Positions 1 to 64,000 of a DNA stretch of 64,000 nucleotides are shown one piece after another (the stretch's first letter is position 1; each line of letters begins with the position of its first letter). Under the pieces are notes generated by a model that was not told where the DNA came from, did not search any database, and saw only the letters and a program-made list of their open reading frames with translations. Made by a program: the position numbers and the translations under genes. Source of the DNA: an uncultured Bacteroidota bacterium. GTDB taxonomy: Bacteria; Bacteroidota; Bacteroidia; Chitinophagales; Chitinophagaceae. The DNA lies in assembly GCA_903824665.1 (NCBI GenBank), contig CAIJXT010000017.1, positions 1 through 64,000 on the forward strand, written 5' to 3'.

Positions 1-45
1 AACTTCATCGTTACCTGCTGTTGCTATTTTATTTTTTCCAATCTT

Positions 46-369
46 TCAAAGAACTTATTGCGACCCGTTTACCTTTGTAAACATCCTCAATCTTTTTGTC
101 AGTACCATGGACTCGAACCACTCGTGCAGCCTCTAACTGCGTACCACTCAACTTTACTATTTTAAGAACTTTCTGTTACTTTTCCGTTACGCTCTTTCTG
201 TAAGGGAGTGCAAAGGTAGAGAGTTGATTTCAGACCACCAAATTTTGTTTCAAATTTATTTTTAAAACTACTCCCGGTTACTCCGCTTTTTCAACTCCTC
301 AAAGAACTTTTCCCATCACCGTTTCCGCTAAGGGAGTGCGAAGATAGAACGCTTTTCTCATCCTGCAAA
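46..369 (-). promoter_or_regulatory. Tandem leftward promoters and leader, probably of an rRNA operon
   Basis: Read on the minus strand, this gene-free stretch holds two Bacteroidota-type promoters. The distal one has -33 TTTG (366-369) and -7 TATCTTCG (339-346) with a 19-bp spacer. The proximal one has TTTG (239-242) and TACCTTTG (211-218) with a 20-bp spacer. Both are followed by the same start-site sequence (GCACTCCCTTA). Two perfect GTTCTTTGA motifs (46-54, 299-307) and one degenerate copy (162-169) follow; they resemble the boxA-like motif of Bacteroidota 16S leaders. I infer that the transcript runs left out of the window, probably into a 16S rRNA gene. Direct observation: the repeats and promoter elements. 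Inference: the rRNA identity, since no rRNA sequence is inside the window. Confidence 0.55.
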
Positions 370-428
370 ATCTATTTCAAGTTATTTTGAAAATTCTTTT
401 GAAAAGCGCTGTTGTAGCGGGTATCGTG

Positions 429-1232
429 CTATAGTCTTTGTGCCAACAGCGTATATACCATTGGTATCTTGTGCTGCAGACCGGAGATCTGAAATCGGCC
501 AGGCGAAACCTCTACCATATTACTAAAGCAATTGTAAGGAGAATAGTCGAACTCGGCGAACGCTTCTATCTGCAAACCTGCATCGATGATGCTCTGAAAC
601 ACCTCTGCCAGATTGTGATTCCAGCCTACCTCTTTTGCCGAAATAGGTGCCGACCGATCGGCATAAGTACCTACGGAAGCCTCTATGATAGGTTCTATAT
701 TGAAATAGGGGAACTGAATATGACTGAAGTCATTGCTAAACATCCAAACAACAGGATGAAATTCGGCGAAGACAAACCTGCCCCCTGGTTTTGTATAACG
801 AGCCACAATATTCGCCCACCGCTTCATGTCGGGTAGCCACCCAATAGTACCGTAGGATGTAAAGACGATATCAAACTGTTGGTCAAGATGTGCCGGGAGG
901 TCATAAACGTCAGAGCAGATAAAGACAGCGTTGAGCCCCAGTTGATCGTTCAATGCCCTGGCTTTATCGATCGCTACACCTGAAAAATCGACTCCGGTAA
1001 CATTGGCGCCCATGCGTGTCAGCGATAAGCTATCCTGCCCGAAATGGCATTGCAAATGCAATATGCTTTTGCCCTTTACATCGCCGAGCAACTGTAGTTC
1101 TATATCATTGAGAGATGATTTGCCTTGAATGAATTGCTCTGTACCGTAAAACCCTGAAGCAACATGAAAAGCTGTTTTCGTATCCCAAAGTGCTCTGTTG
1201 ATTTCAATATAGTTGTCTTGCATCATTGACAT
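429..1232 (-). CDS. Class I SAM-dependent methyltransferase
   Basis: A 267-residue cytosolic Rossmann-fold methyltransferase. Motif I is the segment HLQCHFGQDSLSL, where the Gly-rich SAM loop is replaced by CHFGQ, as in this small subfamily. It is followed by the acidic VTGVDFSG motif and the post-I segment DIVFTSYGTIGWLPD. The substrate cannot be inferred. The protein is a clear paralogue of the one at 19887-20693; both share the NRxLWDxKTxFH N-terminus and the VEVSPGRFQI-type C-terminus. Three near-adjacent Met codons make the exact start uncertain by a few residues. It stands alone, downstream of a 59-bp gap after the DinB-like gene and transcribed the same way. Confidence 0.85.
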   Translation of the reverse strand: MSMMQDNYIEINRALWDTKTAFHVASGFYGTEQFIQGKSSLNDIELQLLGDVKGKSILHLQCHFGQDSLSLTRMGANVTGVDFSGVAIDKARALNDQLGLNAVFICSDVYDLPAHLDQQFDIVFTSYGTIGWLPDMKRWANIVARYTKPGGRFVFAEFHPVVWMFSNDFSHIQFPYFNIEPIIEASVGTYADRSAPISAKEVGWNHNLAEVFQSIIDAGLQIEAFAEFDYSPYNCFSNMVEVSPGRFQISGLQHKIPMVYTLLAQRL

Positions 1233-1291
1233 GCTTGCTTTTGTAGCCTAACCTTTCAAAGTTATGACAACAAACACAAAATGCAAGATGA

Positions 1292-1801
1292 CTACCAATT
1301 GCCTGCATAAGTGAGCGGCTCATCTGTTCTGGAACAAAAATAGAGGTACTTCAGTTCGTTGATCTGGCGAATATGGAGGTAATCGTGTGCCAGCCAATTG
1401 CTGAGCAGCAAAGAGGCATTAACGGGGCCTAAAACGGGGTGCATATTTGTATTACCCCACATGGGGGTAACAAGTGCATTGAGGTAGTTGACTGACCGAC
1501 CTCTTTCAACGAGGAAGGCATGTAAGACATGATCGTAGTCTTTGGACAGGTATTTACGGTCTATAACCCACCCTTCCGGATCGATAGGCGCAAGTGCATG
1601 ATCGGGATTGTGGAGTATCTGTTGCACGCGTGCTCTGAAGTCTTCGCATTCCTCATCATACAAATGACAAACCACCTCGAGCAGGCACCATTTATCTGCA
1701 GCCGGTTTCCACAGGTATTGTTCCTTCTCTACTCCGTGAAGCAAACTTCTGAAAACCTCTTTATTGTGAGCAAGCTCGATAGCGATCTTCAGATAATTCA
1801 T
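1292..1801 (-). CDS. DinB-family protein
   Basis: A 169-residue helical-bundle protein of the DinB/YfiT superfamily. The three metal-ligand histidines of the fold can be picked out: one in EVVCHLYDEE and two in WLAHDYLHIRQ. Such proteins are usually metal-dependent thiol transferases (bacillithiol, mycothiol) or stress-induced proteins of unknown activity. The ytxJ gene at 24925 suggests this organism uses bacillithiol, so a thiol-transferase role is possible but not shown. The start codon overlaps the stop of the upstream acidic-protein gene (ATGA), so the two are translationally coupled. Confidence 0.75.
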   Translation of the reverse strand: MNYLKIAIELAHNKEVFRSLLHGVEKEQYLWKPAADKWCLLEVVCHLYDEECEDFRARVQQILHNPDHALAPIDPEGWVIDRKYLSKDYDHVLHAFLVERGRSVNYLNALVTPMWGNTNMHPVLGPVNASLLLSNWLAHDYLHIRQINELKYLYFCSRTDEPLTYAGNW

Positions 1802-2127
1802 AGACCCGGGAAATTGTAGGTAATTCCTTTTTCTGCAACGTACTCAGCAATGCTGATGAACGAAACTTTACTTTCATCGGCAACATCGCAAACAGCAATT
1901 ATGACATCGAATTCTGTGCCGGAATATTCATCGAGTACATCGTCGAGGTCATTGCCTAATGCATATTCTTCGAAAAAAGCCTCTTTTTCTTCGGCAGGGT
2001 GTGGGCATACCAAAAGTCCGTCGACAATGACCGTTTTATCTCCCCAGGCAAATTCTGTGTCTATTAAGTCTTCGAAGTCTTCCTGAATTTCTTCTGCTTC
2101 GGTAAGTGAGAACGGCTTGCTGCCCAT
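1798..2127 (-). CDS. Small acidic protein of unknown function
   Basis: A 109-residue, strongly acidic soluble protein with no signal peptide or membrane segment. I do not recognise a family with confidence. It lies 34 bp downstream of the IscA/ErpA-type gene and overlaps the DinB-like gene by four bases, so the three probably form one transcript. An Asp/Glu-rich middle (DLDDVLDEYSGTEFD) is followed by a beta-strand-like hydrophobic stretch (VIIAVCDVAD). Two Cys residues are present but not in a recognisable metal motif. The reading frame is supported by its operon position and by ordinary-looking amino-acid composition. Confidence 0.7.
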   Translation of the reverse strand: MGSKPFSLTEAEEIQEDFEDLIDTEFAWGDKTVIVDGLLVCPHPAEEKEAFFEEYALGNDLDDVLDEYSGTEFDVIIAVCDVADESKVSFISIAEYVAEKGITYNFPGL

Positions 2128-2161
2128 CTTGTCTTCTTTTTAATAGGTATCGAAACAATAA

Positions 2162-2506
2162 CTAAACGGCAAACGAACTACCACAACCGCATGAACTGCT
2201 GGCATTGGGGTTTTTGAACACAAAACCACGTGCATTGAGTCCGTCGGAATAGTCGACCTCCATTCCAAACAAGTAAATGCCATGGGCGTCTTTCATCACC
2301 ACAGGAATACCTTCTATATCGTAGGTCTGATCATCAGCTTCCATTTTATCGAAGCCAAGAACGTAGCTCAGCCCGGAACACCCGCCGCCTTTTACACCAA
2401 TCCGCAAATATTGTGCCGCATCGAAACCCGGCTCATCCATGAGGCGTTTGACCTCAGCTATTGCGCTATTGCTCAATTTAATAGGGGAACTAATTGCTGT
2501 TTCCAT
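2162..2506 (-). CDS. Iron-sulfur cluster assembly/insertion protein, HesB/IscA/ErpA family
   Basis: A 114-residue A-type carrier that receives Fe-S clusters and hands them to apoproteins in the cytosol. The three invariant cysteines are present: C43 in GGGCSGLSY, and C106 and C108 in the C-terminal CGCGSSF tail. The length is typical of the family. I leave the symbol empty because ErpA, IscA and SufA cannot be told apart without a tree. It appears to be the first gene of a three-gene leftward operon. No suf or isc genes are nearby. Confidence 0.92.
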   Translation of the reverse strand: METAISSPIKLSNSAIAEVKRLMDEPGFDAAQYLRIGVKGGGCSGLSYVLGFDKMEADDQTYDIEGIPVVMKDAHGIYLFGMEVDYSDGLNARGFVFKNPNASSSCGCGSSFAV

Positions 2507-2684
2507 AAGACTTGTATTTGTGCAAATTTACTAATACTGCTCAGCCTGACCAAATCGAACGGGAGAAGGTGTGTCCAACAAATCTGATGGGAGGGAAACA
2601 GGCTATGAAAGGAAACCAGGGTTGAACAAATATCTGTGCAGCACCTGATATTGGCCAGACGTGAACCGGCAGGGGCTCTACAGC

Positions 2685-2993
2685 CTACCTGAAACAAATA
2701 AGAATATAAATAATAAAAGCCGTTACAAGAATACCGTTGAAAAAATAGGTGATCCTGTTGGTTTGGATGTAAAACTTCTTTTCCTTCTTGGACGGCGAGT
2801 TGGAAATAAGACTTTGGCTATAGAGTCTAAACGATTTGTAGTGTACCGGTTTGGCGTTGTACTTACTGTTGTAGTTGCGCAAATGCAATTTTATTACAAT
2901 AGTATAAATAATGTAAAGTGCAACGAACGTTATGAGGCTTAATGATATGAAATCATGGCCCAATTGGGACAAGTAGGTTTTGAAATTACTCAT
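2685..2993 (-). CDS. Small two-helix membrane protein, unknown function
   Basis: A 102-residue ORF with two hydrophobic segments: about residues 15-35 (ISLSLITFVALYIIYTIV) and 80-101 (FFNGILVTAFIIYILICF). A basic loop (SKKEKKFY) lies between them. The composition is what a real small inner-membrane protein would show, and the opposite-strand reading is not convincing. No family is recognised. It stands alone between the Fe-S carrier gene and the response regulator. It could be a chance ORF in AT-rich DNA. Confidence 0.5.
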   Translation of the reverse strand: MSNFKTYLSQLGHDFISLSLITFVALYIIYTIVIKLHLRNYNSKYNAKPVHYKSFRLYSQSLISNSPSKKEKKFYIQTNRITYFFNGILVTAFIIYILICFR

Positions 2994-3263
2994 TTTCAGG
3001 TCTTGGGTAAAAGATGTGTTGTTTTCCGATTGGTATACTGTTACAATAGTATAATTAATCTATCAAAAATCATTCCTCATTAACATCGCTTAAGAAATAA
3101 TAATAACAATAATAAGACAATATTCAGTTAACACAACTTACCCTGCATCACAATACATACTGTGTAATATCTATCCTGTAGGACGCGTGGACATAAAAAC
3201 AAGCCGGGAGCCATAGAAACCATAAGGATCAAAAAAAATAGAAACAAAGGAATTTGCAAAAAA
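2994..3263. other. Intergenic AT-rich stretch
   Basis: About 270 bases without a supportable gene. A 67-codon reverse ORF entering from the response regulator gene is out of frame with it and looks like a shadow. No clear hairpin or promoter was found. Confidence 0.5.
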
Positions 3264-3686
3264 TCAGGGGTAATTGTTGATCTCTGTCCAATATTGCCGC
3301 AAAGCTGCGATAGTATGTATGAGTTGCTCATAACTGTTGGGCTTGGTGATGTAGGAATTGGCTCCCAATTCGAAACAGCGCGACATTTCCTGCTTACTGT
3401 TGGTGGTGCTGAAAATGATAACAGGTATCTTCCGAAAATCGGGATTTGTCTTAATCTCCTTCAGTACTTCCCTGCCGTCTTTTTTGGGCATATTGAGGTC
3501 GAGCATGATAAAATGGGGAAGCCGGACAGATCGTGCAGCTAAACTTTCATTCAAAAAATCGAGTAGCTCTACCCCATTTTCTACGAAATGCAAAGTATCC
3601 TTAAAGCCATTTTCCTCAAAAGCCGACTTCAGCAGGAACCTGTCGTCTGCATCGTCTTCGGCAATAAGAATGAGAAAGCTGCCCAT
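3264..3686 (-). CDS. Single-domain response regulator (CheY/Rcp1-like)
   Basis: A 140-residue receiver domain with no output domain. It has the acidic pocket EDDADD (residues 10-15), phosphoacceptor D63 in MLDLNMPKKDG, T/S at STTNS and conserved K115 in YITKPN. The open frame extends 43 codons upstream, but that extension is low-complexity and crosses the terminator hairpin of the neighbouring adhesin, so I start at the internal Met (position 3686). No kinase gene is adjacent. Stand-alone receivers of this Rcp1 type are often partners of phytochrome-like PAS kinases, such as the one at 35260-37995; that pairing is a guess. Confidence 0.88.
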   Translation of the reverse strand: MGSFLILIAEDDADDRFLLKSAFEENGFKDTLHFVENGVELLDFLNESLAARSVRLPHFIMLDLNMPKKDGREVLKEIKTNPDFRKIPVIIFSTTNSKQEMSRCFELGANSYITKPNSYEQLIHTIAALRQYWTEINNYP

Positions 3687-3774
3687 ATCATGATCAATGG
3701 TTAAAGATAGGAAAGTACTGCAAAAAAATGGCACTTTGCGTGGCGGGTATGCACGGATTAGGATACTACGCGAT

Positions 3775-3817
3775 GCACAAAAAAAATGGGTTGTCCCGAA
3801 AAGGAGACAACCCATTT
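3775..3817 (-). terminator. Intrinsic terminator of the giant adhesin gene
   Basis: A perfect 12-bp inverted repeat (AAATGGGTTGTC, arms 3784-3795 and 3806-3817) with a 10-base loop. On the minus strand it is followed by a run of about eight T. It sits 20 bp past the adhesin stop codon. Confidence 0.9.
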
Positions 3818-3836
3818 GATATTCTAACTGAACTAA

Positions 3837-6800
3837 TTATTGTTTCACCACGAAGTGGAACGACTTGCGGTCGGTACCAGTGGTCACATTGAGTATGTAC
3901 ATACCGTTTGCGAGTGTGTTTACAATCTGTATGCGCTCATTGATCTGACCATTAGACACATTTGCAGCAGACGTATACACAACCTGACCAAGCATGTCTG
4001 TAATTTCGAGCGCAACAATCTGATTACTTGAGTTGGCTACTGAACCAGTGATCACGAAAGAACCGTTATTTGGGTTTGGCGTGAGTCTGATGTCGCTAAC
4101 AGCAACAGTACTGATACCAGTTGAAGGTAATACAGACATCACGACAGCGTTATCGGAAGTCTGTCCGCAAAGGCCAGAACCCTTAACGACGCAAGATATT
4201 TCATCACCATCTGCGATGTTGGCAGTTACGTAAGTTGCAGCGTTAGCACCACTGATAAGCACGCCGTTCTTCAACCATGCGTAAGCTGGTGTAGGACCGC
4301 CATTTGTTACCATTGCAGTGAAGGTAGCCTGCTCACCGTCGCTGATAGTTGTACCAGGTGTAACTACTACCTGTACCACAGGCACGAATATTTCGTCAAC
4401 ATTCATTGCAATCTCATTGCTTGTCACGTTATCAACCAACAAACATTCGTAGTTGCTATTGAGCCAGCAGGTGATCACATCGTTATCAGCTGGAACATAC
4501 GACAACACAGAACCACCGCCCATAGGGGTAGAGCCGTTTTTGAGCCATGTATATACCGGAGCATCACCACCGTGCATTGGTACAGCAGTAAACGTAGCTG
4601 TAGTTCCCTTACAGATGCTTTCTGAAGGACCTACGGTGATGGTAACTGCTGGTGTTTCGTTGGAAAGAACAGTCATTACTGTAGCATCGCTGACAGTAGC
4701 GGGTATCGCACAAGCTGCATTGCTAGTGAGTTCAACAGATATCACATCGCCGGTGTTTGGAGTGTACGTATAAGTACTGCCAGAACCAGACATTGTGGTG
4801 CCATTTACTTTCCAAACATAAGAAGGAGTAGTACCACCGTTGACAGCAGTAGCAGAGTAGTTGACTGCTGAACCTGAACAAACAGTAGCTCCTGACGCGG
4901 AAGAAATGGCAACTGAAGGAGCAACAACCGGGATGATGTTAATTGTTGCAGCACCACTCATATCGCGTGAACAACCTGATGCAGTAGTAGCAGAAACCAT
5001 ATAAGAGCCGGCTGCTGTGAATGCACCGAAGTATACAGGAGCACCGGTACCGGAATACGTGCCGGCAAGTGTAGTACCGTTATACAGATTGTAAGTAGTA
5101 GACAACGCAGAACCATCGAGATGCAAATCTAAACCTGCTGCTCCTGCACATGCACTGCCACCACCTGTAACATTAAACACAGCAGGCAGCGGATTGATTG
5201 CTGCAGCAGCAGTGTTGTAACAACCTGTAGGCAAAGTATAAGTAACCGTTGCACTACCTGCAGCCAAACCGCTCAATACACCGGCACCGCTTACAGATGC
5301 TGTAGCCGGGTCGCTTACAGACCATGAACCGCCAAGTGTAGCATTGCTCAACACTGTAGCGTTGCCCTGGCAGATACTGAGTATACCTGTAACAGACGCA
5401 GGGTTAGGATTAACTGTAACAGTTGTTTTTGTAAGGCAACCTGAAGGCATTACATAGCTAATAGTTGCAGTACCTGCCGCTACACCAGTAACATCTCCTG
5501 TAGAAAGGCTAGCAAGTGCCACAGGTGTATTAGAACTCACCCAGATGCCGCCAGTAGAAGTATTGCTCAATGTCGTAGCACCGCCATTACAAATCTGGGC
5601 TATTCCGGAAATTGCAGCAGGTGTTTCATTAACATCCACTGATTTAGTACGAACACAACCTGTAGGTAGTGTATAGCTAACAAGCACGTTGCCATTAGCA
5701 ACACCTGTAACAACTCCTGTCGAAGCATTTACAGTTGCCAATGCAGCACTGTTAGTGCTCCATGTACCACCTGTCATCGAATTGCCGAGTGTGAGCTGAG
5801 CACCAGTACAAACATTATTGCTGCCAGAAATCACGGCAGGAAGCGGATTAACTAGGATAGAACGTGTACGGATACAACCTGAAGGCAACATGTAGGTGAC
5901 TGTAGCAGTACCTGCGCTAACACCGGTTACCTGACCGAGATAGCTAACAGTGATCTCTGGAGAAGCACTGCCCCAGAAGCCACCTGTTGTTGTTGTATTC
6001 ACCATCACACTACCGGCAACACATACCACGTCAGGACCAGTAATTGGATCCGGAATAGGGTCGATTGCGATGTTTTTTGTAGTGTAACAACCAGTAGGTA
6101 ATGTGTACGTGATTGCAGCGCCGCCGGCGGCCAAACCTGTAACCATACCGCCAACGCTTACCGGAGCAATAGCAGTATTGCTGCTGGTCCAGCTACCACC
6201 ACCGGTGATATTAGTGAGTGTAGTAGCCAATCCTTCACAGATACTTGTTGCACCTGCGATATTTACAGGAAGCATATTCACTACAAAACCTGCAACACGA
6301 CTACAACCTGTAGGCAATTGATATGTAATTGATGCCGAACCGGCAATGTTTCCGGTAACTGTGCCGGAGGCGTCGATCGAAGCGATGAACGAAGGATTGC
6401 TGGTCCAGGATCCGTTGATAGTAGCATTTGACAATGAAACTGTACTACCTGCACAAACCTGCATTGTACCTGTTATTGCACCAGGAAGTGTATTTACAAC
6501 TACCGAAGCTACAGCGCGACAGTTAGTAGGCAATGTGTAGGTAATCACTGCGCTACCCACTGAGGAACCGCTGACAACACCCGAAGCACTAACGCCAGCT
6601 ATACTTGAGTTGCTGCTTGTCCAGGCACCGCCTGTACTTGCATTGGTGAGTGCTGTAGTAGCACCCTGACAAACATTGAGTGCACCGGAGATAGGCAATG
6701 GAAGTGGATTAACAGCAACGTTTGTTGTCTTTCTGCAACCCGTAGGTAATGTATAAGTAATGGATGATGTACCGGCAGCAATACCGGTAACCACTCCTGA

Positions 6801-9800
6801 AGGATCTATTGATACAACACCAGTGTTACCAGCAGCCCATGTACCACCACCCGGTACACTGCTAAGAGTGATTGTGCTGTTGACACACACACTGGTTGCA
6901 CCAGTTATATTACCTGGTAATGGATTGATAACAACATTTGTGCTGATACGACAACCGGTAGGTGCGGTATAAGTAATCTGTGATGAACCTGACGACAAAC
7001 CAGTAACAAGACCAGCGGCAGAAACCGAAGCATTGCCCGGAGTACCTGACAACCATGTACCGCCTGTAGTAGTGCTGCTGAGCGTTGTAGATGATGCAAC
7101 ACAAACCTGTGTGGCACCAGTGATCGCATCAGGCAATGGATTTACTGTAACCAGACGGGTACGGTAACAACCAGTGGGCAGCGTGTACGTGATGAAAGTG
7201 TTACCATCACCAGCACCGGTTACAACACCAGTACCAGAAACAGTAGCAATAACATCAAACTCTGAAGCCCATGTACCACCTGCTGAAGCACTTGAAAGTG
7301 TTGTTGTTGCGCCAAAACATACAACAGCATTTCCTGTGATGTTTGCGGGTAGCGCATTAACAGTAAGTGTAGTAGTACCGAGGCAACCTGTAGGCAGTGT
7401 GTACGTGATTGTAGTGGTGCCGGCAGTAACACCAGCAACTGTTCCAGACGCGTTAACCGTTGCAACAGCTGGGGTGCTGCTACTCCATGAACCACCCGCT
7501 GAAAGATTGGAAAGCGTTGTAACCTGACCAATACAAACCGCAAGGTTACCTGTGATAGTACCTGGCAGTGCATTAACAGTTACGACTGCAGACCGAGCAC
7601 AACCTGTGCTGAGCGAATAAGTGATATTAGCCTGACCAGCTATACCGGCAGTTACGGCACCTGACGCATCAATTGCAGCAACTAATGTCGCATCTGATGT
7701 CCAGGTACCACCTGAAGGCGTACTGGATAATGTAGTTGCGGCAGCCTGACAGATAGCTAATGTACCATTAATTGCACCTGGCAGTGCGTTTACAGTCACA
7801 ACTGTAGTTCTGCGGCAAGTGGTTGGCAATGTGTAAGTAATAACAGCCGTACCAGCATTACCACCTGTAACAATACCAGCAGCATCGATAGCTGCAATGC
7901 TACTGTTGCTTGATGTCCAGACACCACCACCATCGATGTTATCGAGTGTAGTAGTAGCTGCCTGACAAACCACCTTCGTACCACCTATTGTAGCAGGAAG
8001 TGGGTTTACAACAAAATTTGCTGTTGTACGACAACCTGTTGAAAGTGTATAAGATATTGTCGAAACACCCTGAGAGATGCCTATCACCATACCGGAAGCA
8101 TCAACATTGGCAACGCCGCCGTTGCTGCTGGTCCAAACACCACCGCTAGTGGCATTTGACAAAGTAGAGATTGCATTCTGACAAGCTGAAAGTGTACCGG
8201 AAATTGGAGCCGGAAGCGGATTAACTGTGATTGTTTTTGCACGGAAACATCCCGATGGCATCATGTAAGTTACAGATGCTGTACCAGCAGTAACACCGGT
8301 TACCTCTCCAGAGGTTGCATTAACAGAAACATTTCCGGAAGGACTGCTCCAGGTACCACCAGCTACTGTGTTAGAGAGTGTGATTGATTCGTTGATACAA
8401 ACAGAAGATGAACCACCAATAACCGTTGGCATGGCATTAACTGTTGCTGCGGACGTAGCTATGCAACCAGAAGGAATAGTGTAAGTGATCGTCGCGAGAC
8501 CCTGCGCGACACCTGTAACGACACCGGTAACACCAACATTGGCAACAGCGGCATCGCTTGATGCCCAGGTACCACCGCTGATAGAATGGCTAAGCGTCGC
8601 GGTAGATCCGGTACATACATTGACAGCGCCAATGATAGCCGGCGGCGCAGGTGTAACAACAAATATTGATGTTCTTACACAGCCCTGGAATGACGTATAA
8701 GAAATTGTAGCACCACCAACAGAAAGCGGAGACAATTCGCCCGTCGCTGAGTTGACAAATGCAACGGAAGGAGTACCACTTATCCAGGTACCACCGGGAG
8801 TTGCGTTTGTGAGCATCACGTTTGTGCCGATACATGTTGTAGCCGGGCCGCCATTTACAGCCGGCAACGGATTGACATTTATCAATGCACCACCAGTAGT
8901 TGCACAACCGAAAGCGTTAGTAGCTGTTACGCTATATATGTTTGCGCCATCGGTTGTAGGAGTAATTGTTGTAGTAGCACAAGCAGAGCATGACAAGCCA
9001 CCAGCACCAGAAATACCAGACCAACTAAATGTAGAGCCGGGAGCAAATGCAGTGTATGTAGCTGATTGGTTGATACATATTGTAGATGAACCAGAAGGAC
9101 TGAGCGCCAGTGCCGGACTAGGATTAACTGTGATATTCCTTACTGCGGAACAACCACTTGAAATAGTATAGGAGATCGCTCCCGTACCCAGGGTAATTCC
9201 AGTTACGTCACCAGTAGGCGATACTGTCGCATTACTGTTGCTGCTGGACCAAGTACCGCCAGCCACTGAATTGGTAAAAGTTACTGTTGCTCCCTGGCAA
9301 ACGGGTGAAGATGCACCGATAGTGCCTGGTGAGGCAATGAACGAAACGGATGTAGTATAAGTAACGGCACAACCGACTCCTGTACCGTTATTAACGGTCA
9401 CTGAATAAACACCATCACCAGTAGCAGGAACAGCTGCTGCGACAGCAGATGCTGTAGTAGCACCGCTGGTTATAGTAGCAGGTCCTGACCATGAATATCC
9501 TGTAACATTTGCAGGTGCATTGGCCGTAAGTGTAAGGTTGCTTGCCACACAAAGTGGAGAGTTGGTAGAAATGCTACCAATTGAAGGCAATGAATTTACT
9601 GTAACCACAGTATTTGCAAAGCAACCACCACTTACGACATAGGATATCGTAGCTGTGCCGGTAGTAGTGCCTGCGGTTGCGACTCCGGTGCCGCTGTTTA
9701 CAGAAATTATTGACGGGTTGCTGCTAGACCAAGTGCCTGAACCCGTTGAATTGGAGAAAGTAGCTGTGCCACCAGGACACAAAACAGTTGCAGTTGCAGT

Positions 9801-11153
9801 ATTTGCAGGTGGATTTGAACAAAGCTGACGAATCACTATATAGCCGGGGCCTGTATTAGTGCCATTGGCATATGTGGTAGCCACGACGGTAACGCCACCA
9901 CCGCTCTGCGCGAACGATGAACCACCACAAGCTCCTCCATCTTTCGCGCCGCCGGCGCCATAGTAGCCGCCGCCGCCGCCGCCACCGTCCTGAAAATTTG
10001 GACAATTACCACCAGCACCCAATGCACCAGCGGTACCGCCGCTTCCTGCGGCAGCACAACAAACTAAAGTACCGGGACTGCCACATTCAGTCGCGTTATA
10101 AAAACCGTTGAAAATACCTAAACCACCAGATGGATTTCCACCAATACCGCCTGTATTTTGATTCATGGTTGTGACGAAAGGTGAACTACCACCACCGCCT
10201 CCACCGCCAATAACCACACGTGAAGTTAGCGTTCCTGATGTTGTACGGATGTCGGAAGAACCACCGCCACCGCCGCCTTCAAACCAACTTGCGTTACCAC
10301 CCTGACCGCCACCACCTGAATTAGAGCCACCATAGCCGCTATTGGCGTTCCCGGAATAAATACAAGACCCACCTACATTACCCACATACAAGAACAAGGT
10401 ACTGCCAGGGGTAACAGTGAGTGTAGATGAAGTTACTCCACCCATACCACCGTAAGACTTACTGTTTTGATAGGCGCCTGTTCCACCTACAGCCCCTGCT
10501 ACATCAACACCGATGGAAGTAACTCCAGGAGGTACCACATATTGCTGCACTGAACCACTTGTTGTAAGTGGTCCACCATTATAAGAATAAAATGTACTAC
10601 CAGTACATGGTCCACCGGTTGCGACAGTAACTGTACTTGCAGTTGAAGTATTTCCTCCGTTCGTTTCCCCGCTTGTCCAGGTGAAATTAGCGGTTGTTGG
10701 TGGAGATACTGTAATTGTACTACCCGCCGGAGCCGTGTTCAGCACATTGGCCGTGATGTAAATGTAGTACGTGGTTCCACTTGTGATATCGTACCAATTT
10801 GGGCTATTATACCAAGTCGGAATCGTTTGAACACCTGGTCCTAAATTTTGCACAGAACCTAGTAAAAAGGCATTATTGGGTAAAGTACTCAATGAATTTC
10901 CTGTACTTGTTATCAGCCAGGCATAGTAACTGGATACAACTGCTGAAGACCCGGCTGTTGTTGTAAAATTGAACCCCCGGGCCTGATTACTAGCCCCACT
11001 CTGCGTAAGTGAAAAACTATGCACGAGCACATTAGCCTTTCCGGGGCAAGCTGTAGCTGTGATGCCACCACCCGCTGTAGTACCTGTCTGAGCTTTTAGA
11101 TTAGCTCCAAGGAAAATCAACAAAATCAATGTACAAATTCTTTTCATTATCAT
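3837..11153 (-). CDS. Giant T9SS-secreted Ig-repeat adhesin (2438 aa)
   Basis: A cell-surface protein, presumably an adhesin. Order of parts: signal peptide (about 1-22, ending ANLKAQ); an N-terminal unassigned domain (about 25-185); a Gly-rich domain (about 195-445) resembling the ALK/LTK-type glycine-rich family; and 21 tandem units of about 73 residues (about 450-1990). Nineteen of the units are BIG-like with core GGTWTSSN and an ITYTLPTGC end; two are PKD-like. Then come three longer Ig-like domains (core YTWLKNG) and a type A T9SS sorting domain (last ~90 residues; LTPNPNNGSF, then MLGQVVY). Every repeat carries one Cys near its start and one in the TGC motif about 50 residues later. A TAAATTTG -7 element lies at 11244-11251, but I see no well-placed -33. 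Alternative start two codons downstream. Confidence 0.93.
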   Translation of the reverse strand: MIMKRICTLILLIFLGANLKAQTGTTAGGGITATACPGKANVLVHSFSLTQSGASNQARGFNFTTTAGSSAVVSSYYAWLITSTGNSLSTLPNNAFLLGSVQNLGPGVQTIPTWYNSPNWYDITSGTTYYIYITANVLNTAPAGSTITVSPPTTANFTWTSGETNGGNTSTASTVTVATGGPCTGSTFYSYNGGPLTTSGSVQQYVVPPGVTSIGVDVAGAVGGTGAYQNSKSYGGMGGVTSSTLTVTPGSTLFLYVGNVGGSCIYSGNANSGYGGSNSGGGGQGGNASWFEGGGGGGSSDIRTTSGTLTSRVVIGGGGGGGSSPFVTTMNQNTGGIGGNPSGGLGIFNGFYNATECGSPGTLVCCAAAGSGGTAGALGAGGNCPNFQDGGGGGGGYYGAGGAKDGGACGGSSFAQSGGGVTVVATTYANGTNTGPGYIVIRQLCSNPPANTATATVLCPGGTATFSNSTGSGTWSSSNPSIISVNSGTGVATAGTTTGTATISYVVSGGCFANTVVTVNSLPSIGSISTNSPLCVASNLTLTANAPANVTGYSWSGPATITSGATTASAVAAAVPATGDGVYSVTVNNGTGVGCAVTYTTSVSFIASPGTIGASSPVCQGATVTFTNSVAGGTWSSSNSNATVSPTGDVTGITLGTGAISYTISSGCSAVRNITVNPSPALALSPSGSSTICINQSATYTAFAPGSTFSWSGISGAGGLSCSACATTTITPTTDGANIYSVTATNAFGCATTGGALINVNPLPAVNGGPATTCIGTNVMLTNATPGGTWISGTPSVAFVNSATGELSPLSVGGATISYTSFQGCVRTSIFVVTPAPPAIIGAVNVCTGSTATLSHSISGGTWASSDAAVANVGVTGVVTGVAQGLATITYTIPSGCIATSAATVNAMPTVIGGSSSVCINESITLSNTVAGGTWSSPSGNVSVNATSGEVTGVTAGTASVTYMMPSGCFRAKTITVNPLPAPISGTLSACQNAISTLSNATSGGVWTSSNGGVANVDASGMVIGISQGVSTISYTLSTGCRTTANFVVNPLPATIGGTKVVCQAATTTLDNIDGGGVWTSSNSSIAAIDAAGIVTGGNAGTAVITYTLPTTCRRTTVVTVNALPGAINGTLAICQAAATTLSSTPSGGTWTSDATLVAAIDASGAVTAGIAGQANITYSLSTGCARSAVVTVNALPGTITGNLAVCIGQVTTLSNLSAGGSWSSSTPAVATVNASGTVAGVTAGTTTITYTLPTGCLGTTTLTVNALPANITGNAVVCFGATTTLSSASAGGTWASEFDVIATVSGTGVVTGAGDGNTFITYTLPTGCYRTRLVTVNPLPDAITGATQVCVASSTTLSSTTTGGTWLSGTPGNASVSAAGLVTGLSSGSSQITYTAPTGCRISTNVVINPLPGNITGATSVCVNSTITLSSVPGGGTWAAGNTGVVSIDPSGVVTGIAAGTSSITYTLPTGCRKTTNVAVNPLPLPISGALNVCQGATTALTNASTGGAWTSSNSSIAGVSASGVVSGSSVGSAVITYTLPTNCRAVASVVVNTLPGAITGTMQVCAGSTVSLSNATINGSWTSNPSFIASIDASGTVTGNIAGSASITYQLPTGCSRVAGFVVNMLPVNIAGATSICEGLATTLTNITGGGSWTSSNTAIAPVSVGGMVTGLAAGGAAITYTLPTGCYTTKNIAIDPIPDPITGPDVVCVAGSVMVNTTTTGGFWGSASPEITVSYLGQVTGVSAGTATVTYMLPSGCIRTRSILVNPLPAVISGSNNVCTGAQLTLGNSMTGGTWSTNSAALATVNASTGVVTGVANGNVLVSYTLPTGCVRTKSVDVNETPAAISGIAQICNGGATTLSNTSTGGIWVSSNTPVALASLSTGDVTGVAAGTATISYVMPSGCLTKTTVTVNPNPASVTGILSICQGNATVLSNATLGGSWSVSDPATASVSGAGVLSGLAAGSATVTYTLPTGCYNTAAAAINPLPAVFNVTGGGSACAGAAGLDLHLDGSALSTTYNLYNGTTLAGTYSGTGAPVYFGAFTAAGSYMVSATTASGCSRDMSGAATINIIPVVAPSVAISSASGATVCSGSAVNYSATAVNGGTTPSYVWKVNGTTMSGSGSTYTYTPNTGDVISVELTSNAACAIPATVSDATVMTVLSNETPAVTITVGPSESICKGTTATFTAVPMHGGDAPVYTWLKNGSTPMGGGSVLSYVPADNDVITCWLNSNYECLLVDNVTSNEIAMNVDEIFVPVVQVVVTPGTTISDGEQATFTAMVTNGGPTPAYAWLKNGVLISGANAATYVTANIADGDEISCVVKGSGLCGQTSDNAVVMSVLPSTGISTVAVSDIRLTPNPNNGSFVITGSVANSSNQIVALEITDMLGQVVYTSAANVSNGQINERIQIVNTLANGMYILNVTTGTDRKSFHFVVKQ
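5185..9806 (-). repeat. Tandem ~220-bp coding repeats (21 Ig-like units)
   Basis: Twenty-one consecutive units of about 73 codons encode the Ig-like array of the adhesin. The units are diverged at DNA level but keep fixed landmarks: VC near the start, GGTW, VTGxxAG, ITYTLPTGC, and a VNPLP linker. By eye 19 are BIG-like; units 2 and 4 are PKD-like. Such an array is prone to unit gain and loss. Confidence 0.85.
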
Positions 11154-11641
11154 CAGTTTTACATTATAGAATTAATATAGTCAGTGCGCAAAACGCACTG
11201 AAAGTAGCTACAAATTTTTGACTAGATATAAATAAACCTCAACCAAATTTAACAAATGGTTATTATAAAAGCTAGTGTTTGAAAAAAAATGTTCACATTT
11301 ATTTTATCAAATACTTTAACCAACTGACAATACAAATTAAAATGAAATTAACATTCTATACATATATTTATACTAGAGAGTATAAAAAGCACATTTTGAA
11401 CAGCGCACAAATACAGCCGATGGAATGTAGTCAAGTGTCAGTATATTTTCATGGTATGGTGAGTTGGAAATTTATGGTGAGCATTTCTAATCTCAAATAA
11501 TAGAACCCTGGCACCTCCCAAATACAAAAAAGAAAGAGTGCAGCATTGCAGAAAATGCTAAGCAAAAACGGAGTGGCTATATAGCTTTCGTACTTATACC
11601 CTCCTCAGCCTAACATTGCTAACAAGTGTTACCTAAAACAA
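11154..11641. other. Intergenic region upstream of the giant adhesin
   Basis: About 490 bases of AT-rich DNA without a credible gene; a 73-codon forward ORF looks random. It holds a TAAATTTG -7 element for the adhesin (11244-11251, minus strand). This would give a 5' leader of about 80 bases, unusually long compared with other promoters in the window. Confidence 0.5.
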
Positions 11642-11671
11642 AATGGGCTACCCGTTTCCGGATAGCCCATT
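11642..11671 (-). terminator. Intrinsic terminator of the adhesin-OmpA operon
   Basis: An inverted repeat (AATGGGCTA, arms 11642-11650 and 11663-11671) followed on the minus strand by TTTGTTTTAGG. It lies about 27 bp past the OmpA-family stop codon. Confidence 0.8.
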
Positions 11672-11697
11672 GTAGCTTCTGCAGCTTTGTGCGTTTA

Positions 11698-13479
11698 TTA
11701 ACGATGTTTCAGTGTCATGATAACACGGCGGTTTTTAGAACGACCCTCAGCAGTATTGTTGTCTGCCATTGGGTTTCTGCTGCCGTGGCCTACCGCGATC
11801 ATGCGTTTCGGATTTGCACCCATGTCAATGAGGTATTTACGTACCGCATTTGCACGACGGAAAGACAACGCATCATTGATGGCGTTTCCACCAGTTATAT
11901 CTGTATGACCATCGATCATGATGTATGCATTCTCGTGTGTGTTCAGCTCCATGATCGCTTCAGCAATGATTGGGAATGAAGCTTCGCTCACTTTGGCTTT
12001 GCCTATTTCGAACAGGATCGGCTCGCTCATATCGTGCTCGCGGATTGGTGCTGGCGGAGGCAATGGTGGTGGCGGAGGAGGAGGTATCGGGCAACCTTCG
12101 TTAGACTCAGGACCGGCCTCATTAGGACACTTATCTTCACTATCAGGAAGACCATCACCATCAGTATCAGGGCAACCCAGGAACTTAGCAGGACCAGCCT
12201 GATAAGGACATGCATCATCGTAGTTTGGAATACCATCACCGTCACTGTCAGGGCAACCGTTCAGGTGCTTCAGACCAGGGACATCAACACAGGAATCCTG
12301 TGAATCTGGTATACCATCACCGTCTGTGTCTGGACAACCTTCGAACTGTGGCAGACCCGGAACCCATGGGCACTTGTCTGTTCTGTTTGGCACACCATCC
12401 TTATCTCTGTCGCTGAACTTAGAGAAGTAGAAACGCAGTCCGAGGTTTCCGCCGTAAGAAGATGCTTTGGTAGTTGTAACATTGTTCAATACACTGTTAT
12501 ACTCCCCTACCTGATCGGTGAGGCGCTTGCCAGTAGGTGCATGTGTGAACAGCTGGTGCATGAAGTAACCACCGATGTTCAGCGCTACCTTGTCTGACAA
12601 ATAAAGACTCAAAGAAGGCTGGAACAAAAATCCTACAGAACTCTGTGCATAAGACACGTCACCTTTTTTGTTGGTTGGCTCCATGTCTTTTCCCACATTG
12701 TACCCGATGATACGCTGCTGTGTCAGGTAATCAGCAGTATTTCCGCCGGGGTGAGTAGCAAGGTATTGCTTCTCCGTGATCAGCAGATCGGTATTTGATG
12801 GTGTAGTTGCATTATCATAAACAGTCACAATACCATTTGCAGTATTGATGTGCTTATAAATTGCTTCGTACGTGAACTTTGCATCAGTAGTGTACTGATT
12901 TTTGAGCATTGCATTGTACAGCAAACCCGCATCAGCAGTGATACCCACCCTTCTGGTGAAGCGGTGTTTGTATTTCAATACTAACGGTATGCTGATATTG
13001 GTGATCTCAATCTGCTCTTTTATTTTGCCTGATGCATTGGTTACCTGACGGAAAATATTACCCCTGCTGTCAGTAGACTGATACTCAACAGTGTATTTGT
13101 CAAGGATTACATCACCTGTCTGCATTTTGTACATCAGACCGGTACCGATACCGAAGTGGCTCTTCTTATCGAAGAAAAAGCCAATCTGGGCGTTGCCGCC
13201 ATAGGACACACCATTTTCAAACTTCAGCCCACCAATCTTTGATGAGTTGAGCGCATTGGTGTAATTAAGCACCGGATTGGTAGCAGTGATGTCCTGCGTT
13301 AGGATACCGCCCATCAGGTTCAGGTCTATTACCCAACGGGGTAATGCATCATCAGTATACTTTTTCTTCTGTGGCGCTGCTTGCGGTGCCGCCTGGGGCG
13401 CCGCTTGTGGTGTTGCCTCCTGTGCGAGGGCTGATAACGCGCCACTGGCTGCTATCAACAAGAAAAACAGTTTTTTCAT
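11698..13479 (-). CDS. OmpA-family outer-membrane protein with thrombospondin type 3 repeats
   Basis: A 593-residue outer-membrane protein expected to tie the envelope to peptidoglycan. Parts: signal peptide (1-19); a short Ala-Pro-Gln repeat (22-37); a beta-barrel-like region (45-355) ending in LGLRFYFSKF; four calcium-binding TSP3 motifs of DxDxDG type (358-465), each ending in a Cys; a Pro-rich hinge (465-478); and an OmpA C-terminal domain (485-593) with GHTDITGG and NRRV for diaminopimelate binding. It starts 25 bp after the stop of the 1375-residue adhesin gene, so the two are co-transcribed. It may anchor or assist surface display of that adhesin (inference). Confidence 0.93.
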   Translation of the reverse strand: MKKLFFLLIAASGALSALAQEATPQAAPQAAPQAAPQKKKYTDDALPRWVIDLNLMGGILTQDITATNPVLNYTNALNSSKIGGLKFENGVSYGGNAQIGFFFDKKSHFGIGTGLMYKMQTGDVILDKYTVEYQSTDSRGNIFRQVTNASGKIKEQIEITNISIPLVLKYKHRFTRRVGITADAGLLYNAMLKNQYTTDAKFTYEAIYKHINTANGIVTVYDNATTPSNTDLLITEKQYLATHPGGNTADYLTQQRIIGYNVGKDMEPTNKKGDVSYAQSSVGFLFQPSLSLYLSDKVALNIGGYFMHQLFTHAPTGKRLTDQVGEYNSVLNNVTTTKASSYGGNLGLRFYFSKFSDRDKDGVPNRTDKCPWVPGLPQFEGCPDTDGDGIPDSQDSCVDVPGLKHLNGCPDSDGDGIPNYDDACPYQAGPAKFLGCPDTDGDGLPDSEDKCPNEAGPESNEGCPIPPPPPPPLPPPAPIREHDMSEPILFEIGKAKVSEASFPIIAEAIMELNTHENAYIMIDGHTDITGGNAINDALSFRRANAVRKYLIDMGANPKRMIAVGHGSRNPMADNNTAEGRSKNRRVIMTLKHR

Positions 13480-13504
13480 CTACGGAATTTTTAATGTTGA
13501 AAGA

Positions 13505-16500
13505 TTAATTTTTAATGAACCTGGCGGCGGCAATTTTAACACCATCGCTGTAACAATCAACTATGTACGCACCGGCTGGTAAGTCGGTAATGCTAATCTG
13601 TGCTTTGTTGTTCTGAGCATCTACAGTCTGCAACTGCTGACCCAGCATATTGTACACATCCATGCGGATAGCACCCCGTACTGACTCACTCACTTCAACA
13701 TTGATGTACTGGCTTGCAGGGTTAGGGAACACTTTCAGGTCAGCACCAGTTGACACATCTGCAACGCCTGTTGGCTTGTTGTAGTATGTTTTCTGAATAC
13801 AACCGGCACGCTCAGTGATCACCCAGTAATAACGACCCATGAAGTCAGGGAATTCGTTGTGATAGTTCTGGTTAGTTTCTCCTGCGAGTACTACAGAATC
13901 CAACGTCTTAGCATCGTCATAACCCCACTGGTAGCTGGTTTGTTCTGTCTGCTTGCAGATGAACTGATTATCGAAATAGATCACCTCAAGTACCTGTGCA
14001 GTACCAGAACCAACATTCACATCGAAGGATGATTTTGAAGTACAAGTAGTGTTGCTATTGCGGGTAGTGATCGTTACGCTGGCTGCTCCGGGATTGTTGA
14101 AGCTGAACAGTGCAAACTGATTAAGGCTGCCCGTAGAAATCAATGTTGCGTTAGTACCACTCCAGCTATAAGAGAAGCCGGCTGGTGCAGGTACATCAGC
14201 ACCAAAGTTCATACCAGTAGTGTTGTTGCAAAGTGTGTTGCCGGAGTGTGTACCGATAACTGCAGGTGTTGGAGCTGGGTTCAATGTCAGATTTACTTTC
14301 TGCTTGTTGATACAACCGAAGATCTTAAGATCGAGATCGTATACTACAGTAACCGCAGCTGAAGTAGTCTGTGTAAGTGTATCCACGATATTACCTGCAC
14401 CGCTCCTTGTGGCCGGTGTGATACCGGTGCCGGTACGAGACCAAGCAAACTCAGTTAATGGAGTGTAGCTAACAGGCTCGTAGTTGAATGGAGCGCCGCT
14501 ACATACTGTAGCCGTGTTTGAAGTAAGGATTGGTGACGGACGTACCGCAACGGTTACACTCTGTGAATTAGAGCAGCCATTTGCTGTAACAGTGTATACA
14601 TACGGAACATCAATGCTGATATAAGTAGAGTTATTCAGGCGCTCGTTAGGACCGTTGGTACCAGTACTGTTGAGGTTGGTAATACCAGCCACATAAGCGC
14701 GAGACCATGCGAAAGTTGCACCCGGAGTGAAACTGGTTGGTGTAAATACCCACAATGTGCTATCACATACGGCAAGACCGGTAAGGGTATTGCTAAGGCG
14801 TGGCATTGGATTAACCGGAACAATCACACTTTGAGCATTGGCACAGCCATTAGCAAAAGTGGTGTAAAGGTATTTTACATTGATCGTAGTATCTGTAGTA
14901 TTTACAAGGATCTCGCTTATACCGCCAGAACTCAACACAGCTGGATTAGTGATACCTGGCTGGTTGTCGCGTGCCCATGTGAATGTTGCACCAGCTGTTT
15001 CAGATGATGGTGTGTACGCAAAAAGCGTGTTGGTGCAGATACCAGTTGGGTTAAGTGTACCAGACAACTTCGGACGTGGATTAACAGTAATTGATACGTT
15101 TTGCTTGTTAGTGCAACCAAAAGCAGTAAGTGTGTAAGTATACACGACAGCTATCGGTGCAGGAGTTGAGTTAACAAGTGTCTCGTTGATATCGCCGGTA
15201 CCTGTTGCAGCTGGATTGCTGATACCTGTGATCGCCAGACGCTCCCAAGCCAGTGAAGCAATAGAGATAGACGGAACCGGAGTGTAATGGAACAACAGAC
15301 TGTCGCACGTAGGTGTATGAGCAGTAGTACCTGTAAGTGTCAGCGGAGGATTAACTGTTACGACTACATTCTGTGTGTATGCACAAGTTCCTACTGTCAT
15401 TGTAACAACATAAGTTACTGTCTTGGGAGTAGTAGTAGTGTTGAGCAGTGTTTCATTGATTGGTCCGCTGCCTGATGCTGCTGCATTGCTGATACCAGCA
15501 ACGATCGGGCGATTCCATGTAATCACTGCACTACCTGTTAAAGAAGTAGGTGTATATTCAAACGGTGCATTGTTGCATAACGGCGTAGGCGTAAGCGTAC
15601 TTGAAAGTGCAGGAGTAGGATTAACTACAACTGTCACATCCTGGCTATTGTCGCAGCCGTTTGCAGAGAGTGTGTATACATAAGTAACAGCAATCGGATC
15701 GATCGTTGTGTTTGTCAGGTTTTCTCCCGGATTGTCCGTACCTGAGTTAGCATCTTCAGTAATTCCTGACACTGTTGCACGGCTCCAGTTGAATGTAGTA
15801 CCCGGCGTGAGTGAATTGGCAGGATAGTTGAAAGCCGCTGTGTTGCAGATTGCTGCAGGTGTGAGCGTGTTGTTCAGCTCGGGAACAGGATTGTCGATAA
15901 TATGGAACACTTTTGAATCACCGATACAACCGTTGCCGAATGGCGTAACTGTAAAAGTAGCCGATACCGGAATGGTAGTAGAGTTATTAGTAGCAAAAGA
16001 GGGTATGTGACCAGTGCCTGAAGCAGCGATACCAATGCCAGGATTGTTGTTGTTCCAGCTATAACCACTGGCGCTTTCTGTGCCAATGAAAGTTATGTCT
16101 CCTGTCATATTACCATGGCATACATTAAAGTCGCCGGGGTTTTCAACAAAAGGTTTTGGTTTGATGGTCACCGTAATAGGATATGGTACGCTAAGGCAAT
16201 GAATATTGTCTATAAACAATTCGCCATGATATGTACCAGATGGTGCACCTGCAGGAATAGCAATATTGAATTCACCGGTAGGCAGGACCACGTTTGCAAC
16301 ATTCACGAATCCTGCATCTTCGGCGCCGCCGGTAGTAACAGAATCCCAAATAATAGAATAGGTACCAGGATGAGTAAAGTAAAGCGTGGCCATACCGTCA
16401 CCATCATTGCCGCCCTGAGTGTGTGTAACACCTATAGCATCGGCATAAGAAGAACCGCCGCCGCCACCGGTCCATACTCCACCGCCGCCGCCGTAGTAGC

Positions 16501-17632
16501 CACCGCCACCACCGCCAGAGATACCGCTGGGGCTGCCATTGCCACCGGTACCAAGTGTACCGAATGCGCCTGGAATCCATCCAAAATATGCTGCACCGGT
16601 GCCACCATTGATCTGTGTGCCACCTCTTGCAAATGAACCATTGTTATTTGCAGCACCATTGCCACCGGTAAGGCCTCCGCCATTGCCGCCAGCAAACGGA
16701 ACTACAGGTATTGCCGCATCGGCACCATTGCCGGCACCGCCACCTGCTACTACTTTACGATCGGTAAGCGCGCTGCCACCGATACGGATATCTGTAGCAC
16801 CACCACCTGCACCACCGCTGCGTATGCCATAGTTAAAGGCATTGCCTCCACCGTTGAAACCGCCAATGGCACCCAATGGTGAACCGTCGCCACCCTTGCC
16901 GCCTACGTTGATCTCCAAAGCGGTGAAAGGAGCAACTGCCAATGTACCCTGGATCCGGCCACCCTTACCAGGATTGGCTGCTCCTGATGTATTGTCGTTA
17001 CCTCCGGCAGCACCCCACAGATCAAATTTGACTGCGGTAATGTTTTCCGGTACAGACCAGTTGTGGGTACCTACGGTGTTAAACATCATAGTGTCCGGAC
17101 CAACATTGGTAAGACCTGTAAATGGTATTGTTATATTGCTGGTACCAGGGCAAACCGCTACCGTAGGAGTAGTGAGGGTAAGCGATGGACCTGAATTGAT
17201 GTTGAGGTTGATAATGATAACAGCAGTGCCGCCGCCATCGTCTGTTACCTGCACAGTGATTGCACCTGCAGACTCTCCTGCGGTAGGTGTAAATACAATT
17301 CCGGCAGGTGTAGAGGCGCTGGTACCAGACGGTGCAGTTGCGCCGCTACCTGTTACAACACCACCCACGAAAGTAATCACGTCCCATGTGATGGTTTGGT
17401 CAACATCCGGATCGGTCACTGTGAGCCAGCTACTGATGTTAATTGGTTTATTGTCACAAATGGTACGTGACTGTGGAGAACCATGTAGTGGGGTTGGATT
17501 GGTTTGCGCCCACCCCGCCAGTGGCATACCAGCCATCAAAATACCGGCAAGAAGAAACGATTTAACAAAACCACTTCTTTTTGCATTTGTGTTACCCGTA
17601 AGCGACCTTGGGTAGAATTTATTCATGCTCAT
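13505..17632 (-). CDS. T9SS-secreted PKD-repeat surface protein (1375 aa)
   Basis: A large secreted protein with a long n-region signal peptide (about 1-43, ending AGWAQ). A cadherin-like segment containing DPDVDQTITWDV follows, then a Gly-rich domain (about 185-410, the same type as in the 2438-residue adhesin, with GGGATDIRI and VVAGGGAG). At least six PKD-like units of about 85 residues follow (landmarks TLTP, ICN, YTPxS, FxWSR, GIT, NGCxNxQ, VNP). The end is a type A sorting domain (VFPNPASQYINVEVSE ... MLGQQLQ). Each PKD-like unit has two Cys. Transcribed first, with the OmpA/TSP3 gene 25 bp behind. Function unknown beyond likely adhesion or matrix. Confidence 0.92.
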   Translation of the reverse strand: MSMNKFYPRSLTGNTNAKRSGFVKSFLLAGILMAGMPLAGWAQTNPTPLHGSPQSRTICDNKPINISSWLTVTDPDVDQTITWDVITFVGGVVTGSGATAPSGTSASTPAGIVFTPTAGESAGAITVQVTDDGGGTAVIIINLNINSGPSLTLTTPTVAVCPGTSNITIPFTGLTNVGPDTMMFNTVGTHNWSVPENITAVKFDLWGAAGGNDNTSGAANPGKGGRIQGTLAVAPFTALEINVGGKGGDGSPLGAIGGFNGGGNAFNYGIRSGGAGGGATDIRIGGSALTDRKVVAGGGAGNGADAAIPVVPFAGGNGGGLTGGNGAANNNGSFARGGTQINGGTGAAYFGWIPGAFGTLGTGGNGSPSGISGGGGGGYYGGGGGVWTGGGGGSSYADAIGVTHTQGGNDGDGMATLYFTHPGTYSIIWDSVTTGGAEDAGFVNVANVVLPTGEFNIAIPAGAPSGTYHGELFIDNIHCLSVPYPITVTIKPKPFVENPGDFNVCHGNMTGDITFIGTESASGYSWNNNNPGIGIAASGTGHIPSFATNNSTTIPVSATFTVTPFGNGCIGDSKVFHIIDNPVPELNNTLTPAAICNTAAFNYPANSLTPGTTFNWSRATVSGITEDANSGTDNPGENLTNTTIDPIAVTYVYTLSANGCDNSQDVTVVVNPTPALSSTLTPTPLCNNAPFEYTPTSLTGSAVITWNRPIVAGISNAAASGSGPINETLLNTTTTPKTVTYVVTMTVGTCAYTQNVVVTVNPPLTLTGTTAHTPTCDSLLFHYTPVPSISIASLAWERLAITGISNPAATGTGDINETLVNSTPAPIAVVYTYTLTAFGCTNKQNVSITVNPRPKLSGTLNPTGICTNTLFAYTPSSETAGATFTWARDNQPGITNPAVLSSGGISEILVNTTDTTINVKYLYTTFANGCANAQSVIVPVNPMPRLSNTLTGLAVCDSTLWVFTPTSFTPGATFAWSRAYVAGITNLNSTGTNGPNERLNNSTYISIDVPYVYTVTANGCSNSQSVTVAVRPSPILTSNTATVCSGAPFNYEPVSYTPLTEFAWSRTGTGITPATRSGAGNIVDTLTQTTSAAVTVVYDLDLKIFGCINKQKVNLTLNPAPTPAVIGTHSGNTLCNNTTGMNFGADVPAPAGFSYSWSGTNATLISTGSLNQFALFSFNNPGAASVTITTRNSNTTCTSKSSFDVNVGSGTAQVLEVIYFDNQFICKQTEQTSYQWGYDDAKTLDSVVLAGETNQNYHNEFPDFMGRYYWVITERAGCIQKTYYNKPTGVADVSTGADLKVFPNPASQYINVEVSESVRGAIRMDVYNMLGQQLQTVDAQNNKAQISITDLPAGAYIVDCYSDGVKIAAARFIKN

Positions 17633-17867
17633 ATCAATACAGATTTATTGAAACAATGGCGAAAAATACTCAAATTTTCAGACTATTTTGTGATATTTTC
17701 CTATTTTTTTTATAATATACATTCCTTTAACGTAACAATCTGATAAAAATCAATTAATGTTACTAATCACATTATTGAAAAACAATAAGATATGTAAGAC
17801 TGTTACATTCCTGCCTCCGGGATTGTAATCCAATCACACAAACAATTTTTAAAAATATCACCTGCGG
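17633..17867. other. AT-rich intergenic region upstream of the PKD-repeat protein
   Basis: A 235-base stretch between truA and the adhesin operon, very AT-rich near 17695-17720. It contains one TGAT-N4-ATCA palindrome (17741-17752), but no -7 element lies at the distance seen in the respiratory promoters, so I do not call it a site. Confidence 0.4.
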
Positions 17868-18632
17868 TTAATGATCCTGAAAAGGCTCCAGAAGACCATC
17901 AGGATAAGTGATCTTTTCGAGGTACAGCCCAAAGCCGGGCACATTGAACCGTGCGGCAGCTGGGTTGGCAGCCTGAAAAATAGCCGCCATTTGGGGCAGC
18001 CCGCCTCCATCCCTTGCAACCTTGAGCTGTGTAGCCACCAATCCGCGTACCATTCCGCGCAAAAACCGGTTTGCAGTGACAATATAGTGCAATTCGCCCT
18101 GGTGCTGTTCCCATTCAGAAGCCGCGATAATGCAGTTGAATGTTTTTGACTGCATATTTCGTTTGGCGAAAGACTCGAAGTAAGTCTGTTCCCTGATATG
18201 CCCGGCAGCGGCAGAGAGCGCATCAAGACTGAGCGGAAACGGGTAAAACAGGGCTCGGTTGACGAGAAACGGATTCTTTTTGTGGTAAATACGATACCGG
18301 TAGGTACGCTGGCTTGCGTCGAACCGGGCATTAAAAGTAGGGCTGGTTGCCCGCCACAGCTTTACCGCGGCTAGTCCGGCTGGCAAGATCGCGTTGCATT
18401 TGTAAATGAAGTCGTGAGCCGGGATCTGGTCTGTATCAAAATGATAAAAATTGCACAATGCATGTACCCCCTCATCGGTGCGGCTGGCACCGGTAGTGCT
18501 TACCGGCTGCCTGAGCAATGTACTCAACGTATTATTAACCGAAAGTTGGACGGTAGGCGTAAGCCCCTGTACCTGCGACCCATGAAAACAGGTACCATCG
18601 TACATCACTTCCAAAATATATCTGATGGTCAT
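17868..18632 (-). CDS. truA: tRNA pseudouridine synthase A
   Basis: A 254-residue enzyme that isomerises uridines 38-40 in the tRNA anticodon stem-loop. The family signature GASRTDEGVHA is present with catalytic D53. The N-terminal RYILEVMYDGTCFHGSQ and the C-terminal RFLRGMVRGLVATQ motif are typical. The length matches bacterial TruA. It follows tadA in the same direction but has its own promoter just past the tadA stop codon. Together the two form a small tRNA-modification cluster. Confidence 0.96.
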   Translation of the reverse strand: MTIRYILEVMYDGTCFHGSQVQGLTPTVQLSVNNTLSTLLRQPVSTTGASRTDEGVHALCNFYHFDTDQIPAHDFIYKCNAILPAGLAAVKLWRATSPTFNARFDASQRTYRYRIYHKKNPFLVNRALFYPFPLSLDALSAAAGHIREQTYFESFAKRNMQSKTFNCIIAASEWEQHQGELHYIVTANRFLRGMVRGLVATQLKVARDGGGLPQMAAIFQAANPAAARFNVPGFGLYLEKITYPDGLLEPFQDH

Positions 18633-18677
18633 TGGGCTGCAAGGTAAAAAAACAAGACGAGATCGCTATAGCTGGCA

Positions 18678-18706
18678 CAAACTTACAAACACACCGGTAT
18701 CACCAA
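18678..18706 (-). promoter_or_regulatory. Promoter of truA
   Basis: Minus-strand -33 TTG (18704-18706), an 18-bp spacer and a perfect -7 TAAGTTTG (18678-18685). The predicted start site lies about 40 bases before the truA ATG. Confidence 0.6.
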
Positions 18707-18711
18707 CGAGG

Positions 18712-19164
18712 CTACATGCCGGCTCCACGCTTACCGGCAAAGAAATCTTTCATCAGTGCAGCACATTCGTCAGCCAGAATACCGTGTACCAATTCGGCTT
18801 TGGGGTGAAAGGGCCAATGTTCTGCCGTTGTTTTCCTGTATCCGTTTTTTATATCTGACGCTCCATATACAATACGGCCAACCTTGGCCCAGTACAGCGC
18901 GCCGCAGCACATGAGGCATGGCTCTAACGTGACATACAACGTGGCCTCCGGGAGATACTTTGTACCAAGCCCATTGAACGCAGCTGTGAGTGCTATCATC
19001 TCGGCATGTGCAGTGCAGTCGTTCAAGCGCTCTACCTGGTTGTGCCCACGGGAGATGATCTTGCTGTCCCATACCACCACAGCGCCTACCGGCACCTCAT
19101 CGGCATCGAAGGCCAGCTGTGCCTCGCGGAGCGCCTGCCGCATAAAATAGGTATCGTCAAACAT
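18712..19164 (-). CDS. tadA: tRNA-specific adenosine deaminase (A34 to I34)
   Basis: A 150-residue zinc deaminase that converts wobble adenosine-34 of tRNA-Arg(ACG) to inosine. The zinc/catalytic motif HAE (H53, E55) and PCLMC (C83, C86) are intact, with the PVGAVVV strand before them. The length and the C-terminal YRKTTAEH region fit TadA better than guanine deaminase, though some Bacteroidota homologues are annotated only as nucleoside deaminase. It is transcribed toward truA. Confidence 0.9.
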   Translation of the reverse strand: MFDDTYFMRQALREAQLAFDADEVPVGAVVVWDSKIISRGHNQVERLNDCTAHAEMIALTAAFNGLGTKYLPEATLYVTLEPCLMCCGALYWAKVGRIVYGASDIKNGYRKTTAEHWPFHPKAELVHGILADECAALMKDFFAGKRGAGM

Positions 19165-19357
19165 AAAAACACGAAAATAATGTCAATCAAACATACAACA
19201 ATTGAGTCGCAAACCGTTTGCAGAGCTGTTACGAGGCAGTGGCGAGTGACGGGAATACAGAAACAAAGTGCGTGTGTAATATAATGTGGATGCAAATAAA
19301 AACACAAAACAACAGACGAAACGGATGCCCTGATCATTATTCTAATTAAATTGCAGT

Positions 19358-19879
19358 ATGCATATGAAACAGTTTATACTATCTCTATCGGCGGTTGTAG
19401 CATTAAGCACAGCAGCACAGGCGCAATCCAGCAGTTTCTGCGAGGGCGTACACGATGTGCTGAAAGACGCACCTAACGACTACAGAAATATACTTGGGCG
19501 GATGATGGAGTCGACCACGAGTGGCACAATGTGGTCGAGCACGGTGAAAATACCCGGTGTAGTGGGATACAGGATAGTGAGCGCTATGGGATACTTCTAT
19601 GAAGGTGCATTCATACAAACAACAGACAAGAACAAGCTGAAGCCGCTTTATGATGAATACACAGAAAAGCTGAAAGCATGTCTGGCGCCAGACGGGTACA
19701 AACTTTCGTATCAGGAAAACTTTATTGCCGGGCTCAGTGATTTCAGAAAAGTGATATTTATGAAGGATATAAAACCCGGAACAGATGCAAAAGATCTGCC
19801 ACCACATGTGACCATGGAAGCGCTGTACAATAAAGACATCGGGAAATTTGCCCTGGTCATGTTCATTTTCAACCATTAA
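19358..19879 (+). CDS. Secreted protein of unknown function
   Basis: A 173-residue protein with a clear Sec signal peptide (MKQFILSLSAVVALSTAAQAQ) whose second Met is a likely alternative start. The mature part is about 150 residues with two Cys (FCEGVHDV and KACLAPDG), possibly a disulfide. I do not recognise the family. It lies 7 bp before the methyltransferase start and is probably co-transcribed with it. Confidence 0.75.
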   Translation: MHMKQFILSLSAVVALSTAAQAQSSSFCEGVHDVLKDAPNDYRNILGRMMESTTSGTMWSSTVKIPGVVGYRIVSAMGYFYEGAFIQTTDKNKLKPLYDEYTEKLKACLAPDGYKLSYQENFIAGLSDFRKVIFMKDIKPGTDAKDLPPHVTMEALYNKDIGKFALVMFIFNH

Positions 19880-19886
19880 GTTTTTT

Positions 19887-20693
19887 ATGCTAAACCCTAA
19901 CGACTATGTAACCACAAACCGAGTGTTGTGGGACAAAAAAACGCCCTTCCATACTGCGTCAGCTTTTTATGCAGTAGATGATTTTGTGGCAGGTACCAAT
20001 ACACTTAAGGAAATAGAGCTGGACCTGCTGGGCGAAATCAAAGACAAAACGGTTTTGCATCTGCAGTGCCACTTCGGTCAGGACACGCTCTCTCTTGCCC
20101 GAATGGGTGCGAAGGTAACGGGAGCTGACTTCTCTGGCGTGGCAATAGAAGCTGCACGCGCACTAAATGACCAATTGCAACTTGATGCCCAATTCATCTG
20201 CTCTAATATATATGACCTCCCTTCTGTGCATACAGGGCAATATGACATTGTATTTTCGTCGTACGGCACAATAGTGTGGCTGGCAGATATAGCAGGCTGG
20301 GCAAAGGTTGTTGAGACATTCCTGAGGCCGGGAGGACGGTTCATCTTTGCAGAGACCCATCCGCTGACATTGATGTATGATGATAACCTCACCAGCATCA
20401 TCTACCCATACTTCAATAAAGGCATGATAGTGGAAAATGAGCAAGGCACCTATGCCGACAGGGAAGCAGATATAACGCTTCCATCTAACACATGGAACCA
20501 TAGTCTGGCAGATGTATTGCAATCGCTCATCAATGCAGGATTGTCGATAACAGCCTTTCGCGAATATGACTATGCACCACATGCGTGTTTTGGCAACATG
20601 GTAGAAGTTGCTCCTGGCAGGTTTCAGATAAAGGGTATGGAAGGTATGCCCCCGCTGGTATACGCGCTGGAAGCCCGAAAACCGAATGACTGA
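19887..20693 (+). CDS. Class I SAM-dependent methyltransferase (paralogue)
   Basis: A 268-residue methyltransferase, closely similar along its whole length to the one at 429-1232: HLQCHFGQDTLSLARMGAK, VTGADFSGVAI, DIVFSSYGTIVWL. The frame is open 13 codons further upstream, into the preceding gene. I start at the Met beginning MLNPNDYV, because it matches the paralogue's N-terminus and avoids overlap. A strong hairpin follows the stop. Substrate unknown. Confidence 0.87.
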   Translation: MLNPNDYVTTNRVLWDKKTPFHTASAFYAVDDFVAGTNTLKEIELDLLGEIKDKTVLHLQCHFGQDTLSLARMGAKVTGADFSGVAIEAARALNDQLQLDAQFICSNIYDLPSVHTGQYDIVFSSYGTIVWLADIAGWAKVVETFLRPGGRFIFAETHPLTLMYDDNLTSIIYPYFNKGMIVENEQGTYADREADITLPSNTWNHSLADVLQSLINAGLSITAFREYDYAPHACFGNMVEVAPGRFQIKGMEGMPPLVYALEARKPND

Positions 20694-20719
20694 ACCCCAA
20701 CGGGTTGAAAAATACTAAG

Positions 20720-20751
20720 CGCCGGATGCTCTGCATCCGGCGTTTAATATT
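20720..20751 (+). terminator. Intrinsic terminator after the second methyltransferase
   Basis: A perfect 10-bp stem (CGCCGGATGC, 20720-20729, with GCATCCGGCG, 20733-20742) and a 3-base loop, followed by TTTAATATTT. Confidence 0.85.
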
Positions 20752-20823
20752 TGGTGCTGTTTGCGTGTCTTCGTTTTGATTGCTGCGGCAGGCACCAATG
20801 CCGCAGTGTACAAAGAGTAGTTA

Positions 20824-22287
20824 TTATTTTTCGCCTGCAGGCTTCTGATCTGTACTGCTTGCTGCAGGAGTAGTGCTCTGCGTTTCAGTGCTTTTGGACT
20901 TCTTGTACTTTCTGTTGATCGGCACATATCCACCCATGTAAAAGTTAACTCCATATGCTTTGTCGCTGATAAAAAGCAGCATATCGTCGCTGCCAATAAA
21001 GAAACCACCAAAGCGGATACCGAGGCCAGCCTTCACACCCTTGGTCATAGAGCTGTAAGTAAGTGGCAATGCGAGGGTAAATACCTTGGTATCGAACCGG
21101 GGTGTGATGGTGAGCTGGCCGTAGTAAGAGTTGCCAAACTTACCGCGGTTGGCCATATTCTTGATCCATGTACCGTTTACATAAAAGTGACCCATGATGT
21201 AGTAGTCTGCACCCAGAATAAGTGCTGTGGGCAGTCCTACCTTTGCTGCTTTCTTGCCGGTATCCACATTGAACCCGCGACTGCTTGCATAGTCTTTGAG
21301 GTTGCTGTAGTTGAGGAAGTTTTTAGCCATATCGCTGGCGCTCATAGTGCCATTGCCCTGAATACCTACGCCTACAGCATTGTTGTAGCGGATCTTGCCG
21401 AGGTCTGTGATAGACAATGAGCCGCGTACCCTGTATTTATTGGCACTGTGGTCGTTGACATCAATATTATCGGGGCGATATTCGTAAACAGCGCCGATAT
21501 CGGCACGGAAACCGCCGCCACCATTGCCACCACCCTTTCCGAAAAAGCTAACATCAGAAAACCCACTGCCCAACTGTCCTGCACTATCTATCACACTGCT
21601 GGCAAACTGTACATTGGTGTTGGTGACCACCATTGAATCGCCGTTATAAAACTGTGCATCGAGATTGCTGCCGCTGACACTTACAAACCCTACGCCGTTG
21701 GTACGCCCTACGGTAATACCTGCTTTAATAAAGTGCTTTCCTTTTTCGTACAGTACACGGCCATAAGAGAGATTGAATTCGCTCCACATTTGTGCTGTCC
21801 AGTTGAATTTGTTTGATGTAAAATTGTACCCGGTGGACGCAGCAGATGCAGGATCCATGATGGACTGAAACAATGTGCGATCAAAATTATTGAACTGATT
21901 GAACGCACGCACACGTGTGGTCAGTGCAATACCGTTTTTATGGTCTATGGTATACATGGCTCCCGGACCGCGAATCTCTGCAACCGGCATCACGATGTTA
22001 AACTTGTTGTTGCCGGAAAAGGTGAGCAAGCCGCCGCCGCCAAGACCATCGCCGGTAGAACCTGTGACCTTTGACAGATTTACCGAAGCCAGATTGTTGT
22101 CGACCCCGAAATTGAGACTGAACAGATCCAATACGAACCTTGATCTGCTGTCAGCAACATTGGCGGGATTCAATCCCAGACTTGTTGTACCGCTCCAGTT
22201 GCCTGTAGCTACTCCCATCAGTCGCTGTGCGTCTGCTGTAAGTGCGCCCAGGGCAAGCATTGTTGTTGTAACCAGCACTTTTTTCAT
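20824..22287 (-). CDS. DUF5723-family outer-membrane beta-barrel protein
   Basis: A 487-residue protein with a signal peptide (start MKKVLVTTTML, cleaved near ADAQ) and a beta-barrel-like body rich in alternating aromatic strands. It matches the Bacteroidota DUF5723 pattern: LNPANVADSRSRF near the N-terminus and FIGSDDMLLF near the C-terminus. The open frame runs 36 codons further upstream into the lipoprotein gene; I use the internal Met because a signal peptide starts there. It is a paralogue of the protein at 23361-24809. The lipoprotein gene lies 53 bp upstream on the same strand, probably in one operon. Confidence 0.82.
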   Translation of the reverse strand: MKKVLVTTTMLALGALTADAQRLMGVATGNWSGTTSLGLNPANVADSRSRFVLDLFSLNFGVDNNLASVNLSKVTGSTGDGLGGGGLLTFSGNNKFNIVMPVAEIRGPGAMYTIDHKNGIALTTRVRAFNQFNNFDRTLFQSIMDPASAASTGYNFTSNKFNWTAQMWSEFNLSYGRVLYEKGKHFIKAGITVGRTNGVGFVSVSGSNLDAQFYNGDSMVVTNTNVQFASSVIDSAGQLGSGFSDVSFFGKGGGNGGGGFRADIGAVYEYRPDNIDVNDHSANKYRVRGSLSITDLGKIRYNNAVGVGIQGNGTMSASDMAKNFLNYSNLKDYASSRGFNVDTGKKAAKVGLPTALILGADYYIMGHFYVNGTWIKNMANRGKFGNSYYGQLTITPRFDTKVFTLALPLTYSSMTKGVKAGLGIRFGGFFIGSDDMLLFISDKAYGVNFYMGGYVPINRKYKKSKSTETQSTTPAASSTDQKPAGEK

Positions 22288-22340
22288 AACCGTGTTGTTT
22301 TTTGAATGTGAACAAAAAAATCTAATCGTTACTTTACTTA

Positions 22341-23093
22341 TTACAGTGTTCGTTTCGCTTCCCATGTGCCGTTCTCCGGCTTGCTGTTCTTCCATGTACC
22401 GTTGGTTATATTGTCACCAGACAGCGTTGCCGTTCCGGAAGCTCCTTTGCCGTCATCAAAACTCAAAGTATTGTCGGTAAATGTGCCATCAACGGTACTA
22501 GATGAAGTGGCACCATCTTCTTTTACTCTTGCATACCACCTTTTAAGGCTGGTAACGAGCAGCAGGTCGAAAGTGGCTGTTTTACCCGTAGTGAGGTTTT
22601 TAGCAGTGCCTTCGTAACATTTAATGAGATTGGTAGATGTTTCTTTTGAAATAGCCAGTGTGGCATTGGGATGGCCAGGGATAGTAATACTGGTCACCAC
22701 CGGATTTCCGCCGCTGGCATCTACAGAAAATGTGATGCTCACCGGTTGTCCGTTCATAGTACCTGTGAATGGAGATACATAGGATGCTCCCGATACCCAG
22801 CTTACGGTAGCCGTGAGTACTACTGCCACTCCATCGATGGTCATGAACGCCCTCAAAGTTGTATCGTTGTTTGCGATATCGAATTTGATAGTGCCGGACG
22901 AACCCACAACGATGCCTTTGTAAATACCTTTTGATGAATTGTCGTTTGCTGCTTTCGCCTCGGGTGTAGTAATGCAGGCTGTACAGGTGTAAGTTGGTGT
23001 GGCGGGCGTTTCATCCTTCTTTTTACATCCGGTAAAAAGCAGGTAGACTGCTGAAACAGAAAACAATGCGGCAGATAAAAAAGCTTTTTTCAT
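22341..23093 (-). CDS. Lipoprotein of unknown function
   Basis: A 250-residue secreted protein with a signal peptide ending in a lipobox-like FTGC; C23 would be lipidated, followed by KKKDE. The body is rich in beta-strand-forming Thr/Ser/Gly segments and looks like a repetitive beta-sandwich or small barrel. No family is recognised. It sits between two DUF5723 paralogues and has its own strong promoter. It may be a partner lipoprotein of the barrel encoded just downstream (inference). Confidence 0.78.
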   Translation of the reverse strand: MKKAFLSAALFSVSAVYLLFTGCKKKDETPATPTYTCTACITTPEAKAANDNSSKGIYKGIVVGSSGTIKFDIANNDTTLRAFMTIDGVAVVLTATVSWVSGASYVSPFTGTMNGQPVSITFSVDASGGNPVVTSITIPGHPNATLAISKETSTNLIKCYEGTAKNLTTGKTATFDLLLVTSLKRWYARVKEDGATSSSTVDGTFTDNTLSFDDGKGASGTATLSGDNITNGTWKNSKPENGTWEAKRTL

Positions 23094-23133
23094 ATCGTTT
23101 CGTTTTTTGTGATTAGTAAAAAAATTACTAATG

Positions 23134-23164
23134 CAAACGTATATACGGCCACCATATGTATCAA
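23134..23164 (-). promoter_or_regulatory. Promoter of the lipoprotein-DUF5723 operon
   Basis: Minus-strand -33 TTG (23162-23164), a 20-bp spacer and a perfect -7 TACGTTTG (23134-23141). It implies a leader of about 36 bases before the lipoprotein ATG. Confidence 0.65.
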
Positions 23165-23360
23165 TACTACTTTTGTAGTATTTTTCTGTACATAATAAAC
23201 AATATTCTATAATACATCATTGATGTGTAGGGCCAGGTATTGACAGGCAATGATCACTGACAGAGGAAGTGAATAATAAAATCAGGGTGACAGGATACAG
23301 TACGCAGCAGGAAATACCCACCACATTCGCAACAACAAAAACTGTATCCGACAAGGAATA

Positions 23361-24809
23361 TTAGTACATAGGGACTCCTTCCATTTCTTTCCGGGTTGCG
23401 GGCGCTTCGGGGTTCTTGCCCTCTACCCTGTAACCAGAATATGTAAAGTTGAGCGGAATATAGCCACCTACATAAAAGTTAACACCGTATTGCTTCTTGC
23501 TCACCAGCAACAGCATATCATCACTTCCGAAATACACCCAACCGAGGCGCATGCCCATACCAGCTTTGAAACCCTTGGTCATGCCACTGTAGGTTACCGG
23601 TATTGCAAAAGTGAAGTATTTCAATTCGACACGTGGCGTAACAGTAACCTGATTGTAATACGAGTTGCCCGGTTTGTTGCGATTGGCAAGGTTTGCTATC
23701 CAGGTCAGGTTCACATACAGATCGTTGACGATATAATAGTCTGCACCCAGCACCAGTGCTGTAGGAATGCCGACTTTTGCTGCTTTGCGACTGGTGTCGA
23801 GCGTAAACCCTCTGGCATTGCCATATTTGGTAAGGTCTGTGTAATTGGCGGCATTACGTGCCAGATCGCCGGTACTCATAGAGCCATTGCCGGTAATATC
23901 TGCTCTGCCGGCATTGCCATAGCGCATAAAACCCAGGTCTGTTAACGCTATAGAGCCGCGCACCTTGTATTTATTTGTGGTAAAGTCGACCGGGTCAAAG
24001 TTTTCAGGCCGGTATTCGTACACGCCACCAATATCGGCACGGAAACCATAACCGGCATTTTTGCCCAGCAAACTTACATCGTCGAGACCATTTCCGAGTT
24101 CGCCCGTCTTACTGATCACACTACTTGCAAACCGGATATCAGTATTGGTAGCTACCAGAGAATCATTGTTGTAATAGGTGGCATCAAGATTTTTTCCATG
24201 TACACTGATGAAACCAATTCCCATCATAAATCCGGCAGTGACAGCAGCTTTTACAAAGTGCTTGTAATGACGGTGAAAAACACGGCCATAAGTCACGTTA
24301 AGTTCGGTCCACATATGACCGGTCCAGTTAAAATTACCAGACTTGAAGGAATAGCCCGAAGCTTCGTTAAAGTTGGGATCCATGATCGTACGGAAAAGGG
24401 TGCGATCAAAGCTGCTGAACTGATTGAAACCACGAAGACGCGTGCTGATGGCAAATGCGCTCATAGAGTCGAGTGAGAACATAAAACCCGGTCCACGTAG
24501 CTCTGTTACAGGCAGGAGCACATTAAACTTGTCATTACCGTTGAATGTAAGCAACTTTCCGGTGCCGTTAACGCCGGTTGCCGCGCCAAAAGCCTGATTC
24601 AGATTGAGCGACGCCAGATTGTTATCGACTGCAAAATTGAGCGATGCAAAGTCGAGACTGAGTACTGCCCTGTTATCTACAATACTGGCAGGGTTGAGGT
24701 ACATACCCAGGGTACCGCCCCAATTTGCGTTTGCCACCCCCATCATTCTTTGCGCACGGGCACCAACAAAAGCGGATACCAATAGGGCTACTAACAATAA
24801 CTTTTTCAT
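23361..24809 (-). CDS. DUF5723-family outer-membrane beta-barrel protein (paralogue)
   Basis: A 482-residue protein with a signal peptide (about 1-19, ending GARAQ), then RMMGVANANWGGTLGMYLNP. It is alignable along nearly its whole length with the protein at 20824-22287, including GFNQFSSFDRTLF and FGSDDMLLLVS. It is presumably an outer-membrane barrel. The two copies probably arose by local duplication and are now separated by the lipoprotein gene. The intervening gap (23094-23360) contains the lipoprotein promoter. Confidence 0.82.
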   Translation of the reverse strand: MKKLLLVALLVSAFVGARAQRMMGVANANWGGTLGMYLNPASIVDNRAVLSLDFASLNFAVDNNLASLNLNQAFGAATGVNGTGKLLTFNGNDKFNVLLPVTELRGPGFMFSLDSMSAFAISTRLRGFNQFSSFDRTLFRTIMDPNFNEASGYSFKSGNFNWTGHMWTELNVTYGRVFHRHYKHFVKAAVTAGFMMGIGFISVHGKNLDATYYNNDSLVATNTDIRFASSVISKTGELGNGLDDVSLLGKNAGYGFRADIGGVYEYRPENFDPVDFTTNKYKVRGSIALTDLGFMRYGNAGRADITGNGSMSTGDLARNAANYTDLTKYGNARGFTLDTSRKAAKVGIPTALVLGADYYIVNDLYVNLTWIANLANRNKPGNSYYNQVTVTPRVELKYFTFAIPVTYSGMTKGFKAGMGMRLGWVYFGSDDMLLLVSKKQYGVNFYVGGYIPLNFTYSGYRVEGKNPEAPATRKEMEGVPMY

Positions 24810-24875
24810 GTGTGTTGCTTAGTGGCAGTAAACCTAAGAAATAAGTATTTATTTACCAAGCATAGGAAAGAGTGA

Positions 24876-24908
24876 TTTGTATCGTAGGGATATAAAGGCG
24901 TAAATTTG
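24876..24908 (+). promoter_or_regulatory. Promoter of ytxJ
   Basis: -33 TTTG (24876-24879), a 21-bp spacer and a perfect -7 TAAATTTG (24901-24908). This gives a leader of only about 12 bases before the ATG at 24925. Confidence 0.65.
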
Positions 24909-24924
24909 ACGGTAAATTAATAGA

Positions 24925-25275
24925 ATGATCTGGAAGGAATTGACGGACGAAGGACAGTTGGAAACAATAAAGGCAGAGAGCAAACAAACACCAACTTTAA
25001 TATTCAAACATAGTACCCGCTGCTCTATTAGCAATATGGCCAAAGGCCGGCTGGATAATATGGCGGATACAGACAGTGCGACATTCTACTACCTTGACTT
25101 GCTGCGTCACAGGTCTGTATCAGACAAGGTAGCTACAGAATTCAATGTACATCATGAGTCGCCACAGCTGTTGCTGATTGCCGACGGCGAATGTGTGTAC
25201 GAGGAAAGCCATAATGGCATCATTCCTGCTGAAATTCTAATTGAAATAGCACAAAGGGTTCAGAAAACAGCCTAA
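24925..25275 (+). CDS. ytxJ: Bacillithiol-system redox protein YtxJ
   Basis: A 116-residue monothiol thioredoxin-like protein. The active-site Cys lies in KHSTRCSISNMA, the YtxJ (DUF2847) signature, with the cis-Pro loop at HESPQLLLI. The family is proposed to act as a bacilliredoxin on bacillithiolated proteins in the cytosol. This suggests the organism uses bacillithiol as its low-molecular-weight thiol. It is monocistronic and convergent with ygiD 35 bp away. Confidence 0.9.
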   Translation: MIWKELTDEGQLETIKAESKQTPTLIFKHSTRCSISNMAKGRLDNMADTDSATFYYLDLLRHRSVSDKVATEFNVHHESPQLLLIADGECVYEESHNGIIPAEILIEIAQRVQKTA

Positions 25276-25310
25276 GCCGGCATGCATACGTTGTTATCCT
25301 GACAAGTGGC

Positions 25311-26198
25311 TCAGCCACCAATGATTACAGATCGCATAGAGATAGACCCCATATCTATACGATCGTTGAAATAGGCAACCCGTTCGTTTTTTTGCTGTAA
25401 ACCCAGGATGTAAAACAACGGGAGCAAATGGTCGTATGTGGGGTGCGCCATTTTAGCTGTATTGCCCAGTAATTTCTGATAGTTTAGGATAGAAGTGTGA
25501 TCGCCGGCATTGATCCAATTAGTGAACTTAGTATCAAATTCGTGTGCCCAGTCGAAATTTTTGCCTGAGTTACTCCAGTCGAGCATACCAAGATTGTGTA
25601 CCAGATTACCGCTACCAATGATGAGCACACCTTTGTCGCGCAGCTTTGACAATTGTTTTCCTATCTCATAGTGGTATTGGGGAGATTGATCATAGTCGAG
25701 ACTCATTTGAAAAACCGGTATGTCTGCAGCAGGATACATGGGCAGCAAAACACTCCATGTTCCATGGTCCAGCCCCCAGGCATCGTCTGATTCAACGTGT
25801 GTATGGGACACCAATTGTCTTGTAAGTGCTGCATATTCCGGTGATCCCGGTGCCGGGTATTGCTGATCGAAAAGCTTTTTAGGAAACCCGCCAAAATCAT
25901 GTATCGTTCGTGGCTTTACCATGCCTGTCACTTTGGTCCCTTTTGTGAGCCAGTGTGCAGATACTGACAAAATAGCCTGTGGCCGGGGCAGTTTGGCACC
26001 AATAGCGTGCCAGCTCTTGCTATATTCATTGTCTTCAATTGCATTCATAGGACTACCATGCCCTACGAAGAGTACCGGCATACGCGGAGCAGCCGGAAGA
26101 CTATTGCCAAGGTTGGCCAAAGCGGAAAGTGTAGACATACCAGATAATTGAGCGAGGGCAATAATACCGCCCGACTTGATTAAAGATCGCCTTTGCAT
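25311..26198 (-). CDS. ygiD: 4,5-DOPA extradiol dioxygenase-like protein (YgiD family)
   Basis: A 295-residue member of the LigB/DODA class III extradiol dioxygenases. Candidate metal ligands are in FVGHGSPM, SVSAHW and GSGNLVHNLG, with a catalytic His in LDHGTWSVL. Bacterial YgiD can open the DOPA ring in vitro; the natural substrate is unclear. Unusually, the N-terminus starts QRRSLIKSGG followed by a hydrophobic stretch to about residue 30, resembling a twin-arginine signal. The enzyme may therefore be exported folded. Length otherwise matches the family. Confidence 0.88.
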   Translation of the reverse strand: MQRRSLIKSGGIIALAQLSGMSTLSALANLGNSLPAAPRMPVLFVGHGSPMNAIEDNEYSKSWHAIGAKLPRPQAILSVSAHWLTKGTKVTGMVKPRTIHDFGGFPKKLFDQQYPAPGSPEYAALTRQLVSHTHVESDDAWGLDHGTWSVLLPMYPAADIPVFQMSLDYDQSPQYHYEIGKQLSKLRDKGVLIIGSGNLVHNLGMLDWSNSGKNFDWAHEFDTKFTNWINAGDHTSILNYQKLLGNTAKMAHPTYDHLLPLFYILGLQQKNERVAYFNDRIDMGSISMRSVIIGG

Positions 26199-26335
26199 TA
26201 GTTTGAAGTTTTAAGGCTATGAGTCAAAAAATGATTGCACCACAAATTTACGTGTATATACATTCATTTACAAATCCACGCGGCTGAATGGCTTAAAAAA
26301 GCACTGTGTTTAGGCGAAAATGGTATTTTTATATC

Positions 26336-26953
26336 ATGAACCCAAAAACAACCACAACCCACCTGCAACATCTGTCTAAAGATAAGAAACTGGCAGGAGT
26401 GCTGCAAACGGTAGTGCCCTATGAGCTGCAGAAAAGGAAGAATGTGTGTCTCAGATTGTGTATGTCTATTATGAGCCAGCAATTATCCACAAAGGTGGCA
26501 GATGTTTTTCAGCAGCGGTTTCTGATGCTTTTCGGTGATCAGGAACCCACCCCCGAACAAATAGCGGCAACATCATTTGAGACATTACGTGGAATTGGAC
26601 TGTCGGGCGCTAAGGCCAACTATGTACTAAATGTTGCAAACTACTTCATAGACCACAGCATAAGCGACAACACACTCTATGCCATGACAGATACCGAAGT
26701 TATGCACCTGCTGCTGCCGATAAAAGGTGTAGGTAAGTGGACTGTGGAGATGCTACTGATGTTTACGCTGGGGCACGAAGATGTCTTCCCAGCCGATGAC
26801 CTGGGCATACAACAAGCCATGGCTAAGGTCTATGGGTTGGATATGACCGAAAAAAAAGTGCTGAGGGAAAAGATGCTGAAGATATCGGTAAAATGGACGC
26901 CATACCGCACCTATGCATGCTTCTACCTTTGGCGGTTCAAAGACGGCAATTAA
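26336..26953 (+). CDS. DNA-3-methyladenine glycosylase II-like (HhH-GPD)
   Basis: A 205-residue base-excision repair glycosylase. The helix-hairpin-helix is LPIKGVGKWTVEM (128-140), and the catalytic Asp is in FPADDLGIQQ (D154/D155). A substrate-pocket region precedes them (MSIMSQQLSTKVA). It removes alkylated purines from DNA. The open frame starts ten codons earlier; I use the Met of MNPKTTTTH because the upstream residues do not resemble the family. Confidence 0.9.
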   Translation: MNPKTTTTHLQHLSKDKKLAGVLQTVVPYELQKRKNVCLRLCMSIMSQQLSTKVADVFQQRFLMLFGDQEPTPEQIAATSFETLRGIGLSGAKANYVLNVANYFIDHSISDNTLYAMTDTEVMHLLLPIKGVGKWTVEMLLMFTLGHEDVFPADDLGIQQAMAKVYGLDMTEKKVLREKMLKISVKWTPYRTYACFYLWRFKDGN

Positions 26954-26984
26954 TCTGCTCCAGATCATTTGGGGAGAATGTACA

Positions 26985-27014
26985 TTGTACAAGTGCTACA
27001 ATCTGCTAATTTTG
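26985..27014 (+). promoter_or_regulatory. Promoter of the J-domain gene
   Basis: -33 TTG (26985-26987), a 19-bp spacer and a perfect -7 TAATTTTG (27007-27014). The predicted start site is about 20 bases before the ATG at 27038. This argues against the earlier in-frame start at 26969. Confidence 0.65.
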
Positions 27015-27037
27015 CACCCCGAAACGTATGTGGGCGT

Positions 27038-27694
27038 ATGCAGCTTAAAGACCATTACAAGACACTGGGAGTAAACCCGGCTGCGGCGCTGCCTGAGATA
27101 AAAAAGGCCTACCGTAAACTCGCCATCAAATACCATCCCGACAAAAACCAGGGAAATGAATTGAGTGAGGCCCAGTTCAAGGAGGTTAACGAGGCATATA
27201 ACATACTCTCTGACAGCCGTAAAAGGGCAAAATACGATGATGAACGCTGGCTGTCCGGAATGGGCAACAAAACCAGCTATGCAGACGCTGTAACACCGGC
27301 ATGGCTCAAAAATGTTTGTGTAGAACTCAATACTAGCCTGAAAGCTATGGATACCTACCGAATGAGCCAAAAAACGCTGCAGGAATATATTCTGCTCATT
27401 CTTGCTGATTCGAATCTGGGTGTTTTACAACAGGAACAGGATGGGCTTACAAATAAGGCGATAGTAGCTGAACTGCTACGCGCGACGGCACGACTGGAAC
27501 TGAGGTATCTGAATGAAATAACAGAACGACTGATGATCATAGCAGGTACTGATGATCAGGTGATAAAAGCAATAACAGACTACGACCATGCGCGCAGGAA
27601 TCAGGAAAAGAAAGATAAAGCATATCCTTACATCATTATTGCTGTGACGCTCGCATTGTGCGTATTCATGTATTTTTACAGTCAGGGCAAATAA
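27038..27694 (+). CDS. Tail-anchored J-domain protein
   Basis: A 218-residue DnaJ-domain co-chaperone. The J-domain occupies about 1-70, with HPD at 33-35. It lacks the Gly/Phe region, zinc finger and client-binding domains of true DnaJ. A helical middle follows. The last ~22 residues form a single transmembrane helix ([17 protein letters not shown]), so the J-domain would face the cytosol from a tail anchor. It should stimulate DnaK at the membrane; clients are unknown. The start is fixed by the promoter and by the J-domain boundary. Confidence 0.88.
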
Positions 27695-27722
27695 TAACTA
27701 CTCACATCAACACCACACCAAT

Positions 27723-28325
27723 ATGGTCTATTCATTCAAGGGGTTTATTCCGGTTGTACATCCATCTTCCTTTGTGCACCCCCAAGCCACTGTAACTGGC
27801 AATGTCATCATAGGAAAAGATGTGTACATAGGGCCGGGAGCGGCCATCCGCGGCGACTGGGGTGGCATCATCATTGAAGATGGTTGTAATGTGCAGGAGA
27901 ACTGCACCATTCACATGTTTCCCGGAATTACACTAACGCTGAGTGCTGGTGCGCATATTGGGCACGGTGCAGTCATTCATGGTGCCAGTATCGGCCGTAA
28001 CGTACTTGTGGGAATGAACTCTGTAGTGATGGATGAGGCTGTGATCGGTGAAAACTGCATCATAGGCGCCATGTCGTTTGTGCCCGCTAAAACAGTGCTG
28101 CCTCCCCGTTCACTTTTTGCCGGAAATCCGGGAAGAATCATAAAAGAAGTGAGCGATGATATGATAGCATGGAAAACAATGGGAACAAGGCTTTATCAGG
28201 CGCTACCGGCAGATTGCTTTGAATCTTTGATCCCCTGTGAGCCGCTGCGCGAAGTGCCGGCAGACAGACCTGCTCAGGAAGCCCTGTATAACACATGGGA
28301 AACTATTAAGAAACAGAATGGTTAA
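27723..28325 (+). CDS. paaY: PaaY-like hexapeptide-repeat thioesterase / gamma-carbonic-anhydrase fold
   Basis: A 200-residue left-handed beta-helix protein. It has PaaY features from end to end: VYSFKGFIPVVHPSSFVHP, GPGAAIRGDWGGIIIEDGCN, GHGAVIHGASIG, VGMNSVVMDEAVIGE, and the PaaY-specific C-terminal helix (WKTMGTRLYQ ... EPLREVP). The two metal-binding GHGA/IHG histidines are present. PaaY hydrolyses dead-end ring-hydroxylated CoA products of phenylacetate degradation. It lies about 14 kb from the paaABCD genes and 28 bp after the J-domain gene, so its regulation may differ. Confidence 0.85.
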   Translation: MVYSFKGFIPVVHPSSFVHPQATVTGNVIIGKDVYIGPGAAIRGDWGGIIIEDGCNVQENCTIHMFPGITLTLSAGAHIGHGAVIHGASIGRNVLVGMNSVVMDEAVIGENCIIGAMSFVPAKTVLPPRSLFAGNPGRIIKEVSDDMIAWKTMGTRLYQALPADCFESLIPCEPLREVPADRPAQEALYNTWETIKKQNG

Positions 28326-28334
28326 TAGATAAAA

Positions 28335-28363
28335 ACAAAAAAGACGTGCGAACAGCACGTCTT
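28335..28363 (-). terminator. Intrinsic terminator of the cold-shock gene
   Basis: A 9-bp perfect stem (AAGACGTGC / GCACGTCTT, 28341-28349 and 28355-28363) with a 5-base loop, followed on the minus strand by TTTTGTTTTT. It lies between convergent paaY and the csp gene; the T-run is only on the csp side. Confidence 0.88.
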
Positions 28364-28392
28364 GGAATGATATGTTAAGTGTAGCGGTAAAA

Positions 28393-28584
28393 TTAAATTA
28401 CTTTAACGTTTACTGCATTCAAACCTTTCTTACCATTTTGAACTTCGAAAGACACCCTGTCATTTTCGCGGATCTGGTCTTTCAGACCTGATACGTGAAC
28501 AAAAATGTCCTGACCGCCGTTTGCTGGCGTGATGAAACCAAATCCTTTGGTCTCATTGAAAAATTTTACTGTACCTTCTTGCAT
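28393..28584 (-). CDS. Cold-shock-domain protein (CspA family)
   Basis: A 63-residue OB-fold RNA chaperone. RNP1 (KGFGFI) and RNP2 (DIFVHVS) are intact. It is preceded by its own promoter with a short leader of about 25 bases. The long structured 5' leader typical of cold-induced cspA is absent, so cold induction by a leader thermosensor is unlikely. Confidence 0.95.
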   Translation of the reverse strand: MQEGTVKFFNETKGFGFITPANGGQDIFVHVSGLKDQIRENDRVSFEVQNGKKGLNAVNVKVI

Positions 28585-28613
28585 TTTGAATTGAATGAAA
28601 AATTAATAATACA

Positions 28614-28643
28614 CAAAACTACATTTTTTTTGTAAAACAACAA
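28614..28643 (-). promoter_or_regulatory. Promoter of the cold-shock gene
   Basis: Minus-strand -33 TTG (28641-28643), a 19-bp spacer and a perfect -7 TAGTTTTG (28614-28621). Confidence 0.7.
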
Positions 28644-28708
28644 CTAATTCAAAAAGTATTTTACAAATGAGTAATGTGGTTTGTTTTTGTTGTAAATAAA
28701 CGTGGGCA

Positions 28709-28737
28709 GCCTCCGATTTTACATTCAAACCGGAGGC
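28709..28737 (-). terminator. Hairpin after the metalloprotease gene
   Basis: A 7-bp GC-rich stem (GCCTCCG / CGGAGGC) with a 15-base loop, 15 bp past the stop codon. The T-run is weak (GTTTATTT further on), so termination is likely but not certain. Confidence 0.4.
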
Positions 28738-28751
28738 GACCAACACGAAAA

Positions 28752-31700
28752 TTATTCGAGTATCATACGGAAAGTGACGTACTCACTGCCTGCATTCAGA
28801 GTGATCAGATAAATACCTTTTGCCAAACCAGCGGGCAGTGTTACCTGCTCGTACATTTTACCGTTGCTTACCTGCGCCTCCGTTTTTGTCACTGACTGGC
28901 CAAGTACATTTACGACAGATATACCCACATGCTCCAAAGCAGTTGTGAGCCTGCCTGTAATTGCGAATGATCCTTTATTGGGATTGGGACTGAGCGCAAA
29001 TGCATTGCCGCTTCCGGTAACCTCCTGAAGGCCGGATGTAACAATCATCGTAAATCCGGGACTGAGGGCGATATGTGGCAACACACATGGCAGAACAGAT
29101 GTCACCTTGCAATGAATAGTCTGACCGTTTGTAATTGTATTGGTTGTGTATGTTGAATTGGTAGCACCGGGTACCGACGTACCATTTATAAACCACTCAT
29201 AAGTAGCACCGGGACCTGCATTCAACGCAACTGCTACAAACGTTACACTTTCGCCGGCAACAATACTGGGCGAGCTTGCGCTGATGTTCACAGTATTGGA
29301 TGCAGGAGGCTGCACAGTCATTACCAACGGATCGCTTGTAACAGCTGATGTGGTGCGGCATACTGCATTGCTGGTCATGGTACAGAATACTACATCTCCG
29401 GTAGCCGGCGTAGCGGTATAAGAAGGACCAGTAGCCACATTGAAGCCGTTTACTACCCACTGATAGGTAGGTGCAGTACCGCCGTTTACAGCTACCGCTG
29501 TGTAGGTAGCTATCTGACCGATACAAACAGTGTCATTAGGTGCAGGATTAACCGTTACCCCGGGTGTTACAGAGGGGCTGACAGTCATGATTATACTATC
29601 TGCAACAGTTGTGGGTGATGCGCAGGCAAGACTACTGCTCAGTTCACATTTCACCTCATCGCCATTTGCAGGAACATAGGCATAAGACGAAGATGTTGCA
29701 GCCACTGCCACATCATTAACAAACCACTGATAGCCCGGCGTACTACCGCCATTGACAGGGGTAGCAGTAAATGTAACCGTACCTACTGCAGAACATATTG
29801 TTGTACCAGGAGTACTACCAATAGCAACAGACGGAACAATTGCGGTACCACTTTCTGTAACAGTAACCACAGCAGAGGTTGCTACACATGATGCAGCACT
29901 GGTGATACGCACCCTAAATGTGCCGGCAGCGGTAGCATTGTATGTTGCATTGGTTTCACCGGGAATATCTATTCCGGCATCCTGCCACTGATAAGTAAAG
30001 CCGCCGGACGCTGGCGATGCGCTAATAAGTTGGCTACCACCAGTACAGATCGCAACTGCACCAGATGGCGTTGTTGTAGCCACAGGCACAGCATTGACGG
30101 TTACAACCGTAGTGGCTGCAGACACGCAACCAAAACCATTCGTAACACTATAGCTGATTGTAGATGTACCTGCCGACAAACCATTAACAACACCACCAGT
30201 ACTGATTGTAGCAACAACAGTATTGACACTACTCCATACGCCGGAAGGTGTGGTATTGGACAATGCAGTGGTTGTACCATTGCAGATGGCGGTGGTACCT
30301 GTAATGGCTGCAACTGCTGTTGGCGCACTTACAGTCATCACACTGGTTGCGTATGCGGTGCCACATGTATTGGCAACTCCATAAGAGATGGTAGTAGTCC
30401 CGGCACTGAGTCCGGAAACAACACCTAAAGCACTGATAGTGGCCTGAGTTGGGCTGCTGCTGCTCCATACACCGCCAGGTGTAGCATTGCTGACAGACGC
30501 AGTTAAACCTGTGCAGACACCTGTCGCACCCGTTATTACAGCTACAGCTGGTGTGGTAAGCACTGTCACGACCACAGAAACTGGCCCTGAAGGTGCAGTG
30601 TAGGTGATACCTGCGGTACCTGCTGCAACACCGAACACAATACCAGTAAGTGAACCAACTGTGGCTATTGCCGTGTTGCTGCTGGACCATGTGCCGCCGG
30701 TTGTGGCATCGGCAAGTGGTGTTGTAGCACCTGCACACACTGTAAATGTCCCTGTAATAGGAGCGGTGACAACACCCGGGTTAACCGTGAAATTATTGGA
30801 ATTGATATTAAAGAAGATATTACCATTGCCCTTTACTTTGATGCGACAAGTAGATGACGATACCGGCGGATTGGGCAACGTAACGCTTGCGGTACCTGAA
30901 TTGGGAAAAGTACCTATCGTATATGCCCAGGTCTGACCTCCATCTGTAGACATAAAGATGTCAACATTGGAGCAGGATACCGGAGCAAGGTTAGTCCCTA
31001 CCCTGTTCCAGGTAATGGTTTGTGTGGTATTGCCGGTATAGACGATACCGGTGGTGTTCTGACTGGTAACGCGGAAGCCTGCATAGCCATTGGCGGCACC
31101 TGTAGTACCGGCATTGATGTGAATAGTATCGTCGGGAATTATTATCGCTCCCATACCTGCGCGAATACTGCGGACAACTGTCTTGAAAGTAAGGAAACGC
31201 GTGGTGTCCGGCGCTTTTTCACCGGCGTTAGACAATGCTCCTGCGAGAATTGTACTCAACTGAGGAAAAATCCTAGTTGTAGTATAAACAGGCTGGTAAC
31301 TGCGGAAAATAGGACCAAAGATAAATGTCTGATTCAGACGCCTTCCAAAATCACCCAGGTTAGCCTGATGCCAGCAGTAGGTAACTGCAGTATCTCCGCC
31401 TGTAACCGTCGGCGTTGGGCTTGTAAGTTCGAAAGGTGTTTTGTAAGGGATATTATACGTTGTGGAAAACGTACCTGAAAATACCGGAGGAACGTGGCCT
31501 GATGCTGAAGATGCGGCACAAGCGCCACCTGAACCAGAAATGTGAAGCTGAATACGATCCAGACTTCTCGCACTGAAATAAGGTGAACTATTGGCTTGAA
31601 GGTTGTCGGGTGAACACAAGCCCGCATAGTCCATTATTGTCGCGCCACTACCTGGTTCAAACGCATTGGCAGAACTTGCATTGGGATTGCAACCACCGTC

Positions 31701-32960
31701 AACATTATTATTAAAAGTGTGATTGGAACCAAATTGGTGTCCGAGCTCATGACAAACGTAGTCGATATCATAAGCATCTCCAACAGGACTGGAAGACCCG
31801 GTTACACCTTGTGCTTTGAATGAGTTATTACAAATTATACCCAGAGAAGCCAGCCCGCCGGCTCCAGTTGTAAACACATGCCCAACATCATAGTTTGCCG
31901 ATCCAATGACTGCATCGCACGTGGTTTGATTCTGCGACAAACATCCGCTTGGATTTGTGTTCAAAGAAGCGAATGGATCGGGACCGTTGACACTACCGGT
32001 AGCAGTAGGCCAAATAAGAGAAGACTCGCCCGCTACAAAATTAAACTGTACCGCAAGCTCCCTGTTGTATACACCATTCACACGGTTCATTGTGGTTGTT
32101 ACCCTGCTCAGGCACTGTGCCACCGTAGGGGAGCCCAAACCCGTAGCTGCCTGGCAATAAAAACTATTCGCAGATACGGCAATATCGTAAGTGCGTATGT
32201 TAGTACCATTTGTTGTCAGCTCGGCCATCACTCCAGCCTCATGCACCGACTTGCCCTGCTCTCCCTGTGTGCCCTTGAGCGACCCAGGCAAATTGATTTG
32301 TTTCAGATCAGTAGTAGGTAGCTTCGATTGAATGATTTGCATAGGCTGACCACCTGCATGCTCATCCTGATCGCCATGCACAGCACATACCATACGCTGA
32401 GAGAACGGACGGTTTTCATCTGCTTTGTAGTGCACCACATAGTATCCATCGTTCAGATTATCATAGGGATCGATGAACGCAACCTGCTCACCATCAAAAA
32501 CAACACTATGGAAACCAAACTCAGTAAAATCGATTTTCGCTGTTACCCTCGCGTCATTAACTGCCTCTGCAGTAAATGTCTTGATGTTAGGAAACTGTGC
32601 TGCCAGTGCAGCTGGCATCATAGAAGATTCCCACACTTTAAATTCACGCAATGTGCCGTCAGGCATTGGCAATTTCATATTGGCGGTATTCGCAGCATTC
32701 GCTGTAAGACCCCATAATTGCGCCCTCATAGCGGCAACATTCAACGAATACACGAGGTACTTCGAAGGCGGAGTCCGCTGTAGTGATTTTGCAGGAGCCT
32801 TATCCATAGGCACAGCCGACCACATCGATGTGCCAGTGGCACTGTTCTGAGCCTGTTGCTTACCAGCAGCAATACCCTTCTTTAAAAACTTCTGTGCGTG
32901 TACAGCCGGACTTCCGGACATAATACATGCCAGCACGACACATGTAGCTAATTTTCTCAT
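28752..32960 (-). CDS. T9SS-secreted reprolysin-like metalloprotease with Ig-like repeats (1402 aa)
   Basis: A secreted zinc protease of the M12B/reprolysin-like type. Parts: signal peptide (about 1-22); a propeptide-like region; a catalytic domain with the zinc site HELGHQFGSNH (H404, E405, H408, H414) and a Met-turn in ATIMDYAG (M443); a beta-sandwich region; three BIG-like units (GGTWSSSN type); four Ig/PKD-like units (YQWFVND, YQWVVNG and similar); and a type A sorting domain (LSPNPNKGSF, VLGQSV). The repeats and sorting domain closely resemble those of the 2438-residue adhesin. It may process surface proteins or degrade host or prey protein; the substrate is unknown. Confidence 0.93.
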   Translation of the reverse strand: MRKLATCVVLACIMSGSPAVHAQKFLKKGIAAGKQQAQNSATGTSMWSAVPMDKAPAKSLQRTPPSKYLVYSLNVAAMRAQLWGLTANAANTANMKLPMPDGTLREFKVWESSMMPAALAAQFPNIKTFTAEAVNDARVTAKIDFTEFGFHSVVFDGEQVAFIDPYDNLNDGYYVVHYKADENRPFSQRMVCAVHGDQDEHAGGQPMQIIQSKLPTTDLKQINLPGSLKGTQGEQGKSVHEAGVMAELTTNGTNIRTYDIAVSANSFYCQAATGLGSPTVAQCLSRVTTTMNRVNGVYNRELAVQFNFVAGESSLIWPTATGSVNGPDPFASLNTNPSGCLSQNQTTCDAVIGSANYDVGHVFTTGAGGLASLGIICNNSFKAQGVTGSSSPVGDAYDIDYVCHELGHQFGSNHTFNNNVDGGCNPNASSANAFEPGSGATIMDYAGLCSPDNLQANSSPYFSARSLDRIQLHISGSGGACAASSASGHVPPVFSGTFSTTYNIPYKTPFELTSPTPTVTGGDTAVTYCWHQANLGDFGRRLNQTFIFGPIFRSYQPVYTTTRIFPQLSTILAGALSNAGEKAPDTTRFLTFKTVVRSIRAGMGAIIIPDDTIHINAGTTGAANGYAGFRVTSQNTTGIVYTGNTTQTITWNRVGTNLAPVSCSNVDIFMSTDGGQTWAYTIGTFPNSGTASVTLPNPPVSSSTCRIKVKGNGNIFFNINSNNFTVNPGVVTAPITGTFTVCAGATTPLADATTGGTWSSSNTAIATVGSLTGIVFGVAAGTAGITYTAPSGPVSVVVTVLTTPAVAVITGATGVCTGLTASVSNATPGGVWSSSSPTQATISALGVVSGLSAGTTTISYGVANTCGTAYATSVMTVSAPTAVAAITGTTAICNGTTTALSNTTPSGVWSSVNTVVATISTGGVVNGLSAGTSTISYSVTNGFGCVSAATTVVTVNAVPVATTTPSGAVAICTGGSQLISASPASGGFTYQWQDAGIDIPGETNATYNATAAGTFRVRITSAASCVATSAVVTVTESGTAIVPSVAIGSTPGTTICSAVGTVTFTATPVNGGSTPGYQWFVNDVAVAATSSSYAYVPANGDEVKCELSSSLACASPTTVADSIIMTVSPSVTPGVTVNPAPNDTVCIGQIATYTAVAVNGGTAPTYQWVVNGFNVATGPSYTATPATGDVVFCTMTSNAVCRTTSAVTSDPLVMTVQPPASNTVNISASSPSIVAGESVTFVAVALNAGPGATYEWFINGTSVPGATNSTYTTNTITNGQTIHCKVTSVLPCVLPHIALSPGFTMIVTSGLQEVTGSGNAFALSPNPNKGSFAITGRLTTALEHVGISVVNVLGQSVTKTEAQVSNGKMYEQVTLPAGLAKGIYLITLNAGSEYVTFRMILE

Positions 32961-33203
32961 GTTTTACGCTTTGTAATAAGTGTTGAAATTATATAAATAC
33001 TGCGAGATAAAAAAGAACAACATGCGACCGAAAACATGCACAACGTTATTTGCCGGAGAAATCCCATATCATAAATTAAAATTCGAAACAATATTGCAAT
33101 ACATCCAACAGCCTTTAGTCATGATATTTTGCCGGATACTGCCTAATTTTACTAACTTGTAAGAACCGTGATCAATGCGGCGAGACAATTTGACGGAACG
33201 ATT
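32961..33203. other. Divergent intergenic region, metalloprotease/uvrB
   Basis: A 243-base AT-rich region. The best promoter candidate for uvrB is TTTG (33128-33131), 21 bp, then TAACTTG (33153-33159), which misses one T of the -7 consensus. No SOS-type operator is recognised. Confidence 0.35.
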
Positions 33204-35234
33204 ATGAATTTCAAAATTGATAGCCAGTACCAGCCAGCCGGAGATCAGCCAGAAGCGATACGGCAGCTGGCAGAGGGAATAGAGGCAGACGAACAATACC
33301 AGACTTTGCTGGGGGTGACGGGTTCGGGCAAGACCTTCACAATTGCGAATGTGATACAGAAAGTACAGAAACCCACACTGATTCTAACACACAACAAAAC
33401 ACTAGTAGCACAGCTATATGGAGAGTTTCGGAGCTTTTTCCCCGAAAATGCCGTTGAGTACTTCGTTTCTTATTACGACTATTACCAACCCGAAGCGTAT
33501 TTACCTACTTCCAACACCTACATTGAGAAGGACCTATCGATAAATGACGAACTGGAAAAACTAAGGCTAAGAGCCACAACCAGCCTGCTAAGTGGTCGCA
33601 GCGATATTATTGTGGTTGCTTCTGTGTCCTGTATATATGGCATAGGCAACCCTACAGACTATGCTGCCAGCATCATACGCTTCAAGAAAGGGGATATTAT
33701 AGGCAGAAACTACTTTTTGCATAAACTGGTCAGTGCATTATACAACCGCAGTCAGGGCGAGTTTGCGAGAGGTAGCTTCAGGGTGAATGGCGACACTGTA
33801 GATGTAAATCTGCCTTACCTGGACTTTGGCTATAGGATAACGTTCTTTGGAGATGAAGTGGAGGAAATTGAAAGCTTTGAGATAGAAACAGGAAAACGCA
33901 TCAGTGTAATAGACAGCGCCGCCATATTTCCGGCCAATCTGTATGTGGCGCCCAGCGGGCAAATGGGTCAGATCATCTATGAGATACAAGATGAAATGTC
34001 TGCACAGGAAACCTACTTCAAAAGCCAGGGAAAACACATTGAAGCTCAGCGTATAAAGGAACGGGTAAACTACGACCTGGAAATGATACAGGAGTTGGGT
34101 TACTGCAGCGGCATTGAAAACTATTCGAGGTTTCTGGACAGACGAAAACCCGGAACCCGCCCATTTTGCCTGATAGACTATTTTCCTGATGACTTTCTTT
34201 TGGTCATAGATGAGAGCCACGTTACAATACCGCAGATCAGTGGTATGTATGGGGGTGACCGATCGCGCAAAATGAACCTTGTAGACTACGGTTTCAGGCT
34301 ACCATCAGCATTGGACAACCGCCCGCTTAACTTCTATGAATTTGAAGGACTGGTATCGCAGGTGGTGTTTGTAAGTGCAACACCCGGCAAGTATGAACTG
34401 GAAAAATGCGGTGGCATAGTGGTGGAACAAATTGTGCGGCCTACCGGTCTTATAGAACCACCAATAGAGATTCGGCCAAGTATCAATCAGGTGGATGATC
34501 TGCTGGATGAGATAGATAAACGTGTGGCGAGCGGTGGCAGGGTACTGGTTACAACACTCACCAAACGAATGGCAGAGGAAATGGACAAGTACCTGAAAAG
34601 AATCAACATCAAGTCAAAATACATTCACTCAGAGGTAGACACACTGGAACGAATAGAGATACTGCGCGAGCTGCGGCTGGGAACGATAGATGTGTTGGTA
34701 GGCGTGAATCTGTTGCGTGAAGGGCTGGATCTGCCTGAAGTGTCGCTGGTAGCGATTCTGGATGCCGATAAAGAAGGTTTTTTGCGGGACGAACGATCGC
34801 TCACCCAGATAGCTGGACGTGCAGCCCGCAACGTAAATGGACTTGTGATCTTCTATGCCGACAAGGTAACGGACAGCATGCAGCGCACAATAGACGAAAC
34901 AGACCGACGCAGAGAGAAACAAATTCGTCATAACACAGCGCATGGCATTATTCCTAAAACGATCACCAAATCGATACAGGAGATCATGCTGCAGGGATCG
35001 GTTCTGGACATAAAAGGGTACAATGAAAACAGCGTCTATGCCACAACAGATGCGTCTCTTGCGGTAGCTGCAGAACCGGCAAGCACTTACAAAACAGTTG
35101 CGCAACTGGATAAAATAATTGGGCAGACCAAAAAAGGCATGGATAAGGCAGCAAAAGATCTGGACTTCATGGAAGCAGCACGCCTGAGGGACGAACTGTT
35201 TAAACTACAGAAGGAAAGAGAAGATATGAAATGA
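33204..35234 (+). CDS. uvrB: UvrABC excinuclease subunit B
   Basis: A 676-residue nucleotide-excision repair helicase that loads on damaged DNA with UvrA and then recruits UvrC. Walker A is GVTGSGKT (37-44). The beta-hairpin YYDYYQPEAYLP, the DEAD-type motif LVIDESH and the C-terminal helicase motif QIAGRAARN follow. The C-terminal UVR domain for UvrC binding (DLDFMEAARLRDE) is intact. The frame is open 12 codons further upstream; MNFKIDSQYQPAGDQPEAI is the canonical UvrB N-terminus and sets the start. It converges with the histidine kinase gene 25 bp away. Confidence 0.97.
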   Translation: MNFKIDSQYQPAGDQPEAIRQLAEGIEADEQYQTLLGVTGSGKTFTIANVIQKVQKPTLILTHNKTLVAQLYGEFRSFFPENAVEYFVSYYDYYQPEAYLPTSNTYIEKDLSINDELEKLRLRATTSLLSGRSDIIVVASVSCIYGIGNPTDYAASIIRFKKGDIIGRNYFLHKLVSALYNRSQGEFARGSFRVNGDTVDVNLPYLDFGYRITFFGDEVEEIESFEIETGKRISVIDSAAIFPANLYVAPSGQMGQIIYEIQDEMSAQETYFKSQGKHIEAQRIKERVNYDLEMIQELGYCSGIENYSRFLDRRKPGTRPFCLIDYFPDDFLLVIDESHVTIPQISGMYGGDRSRKMNLVDYGFRLPSALDNRPLNFYEFEGLVSQVVFVSATPGKYELEKCGGIVVEQIVRPTGLIEPPIEIRPSINQVDDLLDEIDKRVASGGRVLVTTLTKRMAEEMDKYLKRINIKSKYIHSEVDTLERIEILRELRLGTIDVLVGVNLLREGLDLPEVSLVAILDADKEGFLRDERSLTQIAGRAARNVNGLVIFYADKVTDSMQRTIDETDRRREKQIRHNTAHGIIPKTITKSIQEIMLQGSVLDIKGYNENSVYATTDASLAVAAEPASTYKTVAQLDKIIGQTKKGMDKAAKDLDFMEAARLRDELFKLQKEREDMK

Positions 35235-35259
35235 GCATCCTCAAACACCTGAAAGCAAA

Positions 35260-37995
35260 TCAGTGGACACCGGCAGGCAGTGTGAAATAAAATACCGCAC
35301 CTTCACCTACTTTGCCCTCAGCCCATACTTTGCCACCATGTTTGTTGATGATGTTTTGTACAATAGCCAGCCCAACCCCCGTTCCCTCATATTCATTTGA
35401 CTTGTGCAATCTGTGGAATACGCCAAACAGCTTGTCGACATACTGCATATCAAAACCTGCACCATTGTCGCCTATCGAAAATGTGACGATACTATCAACT
35501 TTTTCGGACGTAATTTCTACGCGAGGAGACGCAACACCTGCTGAGTACTTAATAGCGTTTGACAGCAGATTTGCGAGCACCTGGGTTATCAGTGTTTGGT
35601 CTGCGCTAACGGTATGCAAATCCCCGACGCTCAATGTGACCGGCACAGGGGCGAAACGGATCTGCTCAGCCCAGACCGTAGAAACAAGCGACTTCATATC
35701 GACATTGGTTTTCCGGACCTCCGCCTTACCCAATCGGGCGAAAGCAAGCAAATCATCAATGAGCGACCCCATTTTTTTAGCATTCTCCTGAATGACACCT
35801 AGTAATCGCCTACCCTCTTCGTCGAATACACTATCATAATCTTCGCCGAGCATATCGGCATAACCATAAATCACCCGCAGAGGTGAACGCAGATCATGAG
35901 AAACAGAGTAAGAAAAAGCTTCCAGCGCTTTGTTTGCTTCCGTTAGCTGGGCTGTCCGTTCAGCAACTTTTGCCTCAAGATTTTGATACAGCTTTTTAAC
36001 TTCAGCTTCTGCTTGTTTTCGCTCGGTAATTTCAACAGAGAGTATAAACACCCCCTCGGGGATCGGCTGGATACTTAACTCGAACCACCCTACAGAACCA
36101 TCCGGAAACTTAAACTCTACCTCTTTATGTGTAGCCACCCGGTCTTCAAGACAACGTTTTATGTAGGCATACACATTTGTCTGCTCATAGCCAGGATACA
36201 TCTCCATCATAGTTCTGCCAAGCAACTCTTCACGCCTATACTTCCCTTGCTTTTCGAGTGTGTCGTTGAGATAAATATACCGCCAATCAAAACCAATAAT
36301 CTGGGCGCCCTCCAGCATATTGTCGAGCGTGTAGCGCAGCCTTCGTTCGCTGGCTGCAAGACTCTCTTCGGCCAACTTTCTATCTGTTACGTCCTGCAAA
36401 ATCAAAACAACTTCCTGAATCTCGCCATCAGCTGCCTTCAGTGGATACAAAGTCATAACCGTCCATCGTCTCCGCCCTTTTTGTCCTATAAGCGCTGGAT
36501 CGTATAAGTAGGGTTCACTTACTGCCAATGAACCCGAAAAAGCCTGATTAATTACAGACGCAAGTGGTGAACCCATAACAGATTCGTCCTTCAGTATATT
36601 ATAGCCTACAACATTCTCCCTGCTGTCTTCCCACATTAACTCCCAGGCCCTGTTGGCCGTAATATAAGTACCACCAGGATCGTAGCTCACAACGGGATAG
36701 GGGAATTGTTCGATAATCGCTCCAAAACGCTCCTGACTTGCCTGAAGGTTTTCCTGCGCCAACTTCCTGTCATCAATTTCATAGTAAAAAGCCAGGATAC
36801 GCTCACAACCAGCAATGCTTGCTTTTTCGCAGTTAACTTCCAGCCAATGCTCACTACCATCCTTCCTTTTGCTCTTCCATTCAAAGCGTTGAAGGGTTCC
36901 GGCGGCAGCGAGCAAAAAATAGGATTCCTTAGCGCCAGAATGGTCAGCAGAATGAGCCAGATTCAACCACCCAATCTGACTACCCAACAATTCTTCACGT
37001 GAAAACCCCGTCATCAGTGTTGCTCGGTTATTGACATCAATAATTTGCCCCGTAACTATATCCAGTACATAAATTGCAGAGGTCGCTTTGTCAAATATTT
37101 CATGATAGTTCGCTTCAGCATCGCGCAACAACTCCAATGCACGCTCACGTTCGTGCCCAATACGATTGAGTTTCCGAGCAGTATTACGTATAATAAACAA
37201 ACCAAGAAACACAAACGACATAACGAAAAGCGCAATTCCAAATTCTACAGACACCAAATTATGCTTGTGCGACTCGATTCTGAGATAACCCAAAAGCAAC
37301 ATCAGTGTTACAAAAACCGGAAACATTTTCCGTGCCATTATATTCCCCATTCCATTGCCCAAAAACAACCCATTTATGCCATAAGTGGGGTTGATAAAGG
37401 ACGCAGCAACCGACACAACAAAAAGCAGTACCGACGTATTGAGCGCCATTGATGTGAGAAAAGAAAGCCTGTAAAAAGATGGAACATTGTACCAATAACC
37501 TATTATAGCCAGAATTGCTATGGTTGTAATGACATGTAGCGCATACTGCGCCAGCATAAGCAGGTACCTATTGCGGGAGCGGACAGCAACAAATGCCGCA
37601 CCAAGCAACGTAAAACAAACTGATGTAGTAGCCGCCATGCGCCCCGGATAACCACCCGGAACAGCAATCAACTCGGGATCACGAACTAAAAAAGTATCAA
37701 TGCCCAATGATACACCACTGACATATTCGAAAAAAGTAGCAAAACCTATTACTCCAACCAAAAACGAGAGCGCATTAGACAAGCTTAAATAAGTGGAACT
37801 CCTGCTGAACAACAACAACACAAGACCAGAAAACACAAAACACAAAGACACATTAACCGTCATAGGTGCCATGCCCGTGCCTGACGCCGATACAACAGTA
37901 CTACCAAATACATAGCTCGCAATTACAAACAATCCTGTAGCGACTGCTGACACGCCAGCAACGGCCTGAATTTTTGTCACCAAGTTCGTTTTCAT
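35260..37995 (-). CDS. Membrane-anchored multi-PAS sensor histidine kinase
   Basis: A 911-residue kinase. The N-terminal ~270 residues carry about eight transmembrane helices (a MASE-like sensor). Three PAS domains follow: about 290-410 (NYHEIFDKATSAIYVLDIVTG), 415-545 (FGAIIEQFPYPVVSYD) and 545-665 (LRYTLDNMLEGAQIIGFD). A coiled coil, a HisKA domain with phospho-His H700 (SVSHDLRSPLR) and a HATPase domain (N-box LLSNAIKYS, G2 GTGVGLAIV) complete it. The C-terminal half resembles bacteriophytochrome-type kinases. No response regulator is adjacent. The signal is unknown. Confidence 0.92.
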   Translation of the reverse strand: MKTNLVTKIQAVAGVSAVATGLFVIASYVFGSTVVSASGTGMAPMTVNVSLCFVFSGLVLLLFSRSSTYLSLSNALSFLVGVIGFATFFEYVSGVSLGIDTFLVRDPELIAVPGGYPGRMAATTSVCFTLLGAAFVAVRSRNRYLLMLAQYALHVITTIAILAIIGYWYNVPSFYRLSFLTSMALNTSVLLFVVSVAASFINPTYGINGLFLGNGMGNIMARKMFPVFVTLMLLLGYLRIESHKHNLVSVEFGIALFVMSFVFLGLFIIRNTARKLNRIGHERERALELLRDAEANYHEIFDKATSAIYVLDIVTGQIIDVNNRATLMTGFSREELLGSQIGWLNLAHSADHSGAKESYFLLAAAGTLQRFEWKSKRKDGSEHWLEVNCEKASIAGCERILAFYYEIDDRKLAQENLQASQERFGAIIEQFPYPVVSYDPGGTYITANRAWELMWEDSRENVVGYNILKDESVMGSPLASVINQAFSGSLAVSEPYLYDPALIGQKGRRRWTVMTLYPLKAADGEIQEVVLILQDVTDRKLAEESLAASERRLRYTLDNMLEGAQIIGFDWRYIYLNDTLEKQGKYRREELLGRTMMEMYPGYEQTNVYAYIKRCLEDRVATHKEVEFKFPDGSVGWFELSIQPIPEGVFILSVEITERKQAEAEVKKLYQNLEAKVAERTAQLTEANKALEAFSYSVSHDLRSPLRVIYGYADMLGEDYDSVFDEEGRRLLGVIQENAKKMGSLIDDLLAFARLGKAEVRKTNVDMKSLVSTVWAEQIRFAPVPVTLSVGDLHTVSADQTLITQVLANLLSNAIKYSAGVASPRVEITSEKVDSIVTFSIGDNGAGFDMQYVDKLFGVFHRLHKSNEYEGTGVGLAIVQNIINKHGGKVWAEGKVGEGAVFYFTLPAGVH

Positions 37996-38322
37996 AATTT
38001 GAAGGGATGGGTATTAACGCAGGAACACCACGTAAACATACATAATAATATACGATAGGCCAACCAAACGAATTGCACTTTTACACATACTAAAGTTTGA
38101 ATATGCATTAGAAAGCCAACTATACAAGTACAAGAGGAACAATACAAACATATCAAATTCAAACTGCAACACACTGTATACGCACTCACCAGTTTGTAAA
38201 ACCAACTTTCACAGTTTTACTCCACTATCAAACATGCATTAATGGTTGTGGTTAAACGGCATACAGATTGCATGGGAATACTTGCTAAACGACCATTTTA
38301 ATTTTTGCTATTATTGTGAATA
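37996..38322. other. Divergent intergenic region, kinase/acyltransferase
   Basis: A 327-base AT-rich stretch without a gene. TATGTTTG on the minus strand (38145-38152) could be a -7 element for the kinase, but the nearest -33-like TTG is only 14 bp away and the leader would be about 145 bases. Nothing else is evident. Confidence 0.35.
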
Positions 38323-39405
38323 ATGGCATCAGAACAGGATAAAGCCCCGATACATTCACTTACCACTACGCGTGCATTCGCGGCTATCCTGGTTTTCATA
38401 CACCATGTGGGCGGAAGTGTTCTTCCATTTGCACTACTTCCTGCTTTGTTTCATATTGGAAATATTGCTGTGGGGTACTTTTTCGTATTGTCGGGTTTCG
38501 TTCTTTATATCTCCTACCAGGGTCGAAAAATTGATTACACTAATTACCTGAAGAAACGGATTGCGCGTATCCTGCCGATATATCTTGTGGCACTGATGCT
38601 GACAATAATTGCCTTTGTATACTACTATGACTACAAAATACTATCAGACCGCGGCATAGCCGAAATTGTGCTCAGCGCACTATGCCTGCAGTCGTTTATA
38701 CCTACCAACCCGCTTGTGCTCAACTTCCCCGGATGGTCTATAGGATCAGAATTGTTTTTCTACATGCTTTTTCCTGCTTTCTTACTGCTCCAAACCCGCA
38801 ATACTGGCCTATTTGTTGTGCTGACTCTTTTGTTATACACCGTTGCACAATTCGTTCATCTCAGTTTTGCGCCAATAAAAAATACGCTCAGTGACAATAT
38901 CGTTGACTTCATCTATTTCAATCCACTGATGCACCTCAGCCAGTTTCTCTTTGGCATGTTGGGTGGTTATCTTTTCAGAAAATATACGATCAGGATACAG
39001 CAATACCGCATATTACCATTTCTGTTTTTCGTCGTGGTGCTCGCCGTAATCGCTTTTCGACCAAATCATATCAGCTTTCAGGTAGGGCTTATAGCTCCGT
39101 TCTTTATGATCCTTATCCTACTCACAGCAAAGTACAACCCCAAATTACTGAACCTACGACCATTAGTGTTTCTCGGAGAAATCAGTTACGGGCTATACAT
39201 TCTGCAACATCCGGTCTATACCTTTCTCGACCATCTGAATAACAGCAGCTTGCATTTGCCCGCCAATTTGTTTTTTTACGCGTCATTAAGTACTCTTATT
39301 GCGATAGCAACAATCACCTACTATGCAATAGAAATACCCTTCAGAAAACTTGCAGCTGGCAAAAAGCAAACACAACATGCTTCGCCACAATCAGGAGCTG
39401 AGTAA
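38323..39405 (+). CDS. Membrane acyltransferase (acyltransferase 3 / OafA-like)
   Basis: A 360-residue polytopic protein with about ten transmembrane helices. The family signature near the N-terminus is LTTTRAFAAILVFIHHVGG, where the His pair is likely catalytic, and the FVLSGFVLYIS segment follows. Such enzymes O-acylate surface polysaccharides or lipids using acyl-CoA from the cytosol. No glycan genes are adjacent, so the acceptor is unknown. An FNR-like box for the next operon begins five bases after its stop codon. Confidence 0.88.
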   Translation: MASEQDKAPIHSLTTTRAFAAILVFIHHVGGSVLPFALLPALFHIGNIAVGYFFVLSGFVLYISYQGRKIDYTNYLKKRIARILPIYLVALMLTIIAFVYYYDYKILSDRGIAEIVLSALCLQSFIPTNPLVLNFPGWSIGSELFFYMLFPAFLLLQTRNTGLFVVLTLLLYTVAQFVHLSFAPIKNTLSDNIVDFIYFNPLMHLSQFLFGMLGGYLFRKYTIRIQQYRILPFLFFVVVLAVIAFRPNHISFQVGLIAPFFMILILLTAKYNPKLLNLRPLVFLGEISYGLYILQHPVYTFLDHLNNSSLHLPANLFFYASLSTLIAIATITYYAIEIPFRKLAAGKKQTQHASPQSGAE

Positions 39406-39409
39406 ATCC

Positions 39410-39474
39410 TGATTAATATCATATCACCAACTGCCCACCATCATAAACGAGGCATTGCCACAGGTTTAAGTTTG
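39410..39474 (+). promoter_or_regulatory. FNR-like box and promoter of hmgA-hpd-paa
   Basis: The palindrome TGAT-TAAT-ATCA (39410-39421) has its centre 51.5 bp before a perfect -7 TAAGTTTG (39467-39474). No TTG lies at the normal -33 position. The spacing equals that at ccoS, ccoI and the distal box of the kinase operon. The predicted start site is about 14 bases before the hmgA ATG. Confidence 0.65.
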
Positions 39475-39492
39475 CCATGAAAACCGTAGCAT

Positions 39493-40650
39493 ATGCCATT
39501 TTATCATAGTCTGGGTATAATACCTGACAAACGCCATATAGTAAGCCGACAGCCTAACGGAGCACTATATCAGGAAGAACTTGTAGGCACCCAGGGATTT
39601 GGAGGACTGTCCTCTCTGGCATACCACCTACATGCACCAACATGTGTAAGGCAAAAGGGTAAACCATACTCGGTGATGCCCAAAATAGCGATAGAAAATG
39701 GCTTGAATGCGATGAGTTTTTCCGGGTACAATGTACAGCCGGAGAAAGACTATATAAAAAGCAGAAAAACACTGCTTGTAAACAGCGCAATGCATGTAGG
39801 AATCGCAGCACCACAGGAGTCTACCGAATACTTCTATAAAAACGCTGATGCTGATGAACTCATTTTTGTGCACGAGGGTAGCGGTGTACTGCTGACCATG
39901 TATGGCATTCTGAAATTCACCTATGGCGACTACATCGTGATTCCCAGAGGCACCGTATACCAAATCCAATTCAACACAACAGCCAACAAATTACTTTACG
40001 TAGAATCGTTTGATCCTATATTCACACCAAGACGGTATCGAAATGACTTTGGCCAGTTGTTGGAGCACTCCCCGTTCTGCGAGCGGGATATAAAACGTCC
40101 GGAACAGCTGCAAACGATTGATGAAAAAGGTGATTTTGATATCTACATCAAAAAAAAGGGCATGATGTTCCCATACGTTTACGCCAATCACCCGTTTGAT
40201 GTTGCTGGATGGGATGGATACCACTACCCTTATACGTTTTCGATTTTCAATTTTGAGCCGATCACAGGACGCATACATATGCCTCCACCGGTGCACCAGA
40301 CATTTGAAAGCAAGAACTTCGTCATATGCTCCTTTGTTCCCAGGCTATATGACTATCATCCGCTTGCAATCCCGGCACCCTACCACCATAGCAATATTGA
40401 TAGCGATGAGATACTATACTACGTGGATGGCGACTTCATGAGCAGAAACGACATCAAATCAGGTCAGTTCACCCTTCATCCCGGCGGCATTCCTCATGGT
40501 CCACATCCGGGAGCTATTGAGCGCAGCATAGGAAAAAAGGAAACAGGAGAACTGGCTGTGATGATCGATCCATTTCAACCAATGATGATCACCGAGGAAG
40601 CTATGAAACTGGAAATACCTGACTACTACAAATCATGGATAACTGAATAA
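39493..40650 (+). CDS. hmgA: Homogentisate 1,2-dioxygenase
   Basis: A 385-residue non-heme Fe(II) cupin that opens the homogentisate ring with O2 to give maleylacetoacetate (tyrosine/phenylalanine degradation). The C-terminal cupin has the iron site in HHSNIDSDEILYYVDGDF (His and Glu) and in HPGGIPHGPHPG. The length is slightly below the ~430 residues of animal and proteobacterial enzymes but is normal for Bacteroidota. It is first in an operon with hpd (11-bp gap) and then paaABCD. The fumarylacetoacetase gene is not in the window. Confidence 0.93.
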   Translation: MPFYHSLGIIPDKRHIVSRQPNGALYQEELVGTQGFGGLSSLAYHLHAPTCVRQKGKPYSVMPKIAIENGLNAMSFSGYNVQPEKDYIKSRKTLLVNSAMHVGIAAPQESTEYFYKNADADELIFVHEGSGVLLTMYGILKFTYGDYIVIPRGTVYQIQFNTTANKLLYVESFDPIFTPRRYRNDFGQLLEHSPFCERDIKRPEQLQTIDEKGDFDIYIKKKGMMFPYVYANHPFDVAGWDGYHYPYTFSIFNFEPITGRIHMPPPVHQTFESKNFVICSFVPRLYDYHPLAIPAPYHHSNIDSDEILYYVDGDFMSRNDIKSGQFTLHPGGIPHGPHPGAIERSIGKKETGELAVMIDPFQPMMITEEAMKLEIPDYYKSWITE

Positions 40651-40661
40651 AACAAATATTT

Positions 40662-41819
40662 ATGGAAACCAACAATCTTAAAGACGTTAAGAACTACAAC
40701 TACGGAATCGAAAAGATCTTTGAAAACGCACAGGACTTTCTGCCGATCAATGGGACTGACTACGTGGAACTTTATGTTGGCAATGCAAAACAAGCTGCGC
40801 ACTATTACAAGACAGCCTTTGGATTCCAGTCACTGGCCTATGCCGGAATGGAAACCGGTCTCAGAGACCGTGCGTCTTACGTAGTTGTGCAGGATAAGAT
40901 CAAGTTGGTACTAACAACACCACTGTCTGCAGACAGTGCAATTGCAGACCATTTGAGGAAGCACGGTGATGGTGTGAAAGTGATAGCCCTTTGGGTGGAT
41001 GATGCACGAAAAGCATTCGAAGTAACAACGTCCCGTGGTGCAGAGGTATACTTTGAACCGGTTGTAGAAAAAGACGATAATGGAGAAGTGGTAAGAGCCG
41101 GCATACGAACCTATGGCGACACCGTACACATTTTCGTAGAGCGTCGCAACTACAATGGTACATTCCTACCCGGATACGAACCCTGGGAATCTGAATATAA
41201 TCCGCAAAGTACTGGCTTAAAGTACATTGACCATATGGTAGGCAATGTAGAACTGGGCTCCATGAATAAATGGGCAGAGTACTATGCAAAAGTGATGGGA
41301 TTTGCCAATCTGGTCACATTTGATGACAAAGACATTTCCACACAGTACACCGCGCTTATGAGCAAAGTAATGACGAACGGAAATGGCCGCATTAAATTCC
41401 CGATAAATGAACCGGCGATTGGTTTGAAGAAATCTCAGGTAGAAGAATACCTTGACTTTTATGGCGGTGCAGGCTGCCAGCATATTGCAGTAGCTACCGA
41501 TGATATAGTCTTCACAATATCTGAAATGCGCAAGAGAGGAGTAGAATTCCTTTATGTGCCCGGAAAATACTATGACACAGTGCAGCAACGGGTGGGTGAA
41601 ATAGCCGAAGACATGGCAACACTGAAAAGCCTCGGCATCATGGTAGACAGAGATGAAGAGGGCTACTTACTGCAGATATTCACCAAACCGGTGGAAGACA
41701 GACCCACTTTGTTCTTTGAGATCATTCAACGGAAGGGCGCAAGGTCTTTCGGTAAGGGAAACTTTCAGGCGCTATTCGAATCGATTGAAGCAGAACAAGC
41801 ACGGAGAGGCACTCTTTAG
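40662..41819 (+). CDS. hpd: 4-Hydroxyphenylpyruvate dioxygenase
   Basis: A 385-residue Fe(II) enzyme that converts 4-hydroxyphenylpyruvate and O2 to homogentisate, the substrate of the preceding gene product. Two vicinal-oxygen-chelate domains are seen. The C-terminal one carries the 2-His-1-Glu iron site: H191 (YIDHMVGNV), H274 (GCQHIAVATDDI) and E353 (LFFEIIQRKG). The C-terminal lid GNFQALFESIE is present. The gene is 11 bp after hmgA and 43 bp before paaA. Confidence 0.96.
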   Translation: METNNLKDVKNYNYGIEKIFENAQDFLPINGTDYVELYVGNAKQAAHYYKTAFGFQSLAYAGMETGLRDRASYVVVQDKIKLVLTTPLSADSAIADHLRKHGDGVKVIALWVDDARKAFEVTTSRGAEVYFEPVVEKDDNGEVVRAGIRTYGDTVHIFVERRNYNGTFLPGYEPWESEYNPQSTGLKYIDHMVGNVELGSMNKWAEYYAKVMGFANLVTFDDKDISTQYTALMSKVMTNGNGRIKFPINEPAIGLKKSQVEEYLDFYGGAGCQHIAVATDDIVFTISEMRKRGVEFLYVPGKYYDTVQQRVGEIAEDMATLKSLGIMVDRDEEGYLLQIFTKPVEDRPTLFFEIIQRKGARSFGKGNFQALFESIEAEQARRGTL

Positions 41820-41862
41820 GCAAAAATATTCCTTCACATTCCGCTAAAAACAATAAAGGGTT

Positions 41863-42828
41863 ATGGAACTGTTAGAAAAAAACGAACAGGTGCAAACAGA
41901 ACTTCTGAGGCACTTCGAAAACAAAATAGAAAAAGGTGACTCGATAGAGCCGAGAGACAAAATGCCTGATGGCTACAGAAAACATCTTATAAGGCAGATG
42001 TCGCAACACGCACACTCTGAAGTAATTGGTATGCAGCCCGAGGGCAACTGGATTACCAGAGCTCCGAGTTTGCGGGCCAAACAAATACTGTTGGCAAAAA
42101 TACAGGATGAAGGTGGACACGGCTTATACCTGTATAGCGCAGCAGAAACACTGGGAATATCGCGGGACGAAATGATCAGCCAACTGCACTCAGGAAAAGC
42201 CAAGTACTCCAACATATTCAACTATCCCGCATTGACGTGGGCTGATATAGGCGCAATAGGCTGGCTGGTAGATGGTGCTGCTATTGTTAATCAGGTTTCA
42301 CTGCAACGCACGTCGTATGGCCCCTACAGCAGGGCTATGGTCCGCATCTGCAAGGAAGAAAGCTTCCACCAGCGGCAGGGTTATGAAATAATGGCAAAAA
42401 TGATGAGCGGTACTGATGCCCAGAAAGAAATGGCTCAGGATGCCATGAACAGATGGTGGTGGCCCTCTCTGATGATGTTTGGACCCCATGACAGCGAATC
42501 GCCACACACTGGTGATGCTGTAAAGTGGAAGATCAAAAGACACTCTAATGATGAGCTACGTGCAAAATTCATTGATAAAACCGTACAACAGGCGGAAGTA
42601 ATAGGACTGACCATACCAGATAAAGATCTGAAATGGAACGATGCCACCGGACACTATGACCATGGGGCCATAGACTGGAATGAGTTTTATAAAGTGATCA
42701 GTGGCTCTGGCCCATGTAACCACCAAAGAATGGAACACCATAAGCGTGTACATGCCGAAGGTGCCTGGGTAAGGGAAGCTGCAGAAGCCTATAGGGCAAA
42801 ACAGGAAAAACAATTACTTCATTCGTAA
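41863..42828 (+). CDS. paaA: 1,2-Phenylacetyl-CoA epoxidase, catalytic subunit A
   Basis: A 321-residue ferritin-like di-iron oxygenase subunit. With PaaB, C and D, and an electron donor, it epoxidises the ring of phenylacetyl-CoA using O2. Di-iron ligand motifs are visible: [24 protein letters not shown], and the [14 protein letters not shown] segment (E-x2-H type). It opens the paaABCD block; intergenic gaps of 12 and 14 bp follow, then an overlap. Confidence 0.97.
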
Positions 42829-42840
42829 ATATTTCTCATT

Positions 42841-43131
42841 ATGACAAAGGATTCTCAATTAGGTACATGGGAGGTTTTCATGCAGTCAAAACCAGGTGCC
42901 AACTACATTCATGCCGGCAGTGTGCATGCTTCAGACAAAGGTATGGCGCTGCAGAACGCCCGTGACACGTACACACGCAGAGGTGAAGGCACGAGCATTT
43001 GGGTGGTGCCTTCAGAAGCAATTACTGCTTCGAACCCGGACGACAACGATATGTTGTTTGATCCTGCCAATGACAAAGTATACAGGATGCCCACTTTTTA
43101 CGTAATGCCGGAAGGAGCCAAAGCCATCTAA
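42841..43131 (+). CDS. paaB: 1,2-Phenylacetyl-CoA epoxidase subunit B
   Basis: A 96-residue PaaB, a small structural or bridging subunit of the epoxidase with no metal site. The family pattern is clear: WEVFMQSKPGANYIHAGSVHA, then ARDTYTRRGEGTSIWVVPS. The length is typical. It is tightly packed between paaA and paaC. Confidence 0.96.
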   Translation: MTKDSQLGTWEVFMQSKPGANYIHAGSVHASDKGMALQNARDTYTRRGEGTSIWVVPSEAITASNPDDNDMLFDPANDKVYRMPTFYVMPEGAKAI

Positions 43132-43145
43132 TAAAACTAAAAGCT

Positions 43146-43904
43146 ATGACAAAGGAAGAAGCACTATATAAATACAGCCTGAAAATGGGCGACAACGCCT
43201 TGGTTCATTCATACCGTCTTTCTGAATGGTGCAGCAATGCGCCACTGCTTGAGGAAGATCTGGCACTGACAAACTTTGCGCTGGATATGATAGGCAGGGC
43301 ACAAGCGTTCCTTACCTATGCCGGACAGGTAGAAGGAAAAGACAGAACAGATGACGACCTCGCCTATCGCAGATCTGAAAGGCTGTTTACCAACAGTCTG
43401 ATCACAGAACTCCCCAATGGCGACTTTGCACATACAATAGCCAGACTACTATTTGTTTCGGTTTTTGAGCGTTACTTTTTTACAGCGTTGCAACACAGCA
43501 GCGATACTACCCTGGCAGCAATAGCAGCCAAGACGCTGAAAGAAGTGAAATACCATGCCACACATGCCACAGAGTGGACAATGAGGCTTGGTGACGGAAC
43601 CAGCGAAAGCAAAAAAAGAATGCAGGCGGCCATTAACAATCTCTGGATGTATACCGGCGAGCTGTTCGAAACGGATGAAGCAGATGCTATGCTACAAGGG
43701 CTGAACATAGGTGTAGACATGCCTCCTATCAAGGAGAACTGGCTGCAATATATAAAAGGTACTCTTGCCGCTGCAAACCTGACATTGCCCGAAGACACCT
43801 TCATGCAAACAGGTGGCCATAAAGGTATACACACTGAACATCTGGGACACATTCTTTCCGAAATGCAATATCTGCAACGCGCATATCCTGATGCAAAATG
43901 GTAA
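43146..43904 (+). CDS. paaC: 1,2-Phenylacetyl-CoA epoxidase subunit C
   Basis: A 252-residue ferritin-like partner of PaaA. It keeps the fold but is the structural, non-catalytic subunit in characterised systems. Family landmarks are present: YSLKMGDNALVHSYRLSEWC, NFALDMIGRAQAFL, KEVKYHATHATEWT, and the C-terminal HTEHLGHILSEMQYLQR. The stop codon overlaps the paaD start by seven bases, indicating coupled translation. Confidence 0.97.
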   Translation: MTKEEALYKYSLKMGDNALVHSYRLSEWCSNAPLLEEDLALTNFALDMIGRAQAFLTYAGQVEGKDRTDDDLAYRRSERLFTNSLITELPNGDFAHTIARLLFVSVFERYFFTALQHSSDTTLAAIAAKTLKEVKYHATHATEWTMRLGDGTSESKKRMQAAINNLWMYTGELFETDEADAMLQGLNIGVDMPPIKENWLQYIKGTLAAANLTLPEDTFMQTGGHKGIHTEHLGHILSEMQYLQRAYPDAKW

Positions 43905-44389
43905 AGCAAACACTCACAAAAGAGTATATCCTACAACTACTCTCTGTAATTCCTGACCCCGAAATCCCGGTGGTCAGCATCTATGAAATGGGAATGCTGC
44001 GCGACGCAATTGTGCAGGACAATGGGTGTGAAATTATACTTACGCCTACCTACACGGGATGTCCCGCCATGGGCATCATAGAACAGGATATCAAAATGAC
44101 GCTGCAAGCGCACGGTATCTCACCAGTTACGGTACGTCTGGTTTATAATCCGGCATGGACAACAGACTGGATGACAGACATAGCAAAAGAAAAGCTGCGA
44201 CGCTATGGAATAGCGCCACCGCTGCATTCTTCATGTACACTCGACACATTTGCACACAACATAGTCGCCTGCCCGCACTGCCTCTCTGAAGATACGGTTC
44301 TGGTAAGCAGGTTTGGGTCCACAGCATGCAAGGCATTGTACCAGTGCAATGACTGCAGAGAGCCATTCGAATATTTCAAATGCCATTAA
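43898..44389 (+). CDS. paaD: Phenylacetyl-CoA epoxidase maturation protein D (MIP18/DUF59 fold)
   Basis: A 163-residue protein with an N-terminal MIP18/DUF59 domain (IPDPEIPVVSIYEMGMLRD; metal-loop Cys in YTGCPAMG). A C-terminal zinc-ribbon-like tail carries four Cys (CPHC ... CNDC). PaaD is needed for epoxidase activity and is thought to help Fe-S or di-iron maturation. In proteobacteria the next gene is paaE; here it is an MBL/rhodanese gene instead. Confidence 0.95.
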   Translation: MVKQTLTKEYILQLLSVIPDPEIPVVSIYEMGMLRDAIVQDNGCEIILTPTYTGCPAMGIIEQDIKMTLQAHGISPVTVRLVYNPAWTTDWMTDIAKEKLRRYGIAPPLHSSCTLDTFAHNIVACPHCLSEDTVLVSRFGSTACKALYQCNDCREPFEYFKCH

Positions 44390-44400
44390 ACGTAAGTATT

Positions 44401-45792
44401 ATGTACATACAACAGATCTATACAAATTGTCTGGCGCAAGCTGCCTATTATATCGAATCAGGAAAAGAAGCCGCAATCATTGATCCGCTGCGGAATCCGG
44501 AACCCTACATTGCAATTGCAAAGGAAAGAGGCGCAACCATAAAATATGTGCTCGAAACACATTTTCATGCCGACTTTGTTTCCGGGCACATCGATCTCGC
44601 GAATAAAACCGGTGCTTCTATCGTATTTGGTCCGGGTGCTACGCCTGGTTATAGAGCTTACATAGCCGAAGACCACGAAACACTGCACCTTGGTGATGCA
44701 AAAATAGAAATACTACACACACCGGGACATACTGTGGAGTCTACCTGTTACCTTTTGCGTGATCAACACGGAAAGGAAAGCGCGGTATTTACCGGCGACA
44801 CACTTTTTGTAGGAGATGTTGGCAGGCCCGACTTACTGAGCGGAAATCTGAGCAAAGAAGAGTTGGCCAGCATGCTGTTTGACTCATTGCAAAACCAAAT
44901 CAAAACACTACCTGCGGATGTGGTGGTGTATCCCGGACACGGTGCGGGATCGGCATGCGGAAAAAATATCAGCTCAAAATCCACCTCGACAATTGGTGAC
45001 GAATGCATTACCAATTATGCCTTGCTGGCGAACGACAAACAAGCCTTCATTTCAGTTGTCACTTCCGAACTGCCGTACATACCCGGATACTTCTTCAAAG
45101 ACGCGGCTATCAACAAAAGCGGCTATGGATCGTATGACGACATTATCAGAAAAAATGTAAATGCGCTCTCCTGCCGTGAATTTGCAGCAGTTAAAAATAC
45201 CGGCGTTCAAATATTGGACACCAGAGATCCTATGACATTCTCCAGGGGATTCATACCAGGCGCACTAAATATCGGGCTGAGCGGAGATTTCGCTGTCTGG
45301 GTGGGTACACTGATTAGTGCGGATACACAATTGCTGTTGGTAACCGAACATGGAAAAGAGCTGGAAGCGGTAGAACGCCTTGCCAGAATAGGATTTGAAC
45401 AGGTAAAAGGATATCTGCAAGGTGGTATGGCGTCTTGGGTCGCTGCCAATCTGGAAACAGATACAATTCAAACGGTTTCAGCTGCGATGTGCGGTGACAT
45501 TATAGAAAGCGGAGAATATGAACTTCTGGATGTAAGAAACAGGCGCGAAGTGGCAAAACATCGCGTGCCTGGAGCGGTTCACATTCCGCTCAACAATCTC
45601 AAGGAGTTGTATAGTACCCTTGCCGCCGACAAAAAATGGCTGGTGTATTGCGCCGGAGGCTATAGGTCTATGATCGCCGCCTCATTTCTGAAAGCAAACG
45701 GATTCACAGATACAGGAAGCATTGAGGGCGGAATAAATGAGATCATCAAGCACAACCCTGAAATGGTAGAATTGGCACTGGAAACTGACTAA
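44401..45792 (+). CDS. Metallo-beta-lactamase fold protein with two rhodanese domains (persulfide dioxygenase-like)
   Basis: A 463-residue protein. The N-terminal MBL domain (1-~240) has the HFHADFVSGH metal motif (H54, H56, D58), GHT (H110), GDT (D133) and YPGHG, as in ETHE1/CstB persulfide dioxygenases. Two rhodanese domains follow. The second has the active-site Cys in YCAGGYRS (C417). The first has no Cys in its equivalent loop (LVTEHGKE) and should be inactive. By family it oxidises glutathione- or bacillithiol-persulfide with O2 and Fe(II). I start at the Met of MYIQQIY; the earlier Met lies inside paaD. Its location in a paa operon is unusual. Confidence 0.85.
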   Translation: MYIQQIYTNCLAQAAYYIESGKEAAIIDPLRNPEPYIAIAKERGATIKYVLETHFHADFVSGHIDLANKTGASIVFGPGATPGYRAYIAEDHETLHLGDAKIEILHTPGHTVESTCYLLRDQHGKESAVFTGDTLFVGDVGRPDLLSGNLSKEELASMLFDSLQNQIKTLPADVVVYPGHGAGSACGKNISSKSTSTIGDECITNYALLANDKQAFISVVTSELPYIPGYFFKDAAINKSGYGSYDDIIRKNVNALSCREFAAVKNTGVQILDTRDPMTFSRGFIPGALNIGLSGDFAVWVGTLISADTQLLLVTEHGKELEAVERLARIGFEQVKGYLQGGMASWVAANLETDTIQTVSAAMCGDIIESGEYELLDVRNRREVAKHRVPGAVHIPLNNLKELYSTLAADKKWLVYCAGGYRSMIAASFLKANGFTDTGSIEGGINEIIKHNPEMVELALETD

Positions 45793-45850
45793 GATCAGTT
45801 TTTAGGCAAACAAGCATCATAATTTGAACAAACCCTATCAAATATTTTTG
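45786..45850 (+). promoter_or_regulatory. FNR-like box and promoter of the ccoI operon
   Basis: The palindrome TGAC-TAAG-ATCA (45786-45797) overlaps the preceding stop codon. Its centre is 51.5 bp before a perfect -7 TATTTTTG (45843-45850). A TTTG exists 16 bp before the -7 element, shorter than the usual 18-21 bp. The predicted start site (~45855) excludes the upstream TTG start at 45824 and favours the ATG at 45869. Confidence 0.65.
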
Positions 45851-45868
45851 CCTAAAAGGAAATATGTC

Positions 45869-46423
45869 ATGCAAATAACGAGGGAAGATCAATACAATAA
45901 CATTGCATTACAGATTTTTGTAGATAAAATCAGCAAAGACTTTTACAACTCGATGGAAAGTCTTTGCAACAACGCCCGCCAGCAAATATATAAGTTAGGC
46001 AATCTTGAAATTCAGCGTACAACATCACAATACACTGCCATTTGCGACAAAATCATTACGGATGTAATGACATGCATCAAAGATTGGCGCGAGAATTACA
46101 CCCCTTACCTTCAGTCACTCTCAGAAAAAAGCGAATCGAACCACGATTGCAGCGCCTGCAGTGGAAACTGTAAGTTGAATCACGATCTGAAACTACTGGA
46201 ATTACGAACTGCCCACGCTGGCATTAGGAATATCCTCAACCGCCTTCAAATGGTATCTCTGCCGCTCTATTCAGAAACAATGTATCCGGACTCTTATCGG
46301 ATTTTGAGAAATCAGATGGCATTGATTGAAAATAATCTGACTGAACTTTTCTCGCTCGAGGAAAAATACATGCTCCCAAAGGTCATACAGGCACAAAAAC
46401 ACATCAATGCCGGCAGTTATTGA
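45869..46423 (+). CDS. Cys-motif helical protein of unknown function upstream of ccoI
   Basis: A 184-residue soluble, mainly helical protein. A central CSACSGNC motif (C-x2-C-x3-C) is followed by KLNHDLKLLELR; another Cys pair lies earlier (CNNAR and CDK/TCIK segments). No signal peptide or membrane helix is seen. I do not recognise a family. The gene overlaps the ccoI start by 17 bases and shares its FNR-like promoter, so a role in copper delivery or oxidase assembly is plausible but only inferred. A TTG 15 codons upstream is excluded by the promoter position. Confidence 0.72.
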   Translation: MQITREDQYNNIALQIFVDKISKDFYNSMESLCNNARQQIYKLGNLEIQRTTSQYTAICDKIITDVMTCIKDWRENYTPYLQSLSEKSESNHDCSACSGNCKLNHDLKLLELRTAHAGIRNILNRLQMVSLPLYSETMYPDSYRILRNQMALIENNLTELFSLEEKYMLPKVIQAQKHINAGSY

Positions 46424-48860
46424 AGCAGAAAAAGTAAAACTGAAGAAACCGCAACAAACAGCCACACCGTGCTACCATTGCGGTTTGCCCTGTGTCAATG
46501 ACACGATTCAGTCAGCAGAAAAAACGTTTTGTTGCGAGGGCTGCAAACTCGTTTATGAAGTAATTAACGAGAACGGGCTCTGCGATTATTACAACATACA
46601 GTCTCATCCGGGAATCTCCCAGATAAAAGCAATAAGAAAGGATAAATATGCCTATCTTGACAATGAAGAAATAGCAAAACAGTTATACACCTTCACCAAC
46701 GGCGACCATACAATCATTACCTTCTACGTTCCGGGCGTACACTGCAGTTCATGCATGTGGCTGCTCGAACATCTGAACAGATTAGACAAAGGAATCAGCG
46801 AGAGCCGGCTGAACTTCAGTACACGAGAGGTAACTGTTCATTTTTCCAGAAAGAAAACAACAACCCGTAAGATCGTAGAACTATTGGCCACAATAGGCTA
46901 TGAGCCATATATCACACTGGATGAGGCCGGCAAACAAAAAACCAAAACCTACAACAAGCAGCGACTATTCAGGCTGGGTGTTGCTGGTTTCTGTTTTGGC
47001 AACATCATGATGATGAGTTTCCCCGAATACCTTTCCACCGAAAACGGTATCGATCATCAGTACGCCAATCTGTTCAGGTACCTGAATCTGTTTCTTGCTG
47101 TACCTGTATTCTTCTACAGTGCTTCAGAATTTTTCAGCACAGCATGGAGCGGCATCAAACAACGTACCCTCAATATTGATGCGCCTATCGCGTTGGCGCT
47201 GATTATCACATTCGCAAGAAGCATTTTCGAAATTTTATCGGGAACCGGCGCCGGATACCTCGACAGCATGAGTGGTATTGTGTTCTTTATGCTTGCCGGA
47301 CGTGTAGTGCAGGAACGCACCTGGAAATCACTGACATTCACACGTGACTACAAATCCTACTTCCCTATCGCGGTCAATGTTGTTACAGAATCAGGGATTA
47401 CAGCAAAGAAACTGCAGGATCTGTGTGAAAAAGATGTTGTGCAACTCTACAACGACGAAATAATACCCGCTGACGCTGTAGTACTAAAAGGTAAAGCCTG
47501 TGTTGACTATAGTTTTGTAACCGGAGAAAGCGACCCTGTAACTGTAAAAGTTAATGAAATAGTGTATGCCGGAGGAAAACAAACCGGTGACGAACTAACC
47601 ATACAGATCATAAAACCCGTTGCAGGCAGCTACCTGACCTCTCTCTGGAGTCACTACGCCTTTGCCAACAACAAGTCCCAAAAAAATGACCAGAATAGTG
47701 CCGTACACACACTCAGCAGGTATTTTACTGCGGTTTTGTTCACCCTTGCTATAGCTACCGCTACCTACTGGTACTTTGTGAACCCCAGCATGATCATAAG
47801 CAGTGTATCTGCAATGCTCATTGTTGCATGCCCTTGCGCGTTGCTGCTGTCGGCAACCTTTACCAATGGCAACATCATGCGTATTCTCAGTGGCAATGGT
47901 TTGTTTCTCAGAGACGAGACCGTTATTGAGCAACTGGGCAACACCGATCATATAGTTTTCGACAAAACCGGCACCATTACACAAGGGTCTGGCGGTCTCG
48001 TCACCACATCAGGCCATCAGCTATCGGAAACCGAAAAACAACTGTTGTATAATGTCGTAAAACGAAGCAGGCATCCCAACAGCAAAGTGATCGAGAAATG
48101 GCTTGGCTCCTACGCAGACATTGATGTGGCAGCCTGGAAGGAAACACCAGGCAAGGGTATCGATGCGATAGCGGGCAATACAAGAATAGTGGTAGGATCT
48201 GGAGAATATACTGGATTGCCACGAGATGTGGTAAAAAGAGAAAAAGCAGCAACCTATGTTCGGATCAACGACAAAATAACTGCCTTCCGTTTTGATTCGG
48301 TATTCAGAAACAATGTACCTCAAATGATACCGATGCTGAGGCAATCTTACTCATTATCACTTCTGTCTGGCGATAATGACAAACAAAAAGATGTACTTAC
48401 CGAATTGTTTGGAGGCAAAAGTGATATGCTTTTCGAACAGAAGCCTATTGACAAACTCAACTATGTAGAAAAACTACAACAAAAAGGCAAAAAGGTAATG
48501 ATGATCGGCGATGGCCTGAACGATGCAGGTGCATTACAGCAAAGCAATATCGGCATTACTCTGGCCGATGACATCAACAATTTCACTCCTTCTTGCGATG
48601 CAATTCTGGACGCAAAAAAGTTTGGCACCTTACCAGCGCTAATGCACCTTGCCAGGTCTTCGCGCAGTATAATCCGCCTCAGCTTTGTGGTTTCCATTGT
48701 TTACAATATAGCGGGTCTGTACTTTGCGGTGCGTGGCGAGATGACGCCTGTAGCTGCTGCTATCCTTATGCCTTGCAGCACACTCAGCATTGTATTAGTC
48801 ACCAGTGGCGTCAGCAGCCTGGTTGCATTGCGTTCCGGACTAAGTCTGAAATCCAAATAG
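46407..48860 (+). CDS. ccoI: Copper-exporting P1B-type ATPase for cbb3 oxidase assembly
   Basis: An 817-residue inner-membrane ATPase of the CcoI/FixI/CopA2 type, which moves copper to the periplasm for insertion into cbb3 oxidase. It has an N-terminal CYHCGLPC ... CCEGC metal-binding domain diagnostic of this branch and an HMA-like domain with HCSSC. The transmembrane CPC motif is at C475/C477 in VACPCALLL. Phosphorylated D519 is in DKTGT, and GDGLNDAGAL is present. The motifs separate it from detoxifying CopA. It is controlled apart from ccoS, by its own FNR-like box. Confidence 0.93.
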   Translation: MPAVIEAEKVKLKKPQQTATPCYHCGLPCVNDTIQSAEKTFCCEGCKLVYEVINENGLCDYYNIQSHPGISQIKAIRKDKYAYLDNEEIAKQLYTFTNGDHTIITFYVPGVHCSSCMWLLEHLNRLDKGISESRLNFSTREVTVHFSRKKTTTRKIVELLATIGYEPYITLDEAGKQKTKTYNKQRLFRLGVAGFCFGNIMMMSFPEYLSTENGIDHQYANLFRYLNLFLAVPVFFYSASEFFSTAWSGIKQRTLNIDAPIALALIITFARSIFEILSGTGAGYLDSMSGIVFFMLAGRVVQERTWKSLTFTRDYKSYFPIAVNVVTESGITAKKLQDLCEKDVVQLYNDEIIPADAVVLKGKACVDYSFVTGESDPVTVKVNEIVYAGGKQTGDELTIQIIKPVAGSYLTSLWSHYAFANNKSQKNDQNSAVHTLSRYFTAVLFTLAIATATYWYFVNPSMIISSVSAMLIVACPCALLLSATFTNGNIMRILSGNGLFLRDETVIEQLGNTDHIVFDKTGTITQGSGGLVTTSGHQLSETEKQLLYNVVKRSRHPNSKVIEKWLGSYADIDVAAWKETPGKGIDAIAGNTRIVVGSGEYTGLPRDVVKREKAATYVRINDKITAFRFDSVFRNNVPQMIPMLRQSYSLSLLSGDNDKQKDVLTELFGGKSDMLFEQKPIDKLNYVEKLQQKGKKVMMIGDGLNDAGALQQSNIGITLADDINNFTPSCDAILDAKKFGTLPALMHLARSSRSIIRLSFVVSIVYNIAGLYFAVRGEMTPVAAAILMPCSTLSIVLVTSGVSSLVALRSGLSLKSK

Positions 48861-48879
48861 CCCCCTGAAATAATATTTT

Positions 48880-48917
48880 AGCCAGACACAATGACGATAT
48901 GGTCGTCGTGTCTGGCT
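48880..48917 (+). terminator. Hairpin after ccoI
   Basis: An inverted repeat AGCCAGACAC / GTGTCTGGCT with a second inner stem GACGA / TCGTC, 20 bp past the ccoI stop. It is followed by AATTCATTT rather than a strong T-run. Confidence 0.5.
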
Positions 48918-49012
48918 AATTCATTTCTGCAACCATTGTGGCGGCAAAAACACATGCCGCGATCTGACATCAACATGGTCACCTGATGTCAGGAGACAAA
49001 AATGCACCCGTA

Positions 49013-49050
49013 CCTTACAAAAAAAAACGGTTCCGGGAAACCGGAACCGT
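49013..49050 (-). terminator. Intrinsic terminator of the 127-aa protein gene
   Basis: An 11-bp perfect stem (AACGGTTCCGG / CCGGAACCGTT, 49025-49035 and 49040-49050) with a 4-base loop, followed on the minus strand by a run of eight T. It lies about 120 bases past the stop codon. Confidence 0.85.
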
Positions 49051-49171
49051 TGCAGAAGTAAGCTCATTTGCGCGGCCTGCATTCGCCTGTCTTAAGAACA
49101 TAAAATGAAACCTATAGGCCATGTCAAATTCACTTCTCCTTTATCACCCATCCAACTGATTCTAGTATTTC

Positions 49172-49555
49172 TTACATCCACTGCTCGGCAAATTTACGAA
49201 ACGATCTTACCAGATCTTTCATAACCATTTCTTCTGCTTCAAACCTTTCGCCCAGCGCCGTATGGTCAGCTACCAACTGGCCGTCGATGTAACCAGCATT
49301 CGCTTGACTGGCCTGCACTGCTATTGCCTGGAGATTCACATGAATATCATGTGAAAGAATATCAACATTATTGATCTGCAATTTGAACTGATTTTCAAAG
49401 TGCTCTACTTCCTTCAGTATATCAGTACTTGTGTACTTACCGGCAATCTCAGTGAGTATGCCTTTTAAAATGCCAATTTCTGTTTTGTAGAAATTAAGTG
49501 ACCTCAGCCAAAGACTGTGTTCGTTGTTGACGTGCGAAACGTTTATTTTCTTCAT
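49172..49555 (-). CDS. Helical protein of unknown function, FNR-like promoter
   Basis: A 127-residue, Cys-free soluble protein predicted to be almost entirely helical, with heptad-like stretches (EVEHFENQFKLQINNVD) and His-rich positions (LSHDIHVNLQ, ADHTALGERF). The His and Glu spacing is reminiscent of hemerythrin-like bundles, but I cannot match the full ligand set. Not recognised. Its promoter has a palindrome centred exactly 29.5 bp from the -7 element, like hemN. It is divergent from the 49708 membrane gene. Confidence 0.7.
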   Translation of the reverse strand: MKKINVSHVNNEHSLWLRSLNFYKTEIGILKGILTEIAGKYTSTDILKEVEHFENQFKLQINNVDILSHDIHVNLQAIAVQASQANAGYIDGQLVADHTALGERFEAEEMVMKDLVRSFRKFAEQWM

Positions 49556-49580
49556 ATGAATTTAGTTTTTTTGTATGTTG

Positions 49581-49623
49581 CAAAGCTACCGCCTTGAACA
49601 ACCGTGATTGGTGACCATAATCA
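49581..49623 (-). promoter_or_regulatory. FNR-like box and promoter of the 127-aa protein gene
   Basis: The palindrome TGAC-CATA-ATCA (49612-49623) has its centre 29.5 bp from a perfect minus-strand -7 TAGCTTTG (49581-49588). No TTG lies at -33. The predicted start site is about 20 bases before the ATG. The same box serves the divergent gene. Confidence 0.65.
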
Positions 49624-49677
49624 GGTTGCCAAATGATTGAAGTTATTCAGTCAACAAAGTTCACCCATATATATTTG
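49612..49677 (+). promoter_or_regulatory. Forward promoter sharing the divergent FNR-like box
   Basis: From the same palindrome (centre 49617.5) to a perfect forward -7 TATATTTG (49670-49677) is 52.5 bp, one base more than at the other distal-type promoters. A weaker dyad, TGAA-GTTA-TTCA (49638-49649), lies between them. Confidence 0.5.
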
Positions 49678-49707
49678 CTGTAATCAGGTATTGGGTATAC
49701 ATCGTTT

Positions 49708-50118
49708 ATGAAGAAAAAAATTCTAATCACGCTGGGTGCAATATTATTGCTGTTCAACGGCATAGGTGCGTTGTATGGTGGTGGCAATCTGATTTTGCAC
49801 CCCGATGGCAGCAGCATTTCACTTGACCCGCGCCTGCTTGACCATTCACCATTTCAAAATTTCCTGATTCCTGGCATTGTACTGCTGTTGGCTAATGGTG
49901 TATTCAGCTTTTGGTCGTTAGTAATGATGGCCGGAAAAAACAAAAACTTTCCATGGTATGTCACAGCCCAGGGAGTAATGCTGGCTGGCTGGCTGGCAGT
50001 ACAGCTGGTACTCATCCGGACTGTATATTTTCTGCATTTCATAATGGGCGCTGTGGCCGTTCTGCTTGTACTGGTGGGAATGTTGCTAAATAAAACAAAG
50101 AGCAACCCAACATCTTAG
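49708..50118 (+). CDS. Four-helix membrane protein of unknown function
   Basis: A 136-residue inner-membrane protein with four hydrophobic helices (about 5-25, 50-72, 82-103, 107-128) and short polar loops. No conserved motif is recognised. It is divergent from the 127-residue gene across a shared FNR-like box, so its expression probably rises or falls with the respiratory genes. It resembles small DUF-type integral membrane proteins common in Bacteroidota. Confidence 0.75.
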   Translation: MKKKILITLGAILLLFNGIGALYGGGNLILHPDGSSISLDPRLLDHSPFQNFLIPGIVLLLANGVFSFWSLVMMAGKNKNFPWYVTAQGVMLAGWLAVQLVLIRTVYFLHFIMGAVAVLLVLVGMLLNKTKSNPTS

Positions 50119-50397
50119 AACCAGCAGTCCATCGGTGAAATAGAAATTGAACAATACTAGCTTCGAGCCTTCAACCAAACTACCCAAAATAGGTCCGTGC
50201 CAAAAACAAATTATAGTCTAAATGGCACACCGGAATTCATGCAACGGCTGATTAATGATTGAGCGTATTTAGAGGGTCAGATTACGGCACAGCAACCTCG
50301 CAAAAAACGCCAACCAAACCATTTTGATGATTACTGACCCAAATTATCCATCAGCACCATGTACTCGCTCTCCGCTGATTACAAACACTGCTTTGAC
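50119..50397. other. Intergenic region, no gene seen
   Basis: About 280 bases between the membrane-protein gene and the box of the next promoter. No ORF, hairpin or repeat stands out. Confidence 0.5.
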
Positions 50398-50440
50398 TGA
50401 CCATAGTCAATTACAAAAACACCGTGCAAATCTATTTTTG
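50398..50440 (+). promoter_or_regulatory. FNR-like box and promoter of the DUF2158 gene
   Basis: The palindrome TGAC-CATA-GTCA (50398-50409), inside a longer dyad TTGACT-N6-AGTCAA, has its centre 29.5 bp before a perfect -7 TATTTTTG (50433-50440). There is no -33 TTG. The leader is about 10 bases. Confidence 0.68.
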
Positions 50441-50454
50441 GAAAAAATTCTGCC

Positions 50455-50667
50455 ATGAAACTGCTATACCACCCGGGAGACAAAGTTCGATCGAAAAGCG
50501 GGGGACCGGAAATGACCATAAGGGATCAGCACTACGATGTAATTCGAAACAAATTTCTGAATGACATGTTCGATTGCATATGGCTGACGGAAACCAAGGA
50601 TGGAAAAAAAGCAATTCAGTATCGTCCTTTTCATCAAGACGAACTACAGAAGACAGACCATAGTTGA
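50455..50667 (+). CDS. Small DUF2158/YodC-like protein
   Basis: A 70-residue basic protein. The N-terminal half fits the DUF2158 pattern: GDKVRSKSGGPEMTI, then a short linker and WLTETKDGKKAI, like E. coli YodC. The function of the family is unknown; an SH3-like beta-barrel is expected. It is monocistronic, with its own FNR-like promoter, between the ccoI and ccoS operons. Confidence 0.78.
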   Translation: MKLLYHPGDKVRSKSGGPEMTIRDQHYDVIRNKFLNDMFDCIWLTETKDGKKAIQYRPFHQDELQKTDHS

Positions 50668-50818
50668 AAATGGCCCGCAACTGCGTCACAGCCAGCTAAG
50701 ACGTGCTCAGGAAACATAATACCGAATATACTCCAGTTGTGCAGATCAGGTTTCTATGTACTATCAAGGAAAAAACAGGGATGCACCCAGGCGCCAAAAA
50801 AATATCGGCGAACTAAAC

Positions 50819-50883
50819 TGACGAGCATCATGTTTTTGCTTGAGCAACGTCATAAATAAGCGCTCATCACGGCAATAGTTTTG
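50819..50883 (+). promoter_or_regulatory. FNR-like box and promoter of the cco operon
   Basis: The palindrome TGAC-GAGC-ATCA (50819-50830) has its centre 51.5 bp before a perfect -7 TAGTTTTG (50876-50883). No TTG lies at -33. A possible TTG start for ccoS at 50881 lies inside the -7 element and is therefore excluded. Confidence 0.68.
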
Positions 50884-50904
50884 CCGTATAAATACAATAA
50901 GAAA

Positions 50905-51066
50905 ATGAATGCATTATTTGTTTTGGTTGCCGTGAGCATTGTGATAGCAGGATCATTTCTTGGCGCATTTATCTGGAGTATAAAAACCGACCAATATGAA
51001 GACAGAGAAGGATCGGCAATGAGGATACTATACGACGACGACCTGACAAAGAATACTATCAAATAA
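50905..51066 (+). CDS. ccoS: cbb3 oxidase assembly protein CcoS
   Basis: A 53-residue single-helix membrane protein needed for heme/copper insertion into cbb3 oxidase. The family pattern is complete: VAVSIVIAGSFLGAFIWSIK, then DQYEDREGSAMRILYDDD. I start at the ATG because the upstream TTG overlaps the promoter. It is first in the operon, 22 bp before ccoNO, whereas in proteobacteria ccoS usually follows ccoI. Confidence 0.93.
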   Translation: MNALFVLVAVSIVIAGSFLGAFIWSIKTDQYEDREGSAMRILYDDDLTKNTIK

Positions 51067-51088
51067 CAAACACCAATTACTTACAGAA

Positions 51089-53257
<2,169 letters not shown>

Positions 53258-53267
53258 ATACAACAAC

Positions 53268-53435
53268 ATGAAATTCATAAATTATCTGGAGTCGATCACC
53301 GGCATAGGTATATATCCGCTGACCTCCCTGACCATGTTCTTCCTGTTTTTCGCACTGATCATAACCTGGTCAGTAAAGGCAGACAAGGGTTATATCAGAT
53401 CAATGAAGCAAATTCCATTTCCAGAAAACGACTAG
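53268..53435 (+). CDS. ccoQ: Small cbb3 oxidase subunit, CcoQ-like
   Basis: A 55-residue ORF between ccoNO (10-bp gap) and ccoP (27-bp gap). It starts MKFINYLESITGIGIYP, then has one transmembrane helix (LTMFFLFFALIITWSV) and a short basic tail ending FPEND. Position, size and topology match CcoQ/FixQ, the small stabilising subunit; sequence conservation of this family is low, so the call rests largely on context. Confidence 0.8.
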   Translation: MKFINYLESITGIGIYPLTSLTMFFLFFALIITWSVKADKGYIRSMKQIPFPEND

Positions 53436-53462
53436 TATTATTCATACCAAACAAGCGTTAAC

Positions 53463-54620
53463 ATGCAAGCCACAAAAAAATCATTCTTGCTTTCATTATC
53501 AGCTACTATAGCTATCCCGGTACTCAGTTTCGGAGCCGAAGCAAATCCGCTCACAAAAAGTCCGGAATACAACACGACACTCATTAGCCTCGTAAGCCTG
53601 ATAGTAGTATTACTATTCGTTATCGGCATACTTGCCGCTACGCTTAGCCAGTTAAGTGTAGTTGTCAGGGATAAGTTCAGAAAAGAGCGGTCGGAGGCAG
53701 CAAAAAAAATCGGGATGTTACTGCTGCTCGTCGGCCTGTGCCTCCCTGCTGCTGGTTCGTTCGCAGCAGAAACTGCTCCTGCTGCCGTTGTTGAGTACAT
53801 CGACGGAATTCCTACGGCAGACTTCTATCTCATCATGGGTATCATAGCACTCGAGCTTTTTGTGATTTTTGCTCTGGTCATCTTTACCAATATGCTGATG
53901 AAGGCTATGCGTGAGACCCCCGAAACAGAAGTTCAGGTCAAAAAAGTTGTGGAGAAAAGCTGGTTCTGGGACAAATTCAATGCAGCAGCCACTATTGAAA
54001 AAGAACAGGACATACTTCTGGACCACAATTATGATGGTATCATGGAACTGGACAACAGTCTTCCTCCATGGTGGAAATACGGATTCTACCTTACTATCGT
54101 TGTAGGTGTGATCTACTTCTACCGGTTCCATATATCTCACGATGGCCCCAGCCAGCAAGAGGAATTTGCAGCAGAAATGATTCAGGGCGAAGCAGACAAG
54201 GCAGCGTATCTGGCACAGTCTGCCAATAACGTAGATGAAAACAGTGTAACACTAATGACGGGTGCTGCAGAAATTGCCGCAGGCAGGGAACTGTTTCAGA
54301 AATCATGTGTGGCCTGCCACCTTGCAGATGGAGGCGGAAGCGTAGGTCCTAACCTTGTAGACGACTACTGGATCCATGGCGGCAGTATCAAAGATATCTT
54401 CAAGACCATCAAGTATGGCTGGCAGGATAAAGGCATGAAGAGCTGGAAAGATGATTTTTCGCCAAAAGAAATACAGGAGCTGACCAGTTTTATCAAGTCT
54501 ATCCGCGGTACAAAACCAGCAGCACCCAAAGCACCACAGGGCGACCTGTATGTTGAAGCAACACCCGTTGCTGCAGTTGCAGATAGTGTTGTAAATGACA
54601 CCACTGCGGTAAAAAAATAG
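53463..54620 (+). CDS. ccoP: cbb3 oxidase subunit III (CcoP), monoheme form
   Basis: A 385-residue membrane-anchored cytochrome c. It has an N-terminal signal/anchor, two further hydrophobic segments (about 35-60 and 120-145), an anchor helix near 200 (WWKYGFYLTIVVGVIYFYRF) and a periplasmic cytochrome domain. There is one heme site, CVACH (C282, C285, H286), and an axial Met in GMKSW. Classical CcoP is diheme; only one CxxCH is visible here. An Ala/Pro-rich tail ends the protein. It passes electrons to CcoO/CcoN. Confidence 0.93.
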   Translation: MQATKKSFLLSLSATIAIPVLSFGAEANPLTKSPEYNTTLISLVSLIVVLLFVIGILAATLSQLSVVVRDKFRKERSEAAKKIGMLLLLVGLCLPAAGSFAAETAPAAVVEYIDGIPTADFYLIMGIIALELFVIFALVIFTNMLMKAMRETPETEVQVKKVVEKSWFWDKFNAAATIEKEQDILLDHNYDGIMELDNSLPPWWKYGFYLTIVVGVIYFYRFHISHDGPSQQEEFAAEMIQGEADKAAYLAQSANNVDENSVTLMTGAAEIAAGRELFQKSCVACHLADGGGSVGPNLVDDYWIHGGSIKDIFKTIKYGWQDKGMKSWKDDFSPKEIQELTSFIKSIRGTKPAAPKAPQGDLYVEATPVAAVADSVVNDTTAVKK

Positions 54621-54641
54621 CACAATAATTACAACCACCAA

Positions 54642-56045
54642 ATGAGCAATATCGAAAACCCTGAATCGTTCAGAGACAAAGTAGCAACCGTAGATAAAAA
54701 AGGGAAACGCATATGGGTGTTTCCTCAGAGACCCGAAGGAAGACTGCACAATCTGCGGAAGTGGGTCACAGTGGTATATCTGATCGTCTTCTTCGGGCTG
54801 CCGTTTGTTCAGGTAGATGGCCATCCGGTGTTTCTCATCAATATTCTGGAGCGGAAGTTTATACTGTTCGGGCAGATATTCTGGCCCCAGGACTTCTTCA
54901 TATTTGCCCTGGGGATGGTGGTGTTCATTGTTTTCATTGCACTGTTTACCGTTGTCTTCGGCCGTGTGTTCTGCGGGTGGGCCTGCCCGCAGACAGTGTT
55001 TATGGAAATGTTGTTCAGGAAAATAGAATATGCCATTGATGGCAATGCTGCTGAACAAAAAATACTGGACAAAAGTGCCTGGAATACCAACAAGATCGTC
55101 AAGCGTGTTACAAAATGGACCGCCTTTTGGGCTTTAAGTTTCGTAATTGCAAATACATTTCTAGCCTACATCATCGGTGTGGAAGAGTTGGAGAAAATGG
55201 TCAGAGAACCTCTTTCTATGCACGTCGGCACGCTGACATCGCTCACCATTTTCACTACAGTCTTCTTCTTCATCTATCTCTGGATGCGCGAACAGGTCTG
55301 TACTGTCATTTGTCCTTATGGTCGTATGCAGGGCGTGTTGCTTGATAAAGATTCAGTGATTGTTGCATACGACTACCGCCGGGGTGAAGAACGCGGCAAG
55401 TTTCACAAAAACGAAAAACGTACCATCGGCGACTGTATCGATTGTGGTCAATGTGTAAAAGTGTGCCCGACGGGAATAGATATCCGGAATGGCACACAAT
55501 TGGAATGCACCAACTGCACAGCTTGCATTGATGCCTGCAATCACATGATGACCGCTGTAGGTCTGCCCAACGGACTGATAAGATACGCTTCTGAAAACAA
55601 CATTTCAAAGAAACGTCCGTGGCGGTTTACATGGAGAATGAAGGCATATAGCGTAGTAATGGTGTTGCTGCTGGGTGTGCTGACCTGGCTCCTTGCCAGC
55701 CGCACAGATGTGGGTGTAACATTGCTCAGAACCCCGGGACAGCTATACCAGGAGCAGCCCAATGGAGGCTTAAGTAACCTCTATAACTACAAGATGCTGA
55801 ACAAGACGTTTAAAGACAAGGAAATTGCCCTGAAACCAGAAAACTTCAAAGGCAGCATAACGCTTGTGGGCGAAACACACTTAAAAATACCCAGGGACGG
55901 AACCATATCCGGAACAATGTTTGTATTTGTGGACAAGTCGGACATAAAAGGCAGAAAGACACTGATTCAGATTGGGGTATACGAAGCCGGCAAAAAAATT
56001 GCCACCATCAAAACTTCATTTTTAGGTCCGTTTAACGGCAATTAA
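54642..56045 (+). CDS. ccoG: Polyferredoxin assembly protein CcoG (RdxA/FixG)
   Basis: A 467-residue membrane protein with about five helices and cytosolic 4Fe-4S motifs: CGWACPQ, CTVICPYGR, CIDCGQCVKVCP and CTNCTACIDACN. A C-terminal Ig-like periplasmic domain begins near residue 370. CcoG is linked to Cu(II) reduction during cbb3 assembly. It follows ccoP by 21 bp and precedes ccoH by 21 bp. Confidence 0.96.
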   Translation: MSNIENPESFRDKVATVDKKGKRIWVFPQRPEGRLHNLRKWVTVVYLIVFFGLPFVQVDGHPVFLINILERKFILFGQIFWPQDFFIFALGMVVFIVFIALFTVVFGRVFCGWACPQTVFMEMLFRKIEYAIDGNAAEQKILDKSAWNTNKIVKRVTKWTAFWALSFVIANTFLAYIIGVEELEKMVREPLSMHVGTLTSLTIFTTVFFFIYLWMREQVCTVICPYGRMQGVLLDKDSVIVAYDYRRGEERGKFHKNEKRTIGDCIDCGQCVKVCPTGIDIRNGTQLECTNCTACIDACNHMMTAVGLPNGLIRYASENNISKKRPWRFTWRMKAYSVVMVLLLGVLTWLLASRTDVGVTLLRTPGQLYQEQPNGGLSNLYNYKMLNKTFKDKEIALKPENFKGSITLVGETHLKIPRDGTISGTMFVFVDKSDIKGRKTLIQIGVYEAGKKIATIKTSFLGPFNGN

Positions 56046-56066
56046 AAAGCAAAAAAACTAACGCAT

Positions 56067-56504
56067 ATGAAAATAGGATGGGGATGGAAGATAACATTGT
56101 TGTACACTTCCTTTGTGGTAATGATGGTAACACTGGTTGTTGCAAGCAGCAGGCAAAAGTTTGATCTTGTATCTAAGGACTATTACAAGGAAGAACTGGC
56201 CTATCAGAATGTGATTGATGCCGGAAAAAATCTCGCCGGGCTTTCTACACCCGTGGCGATACATGCCAACGAAACTGACGTCACAATAGAATTCCCAAAA
56301 GAGTTCAACGAAAAAGCAATATCGGGTCATATCAAATTCTATTCTGCAGTTGACGCAGCATGGGATCGCACTTTCGACATCAATGCGGGCAACAATGTGG
56401 TAACCATACCTCGCAGCGCACTGCAAAAAACGAGATATACAATTAAGATCAGCTGTGTAGTTGACGAAAAAAACTACTACCGGGAATCAGAAATACAATT
56501 GTAA
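56067..56504 (+). CDS. ccoH: cbb3 oxidase assembly protein CcoH (FixH)
   Basis: A 145-residue protein with one N-terminal membrane helix (ITLLYTSFVVMMVTLVVA). The FixH signature DLVSKDYYKEELAYQ comes next, followed by a periplasmic beta-sandwich. It associates with cbb3 subunits during assembly. It is four bases from the next gene, so the two are probably translated together. Confidence 0.92.
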   Translation: MKIGWGWKITLLYTSFVVMMVTLVVASSRQKFDLVSKDYYKEELAYQNVIDAGKNLAGLSTPVAIHANETDVTIEFPKEFNEKAISGHIKFYSAVDAAWDRTFDINAGNNVVTIPRSALQKTRYTIKISCVVDEKNYYRESEIQL

Positions 56505-56507
56505 AAA

Positions 56508-57218
56508 ATGGGTATGTCTACAGCCTTAATGGCTTTGCTTATGGGTTTTACGGGCAGCCTGCATTGTGCGGGCATGTGTGGCCCTATAGTATGGATAATG
56601 CCATTTCAGATGTTCTCCGGTGCCAAAAAAGCCATGGCATTGGCGCTATATCATTTCGGACGTATTACAGTCTACGCCACGCTTGCCGCCGTGCTGCACT
56701 CCTTTCGCGAACTCTTTGATCCCAAAATGCAACAATATGTCTCTATTGCATTGGGCGTATTTCTACTGGTTGCTGGGCTTATATCATTTTTCCCTAATCA
56801 TGCACTAAGGATCAACCTGCCATGGGGTACTTTCGTAAAGCGCCAACTTGGTACAGTGATCGGGAAGCCCGGATTAGGCGCAATTACTCTGGCCGGCATG
56901 CTCAATGGCATGTTGCCATGCGGGCTGGTGTACATGGCCCTTTCGGCTTCGGTAGCGCTCCCTTCGGTTACTCAGGCGGTAGGCATGATCTATCTGTTCG
57001 GGATTGGTACGCTCCCTATGTTGGTTGGCCTGACATTGCTGAAAAACCGGATCAGGATTGCTCCCGGTTTGCAATTCAAGAGGCTTATTCCGCTGACCGT
57101 TTTCTTCTTCGGGTGTCTGTTTGTAATCAGAGGTATGAACCTTGGCATTCCATACCTCAGCCCCAAAGTTGCTGTTTCACAAGCCGGCGTGCAATCGTCC
57201 TGTTGTCATAAAAAATGA
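56508..57218 (+). CDS. SafE/TauE-DsbD-like membrane transporter of the cco operon
   Basis: A 236-residue six-helix membrane protein of the sulfite exporter TauE/SafE (DsbD_2-like) group commonly found after ccoGH. Conserved Cys motifs are GSLHCAGMCGP near the N-terminus and NGMLPCGLVYMAL in the middle; they form the paired-Cys core of DsbD-type proteins. The C-terminus ends SSCCHKK, a possible Cu(I) ligand pair. The role is probably copper or thiol transfer across the membrane for oxidase maturation; not proven for this subgroup. Confidence 0.85.
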   Translation: MGMSTALMALLMGFTGSLHCAGMCGPIVWIMPFQMFSGAKKAMALALYHFGRITVYATLAAVLHSFRELFDPKMQQYVSIALGVFLLVAGLISFFPNHALRINLPWGTFVKRQLGTVIGKPGLGAITLAGMLNGMLPCGLVYMALSASVALPSVTQAVGMIYLFGIGTLPMLVGLTLLKNRIRIAPGLQFKRLIPLTVFFFGCLFVIRGMNLGIPYLSPKVAVSQAGVQSSCCHKK

Positions 57219-57280
57219 TATTAATCAGCAAATAACATGACTAAAATCAGGTTTTCACAAACACATAACCAATACTTTTA
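57216..57280 (+). promoter_or_regulatory. Double FNR-like box promoter of the kinase-regulator operon
   Basis: There are two palindromes: TGAT-ATTA-ATCA (57216-57227) and TGAC-TAAA-ATCA (57238-57249). Their centres are 51.5 and 29.5 bp before a -7-like TACTTTTA (57273-57280, last base off consensus). The two spacings are exactly those used singly at the other promoters. This suggests autoregulation of the kinase-regulator pair. Confidence 0.7.
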
Positions 57281-57303
57281 TTTAAGTATTTGTGCACAAT
57301 AAT

Positions 57304-59004
57304 ATGCAAAACATATGGGGTGAATCAGAAAAGGCTAAATTTGGCTTGCAATTCGCTATGCCATTTACAACCTTAAATAACGATACATTTCATGCATTGT
57401 TCAATTATGCCAGTATCGGCATATTGATCACCAACGCCAAAGGAGAGATCCAGATGGCGAACAAGTACATTGAAAGACAGTTTGGATATGAAAGTGGTGA
57501 GCTGATCGGCAAAGCTGTTGAAGTGCTAGTGCCCATGCGTTTTGCTGGCAGGCATGTGCACCACAGGGAAAAGTTTAGTCACGACCCGCACAGCAGACCT
57601 ATGGGGCTGGGCATGGAACTTGCCGGCCTCAAAAAAGACGGCTCTGAATTTCCGGTTGAAGTGAGTCTGGGCCATTACAAAATTGATGAAGACAGCTATG
57701 CACTGGCATTCATCAATGACATCACCCAAAGAAAAGAAACGGAACACGCAATCATTCAGCTGAATGCCCACCTGGAGCAGAAGGTAAAAGAAGGCTCTCA
57801 ATCGCTCGCTATTACAGTAGAGCAGCTGGGCAACCAGATTAAAGAAACAGAACGAAAAGATGCTGAACTGGAACGGGTTAATACGTTTCTCAACAACATA
57901 TGGAATCACGCCGGTGCCATTATTTTCATTTGTGACAATACCGGTATCATCCAGTTTTTCAATCCGGCAGCAGAAAAAGCACTTGGCTACAGTGCAGAGC
58001 ACGTCGTAGGATTGTTGTCGCTCGAAACTTTTCATTTGCAAAACGACCTTATCAAACGTGCCGACGAAATTACGGCTTTGACCGGCAATCCTGTAAAACC
58101 GGGTTTTGATATTTTCAGCGCACTCGCCGAACTCAACCTTGGTAACAATCAGGAGTGGAACTATGTACGCAAAGATGGCAGCACCTTCTTTGTGTCGCTG
58201 AATGTTACCCCCCTAAAAGACCAGCAAAACAATATCTCTAGTTACCTGGGCATAGCAATTGACATCTCTGAAAAGAAAAAAGCAGAATCAGAGCTCCTGG
58301 CAGCGCTGGACAAGGAAAGGGAGCTCAATGAGCTCAAATCGAGGTTCGTGTCTATGGCATCGCACGAATTCAGAACACCTTTGAGTGCGGTACTCTCGTC
58401 GGCTTACCTCCTTTCAAAATATGTCAAATCTGAAGACCAGCCACATCGAGAAAAGCACATACAACGTATCGTTTCATCTGTAACCTCGCTGACAGAGATA
58501 TTGAATGACTTCCTGTCAGTAGGCAAAATTGAAGAAGGCGAAATTCATCCACGTTATGCTTTTTACGATATCGAGGATCAGATGAATGAGGTAGTTCAGA
58601 GTGTTCAGCACCTTTTGAAAAAAGATCAGTCCATCAGTTACAAACACACAGGCACCAAAACAGTACGTCTGGATGCCACAATGATGAAGCACATCGTCAT
58701 CAATCTGCTTTCGAATGCCGTGAAGTTCTCCAACGAAAACTCGACCATTTCGCTGACTACTGATATATCAGGCAAGAAACTGCAACTGGCGGTACAAGAC
58801 CGTGGAATCGGTATTCCATCCGACGATATACAGAATTTGTTTAAACGCTTTTTCAGATCTTCAAATGTCACCAATATTCAGGGCACCGGTCTGGGCCTGC
58901 ACATTGTAGGCAAATATGTGGACCTGATGGATGGCACCATTACCTGCGAAAGCAATCTGGGTGAAGGAACAACATTTATACTTACTTTTATCAACAATAA
59001 TTAG
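57304..59004 (+). CDS. PAS-PAS sensor histidine kinase, FixL-like
   Basis: A 566-residue soluble kinase. PAS1 (about 25-145) contains RHVHHREKFSHDPHSRPMGL, similar to the FixL heme-PAS core; H96 (in DPH) is in the position of the FixL heme ligand in my hand alignment. A coiled coil and PAS2 (about 190-320) follow. HisKA has phospho-His H354 (ASHEFRTPLSA). HATPase has LLSNAVKFS, DRGIGIP and GTGLGLHIVG. No membrane helix. I use the ATG; a GTG four codons earlier is possible. It lies three bases before the receiver-CRP gene. Oxygen or redox sensing is inferred from context. Confidence 0.9.
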   Translation: MQNIWGESEKAKFGLQFAMPFTTLNNDTFHALFNYASIGILITNAKGEIQMANKYIERQFGYESGELIGKAVEVLVPMRFAGRHVHHREKFSHDPHSRPMGLGMELAGLKKDGSEFPVEVSLGHYKIDEDSYALAFINDITQRKETEHAIIQLNAHLEQKVKEGSQSLAITVEQLGNQIKETERKDAELERVNTFLNNIWNHAGAIIFICDNTGIIQFFNPAAEKALGYSAEHVVGLLSLETFHLQNDLIKRADEITALTGNPVKPGFDIFSALAELNLGNNQEWNYVRKDGSTFFVSLNVTPLKDQQNNISSYLGIAIDISEKKKAESELLAALDKERELNELKSRFVSMASHEFRTPLSAVLSSAYLLSKYVKSEDQPHREKHIQRIVSSVTSLTEILNDFLSVGKIEEGEIHPRYAFYDIEDQMNEVVQSVQHLLKKDQSISYKHTGTKTVRLDATMMKHIVINLLSNAVKFSNENSTISLTTDISGKKLQLAVQDRGIGIPSDDIQNLFKRFFRSSNVTNIQGTGLGLHIVGKYVDLMDGTITCESNLGEGTTFILTFINNN

Positions 59005-59007
59005 GAC

Positions 59008-60063
59008 ATGAAAACAATACTTATTATAGAAGACAATGAAGATATCCGCGAAAATGTAGCCGAGATACTTACTTTGTCAGACTATAAAGTACTGACTGCT
59101 GCAAATGGTAAAGAAGGAATCGATGCAGCCCAGAAAACGTCGCCGGACCTTATTATCTGCGACATTATGATGCCCGGTATAGACGGATATGGTGTACTAC
59201 ATGTGTTGCACAAAGACCCTTCCACTCAAAACATCCCATTTATATTTCTGACGTCAAAAAGTGAACGCAGTGATTTCAGGGCGGCAATGGAACTCGGCGC
59301 TGATGACTACATCACCAAACCATTTGCGGGCAATGAACTGCTGAATGCTATTGAGGGCCGGTTCAGGAAAGTGGAAATAATGAAAAAGACGCTCTCCCCC
59401 GACATGGCAGGTCTCAATGAGTTGAGACTTACCGTTAGTAAAAAAACACTGCAACAACTTGCAGAAGAAAGCAACACTAACACCTACAAGAAAAAACAAC
59501 TCATCTATAAAGAAGGCAACAACCCCCACTATCTTTATTTTATACTAAAAGGCAAGGTAAAGACCTTCAAAACTCACGATGATGGCAAAGACCTAGTTAT
59601 GGATTTGTACAACACCGGTGATTTCATGGGTTACATCGCATTGCTGGAAGGTGGATCCTACAAAGAAACCGCTGAAGCAATGGAAGAAACTGAACTTGCG
59701 CTGATACCACGTAAGGAGTTCGAAGATCTGATTGGCAGTAATCCGGATATTTCCAGAAAATTCATTTCACTCCTTGCCCGCAATCTGGTAGACAAGGAAA
59801 CACAATTGCTGGGAATTGCATACAATACGCTACGCAAAAAAGTTGCAGAAGCGTTGGTGAGCTTGCAAAAAAAATACCACACAAACAAAAACGAGCTTTA
59901 TCAGGTAGACATAAGCCGAGACGACCTGGCTACAATTGCCGGCACAGCATCCGAATCACTCATTCGTACTTTGAGCGACTTTAAAAGCGAAAACCTGATA
60001 GATATCAAAAGCGGCAAGGTGATCATTATTGACGAAAAAAAACTAGCAAACCTGATCCGGTAA
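59008..60063 (+). CDS. Response regulator: receiver fused to CRP/FNR-type DNA-binding protein
   Basis: A 351-residue regulator. The receiver domain (1-120) has D52 as phosphoacceptor (IICDIMMPG) and K104 (YITKPF). A cyclic-nucleotide-type beta-roll follows (about 150-255; GNNPHYLYFILKGKVK, TGDFMGYIALLEG), then a CRP-type helix-turn-helix (about 295-345; SRDDLATIAGTASESLIRTLSDF). The recognition helix keeps the Glu and Arg used by CRP/FNR to read TGA...TCA. Only one Cys is present, so there is no FNR Fe-S cluster; the signal must come by phosphorylation or ligand. Its tail overlaps the opposing gene by 21 bp. Confidence 0.93.
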   Translation: MKTILIIEDNEDIRENVAEILTLSDYKVLTAANGKEGIDAAQKTSPDLIICDIMMPGIDGYGVLHVLHKDPSTQNIPFIFLTSKSERSDFRAAMELGADDYITKPFAGNELLNAIEGRFRKVEIMKKTLSPDMAGLNELRLTVSKKTLQQLAEESNTNTYKKKQLIYKEGNNPHYLYFILKGKVKTFKTHDDGKDLVMDLYNTGDFMGYIALLEGGSYKETAEAMEETELALIPRKEFEDLIGSNPDISRKFISLLARNLVDKETQLLGIAYNTLRKKVAEALVSLQKKYHTNKNELYQVDISRDDLATIAGTASESLIRTLSDFKSENLIDIKSGKVIIIDEKKLANLIR

Positions 60064-61860
60064 CAGCACCGGCTCACTCTGTAAGATCATCTCGTTCAGT
60101 GTATTCTGAAAACTGTTTAGTTGCTCCTTCATGGATAGCACAAACAGATCTTTTTCTTTCTTCAGTTCGGGCAGAAGGGTTTTGTAATACTCTATGCCAG
60201 TAAGTAAATTGGCACGAAATGTCAACAAAAACTGCCTTTGCTTTTGGGTTTGCTGATCGGCATATTTTTCAGCTTGTTTTTTCAGATAGTCTACATACAG
60301 TTTCAGCTCGTTGACAAACATGTGTGGCCGGGGAACTTCATTCAGGACATTACACCTGCCATAAATATGACCTGCCATTTCCTGCAAGGTAAACGTACCT
60401 GAGAAAAAAGCCAGATTAGGCCCGGGGCAAATTGTTACAGCAGACAGGTTGTGTGAAATATGGATATCGTCTTTGATGAGCACCGCAGCAGACAACCCCT
60501 CACACAAACAATCCTTAACGGTCACATTTGCAATCGCGTTCTCCAACTCGTCGCCCACGAGCCCGCTTTCTCTCAACTGCCCGATCTTAAGATTCTGGTA
60601 TTGCCGCGATGCAGTACAAATTGGCGTTGTTGTAAATTCCGTATCTGTGGCAAGAAATTTCTTGTAGCAGGGACTACCTGGCCTGTTCCTGGCGATACGG
60701 TTGGCCCGCTGTACTTCCCCCGTACTCTTCCTGAAATTGTGAAACGGCACACCAAGCGGAGAAGCTTCACTCAGAAAATAGTCTTCGGGCACAGCGCATG
60801 CTAGTTGCTCCAGCGTTTGTGGATCAACATTTGTTACCCCGGGAACCAACAAAAAAGGACTACCCCATCCCGTACCATCCAACTGATAATAAGAACGAAG
60901 GAACTCATCTTCACCAGCCGTGCCAATTCCACCCTGCACGGTAATGCGTTGTATTGGCCGTGACAGGAATGAGTTACCACCCCGTGCTTCATTTGCAGCA
61001 TTGCATATTTGCCATAGCTCCTGTGTCAATTCCATTCGTTTGTCGCGGAATTCCTGAAGAATTGGCCCAAGCAGGTATCCATCGGTAGCAAACGCATGAC
61101 CACCACAATTGAGCCCCGATTCTATTCTGAACTCAGAAACCCATATACCTTTCTTAGCCAGTATTTTCCCCTGCACCAGCGCAGATCTGTAATCACTGAC
61201 CTTCAGTATTACACGCTTCTTCAACTCCCCGCTGGCGTCTGGGAAAAAATCACCGAAACGTTCGAAGTAATTATACAATCTGGGATTATACCCCGCCGAC
61301 ATAACAACGGAGGACGAGAGACTACTGTTGGCAAATCCCCGCAACGCAGACATCGCGTCAGCATATTCGGGAGGCAGCGGTGTCCCGTCCGGATGGTGTG
61401 GCAAAGCATCTACTTTAGCCATGATATTTACATCTATGGCACCGATGCGTATGGCCTTCTTTAGTTGTTCCTGTACAGCACCCTTCTGTTCGCCGGCCGG
61501 CATGCCCAACATAACCTCGTACAACTGTTTCTCCTTTGCACTATCCGGTAACATGTCAAAGTAGCATTTCAAATCATTCTCTTCATCAAATGGCAGCTTA
61601 CGCAGCGTCTCAGCCTGATACCCAACCAACCGGTCCAGAAGATCTAGGTATGCAGTTATCCGCTTTGCCCTGAAATCATCTTCCTTCGTTGTGATAGCTA
61701 TGTAGGGTTCCCCACTCTTCAAACAATGATATGCTCTCATTTTCTCAATGAGTTCATCTTCAATTATAGAAACTACTGAAGATATACCGTATCGGGCCAC
61801 CTTAAGCGGTGTATCGATTGAGTAGCTTAATCCCAGAACCGGAATATGAAAAGTATGCAT
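60043..61860 (-). CDS. Uncharacterised 605-residue Cys-rich protein of the microaerobic cluster
   Basis: A soluble protein without signal peptide or membrane helix. The middle looks like an alpha/beta barrel: VSEFRIESGLNCGGHAFAT, ITVQGGIGTAGEDEFL and GSPFLLVPGV. This is vaguely like nitronate-monooxygenase/FMN TIM barrels, but I do not claim that function. Cys occur in LNCGG, GSPCYKK, TPICTAS and KDCLCEG, possibly for a metal or Fe-S site. The C-terminal ~90 residues form a long coiled coil. The promoter has an FNR-like box, divergent from hemN. I do not recognise the family; function unknown. Confidence 0.85.
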   Translation of the reverse strand: MHTFHIPVLGLSYSIDTPLKVARYGISSVVSIIEDELIEKMRAYHCLKSGEPYIAITTKEDDFRAKRITAYLDLLDRLVGYQAETLRKLPFDEENDLKCYFDMLPDSAKEKQLYEVMLGMPAGEQKGAVQEQLKKAIRIGAIDVNIMAKVDALPHHPDGTPLPPEYADAMSALRGFANSSLSSSVVMSAGYNPRLYNYFERFGDFFPDASGELKKRVILKVSDYRSALVQGKILAKKGIWVSEFRIESGLNCGGHAFATDGYLLGPILQEFRDKRMELTQELWQICNAANEARGGNSFLSRPIQRITVQGGIGTAGEDEFLRSYYQLDGTGWGSPFLLVPGVTNVDPQTLEQLACAVPEDYFLSEASPLGVPFHNFRKSTGEVQRANRIARNRPGSPCYKKFLATDTEFTTTPICTASRQYQNLKIGQLRESGLVGDELENAIANVTVKDCLCEGLSAAVLIKDDIHISHNLSAVTICPGPNLAFFSGTFTLQEMAGHIYGRCNVLNEVPRPHMFVNELKLYVDYLKKQAEKYADQQTQKQRQFLLTFRANLLTGIEYYKTLLPELKKEKDLFVLSMKEQLNSFQNTLNEMILQSEPVLLPDQVC

Positions 61861-61897
61861 TTCGAGTATTGATTATTAGAATCGTTGTACAAAAGGA

Positions 61898-61940
61898 CAA
61901 AGGTCGGAGCAGATGGCCAGATAGATTATGATCCAGATCA
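61898..61940 (-). promoter_or_regulatory. FNR-like box and promoter of the 605-aa protein gene
   Basis: The palindrome TGAT-CCAG-ATCA (61929-61940) has its centre 29.5 bp from a minus-strand -7-like GACCTTTG (61898-61905; first base off consensus). No -33 TTG is present. The leader is about 33 bases. Confidence 0.6.
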
Positions 61941-61971
61941 TCATTCTCCCGTCCACACACAGACCGTTATA

Positions 61972-62014
61972 TGATGCTCGTCATAACAGCATGCTGAGCC
62001 AGCGCGTATTTTTG
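61972..62014 (+). promoter_or_regulatory. FNR-like box and promoter of hemN
   Basis: The palindrome TGAT-GCTC-GTCA (61972-61983) has its centre 29.5 bp before a perfect -7 TATTTTTG (62007-62014). No -33 TTG is present. The predicted start site lies about 12 bases before the GTG start of hemN. Confidence 0.68.
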
Positions 62015-62030
62015 CCAAAATTCGAAAACT

Positions 62031-63398
62031 GTGCCTGTAAGCGATGATCTCCTCAGTAAATATAATGTACCGGTGCCCAGATACACCAGCTACCCAACCG
62101 TACCCTATTGGCAAGACAATATAGACAACCAGAAATGGCTGGATGTATTCCGTAGAGATTTCAATGCAACCAACAGGGAAAAGGGAATGAGCCTATACCT
62201 GCATTTACCGTTTTGCGAATCATTGTGTACCTATTGTGGATGCAACAAAAAGATTACAAGTAACCATAACTCCGAAGACATCTACATTGCGGCATTGCAA
62301 AAAGAATGGGCGATGTACAAAGCGCATATGGACAGTAAACCGGTGATTCGCGAATTGCACCTTGGTGGAGGTACACCTACTTTTTTCGCGCCATCCAATC
62401 TAAACAAATTACTGCAGCCAATTTTGAATGAGTCTGTGATACATCCCGACCATGAATTTAGCTTCGAGGGTCACCCAAACAATACCACGCGTGAACATTT
62501 GCAGACTCTATACGATCTTGGATTCAGAAGGGTCAGCTATGGGGTTCAGGACAATGACCCGGAAGTGCAACGCATCATCAACCGGATTCAGCCATTGGAA
62601 CATGTACAACGCGCCACCGAAACAGCCAGAGCAATAGGATATACGTCTGTTAACTTTGACCTGATATACGGATTGCCCAGGCAAACGGCAACATCTATAA
62701 AAAAAACGATCACCGAAACGATAGCACTGCGCCCGGACAGGATTGCATTCTACAGCTATGCACATGTACCATGGACTAGCCGCGGGCAAAGACTGTTTGA
62801 CGAAAATGACCTCCCGGATGCAGGCGAGAAACTCGCACTCTACAAAACCGGAAGGGCGCTACTGCTGGATTCAGGATACATTGACATTGGTATGGACCAT
62901 TTTGCCCTGCCAACTGATGCACTATGTATTGCCCATTCCCACGGCACACTGCACCGCAACTTCATGGGCTACACAACACAACACACCGACCTGTTGCTGG
63001 GGCTGGGCGTGTCTGCAATCAGCACTACAAAAGGGGCTTATGTACAAAACGACAAGAGTCTCCACAATTACTATGCCGCCACAAACGAACAGACAAGCCC
63101 GGTAACAAAAGGCTGCTTCAGAAACGACGAAGATCACAGGTTCGGGAAATACATACTGGATATTATTTGTACCGGCACTGCTACCTATGCCGACATAGAC
63201 GCACAACTGGTGGAAAAATACACCTTACCACTGCTTCAGGACCCTCTAGTCGATGGCCTGATTTCGATAAAAGAACGGAGTATCAGTGTCACCCCAATGG
63301 GTAGGAACTTCATTAGAAATATCTGTAGTGCATTCGATTTGAGTTTAGCCCGCAAACAAAATAAAATAACAGCCCCTTTATTCAGCAAGGCTGTGTAA
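62031..63398 (+). CDS. hemN: Oxygen-independent coproporphyrinogen III oxidase
   Basis: A 455-residue radical-SAM enzyme that decarboxylates coproporphyrinogen III without O2 in heme synthesis. The cluster motif is CESLCTYCGC (C-x3-C-x2-C-x-C, the true HemN type), with HLGGGTPTFF after it. The N-terminal KYNVPVPRYTSYPTVPYW is the HemN signature and fixes a GTG start. It is divergent from the 605-residue gene; each has its own FNR-like box. It fits heme supply for the cbb3 oxidase at low O2. Confidence 0.97.
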   Translation: MPVSDDLLSKYNVPVPRYTSYPTVPYWQDNIDNQKWLDVFRRDFNATNREKGMSLYLHLPFCESLCTYCGCNKKITSNHNSEDIYIAALQKEWAMYKAHMDSKPVIRELHLGGGTPTFFAPSNLNKLLQPILNESVIHPDHEFSFEGHPNNTTREHLQTLYDLGFRRVSYGVQDNDPEVQRIINRIQPLEHVQRATETARAIGYTSVNFDLIYGLPRQTATSIKKTITETIALRPDRIAFYSYAHVPWTSRGQRLFDENDLPDAGEKLALYKTGRALLLDSGYIDIGMDHFALPTDALCIAHSHGTLHRNFMGYTTQHTDLLLGLGVSAISTTKGAYVQNDKSLHNYYAATNEQTSPVTKGCFRNDEDHRFGKYILDIICTGTATYADIDAQLVEKYTLPLLQDPLVDGLISIKERSISVTPMGRNFIRNICSAFDLSLARKQNKITAPLFSKAV

Positions 63399-63460
63399 AT
63401 TTCACGGACTGCAACAACATTTCTTTAATTAGAAAATTCAGTAGCCGAGGAGACGCAAAT

Positions 63461-64000
63461 CTACTTAGCCGATTTTGCTGGTGTTTCTGACATAAATGTC
63501 ACCGGCAACATGAATACAGACCTTACTGGCTTTCCGTCCTTCATACCCGGTGTCCAGGGCGGCATAGACTTTATTACTTTCACCGCTTCTTCGTCACATC
63601 CGCTACCTAGTCCCCGCACAACATCAAAATCTGAGGTGGTCCCATCTTCATTTACAACAAACCGCACCATAACCGCACCTGCAACTTTGTTCTGCCTCGC
63701 TGCCTCGGGATATGCCATATGCTCCCTGATATACTTTTGCGCATCTGTAGAAGGCTTGGGCTGCACGTCCGGATGCGGCAGCTTTGACATGGCCATTCGC
63801 TTGTCCATCACAGCTTTCATAGAATCACTCAAATGATTGTTTCCACCTTGTGACCGCTGCACTCCGGCAGCACGCATACCAACCGGAGCTGTACGTTCTG
63901 GCTCAGGTGGCAGGTTATTTACAATGTCAGCAATCTTACCGTCTGCAAATGTGAGTTCAACATTTACTTTGCCTGAAACATCCCAGTAGTACCATTTACC
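63461..64000 (-). CDS. TonB-family C-terminal domain protein (5' end cut by window)
   Basis: The frame stays open from the stop at 63461 to the right edge, so at least 179 residues are visible and the start lies outside. The last ~85 residues are a TonB C-terminal domain: YPEAARQNKVAGAVMVRFVV, then GSGCDEEAVKVIKSMPPWTPG and VFMLPVTF. The upstream visible part (WYYWDVSGKVNVELTFADGK) resembles a small beta-repeat preceding TonB domains in Bacteroidota. The Met at 63877 is internal, not the start. It probably acts in energy transduction to outer-membrane transporters or as a secreted TonB-like protein. Confidence 0.82.
   Translation of the reverse strand, partial: GKWYYWDVSGKVNVELTFADGKIADIVNNLPPEPERTAPVGMRAAGVQRSQGGNNHLSDSMKAVMDKRMAMSKLPHPDVQPKPSTDAQKYIREHMAYPEAARQNKVAGAVMVRFVVNEDGTTSDFDVVRGLGSGCDEEAVKVIKSMPPWTPGMKDGKPVRSVFMLPVTFMSETPAKSAK

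What the first reader, a model, noticed from the sequence alone, without database searches (positions are those of the whole stretch)
39410..62014. A coherent FNR/CRP-like regulon with two exact promoter spacings
Nine TGAY-N4-RTCA palindromes lie upstream of genes at 39493, 45869, 49555(-)/49708(+), 50455, 50905, 57304 (two boxes), 61860(-) and 62031. From palindrome centre to first base of the -7 element the distance is exactly 29.5 bp in five cases (49555, 50455, 57304 proximal, 61860, 62031) and exactly 51.5 bp in four (39493, 45869, 50905, 57304 distal); 49708 is at 52.5. The difference is 22 bp, two helical turns. If the first base of TAnnTTTG is -12, these positions are -41.5 and -63.5, matching class II and class I CRP/FNR activation. 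The normal -33 TTG is absent or badly spaced. With equal base use such a palindrome is expected about once per 16,384 positions, so nine in short promoter regions with matching phase is far beyond chance. I have not seen this architecture described for Bacteroidota promoters.
Basis: partly seen in the sequence, partly recalled or inferred. Interest (0 to 1): 0.92.

Follow-up and report, generated by a model that had tools for sequence, protein, structure and literature searches.

The report
Oxygen regulon with paired operator boxes
A bacterium of the Bacteroidota type appears to switch on its low-oxygen respiration genes through paired DNA boxes at a fixed distance from the promoter, probably read by an unusual protein that joins a two-component receiver to a CRP/FNR-type DNA-binding half and is paired with a FixL-like haem oxygen sensor.

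Summary
All nine boxes and spacings check out. The -41.5 spacing dominates genome-wide: 17 of 40 listed hits fall at one of 31 gaps. It recurs in the order: 270 hits against 63 at a control spacing in 60 genomes.

One part changes. The "-63.5 class I" promoters are not a separate class: 16 of 19 carry a box or half box at -41.5, exactly 22 bp from the perfect one. This tandem form occurs in 113 of 295 genomes of the class, with 0 reversed-control matches. Of 19 downstream proteins scanned, 9 look like cbb3 oxidase or its assembly genes.

A likely regulator lies in the region: 59008-60063, a receiver-cNMP-Crp fusion beside a kinase (57304) whose first PAS domain matches FixL's haem domain. The haem-ligand histidine is kept in 27 of 27 adjacent kinases. 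Phased boxes occur in genomes with the fusion, with a cysteine-rich FNR-like protein, or with both; the excess is absent in those with neither. Which protein acts on the window's promoters is untested; no expression or binding data exist here.

The parts
39410..39421 (+). distal box TGATTAATATCA (-63.5) of 39493
39432..39443 (+). degenerate proximal box TGCCCACCATCA (-41.5), 22 bp downstream
39467..39474 (+). -7 element TAAGTTTG of 39493
39493..40650 (+). homogentisate-dioxygenase-like gene (Pfam HgmA_N over its cut-off; NCBIfam hmgA far below its cut-off)
45786..45797 (+). distal box TGACTAAGATCA (-63.5) of 45869
45808..45819 (+). proximal half box AAACAAGCATCA (-41.5)
45843..45850 (+). -7 element TATTTTTG of 45869
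45869..46423 (+). 185-aa-frame protein of unknown family (P0004), first gene before the CcoI-like ATPase
46407..48860 (+). P-type ATPase with ATPase-cat_bd and HMA domains, CcoI/FixI-like (name inferred)
49612..49623 (.). shared box TGACCATAATCA: 29.5 from the -7 of 49555(-), 52.5 from that of 49708(+)
49581..49588 (-). -7 element TAGCTTTG of 49555(-)
49634..49645 (+). degenerate proximal box TGATTGAAGTTA for 49708, 22 bp from 49612
   Evidence: sequence printed
49670..49677 (+). -7 element TATATTTG of 49708
50398..50409 (+). box TGACCATAGTCA (-41.5) of 50455
50433..50440 (+). -7 element TATTTTTG of 50455
50819..50830 (+). distal box TGACGAGCATCA (-63.5) of the ccoS-ccoNO genes
50841..50852 (+). 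degenerate proximal box TGAGCAACGTCA (-41.5)
50876..50883 (+). -7 element TAGTTTTG of ccoS
50905..57218 (+). cbb3 oxidase cluster: FixS, COX1+FixO in one ORF, FixP, CcoG (FixG_C), FixH, DsbD_2
57216..57227 (+). distal box TGATATTAATCA of the kinase gene
57238..57249 (+). proximal box TGACTAAAATCA, 22 bp downstream
57273..57280 (+). -7-like TACTTTTA (one mismatch)
57304..59004 (+). histidine kinase (PAS, PAS, HisKA, HATPase_c) whose first PAS resembles the FixL haem domain
59008..60063 (+). receiver-cNMP_binding-HTH_Crp_2 fusion, candidate regulator
60043..61860 (-). 605-aa protein of unknown family
61929..61940 (-). box of 61860(-), 29.5 from a one-mismatch -7
61898..61905 (-). -7-like GACCTTTG (one mismatch)
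61972..61983 (+). box TGATGCTCGTCA (-41.5) of hemN
62007..62014 (+). -7 element TATTTTTG of hemN
62031..63398 (+). hemN, oxygen-independent coproporphyrinogen III oxidase (over the NCBIfam cut-off)

Best explanation
A low-oxygen regulon. CRP/FNR-type dimers bind TGAYN4RTCA at -41.5, and often a second dimer binds 22 bp upstream at -63.5; they activate cbb3 oxidase, a CcoI-like ATPase, hemN and other genes from TAnnTTTG promoters that lack a -33 element. In the window the most likely activator is the locally encoded fusion 59008-60063: a FixL-like haem kinase (57304) senses falling O2 and phosphorylates the receiver, and the attached CRP half then binds the boxes, including those before its own operon. 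In effect the FixL-FixJ-FixK cascade is shortened, FixJ-type receiver and FixK-type output being one protein. A cysteine-rich FNR-like protein encoded elsewhere (C8:23402-24115) probably reads the same boxes. Shown by sequence: boxes, spacing, tandem form, domain make-up, conserved residues, gene neighbourhood, co-occurrence with the two regulators. Inferred: O2 sensing, phosphotransfer, binding, activation, cooperativity.
For: Phasing: 17 of 40 own-genome hits at gap 23; 270 against 63 in 60 order genomes. By regulator, gaps 22-24 against 33-35: both 64:8 in 6 genomes, FNR-like only 127:27 in 22, fusion only 68:21 in 19, neither 11:7 in 13. Fusion-only genomes G030 and G043 have three perfect double boxes each in the cbb3-kinase-fusion cluster; G030's only match to the FNR-like query is its fusion. 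Tandem pattern: 39 hits in 20 of 60 order genomes and hits in 113 of 295 class genomes, reversed control 0 in both. Kinase PAS 1 matches FixL structures best, 1.6e-13; haem histidine in 27 of 27 adjacent kinases. In 20 aligned fusions D9, D52 and K104 of the receiver and E316 and R320 of the recognition helix are invariant (their roles are recalled).
Against: No expression, start-site or binding data for this organism. The genome has both regulators and 8 HTH_Crp_2 matches (7 over the cut-off), so assignment to the window's boxes is not settled. Six of the 19 fusion-only genomes have 0 or 1 phased hits (G008, G013, G023, G027, G028, G057). G047 and G045, counted as fusion-only, have stand-alone hits at E about 1e-31, and others weaker ones; the cut near 1e-38 was set after seeing the list. 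In the own genome several phased sites outside the window precede genes without a clear oxygen link (beta-eliminating lyase, 3-hydroxyacyl-CoA dehydrogenase, MlaE, MbnP) or no convincing gene. The residue aligned with FixL's FG-loop arginine is Met in this kinase. No control set of non-haem PAS domains was run. Relatedness of genomes is not corrected for.
Confidence: 0.6

Rival explanations
1. The cysteine-rich FNR-like protein alone controls these boxes; the fusion acts elsewhere.
For: FNR-like-only genomes show the same phasing (127:27) and tandem boxes (7 of 22 genomes). 26 of 28 FNR-like proteins have a CxxC motif; the two without (L087, L092) come from G059 and G046, which show no phased excess, 2:4 and 2:5.
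Against: Fusion-only genomes show the phasing too (68:21), and G030 and G043 keep perfect double boxes around the fusion.
Confidence: 0.25
2. Two separate architectures, class II at -41.5 and class I at -63.5.
For: Perfect boxes occur at both distances. Of 19 gap-45 promoters, C15:18571 in the own genome and one genus row have nothing box-like at -41.5 (scores 1 and 3 of 8).
Against: 16 of 19 have TGAY at exactly gap 23 against 0 or 1 at each of 21 other offsets; all 17 gap-45 hits in the fusion loci score 6-8 of 8 there.
Confidence: 0.05
3. Another of the own genome's CRP-family proteins reads the boxes.
For: Eight HTH_Crp_2 matches in the genome.
Against: The phased excess is absent in the 13 genomes lacking both named regulators, 11:7; the other CRP proteins of those genomes were not surveyed.
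Confidence: 0.06
4. Chance or base composition.
For: The box is short.
Against: Single-base phasing, shifted-gap and reversed-pattern controls.
Confidence: 0.01

Closest known systems
FixL-FixJ-FixK of rhizobia (recalled; abstract starts seen in the listings, e.g. PMC9104804, PMC7888657)
   Same: FixL-like haem-PAS kinase, receiver, CRP/FNR-type output, targets cbb3 oxidase genes.
   Different: Receiver and CRP output are one protein here; in rhizobia a separate FixJ or FxkR induces FixK. Promoter core is TAnnTTTG.
FNR of Escherichia coli and FNR-type activators (recalled)
   Same: Half site TGAY/RTCA, class II position, anaerobic or microaerobic genes, Glu and Arg in the recognition helix.
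   Different: The fusion lacks conserved cysteines in its CRP half. The base before TGAY is A in 29 of 39 proximal tandem boxes, T in the recalled FNR consensus TTGAT.
MalR-type CRP homologues of Bacteroidota (PMC8510549, passages seen)
   Same: CRP family in the same phylum.
   Different: Tied there to carbon sources; the word receiver does not occur in that main text.

Membership tests
CRP/FNR superfamily (59008-60063) | cNMP_binding and HTH_Crp_2 domains over the Pfam cut-offs | tested here: met
   77.0 and 50.1 bits against 27.5 and 27
CRP/FNR superfamily (59008-60063) | Glu and Arg of the recognition helix | tested here: met
   E316 and R320 invariant in 20 of 20 rows; contact role recalled
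FNR proper (59008-60063) | cysteines for an iron-sulphur cluster | tested here: not met
   no conserved cysteine in the CRP half of 20 fusions
CRP proper (59008-60063) | NCBIfam CRP equivalog cut-off | tested here: not met
   95.7 bits against 266; cAMP binding itself not tested
FixK (59008-60063) | NCBIfam FixK (NF050806) equivalog cut-off | tested here: not met
   77.5 bits against 300
FixJ (59008-60063) | receiver followed by a LuxR-type output (recalled) | tested here: not met
   receiver met (106.3 bits against 30.2), output is HTH_Crp_2
FixL (57304) | haem PAS with the haem-ligand histidine | tested here: met
   FixL structures are the best matches, 1.6e-13; His in 27 of 27 adjacent kinases; ligand role recalled
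FixL (57304) | FG-loop arginine | tested here: not met
   Met in the window's kinase; of 27 relatives R 16, M 4, L 4, I 2, K 1
FixL (57304) | NCBIfam rhizobial FixL equivalog cut-off | tested here: not met
   116 bits against 850
FixL (57304) | bound haem and O2-dependent kinase activity | not testable with these tools
   needs purified protein
Class II activator-dependent promoter | box centred at -41.5 | tested here: met
   29.5 bp to the first base of TAnnTTTG, -12 by analogy with PMC9723704; own start sites unmapped
Class I activator-dependent promoter | an upstream site with none at -41.5 | tested here: not met
   16 of 19 have a half or full box at -41.5

The most novel reading that the evidence does not exclude
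Across Bacteroidia, oxygen control of respiration rests on one operator design: CRP-type boxes at -41.5, often doubled 22 bp upstream. It can be read by either of two proteins that tend to replace each other: a cysteine-rich FNR-like protein, or a FixL-driven receiver-CRP fusion in which phosphorylation stands in for the iron-sulphur cluster.
Probability: 0.5. Interest if true: 0.8.

Novelty: new variant of a known kind. Interest (0 to 1): 0.68.

Why it matters
If right, it gives a large environmental phylum a defined oxygen operator and a testable two-gene sensor-activator pair. It shows how a three-step rhizobial-type cascade can be shortened to two proteins, and it offers a natural experiment in which the same boxes seem to be read by two regulators with different oxygen chemistry.

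Tried and rejected
Separate class I architecture: rejected. Chance: rejected by shifted-gap and reversed-pattern controls. That the fusion alone explains the order-wide signal: rejected, because FNR-like-only genomes show it too. That tandem boxes mark the fusion: not supported (fusion-only 8 of 19 genomes, FNR-like-only 7 of 22, both 5 of 6, neither 0 of 13). Tree of CRP halves (52 rows): fusions and FNR-like proteins intermix on weak branches; one origin is neither shown nor excluded. The two regulators co-occur less than expected (6 both, 22, 19, 13 neither; Fisher p 0.004, and 0.002 after dropping nine genomes under 90% complete), but relatedness is not corrected for. G036, whose fusion is broken by a stop, was counted as without it. 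The 605-aa protein found no family in Pfam (E 0.1) or NCBIfam (E 0.001) and no PDB relative (E 0.1). Literature: nine searches of open-licence PMC texts listed no paper on a receiver-CRP fusion or a FixL system in Bacteroidota that I could recognise from title and abstract start; passages seen only of PMC8510549, PMC9239204, PMC9723704 and PMC12632263. Most subscription papers are not in that library.

Full report
Observation. The window has 14 TGAYN4RTCA boxes against 5.18 expected. The nine named boxes lie at the stated distances from TAnnTTTG-type elements; the -7 elements of 57304 and 61860 carry one mismatch, and the other five boxes are not phased. In the 4.73-Mb genome, gaps of 20 to 50 between box and -7 give 40 listed hits: 17 at gap 23 (29.5 bp, -41.5), 5 at gap 22 (two of these are copies of one element), 1 at gap 24, 4 at gap 45 (51.5 bp, -63.5) and 13 over the other 27 gaps; the pattern read backwards gives 7. 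Leaving out the window's own sites, 14 remain at gap 23 and 1 at gap 45. The -12 assumption agrees with start sites mapped in Flavobacterium psychrophilum (PMC9723704, passages).

One architecture, not two. At the window's -63.5 promoters the -41.5 position is occupied: TGCCCACCATCA (39493), AAACAAGCATCA (45869) and TGAGCAACGTCA (50905) lie exactly 22 bp downstream of the perfect box, and for 49708, where both distances are one base longer, TGATTGAAGTTA does (sequence printed). Of 19 gap-45 promoters (4 own rows, 15 same-genus rows visible in the cut listing), 16 have TGAY at exactly gap 23, against 0 or 1 at each of 21 other offsets; of the three exceptions one has the other half site and two have nothing box-like. 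In 33 loci around the fusion gene all 17 gap-45 hits, from nine of the loci, score 6 to 8 of 8 at that place. A pattern fixing only the -7, one proximal half site and the distal box matches 39 times in 20 of 60 order genomes, and in 113 of 295 class genomes; the reversed pattern gives 0 in both. In the 39, the unspecified far half of the proximal box still reads T in 32, C in 29 and A in 37, the base before TGAY is A in 29, and no position of the spacer is strongly conserved.

Targets. In the window: a CcoI-like ATPase, the cbb3 cluster, hemN, the kinase and regulator pair, a homogentisate-dioxygenase-like gene followed by paa genes, and unknowns. In other genomes I took tandem loci found by DNA pattern alone (28 loci), predicted the downstream ORF and scanned 19 of them: COX1 in five, the CcoI-type metal-binding domain in three, a CcoG-like ferredoxin in one, cytochrome oxidase subunit II, PaaC, universal stress protein, a pyridine-nucleotide oxidoreductase and a YgaP-like membrane protein once each; two matched only below a cut-off and three not at all. 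In the own genome the sites outside the window are less telling: beta-eliminating lyase, 3-hydroxyacyl-CoA dehydrogenase, MlaE, MbnP and a ThiF protein among eight scanned, two without a family.

Regulator. 59008-60063 encodes receiver, cNMP-binding and HTH_Crp_2 domains in one chain. In 20 aligned fusions D9, D52, K104, E316 and R320 are invariant, and the CRP half has no conserved cysteine. Beside it, 57304 encodes a kinase whose first PAS domain matches FixL haem-domain structures best (1.6e-13). In 33 fusion loci a kinase ORF adjoins upstream in 27, and all 27 keep the haem histidine; six failed my adjacency filter, though at L115 and L199 a kinase match lies directly upstream. Named carriers include Chitinophaga, Mucilaginibacter, Arcticibacter, Sphingobacterium, Flavobacterium, Salinimicrobium, Jiulongibacter and Crocinitomix, so the fusion is spread over the phylum. 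The window's own taxon is given by no call; Bacteroidota is inferred from the promoter type, the Por sorting domains and these relatives.

Two readers of one box. The genome also has a stand-alone FNR-like protein beginning with CxxCxxC (C8:23402-24115). Sixty order genomes were sorted by full-length fusion (25) and FNR-like hit of about 1e-38 or better (28; the cut falls in a gap of the list). Hits at gaps 22-24 against 33-35 are 64:8 (both, 6 genomes), 127:27 (FNR-like only, 22), 68:21 (fusion only, 19) and 11:7 (neither, 13). Fusion-only genomes G030 and G043 hold three perfect double boxes each in the cbb3-kinase-fusion cluster. The two FNR-like proteins without CxxC come from genomes without phased excess. 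Against a simple story: six fusion-only genomes have 0 or 1 hits, G047 and G045 have stand-alone hits near 1e-31, and nothing is corrected for relatedness.

Mechanism. Most likely the kinase becomes active when O2 leaves its haem, phosphorylates the fused receiver, and the CRP half binds the -41.5 box, helped by a second dimer at -63.5, making up for the missing -33 contact. Every biochemical step is inferred. It works like FixL-FixJ-FixK, but the regulator is not a FixJ (its output is CRP-type) and not an FNR (no cysteines), and neither protein reaches the curated NCBIfam cut-offs for FixK, CRP or FixL. Nine searches of open-licence texts listed no report of such a fusion in Bacteroidota, which does not exclude one elsewhere; receiver-CRP proteins may be listed in response-regulator censuses (recall, no call).

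Noticed in passing
window 60043-61860 (-): 605-aa protein behind a box with no match in Pfam, NCBIfam or the PDB.
   Followed up: partly
window 51089-53257: COX1 (CcoN) and FixO (CcoO) lie in one 722-aa ORF.
   Followed up: no
window 39493-45792; L200 1268-3700: Homogentisate- and hydroxyphenylpyruvate-dioxygenase-like genes lie beside the cbb3 genes here and in G015; here paa genes follow.
   Followed up: no
G000:C8:89876-89917 and G000:C10:174994-175035: Near-identical gap-22 promoter and small-protein gene at the same distance from two contig ends, probably one repeat or transposed element.
   Followed up: no
L192 8178-8200 and L193 5871-5893: A perfect double box directly follows the fusion gene and precedes a 123-130-aa protein; the one of G043 has no Pfam family.
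   Followed up: partly
G000:C8:26501-27049, C2:7255-7785: Two closely similar CRP-family proteins of about 210 aa, one near the FNR-like gene on C8.
   Followed up: no
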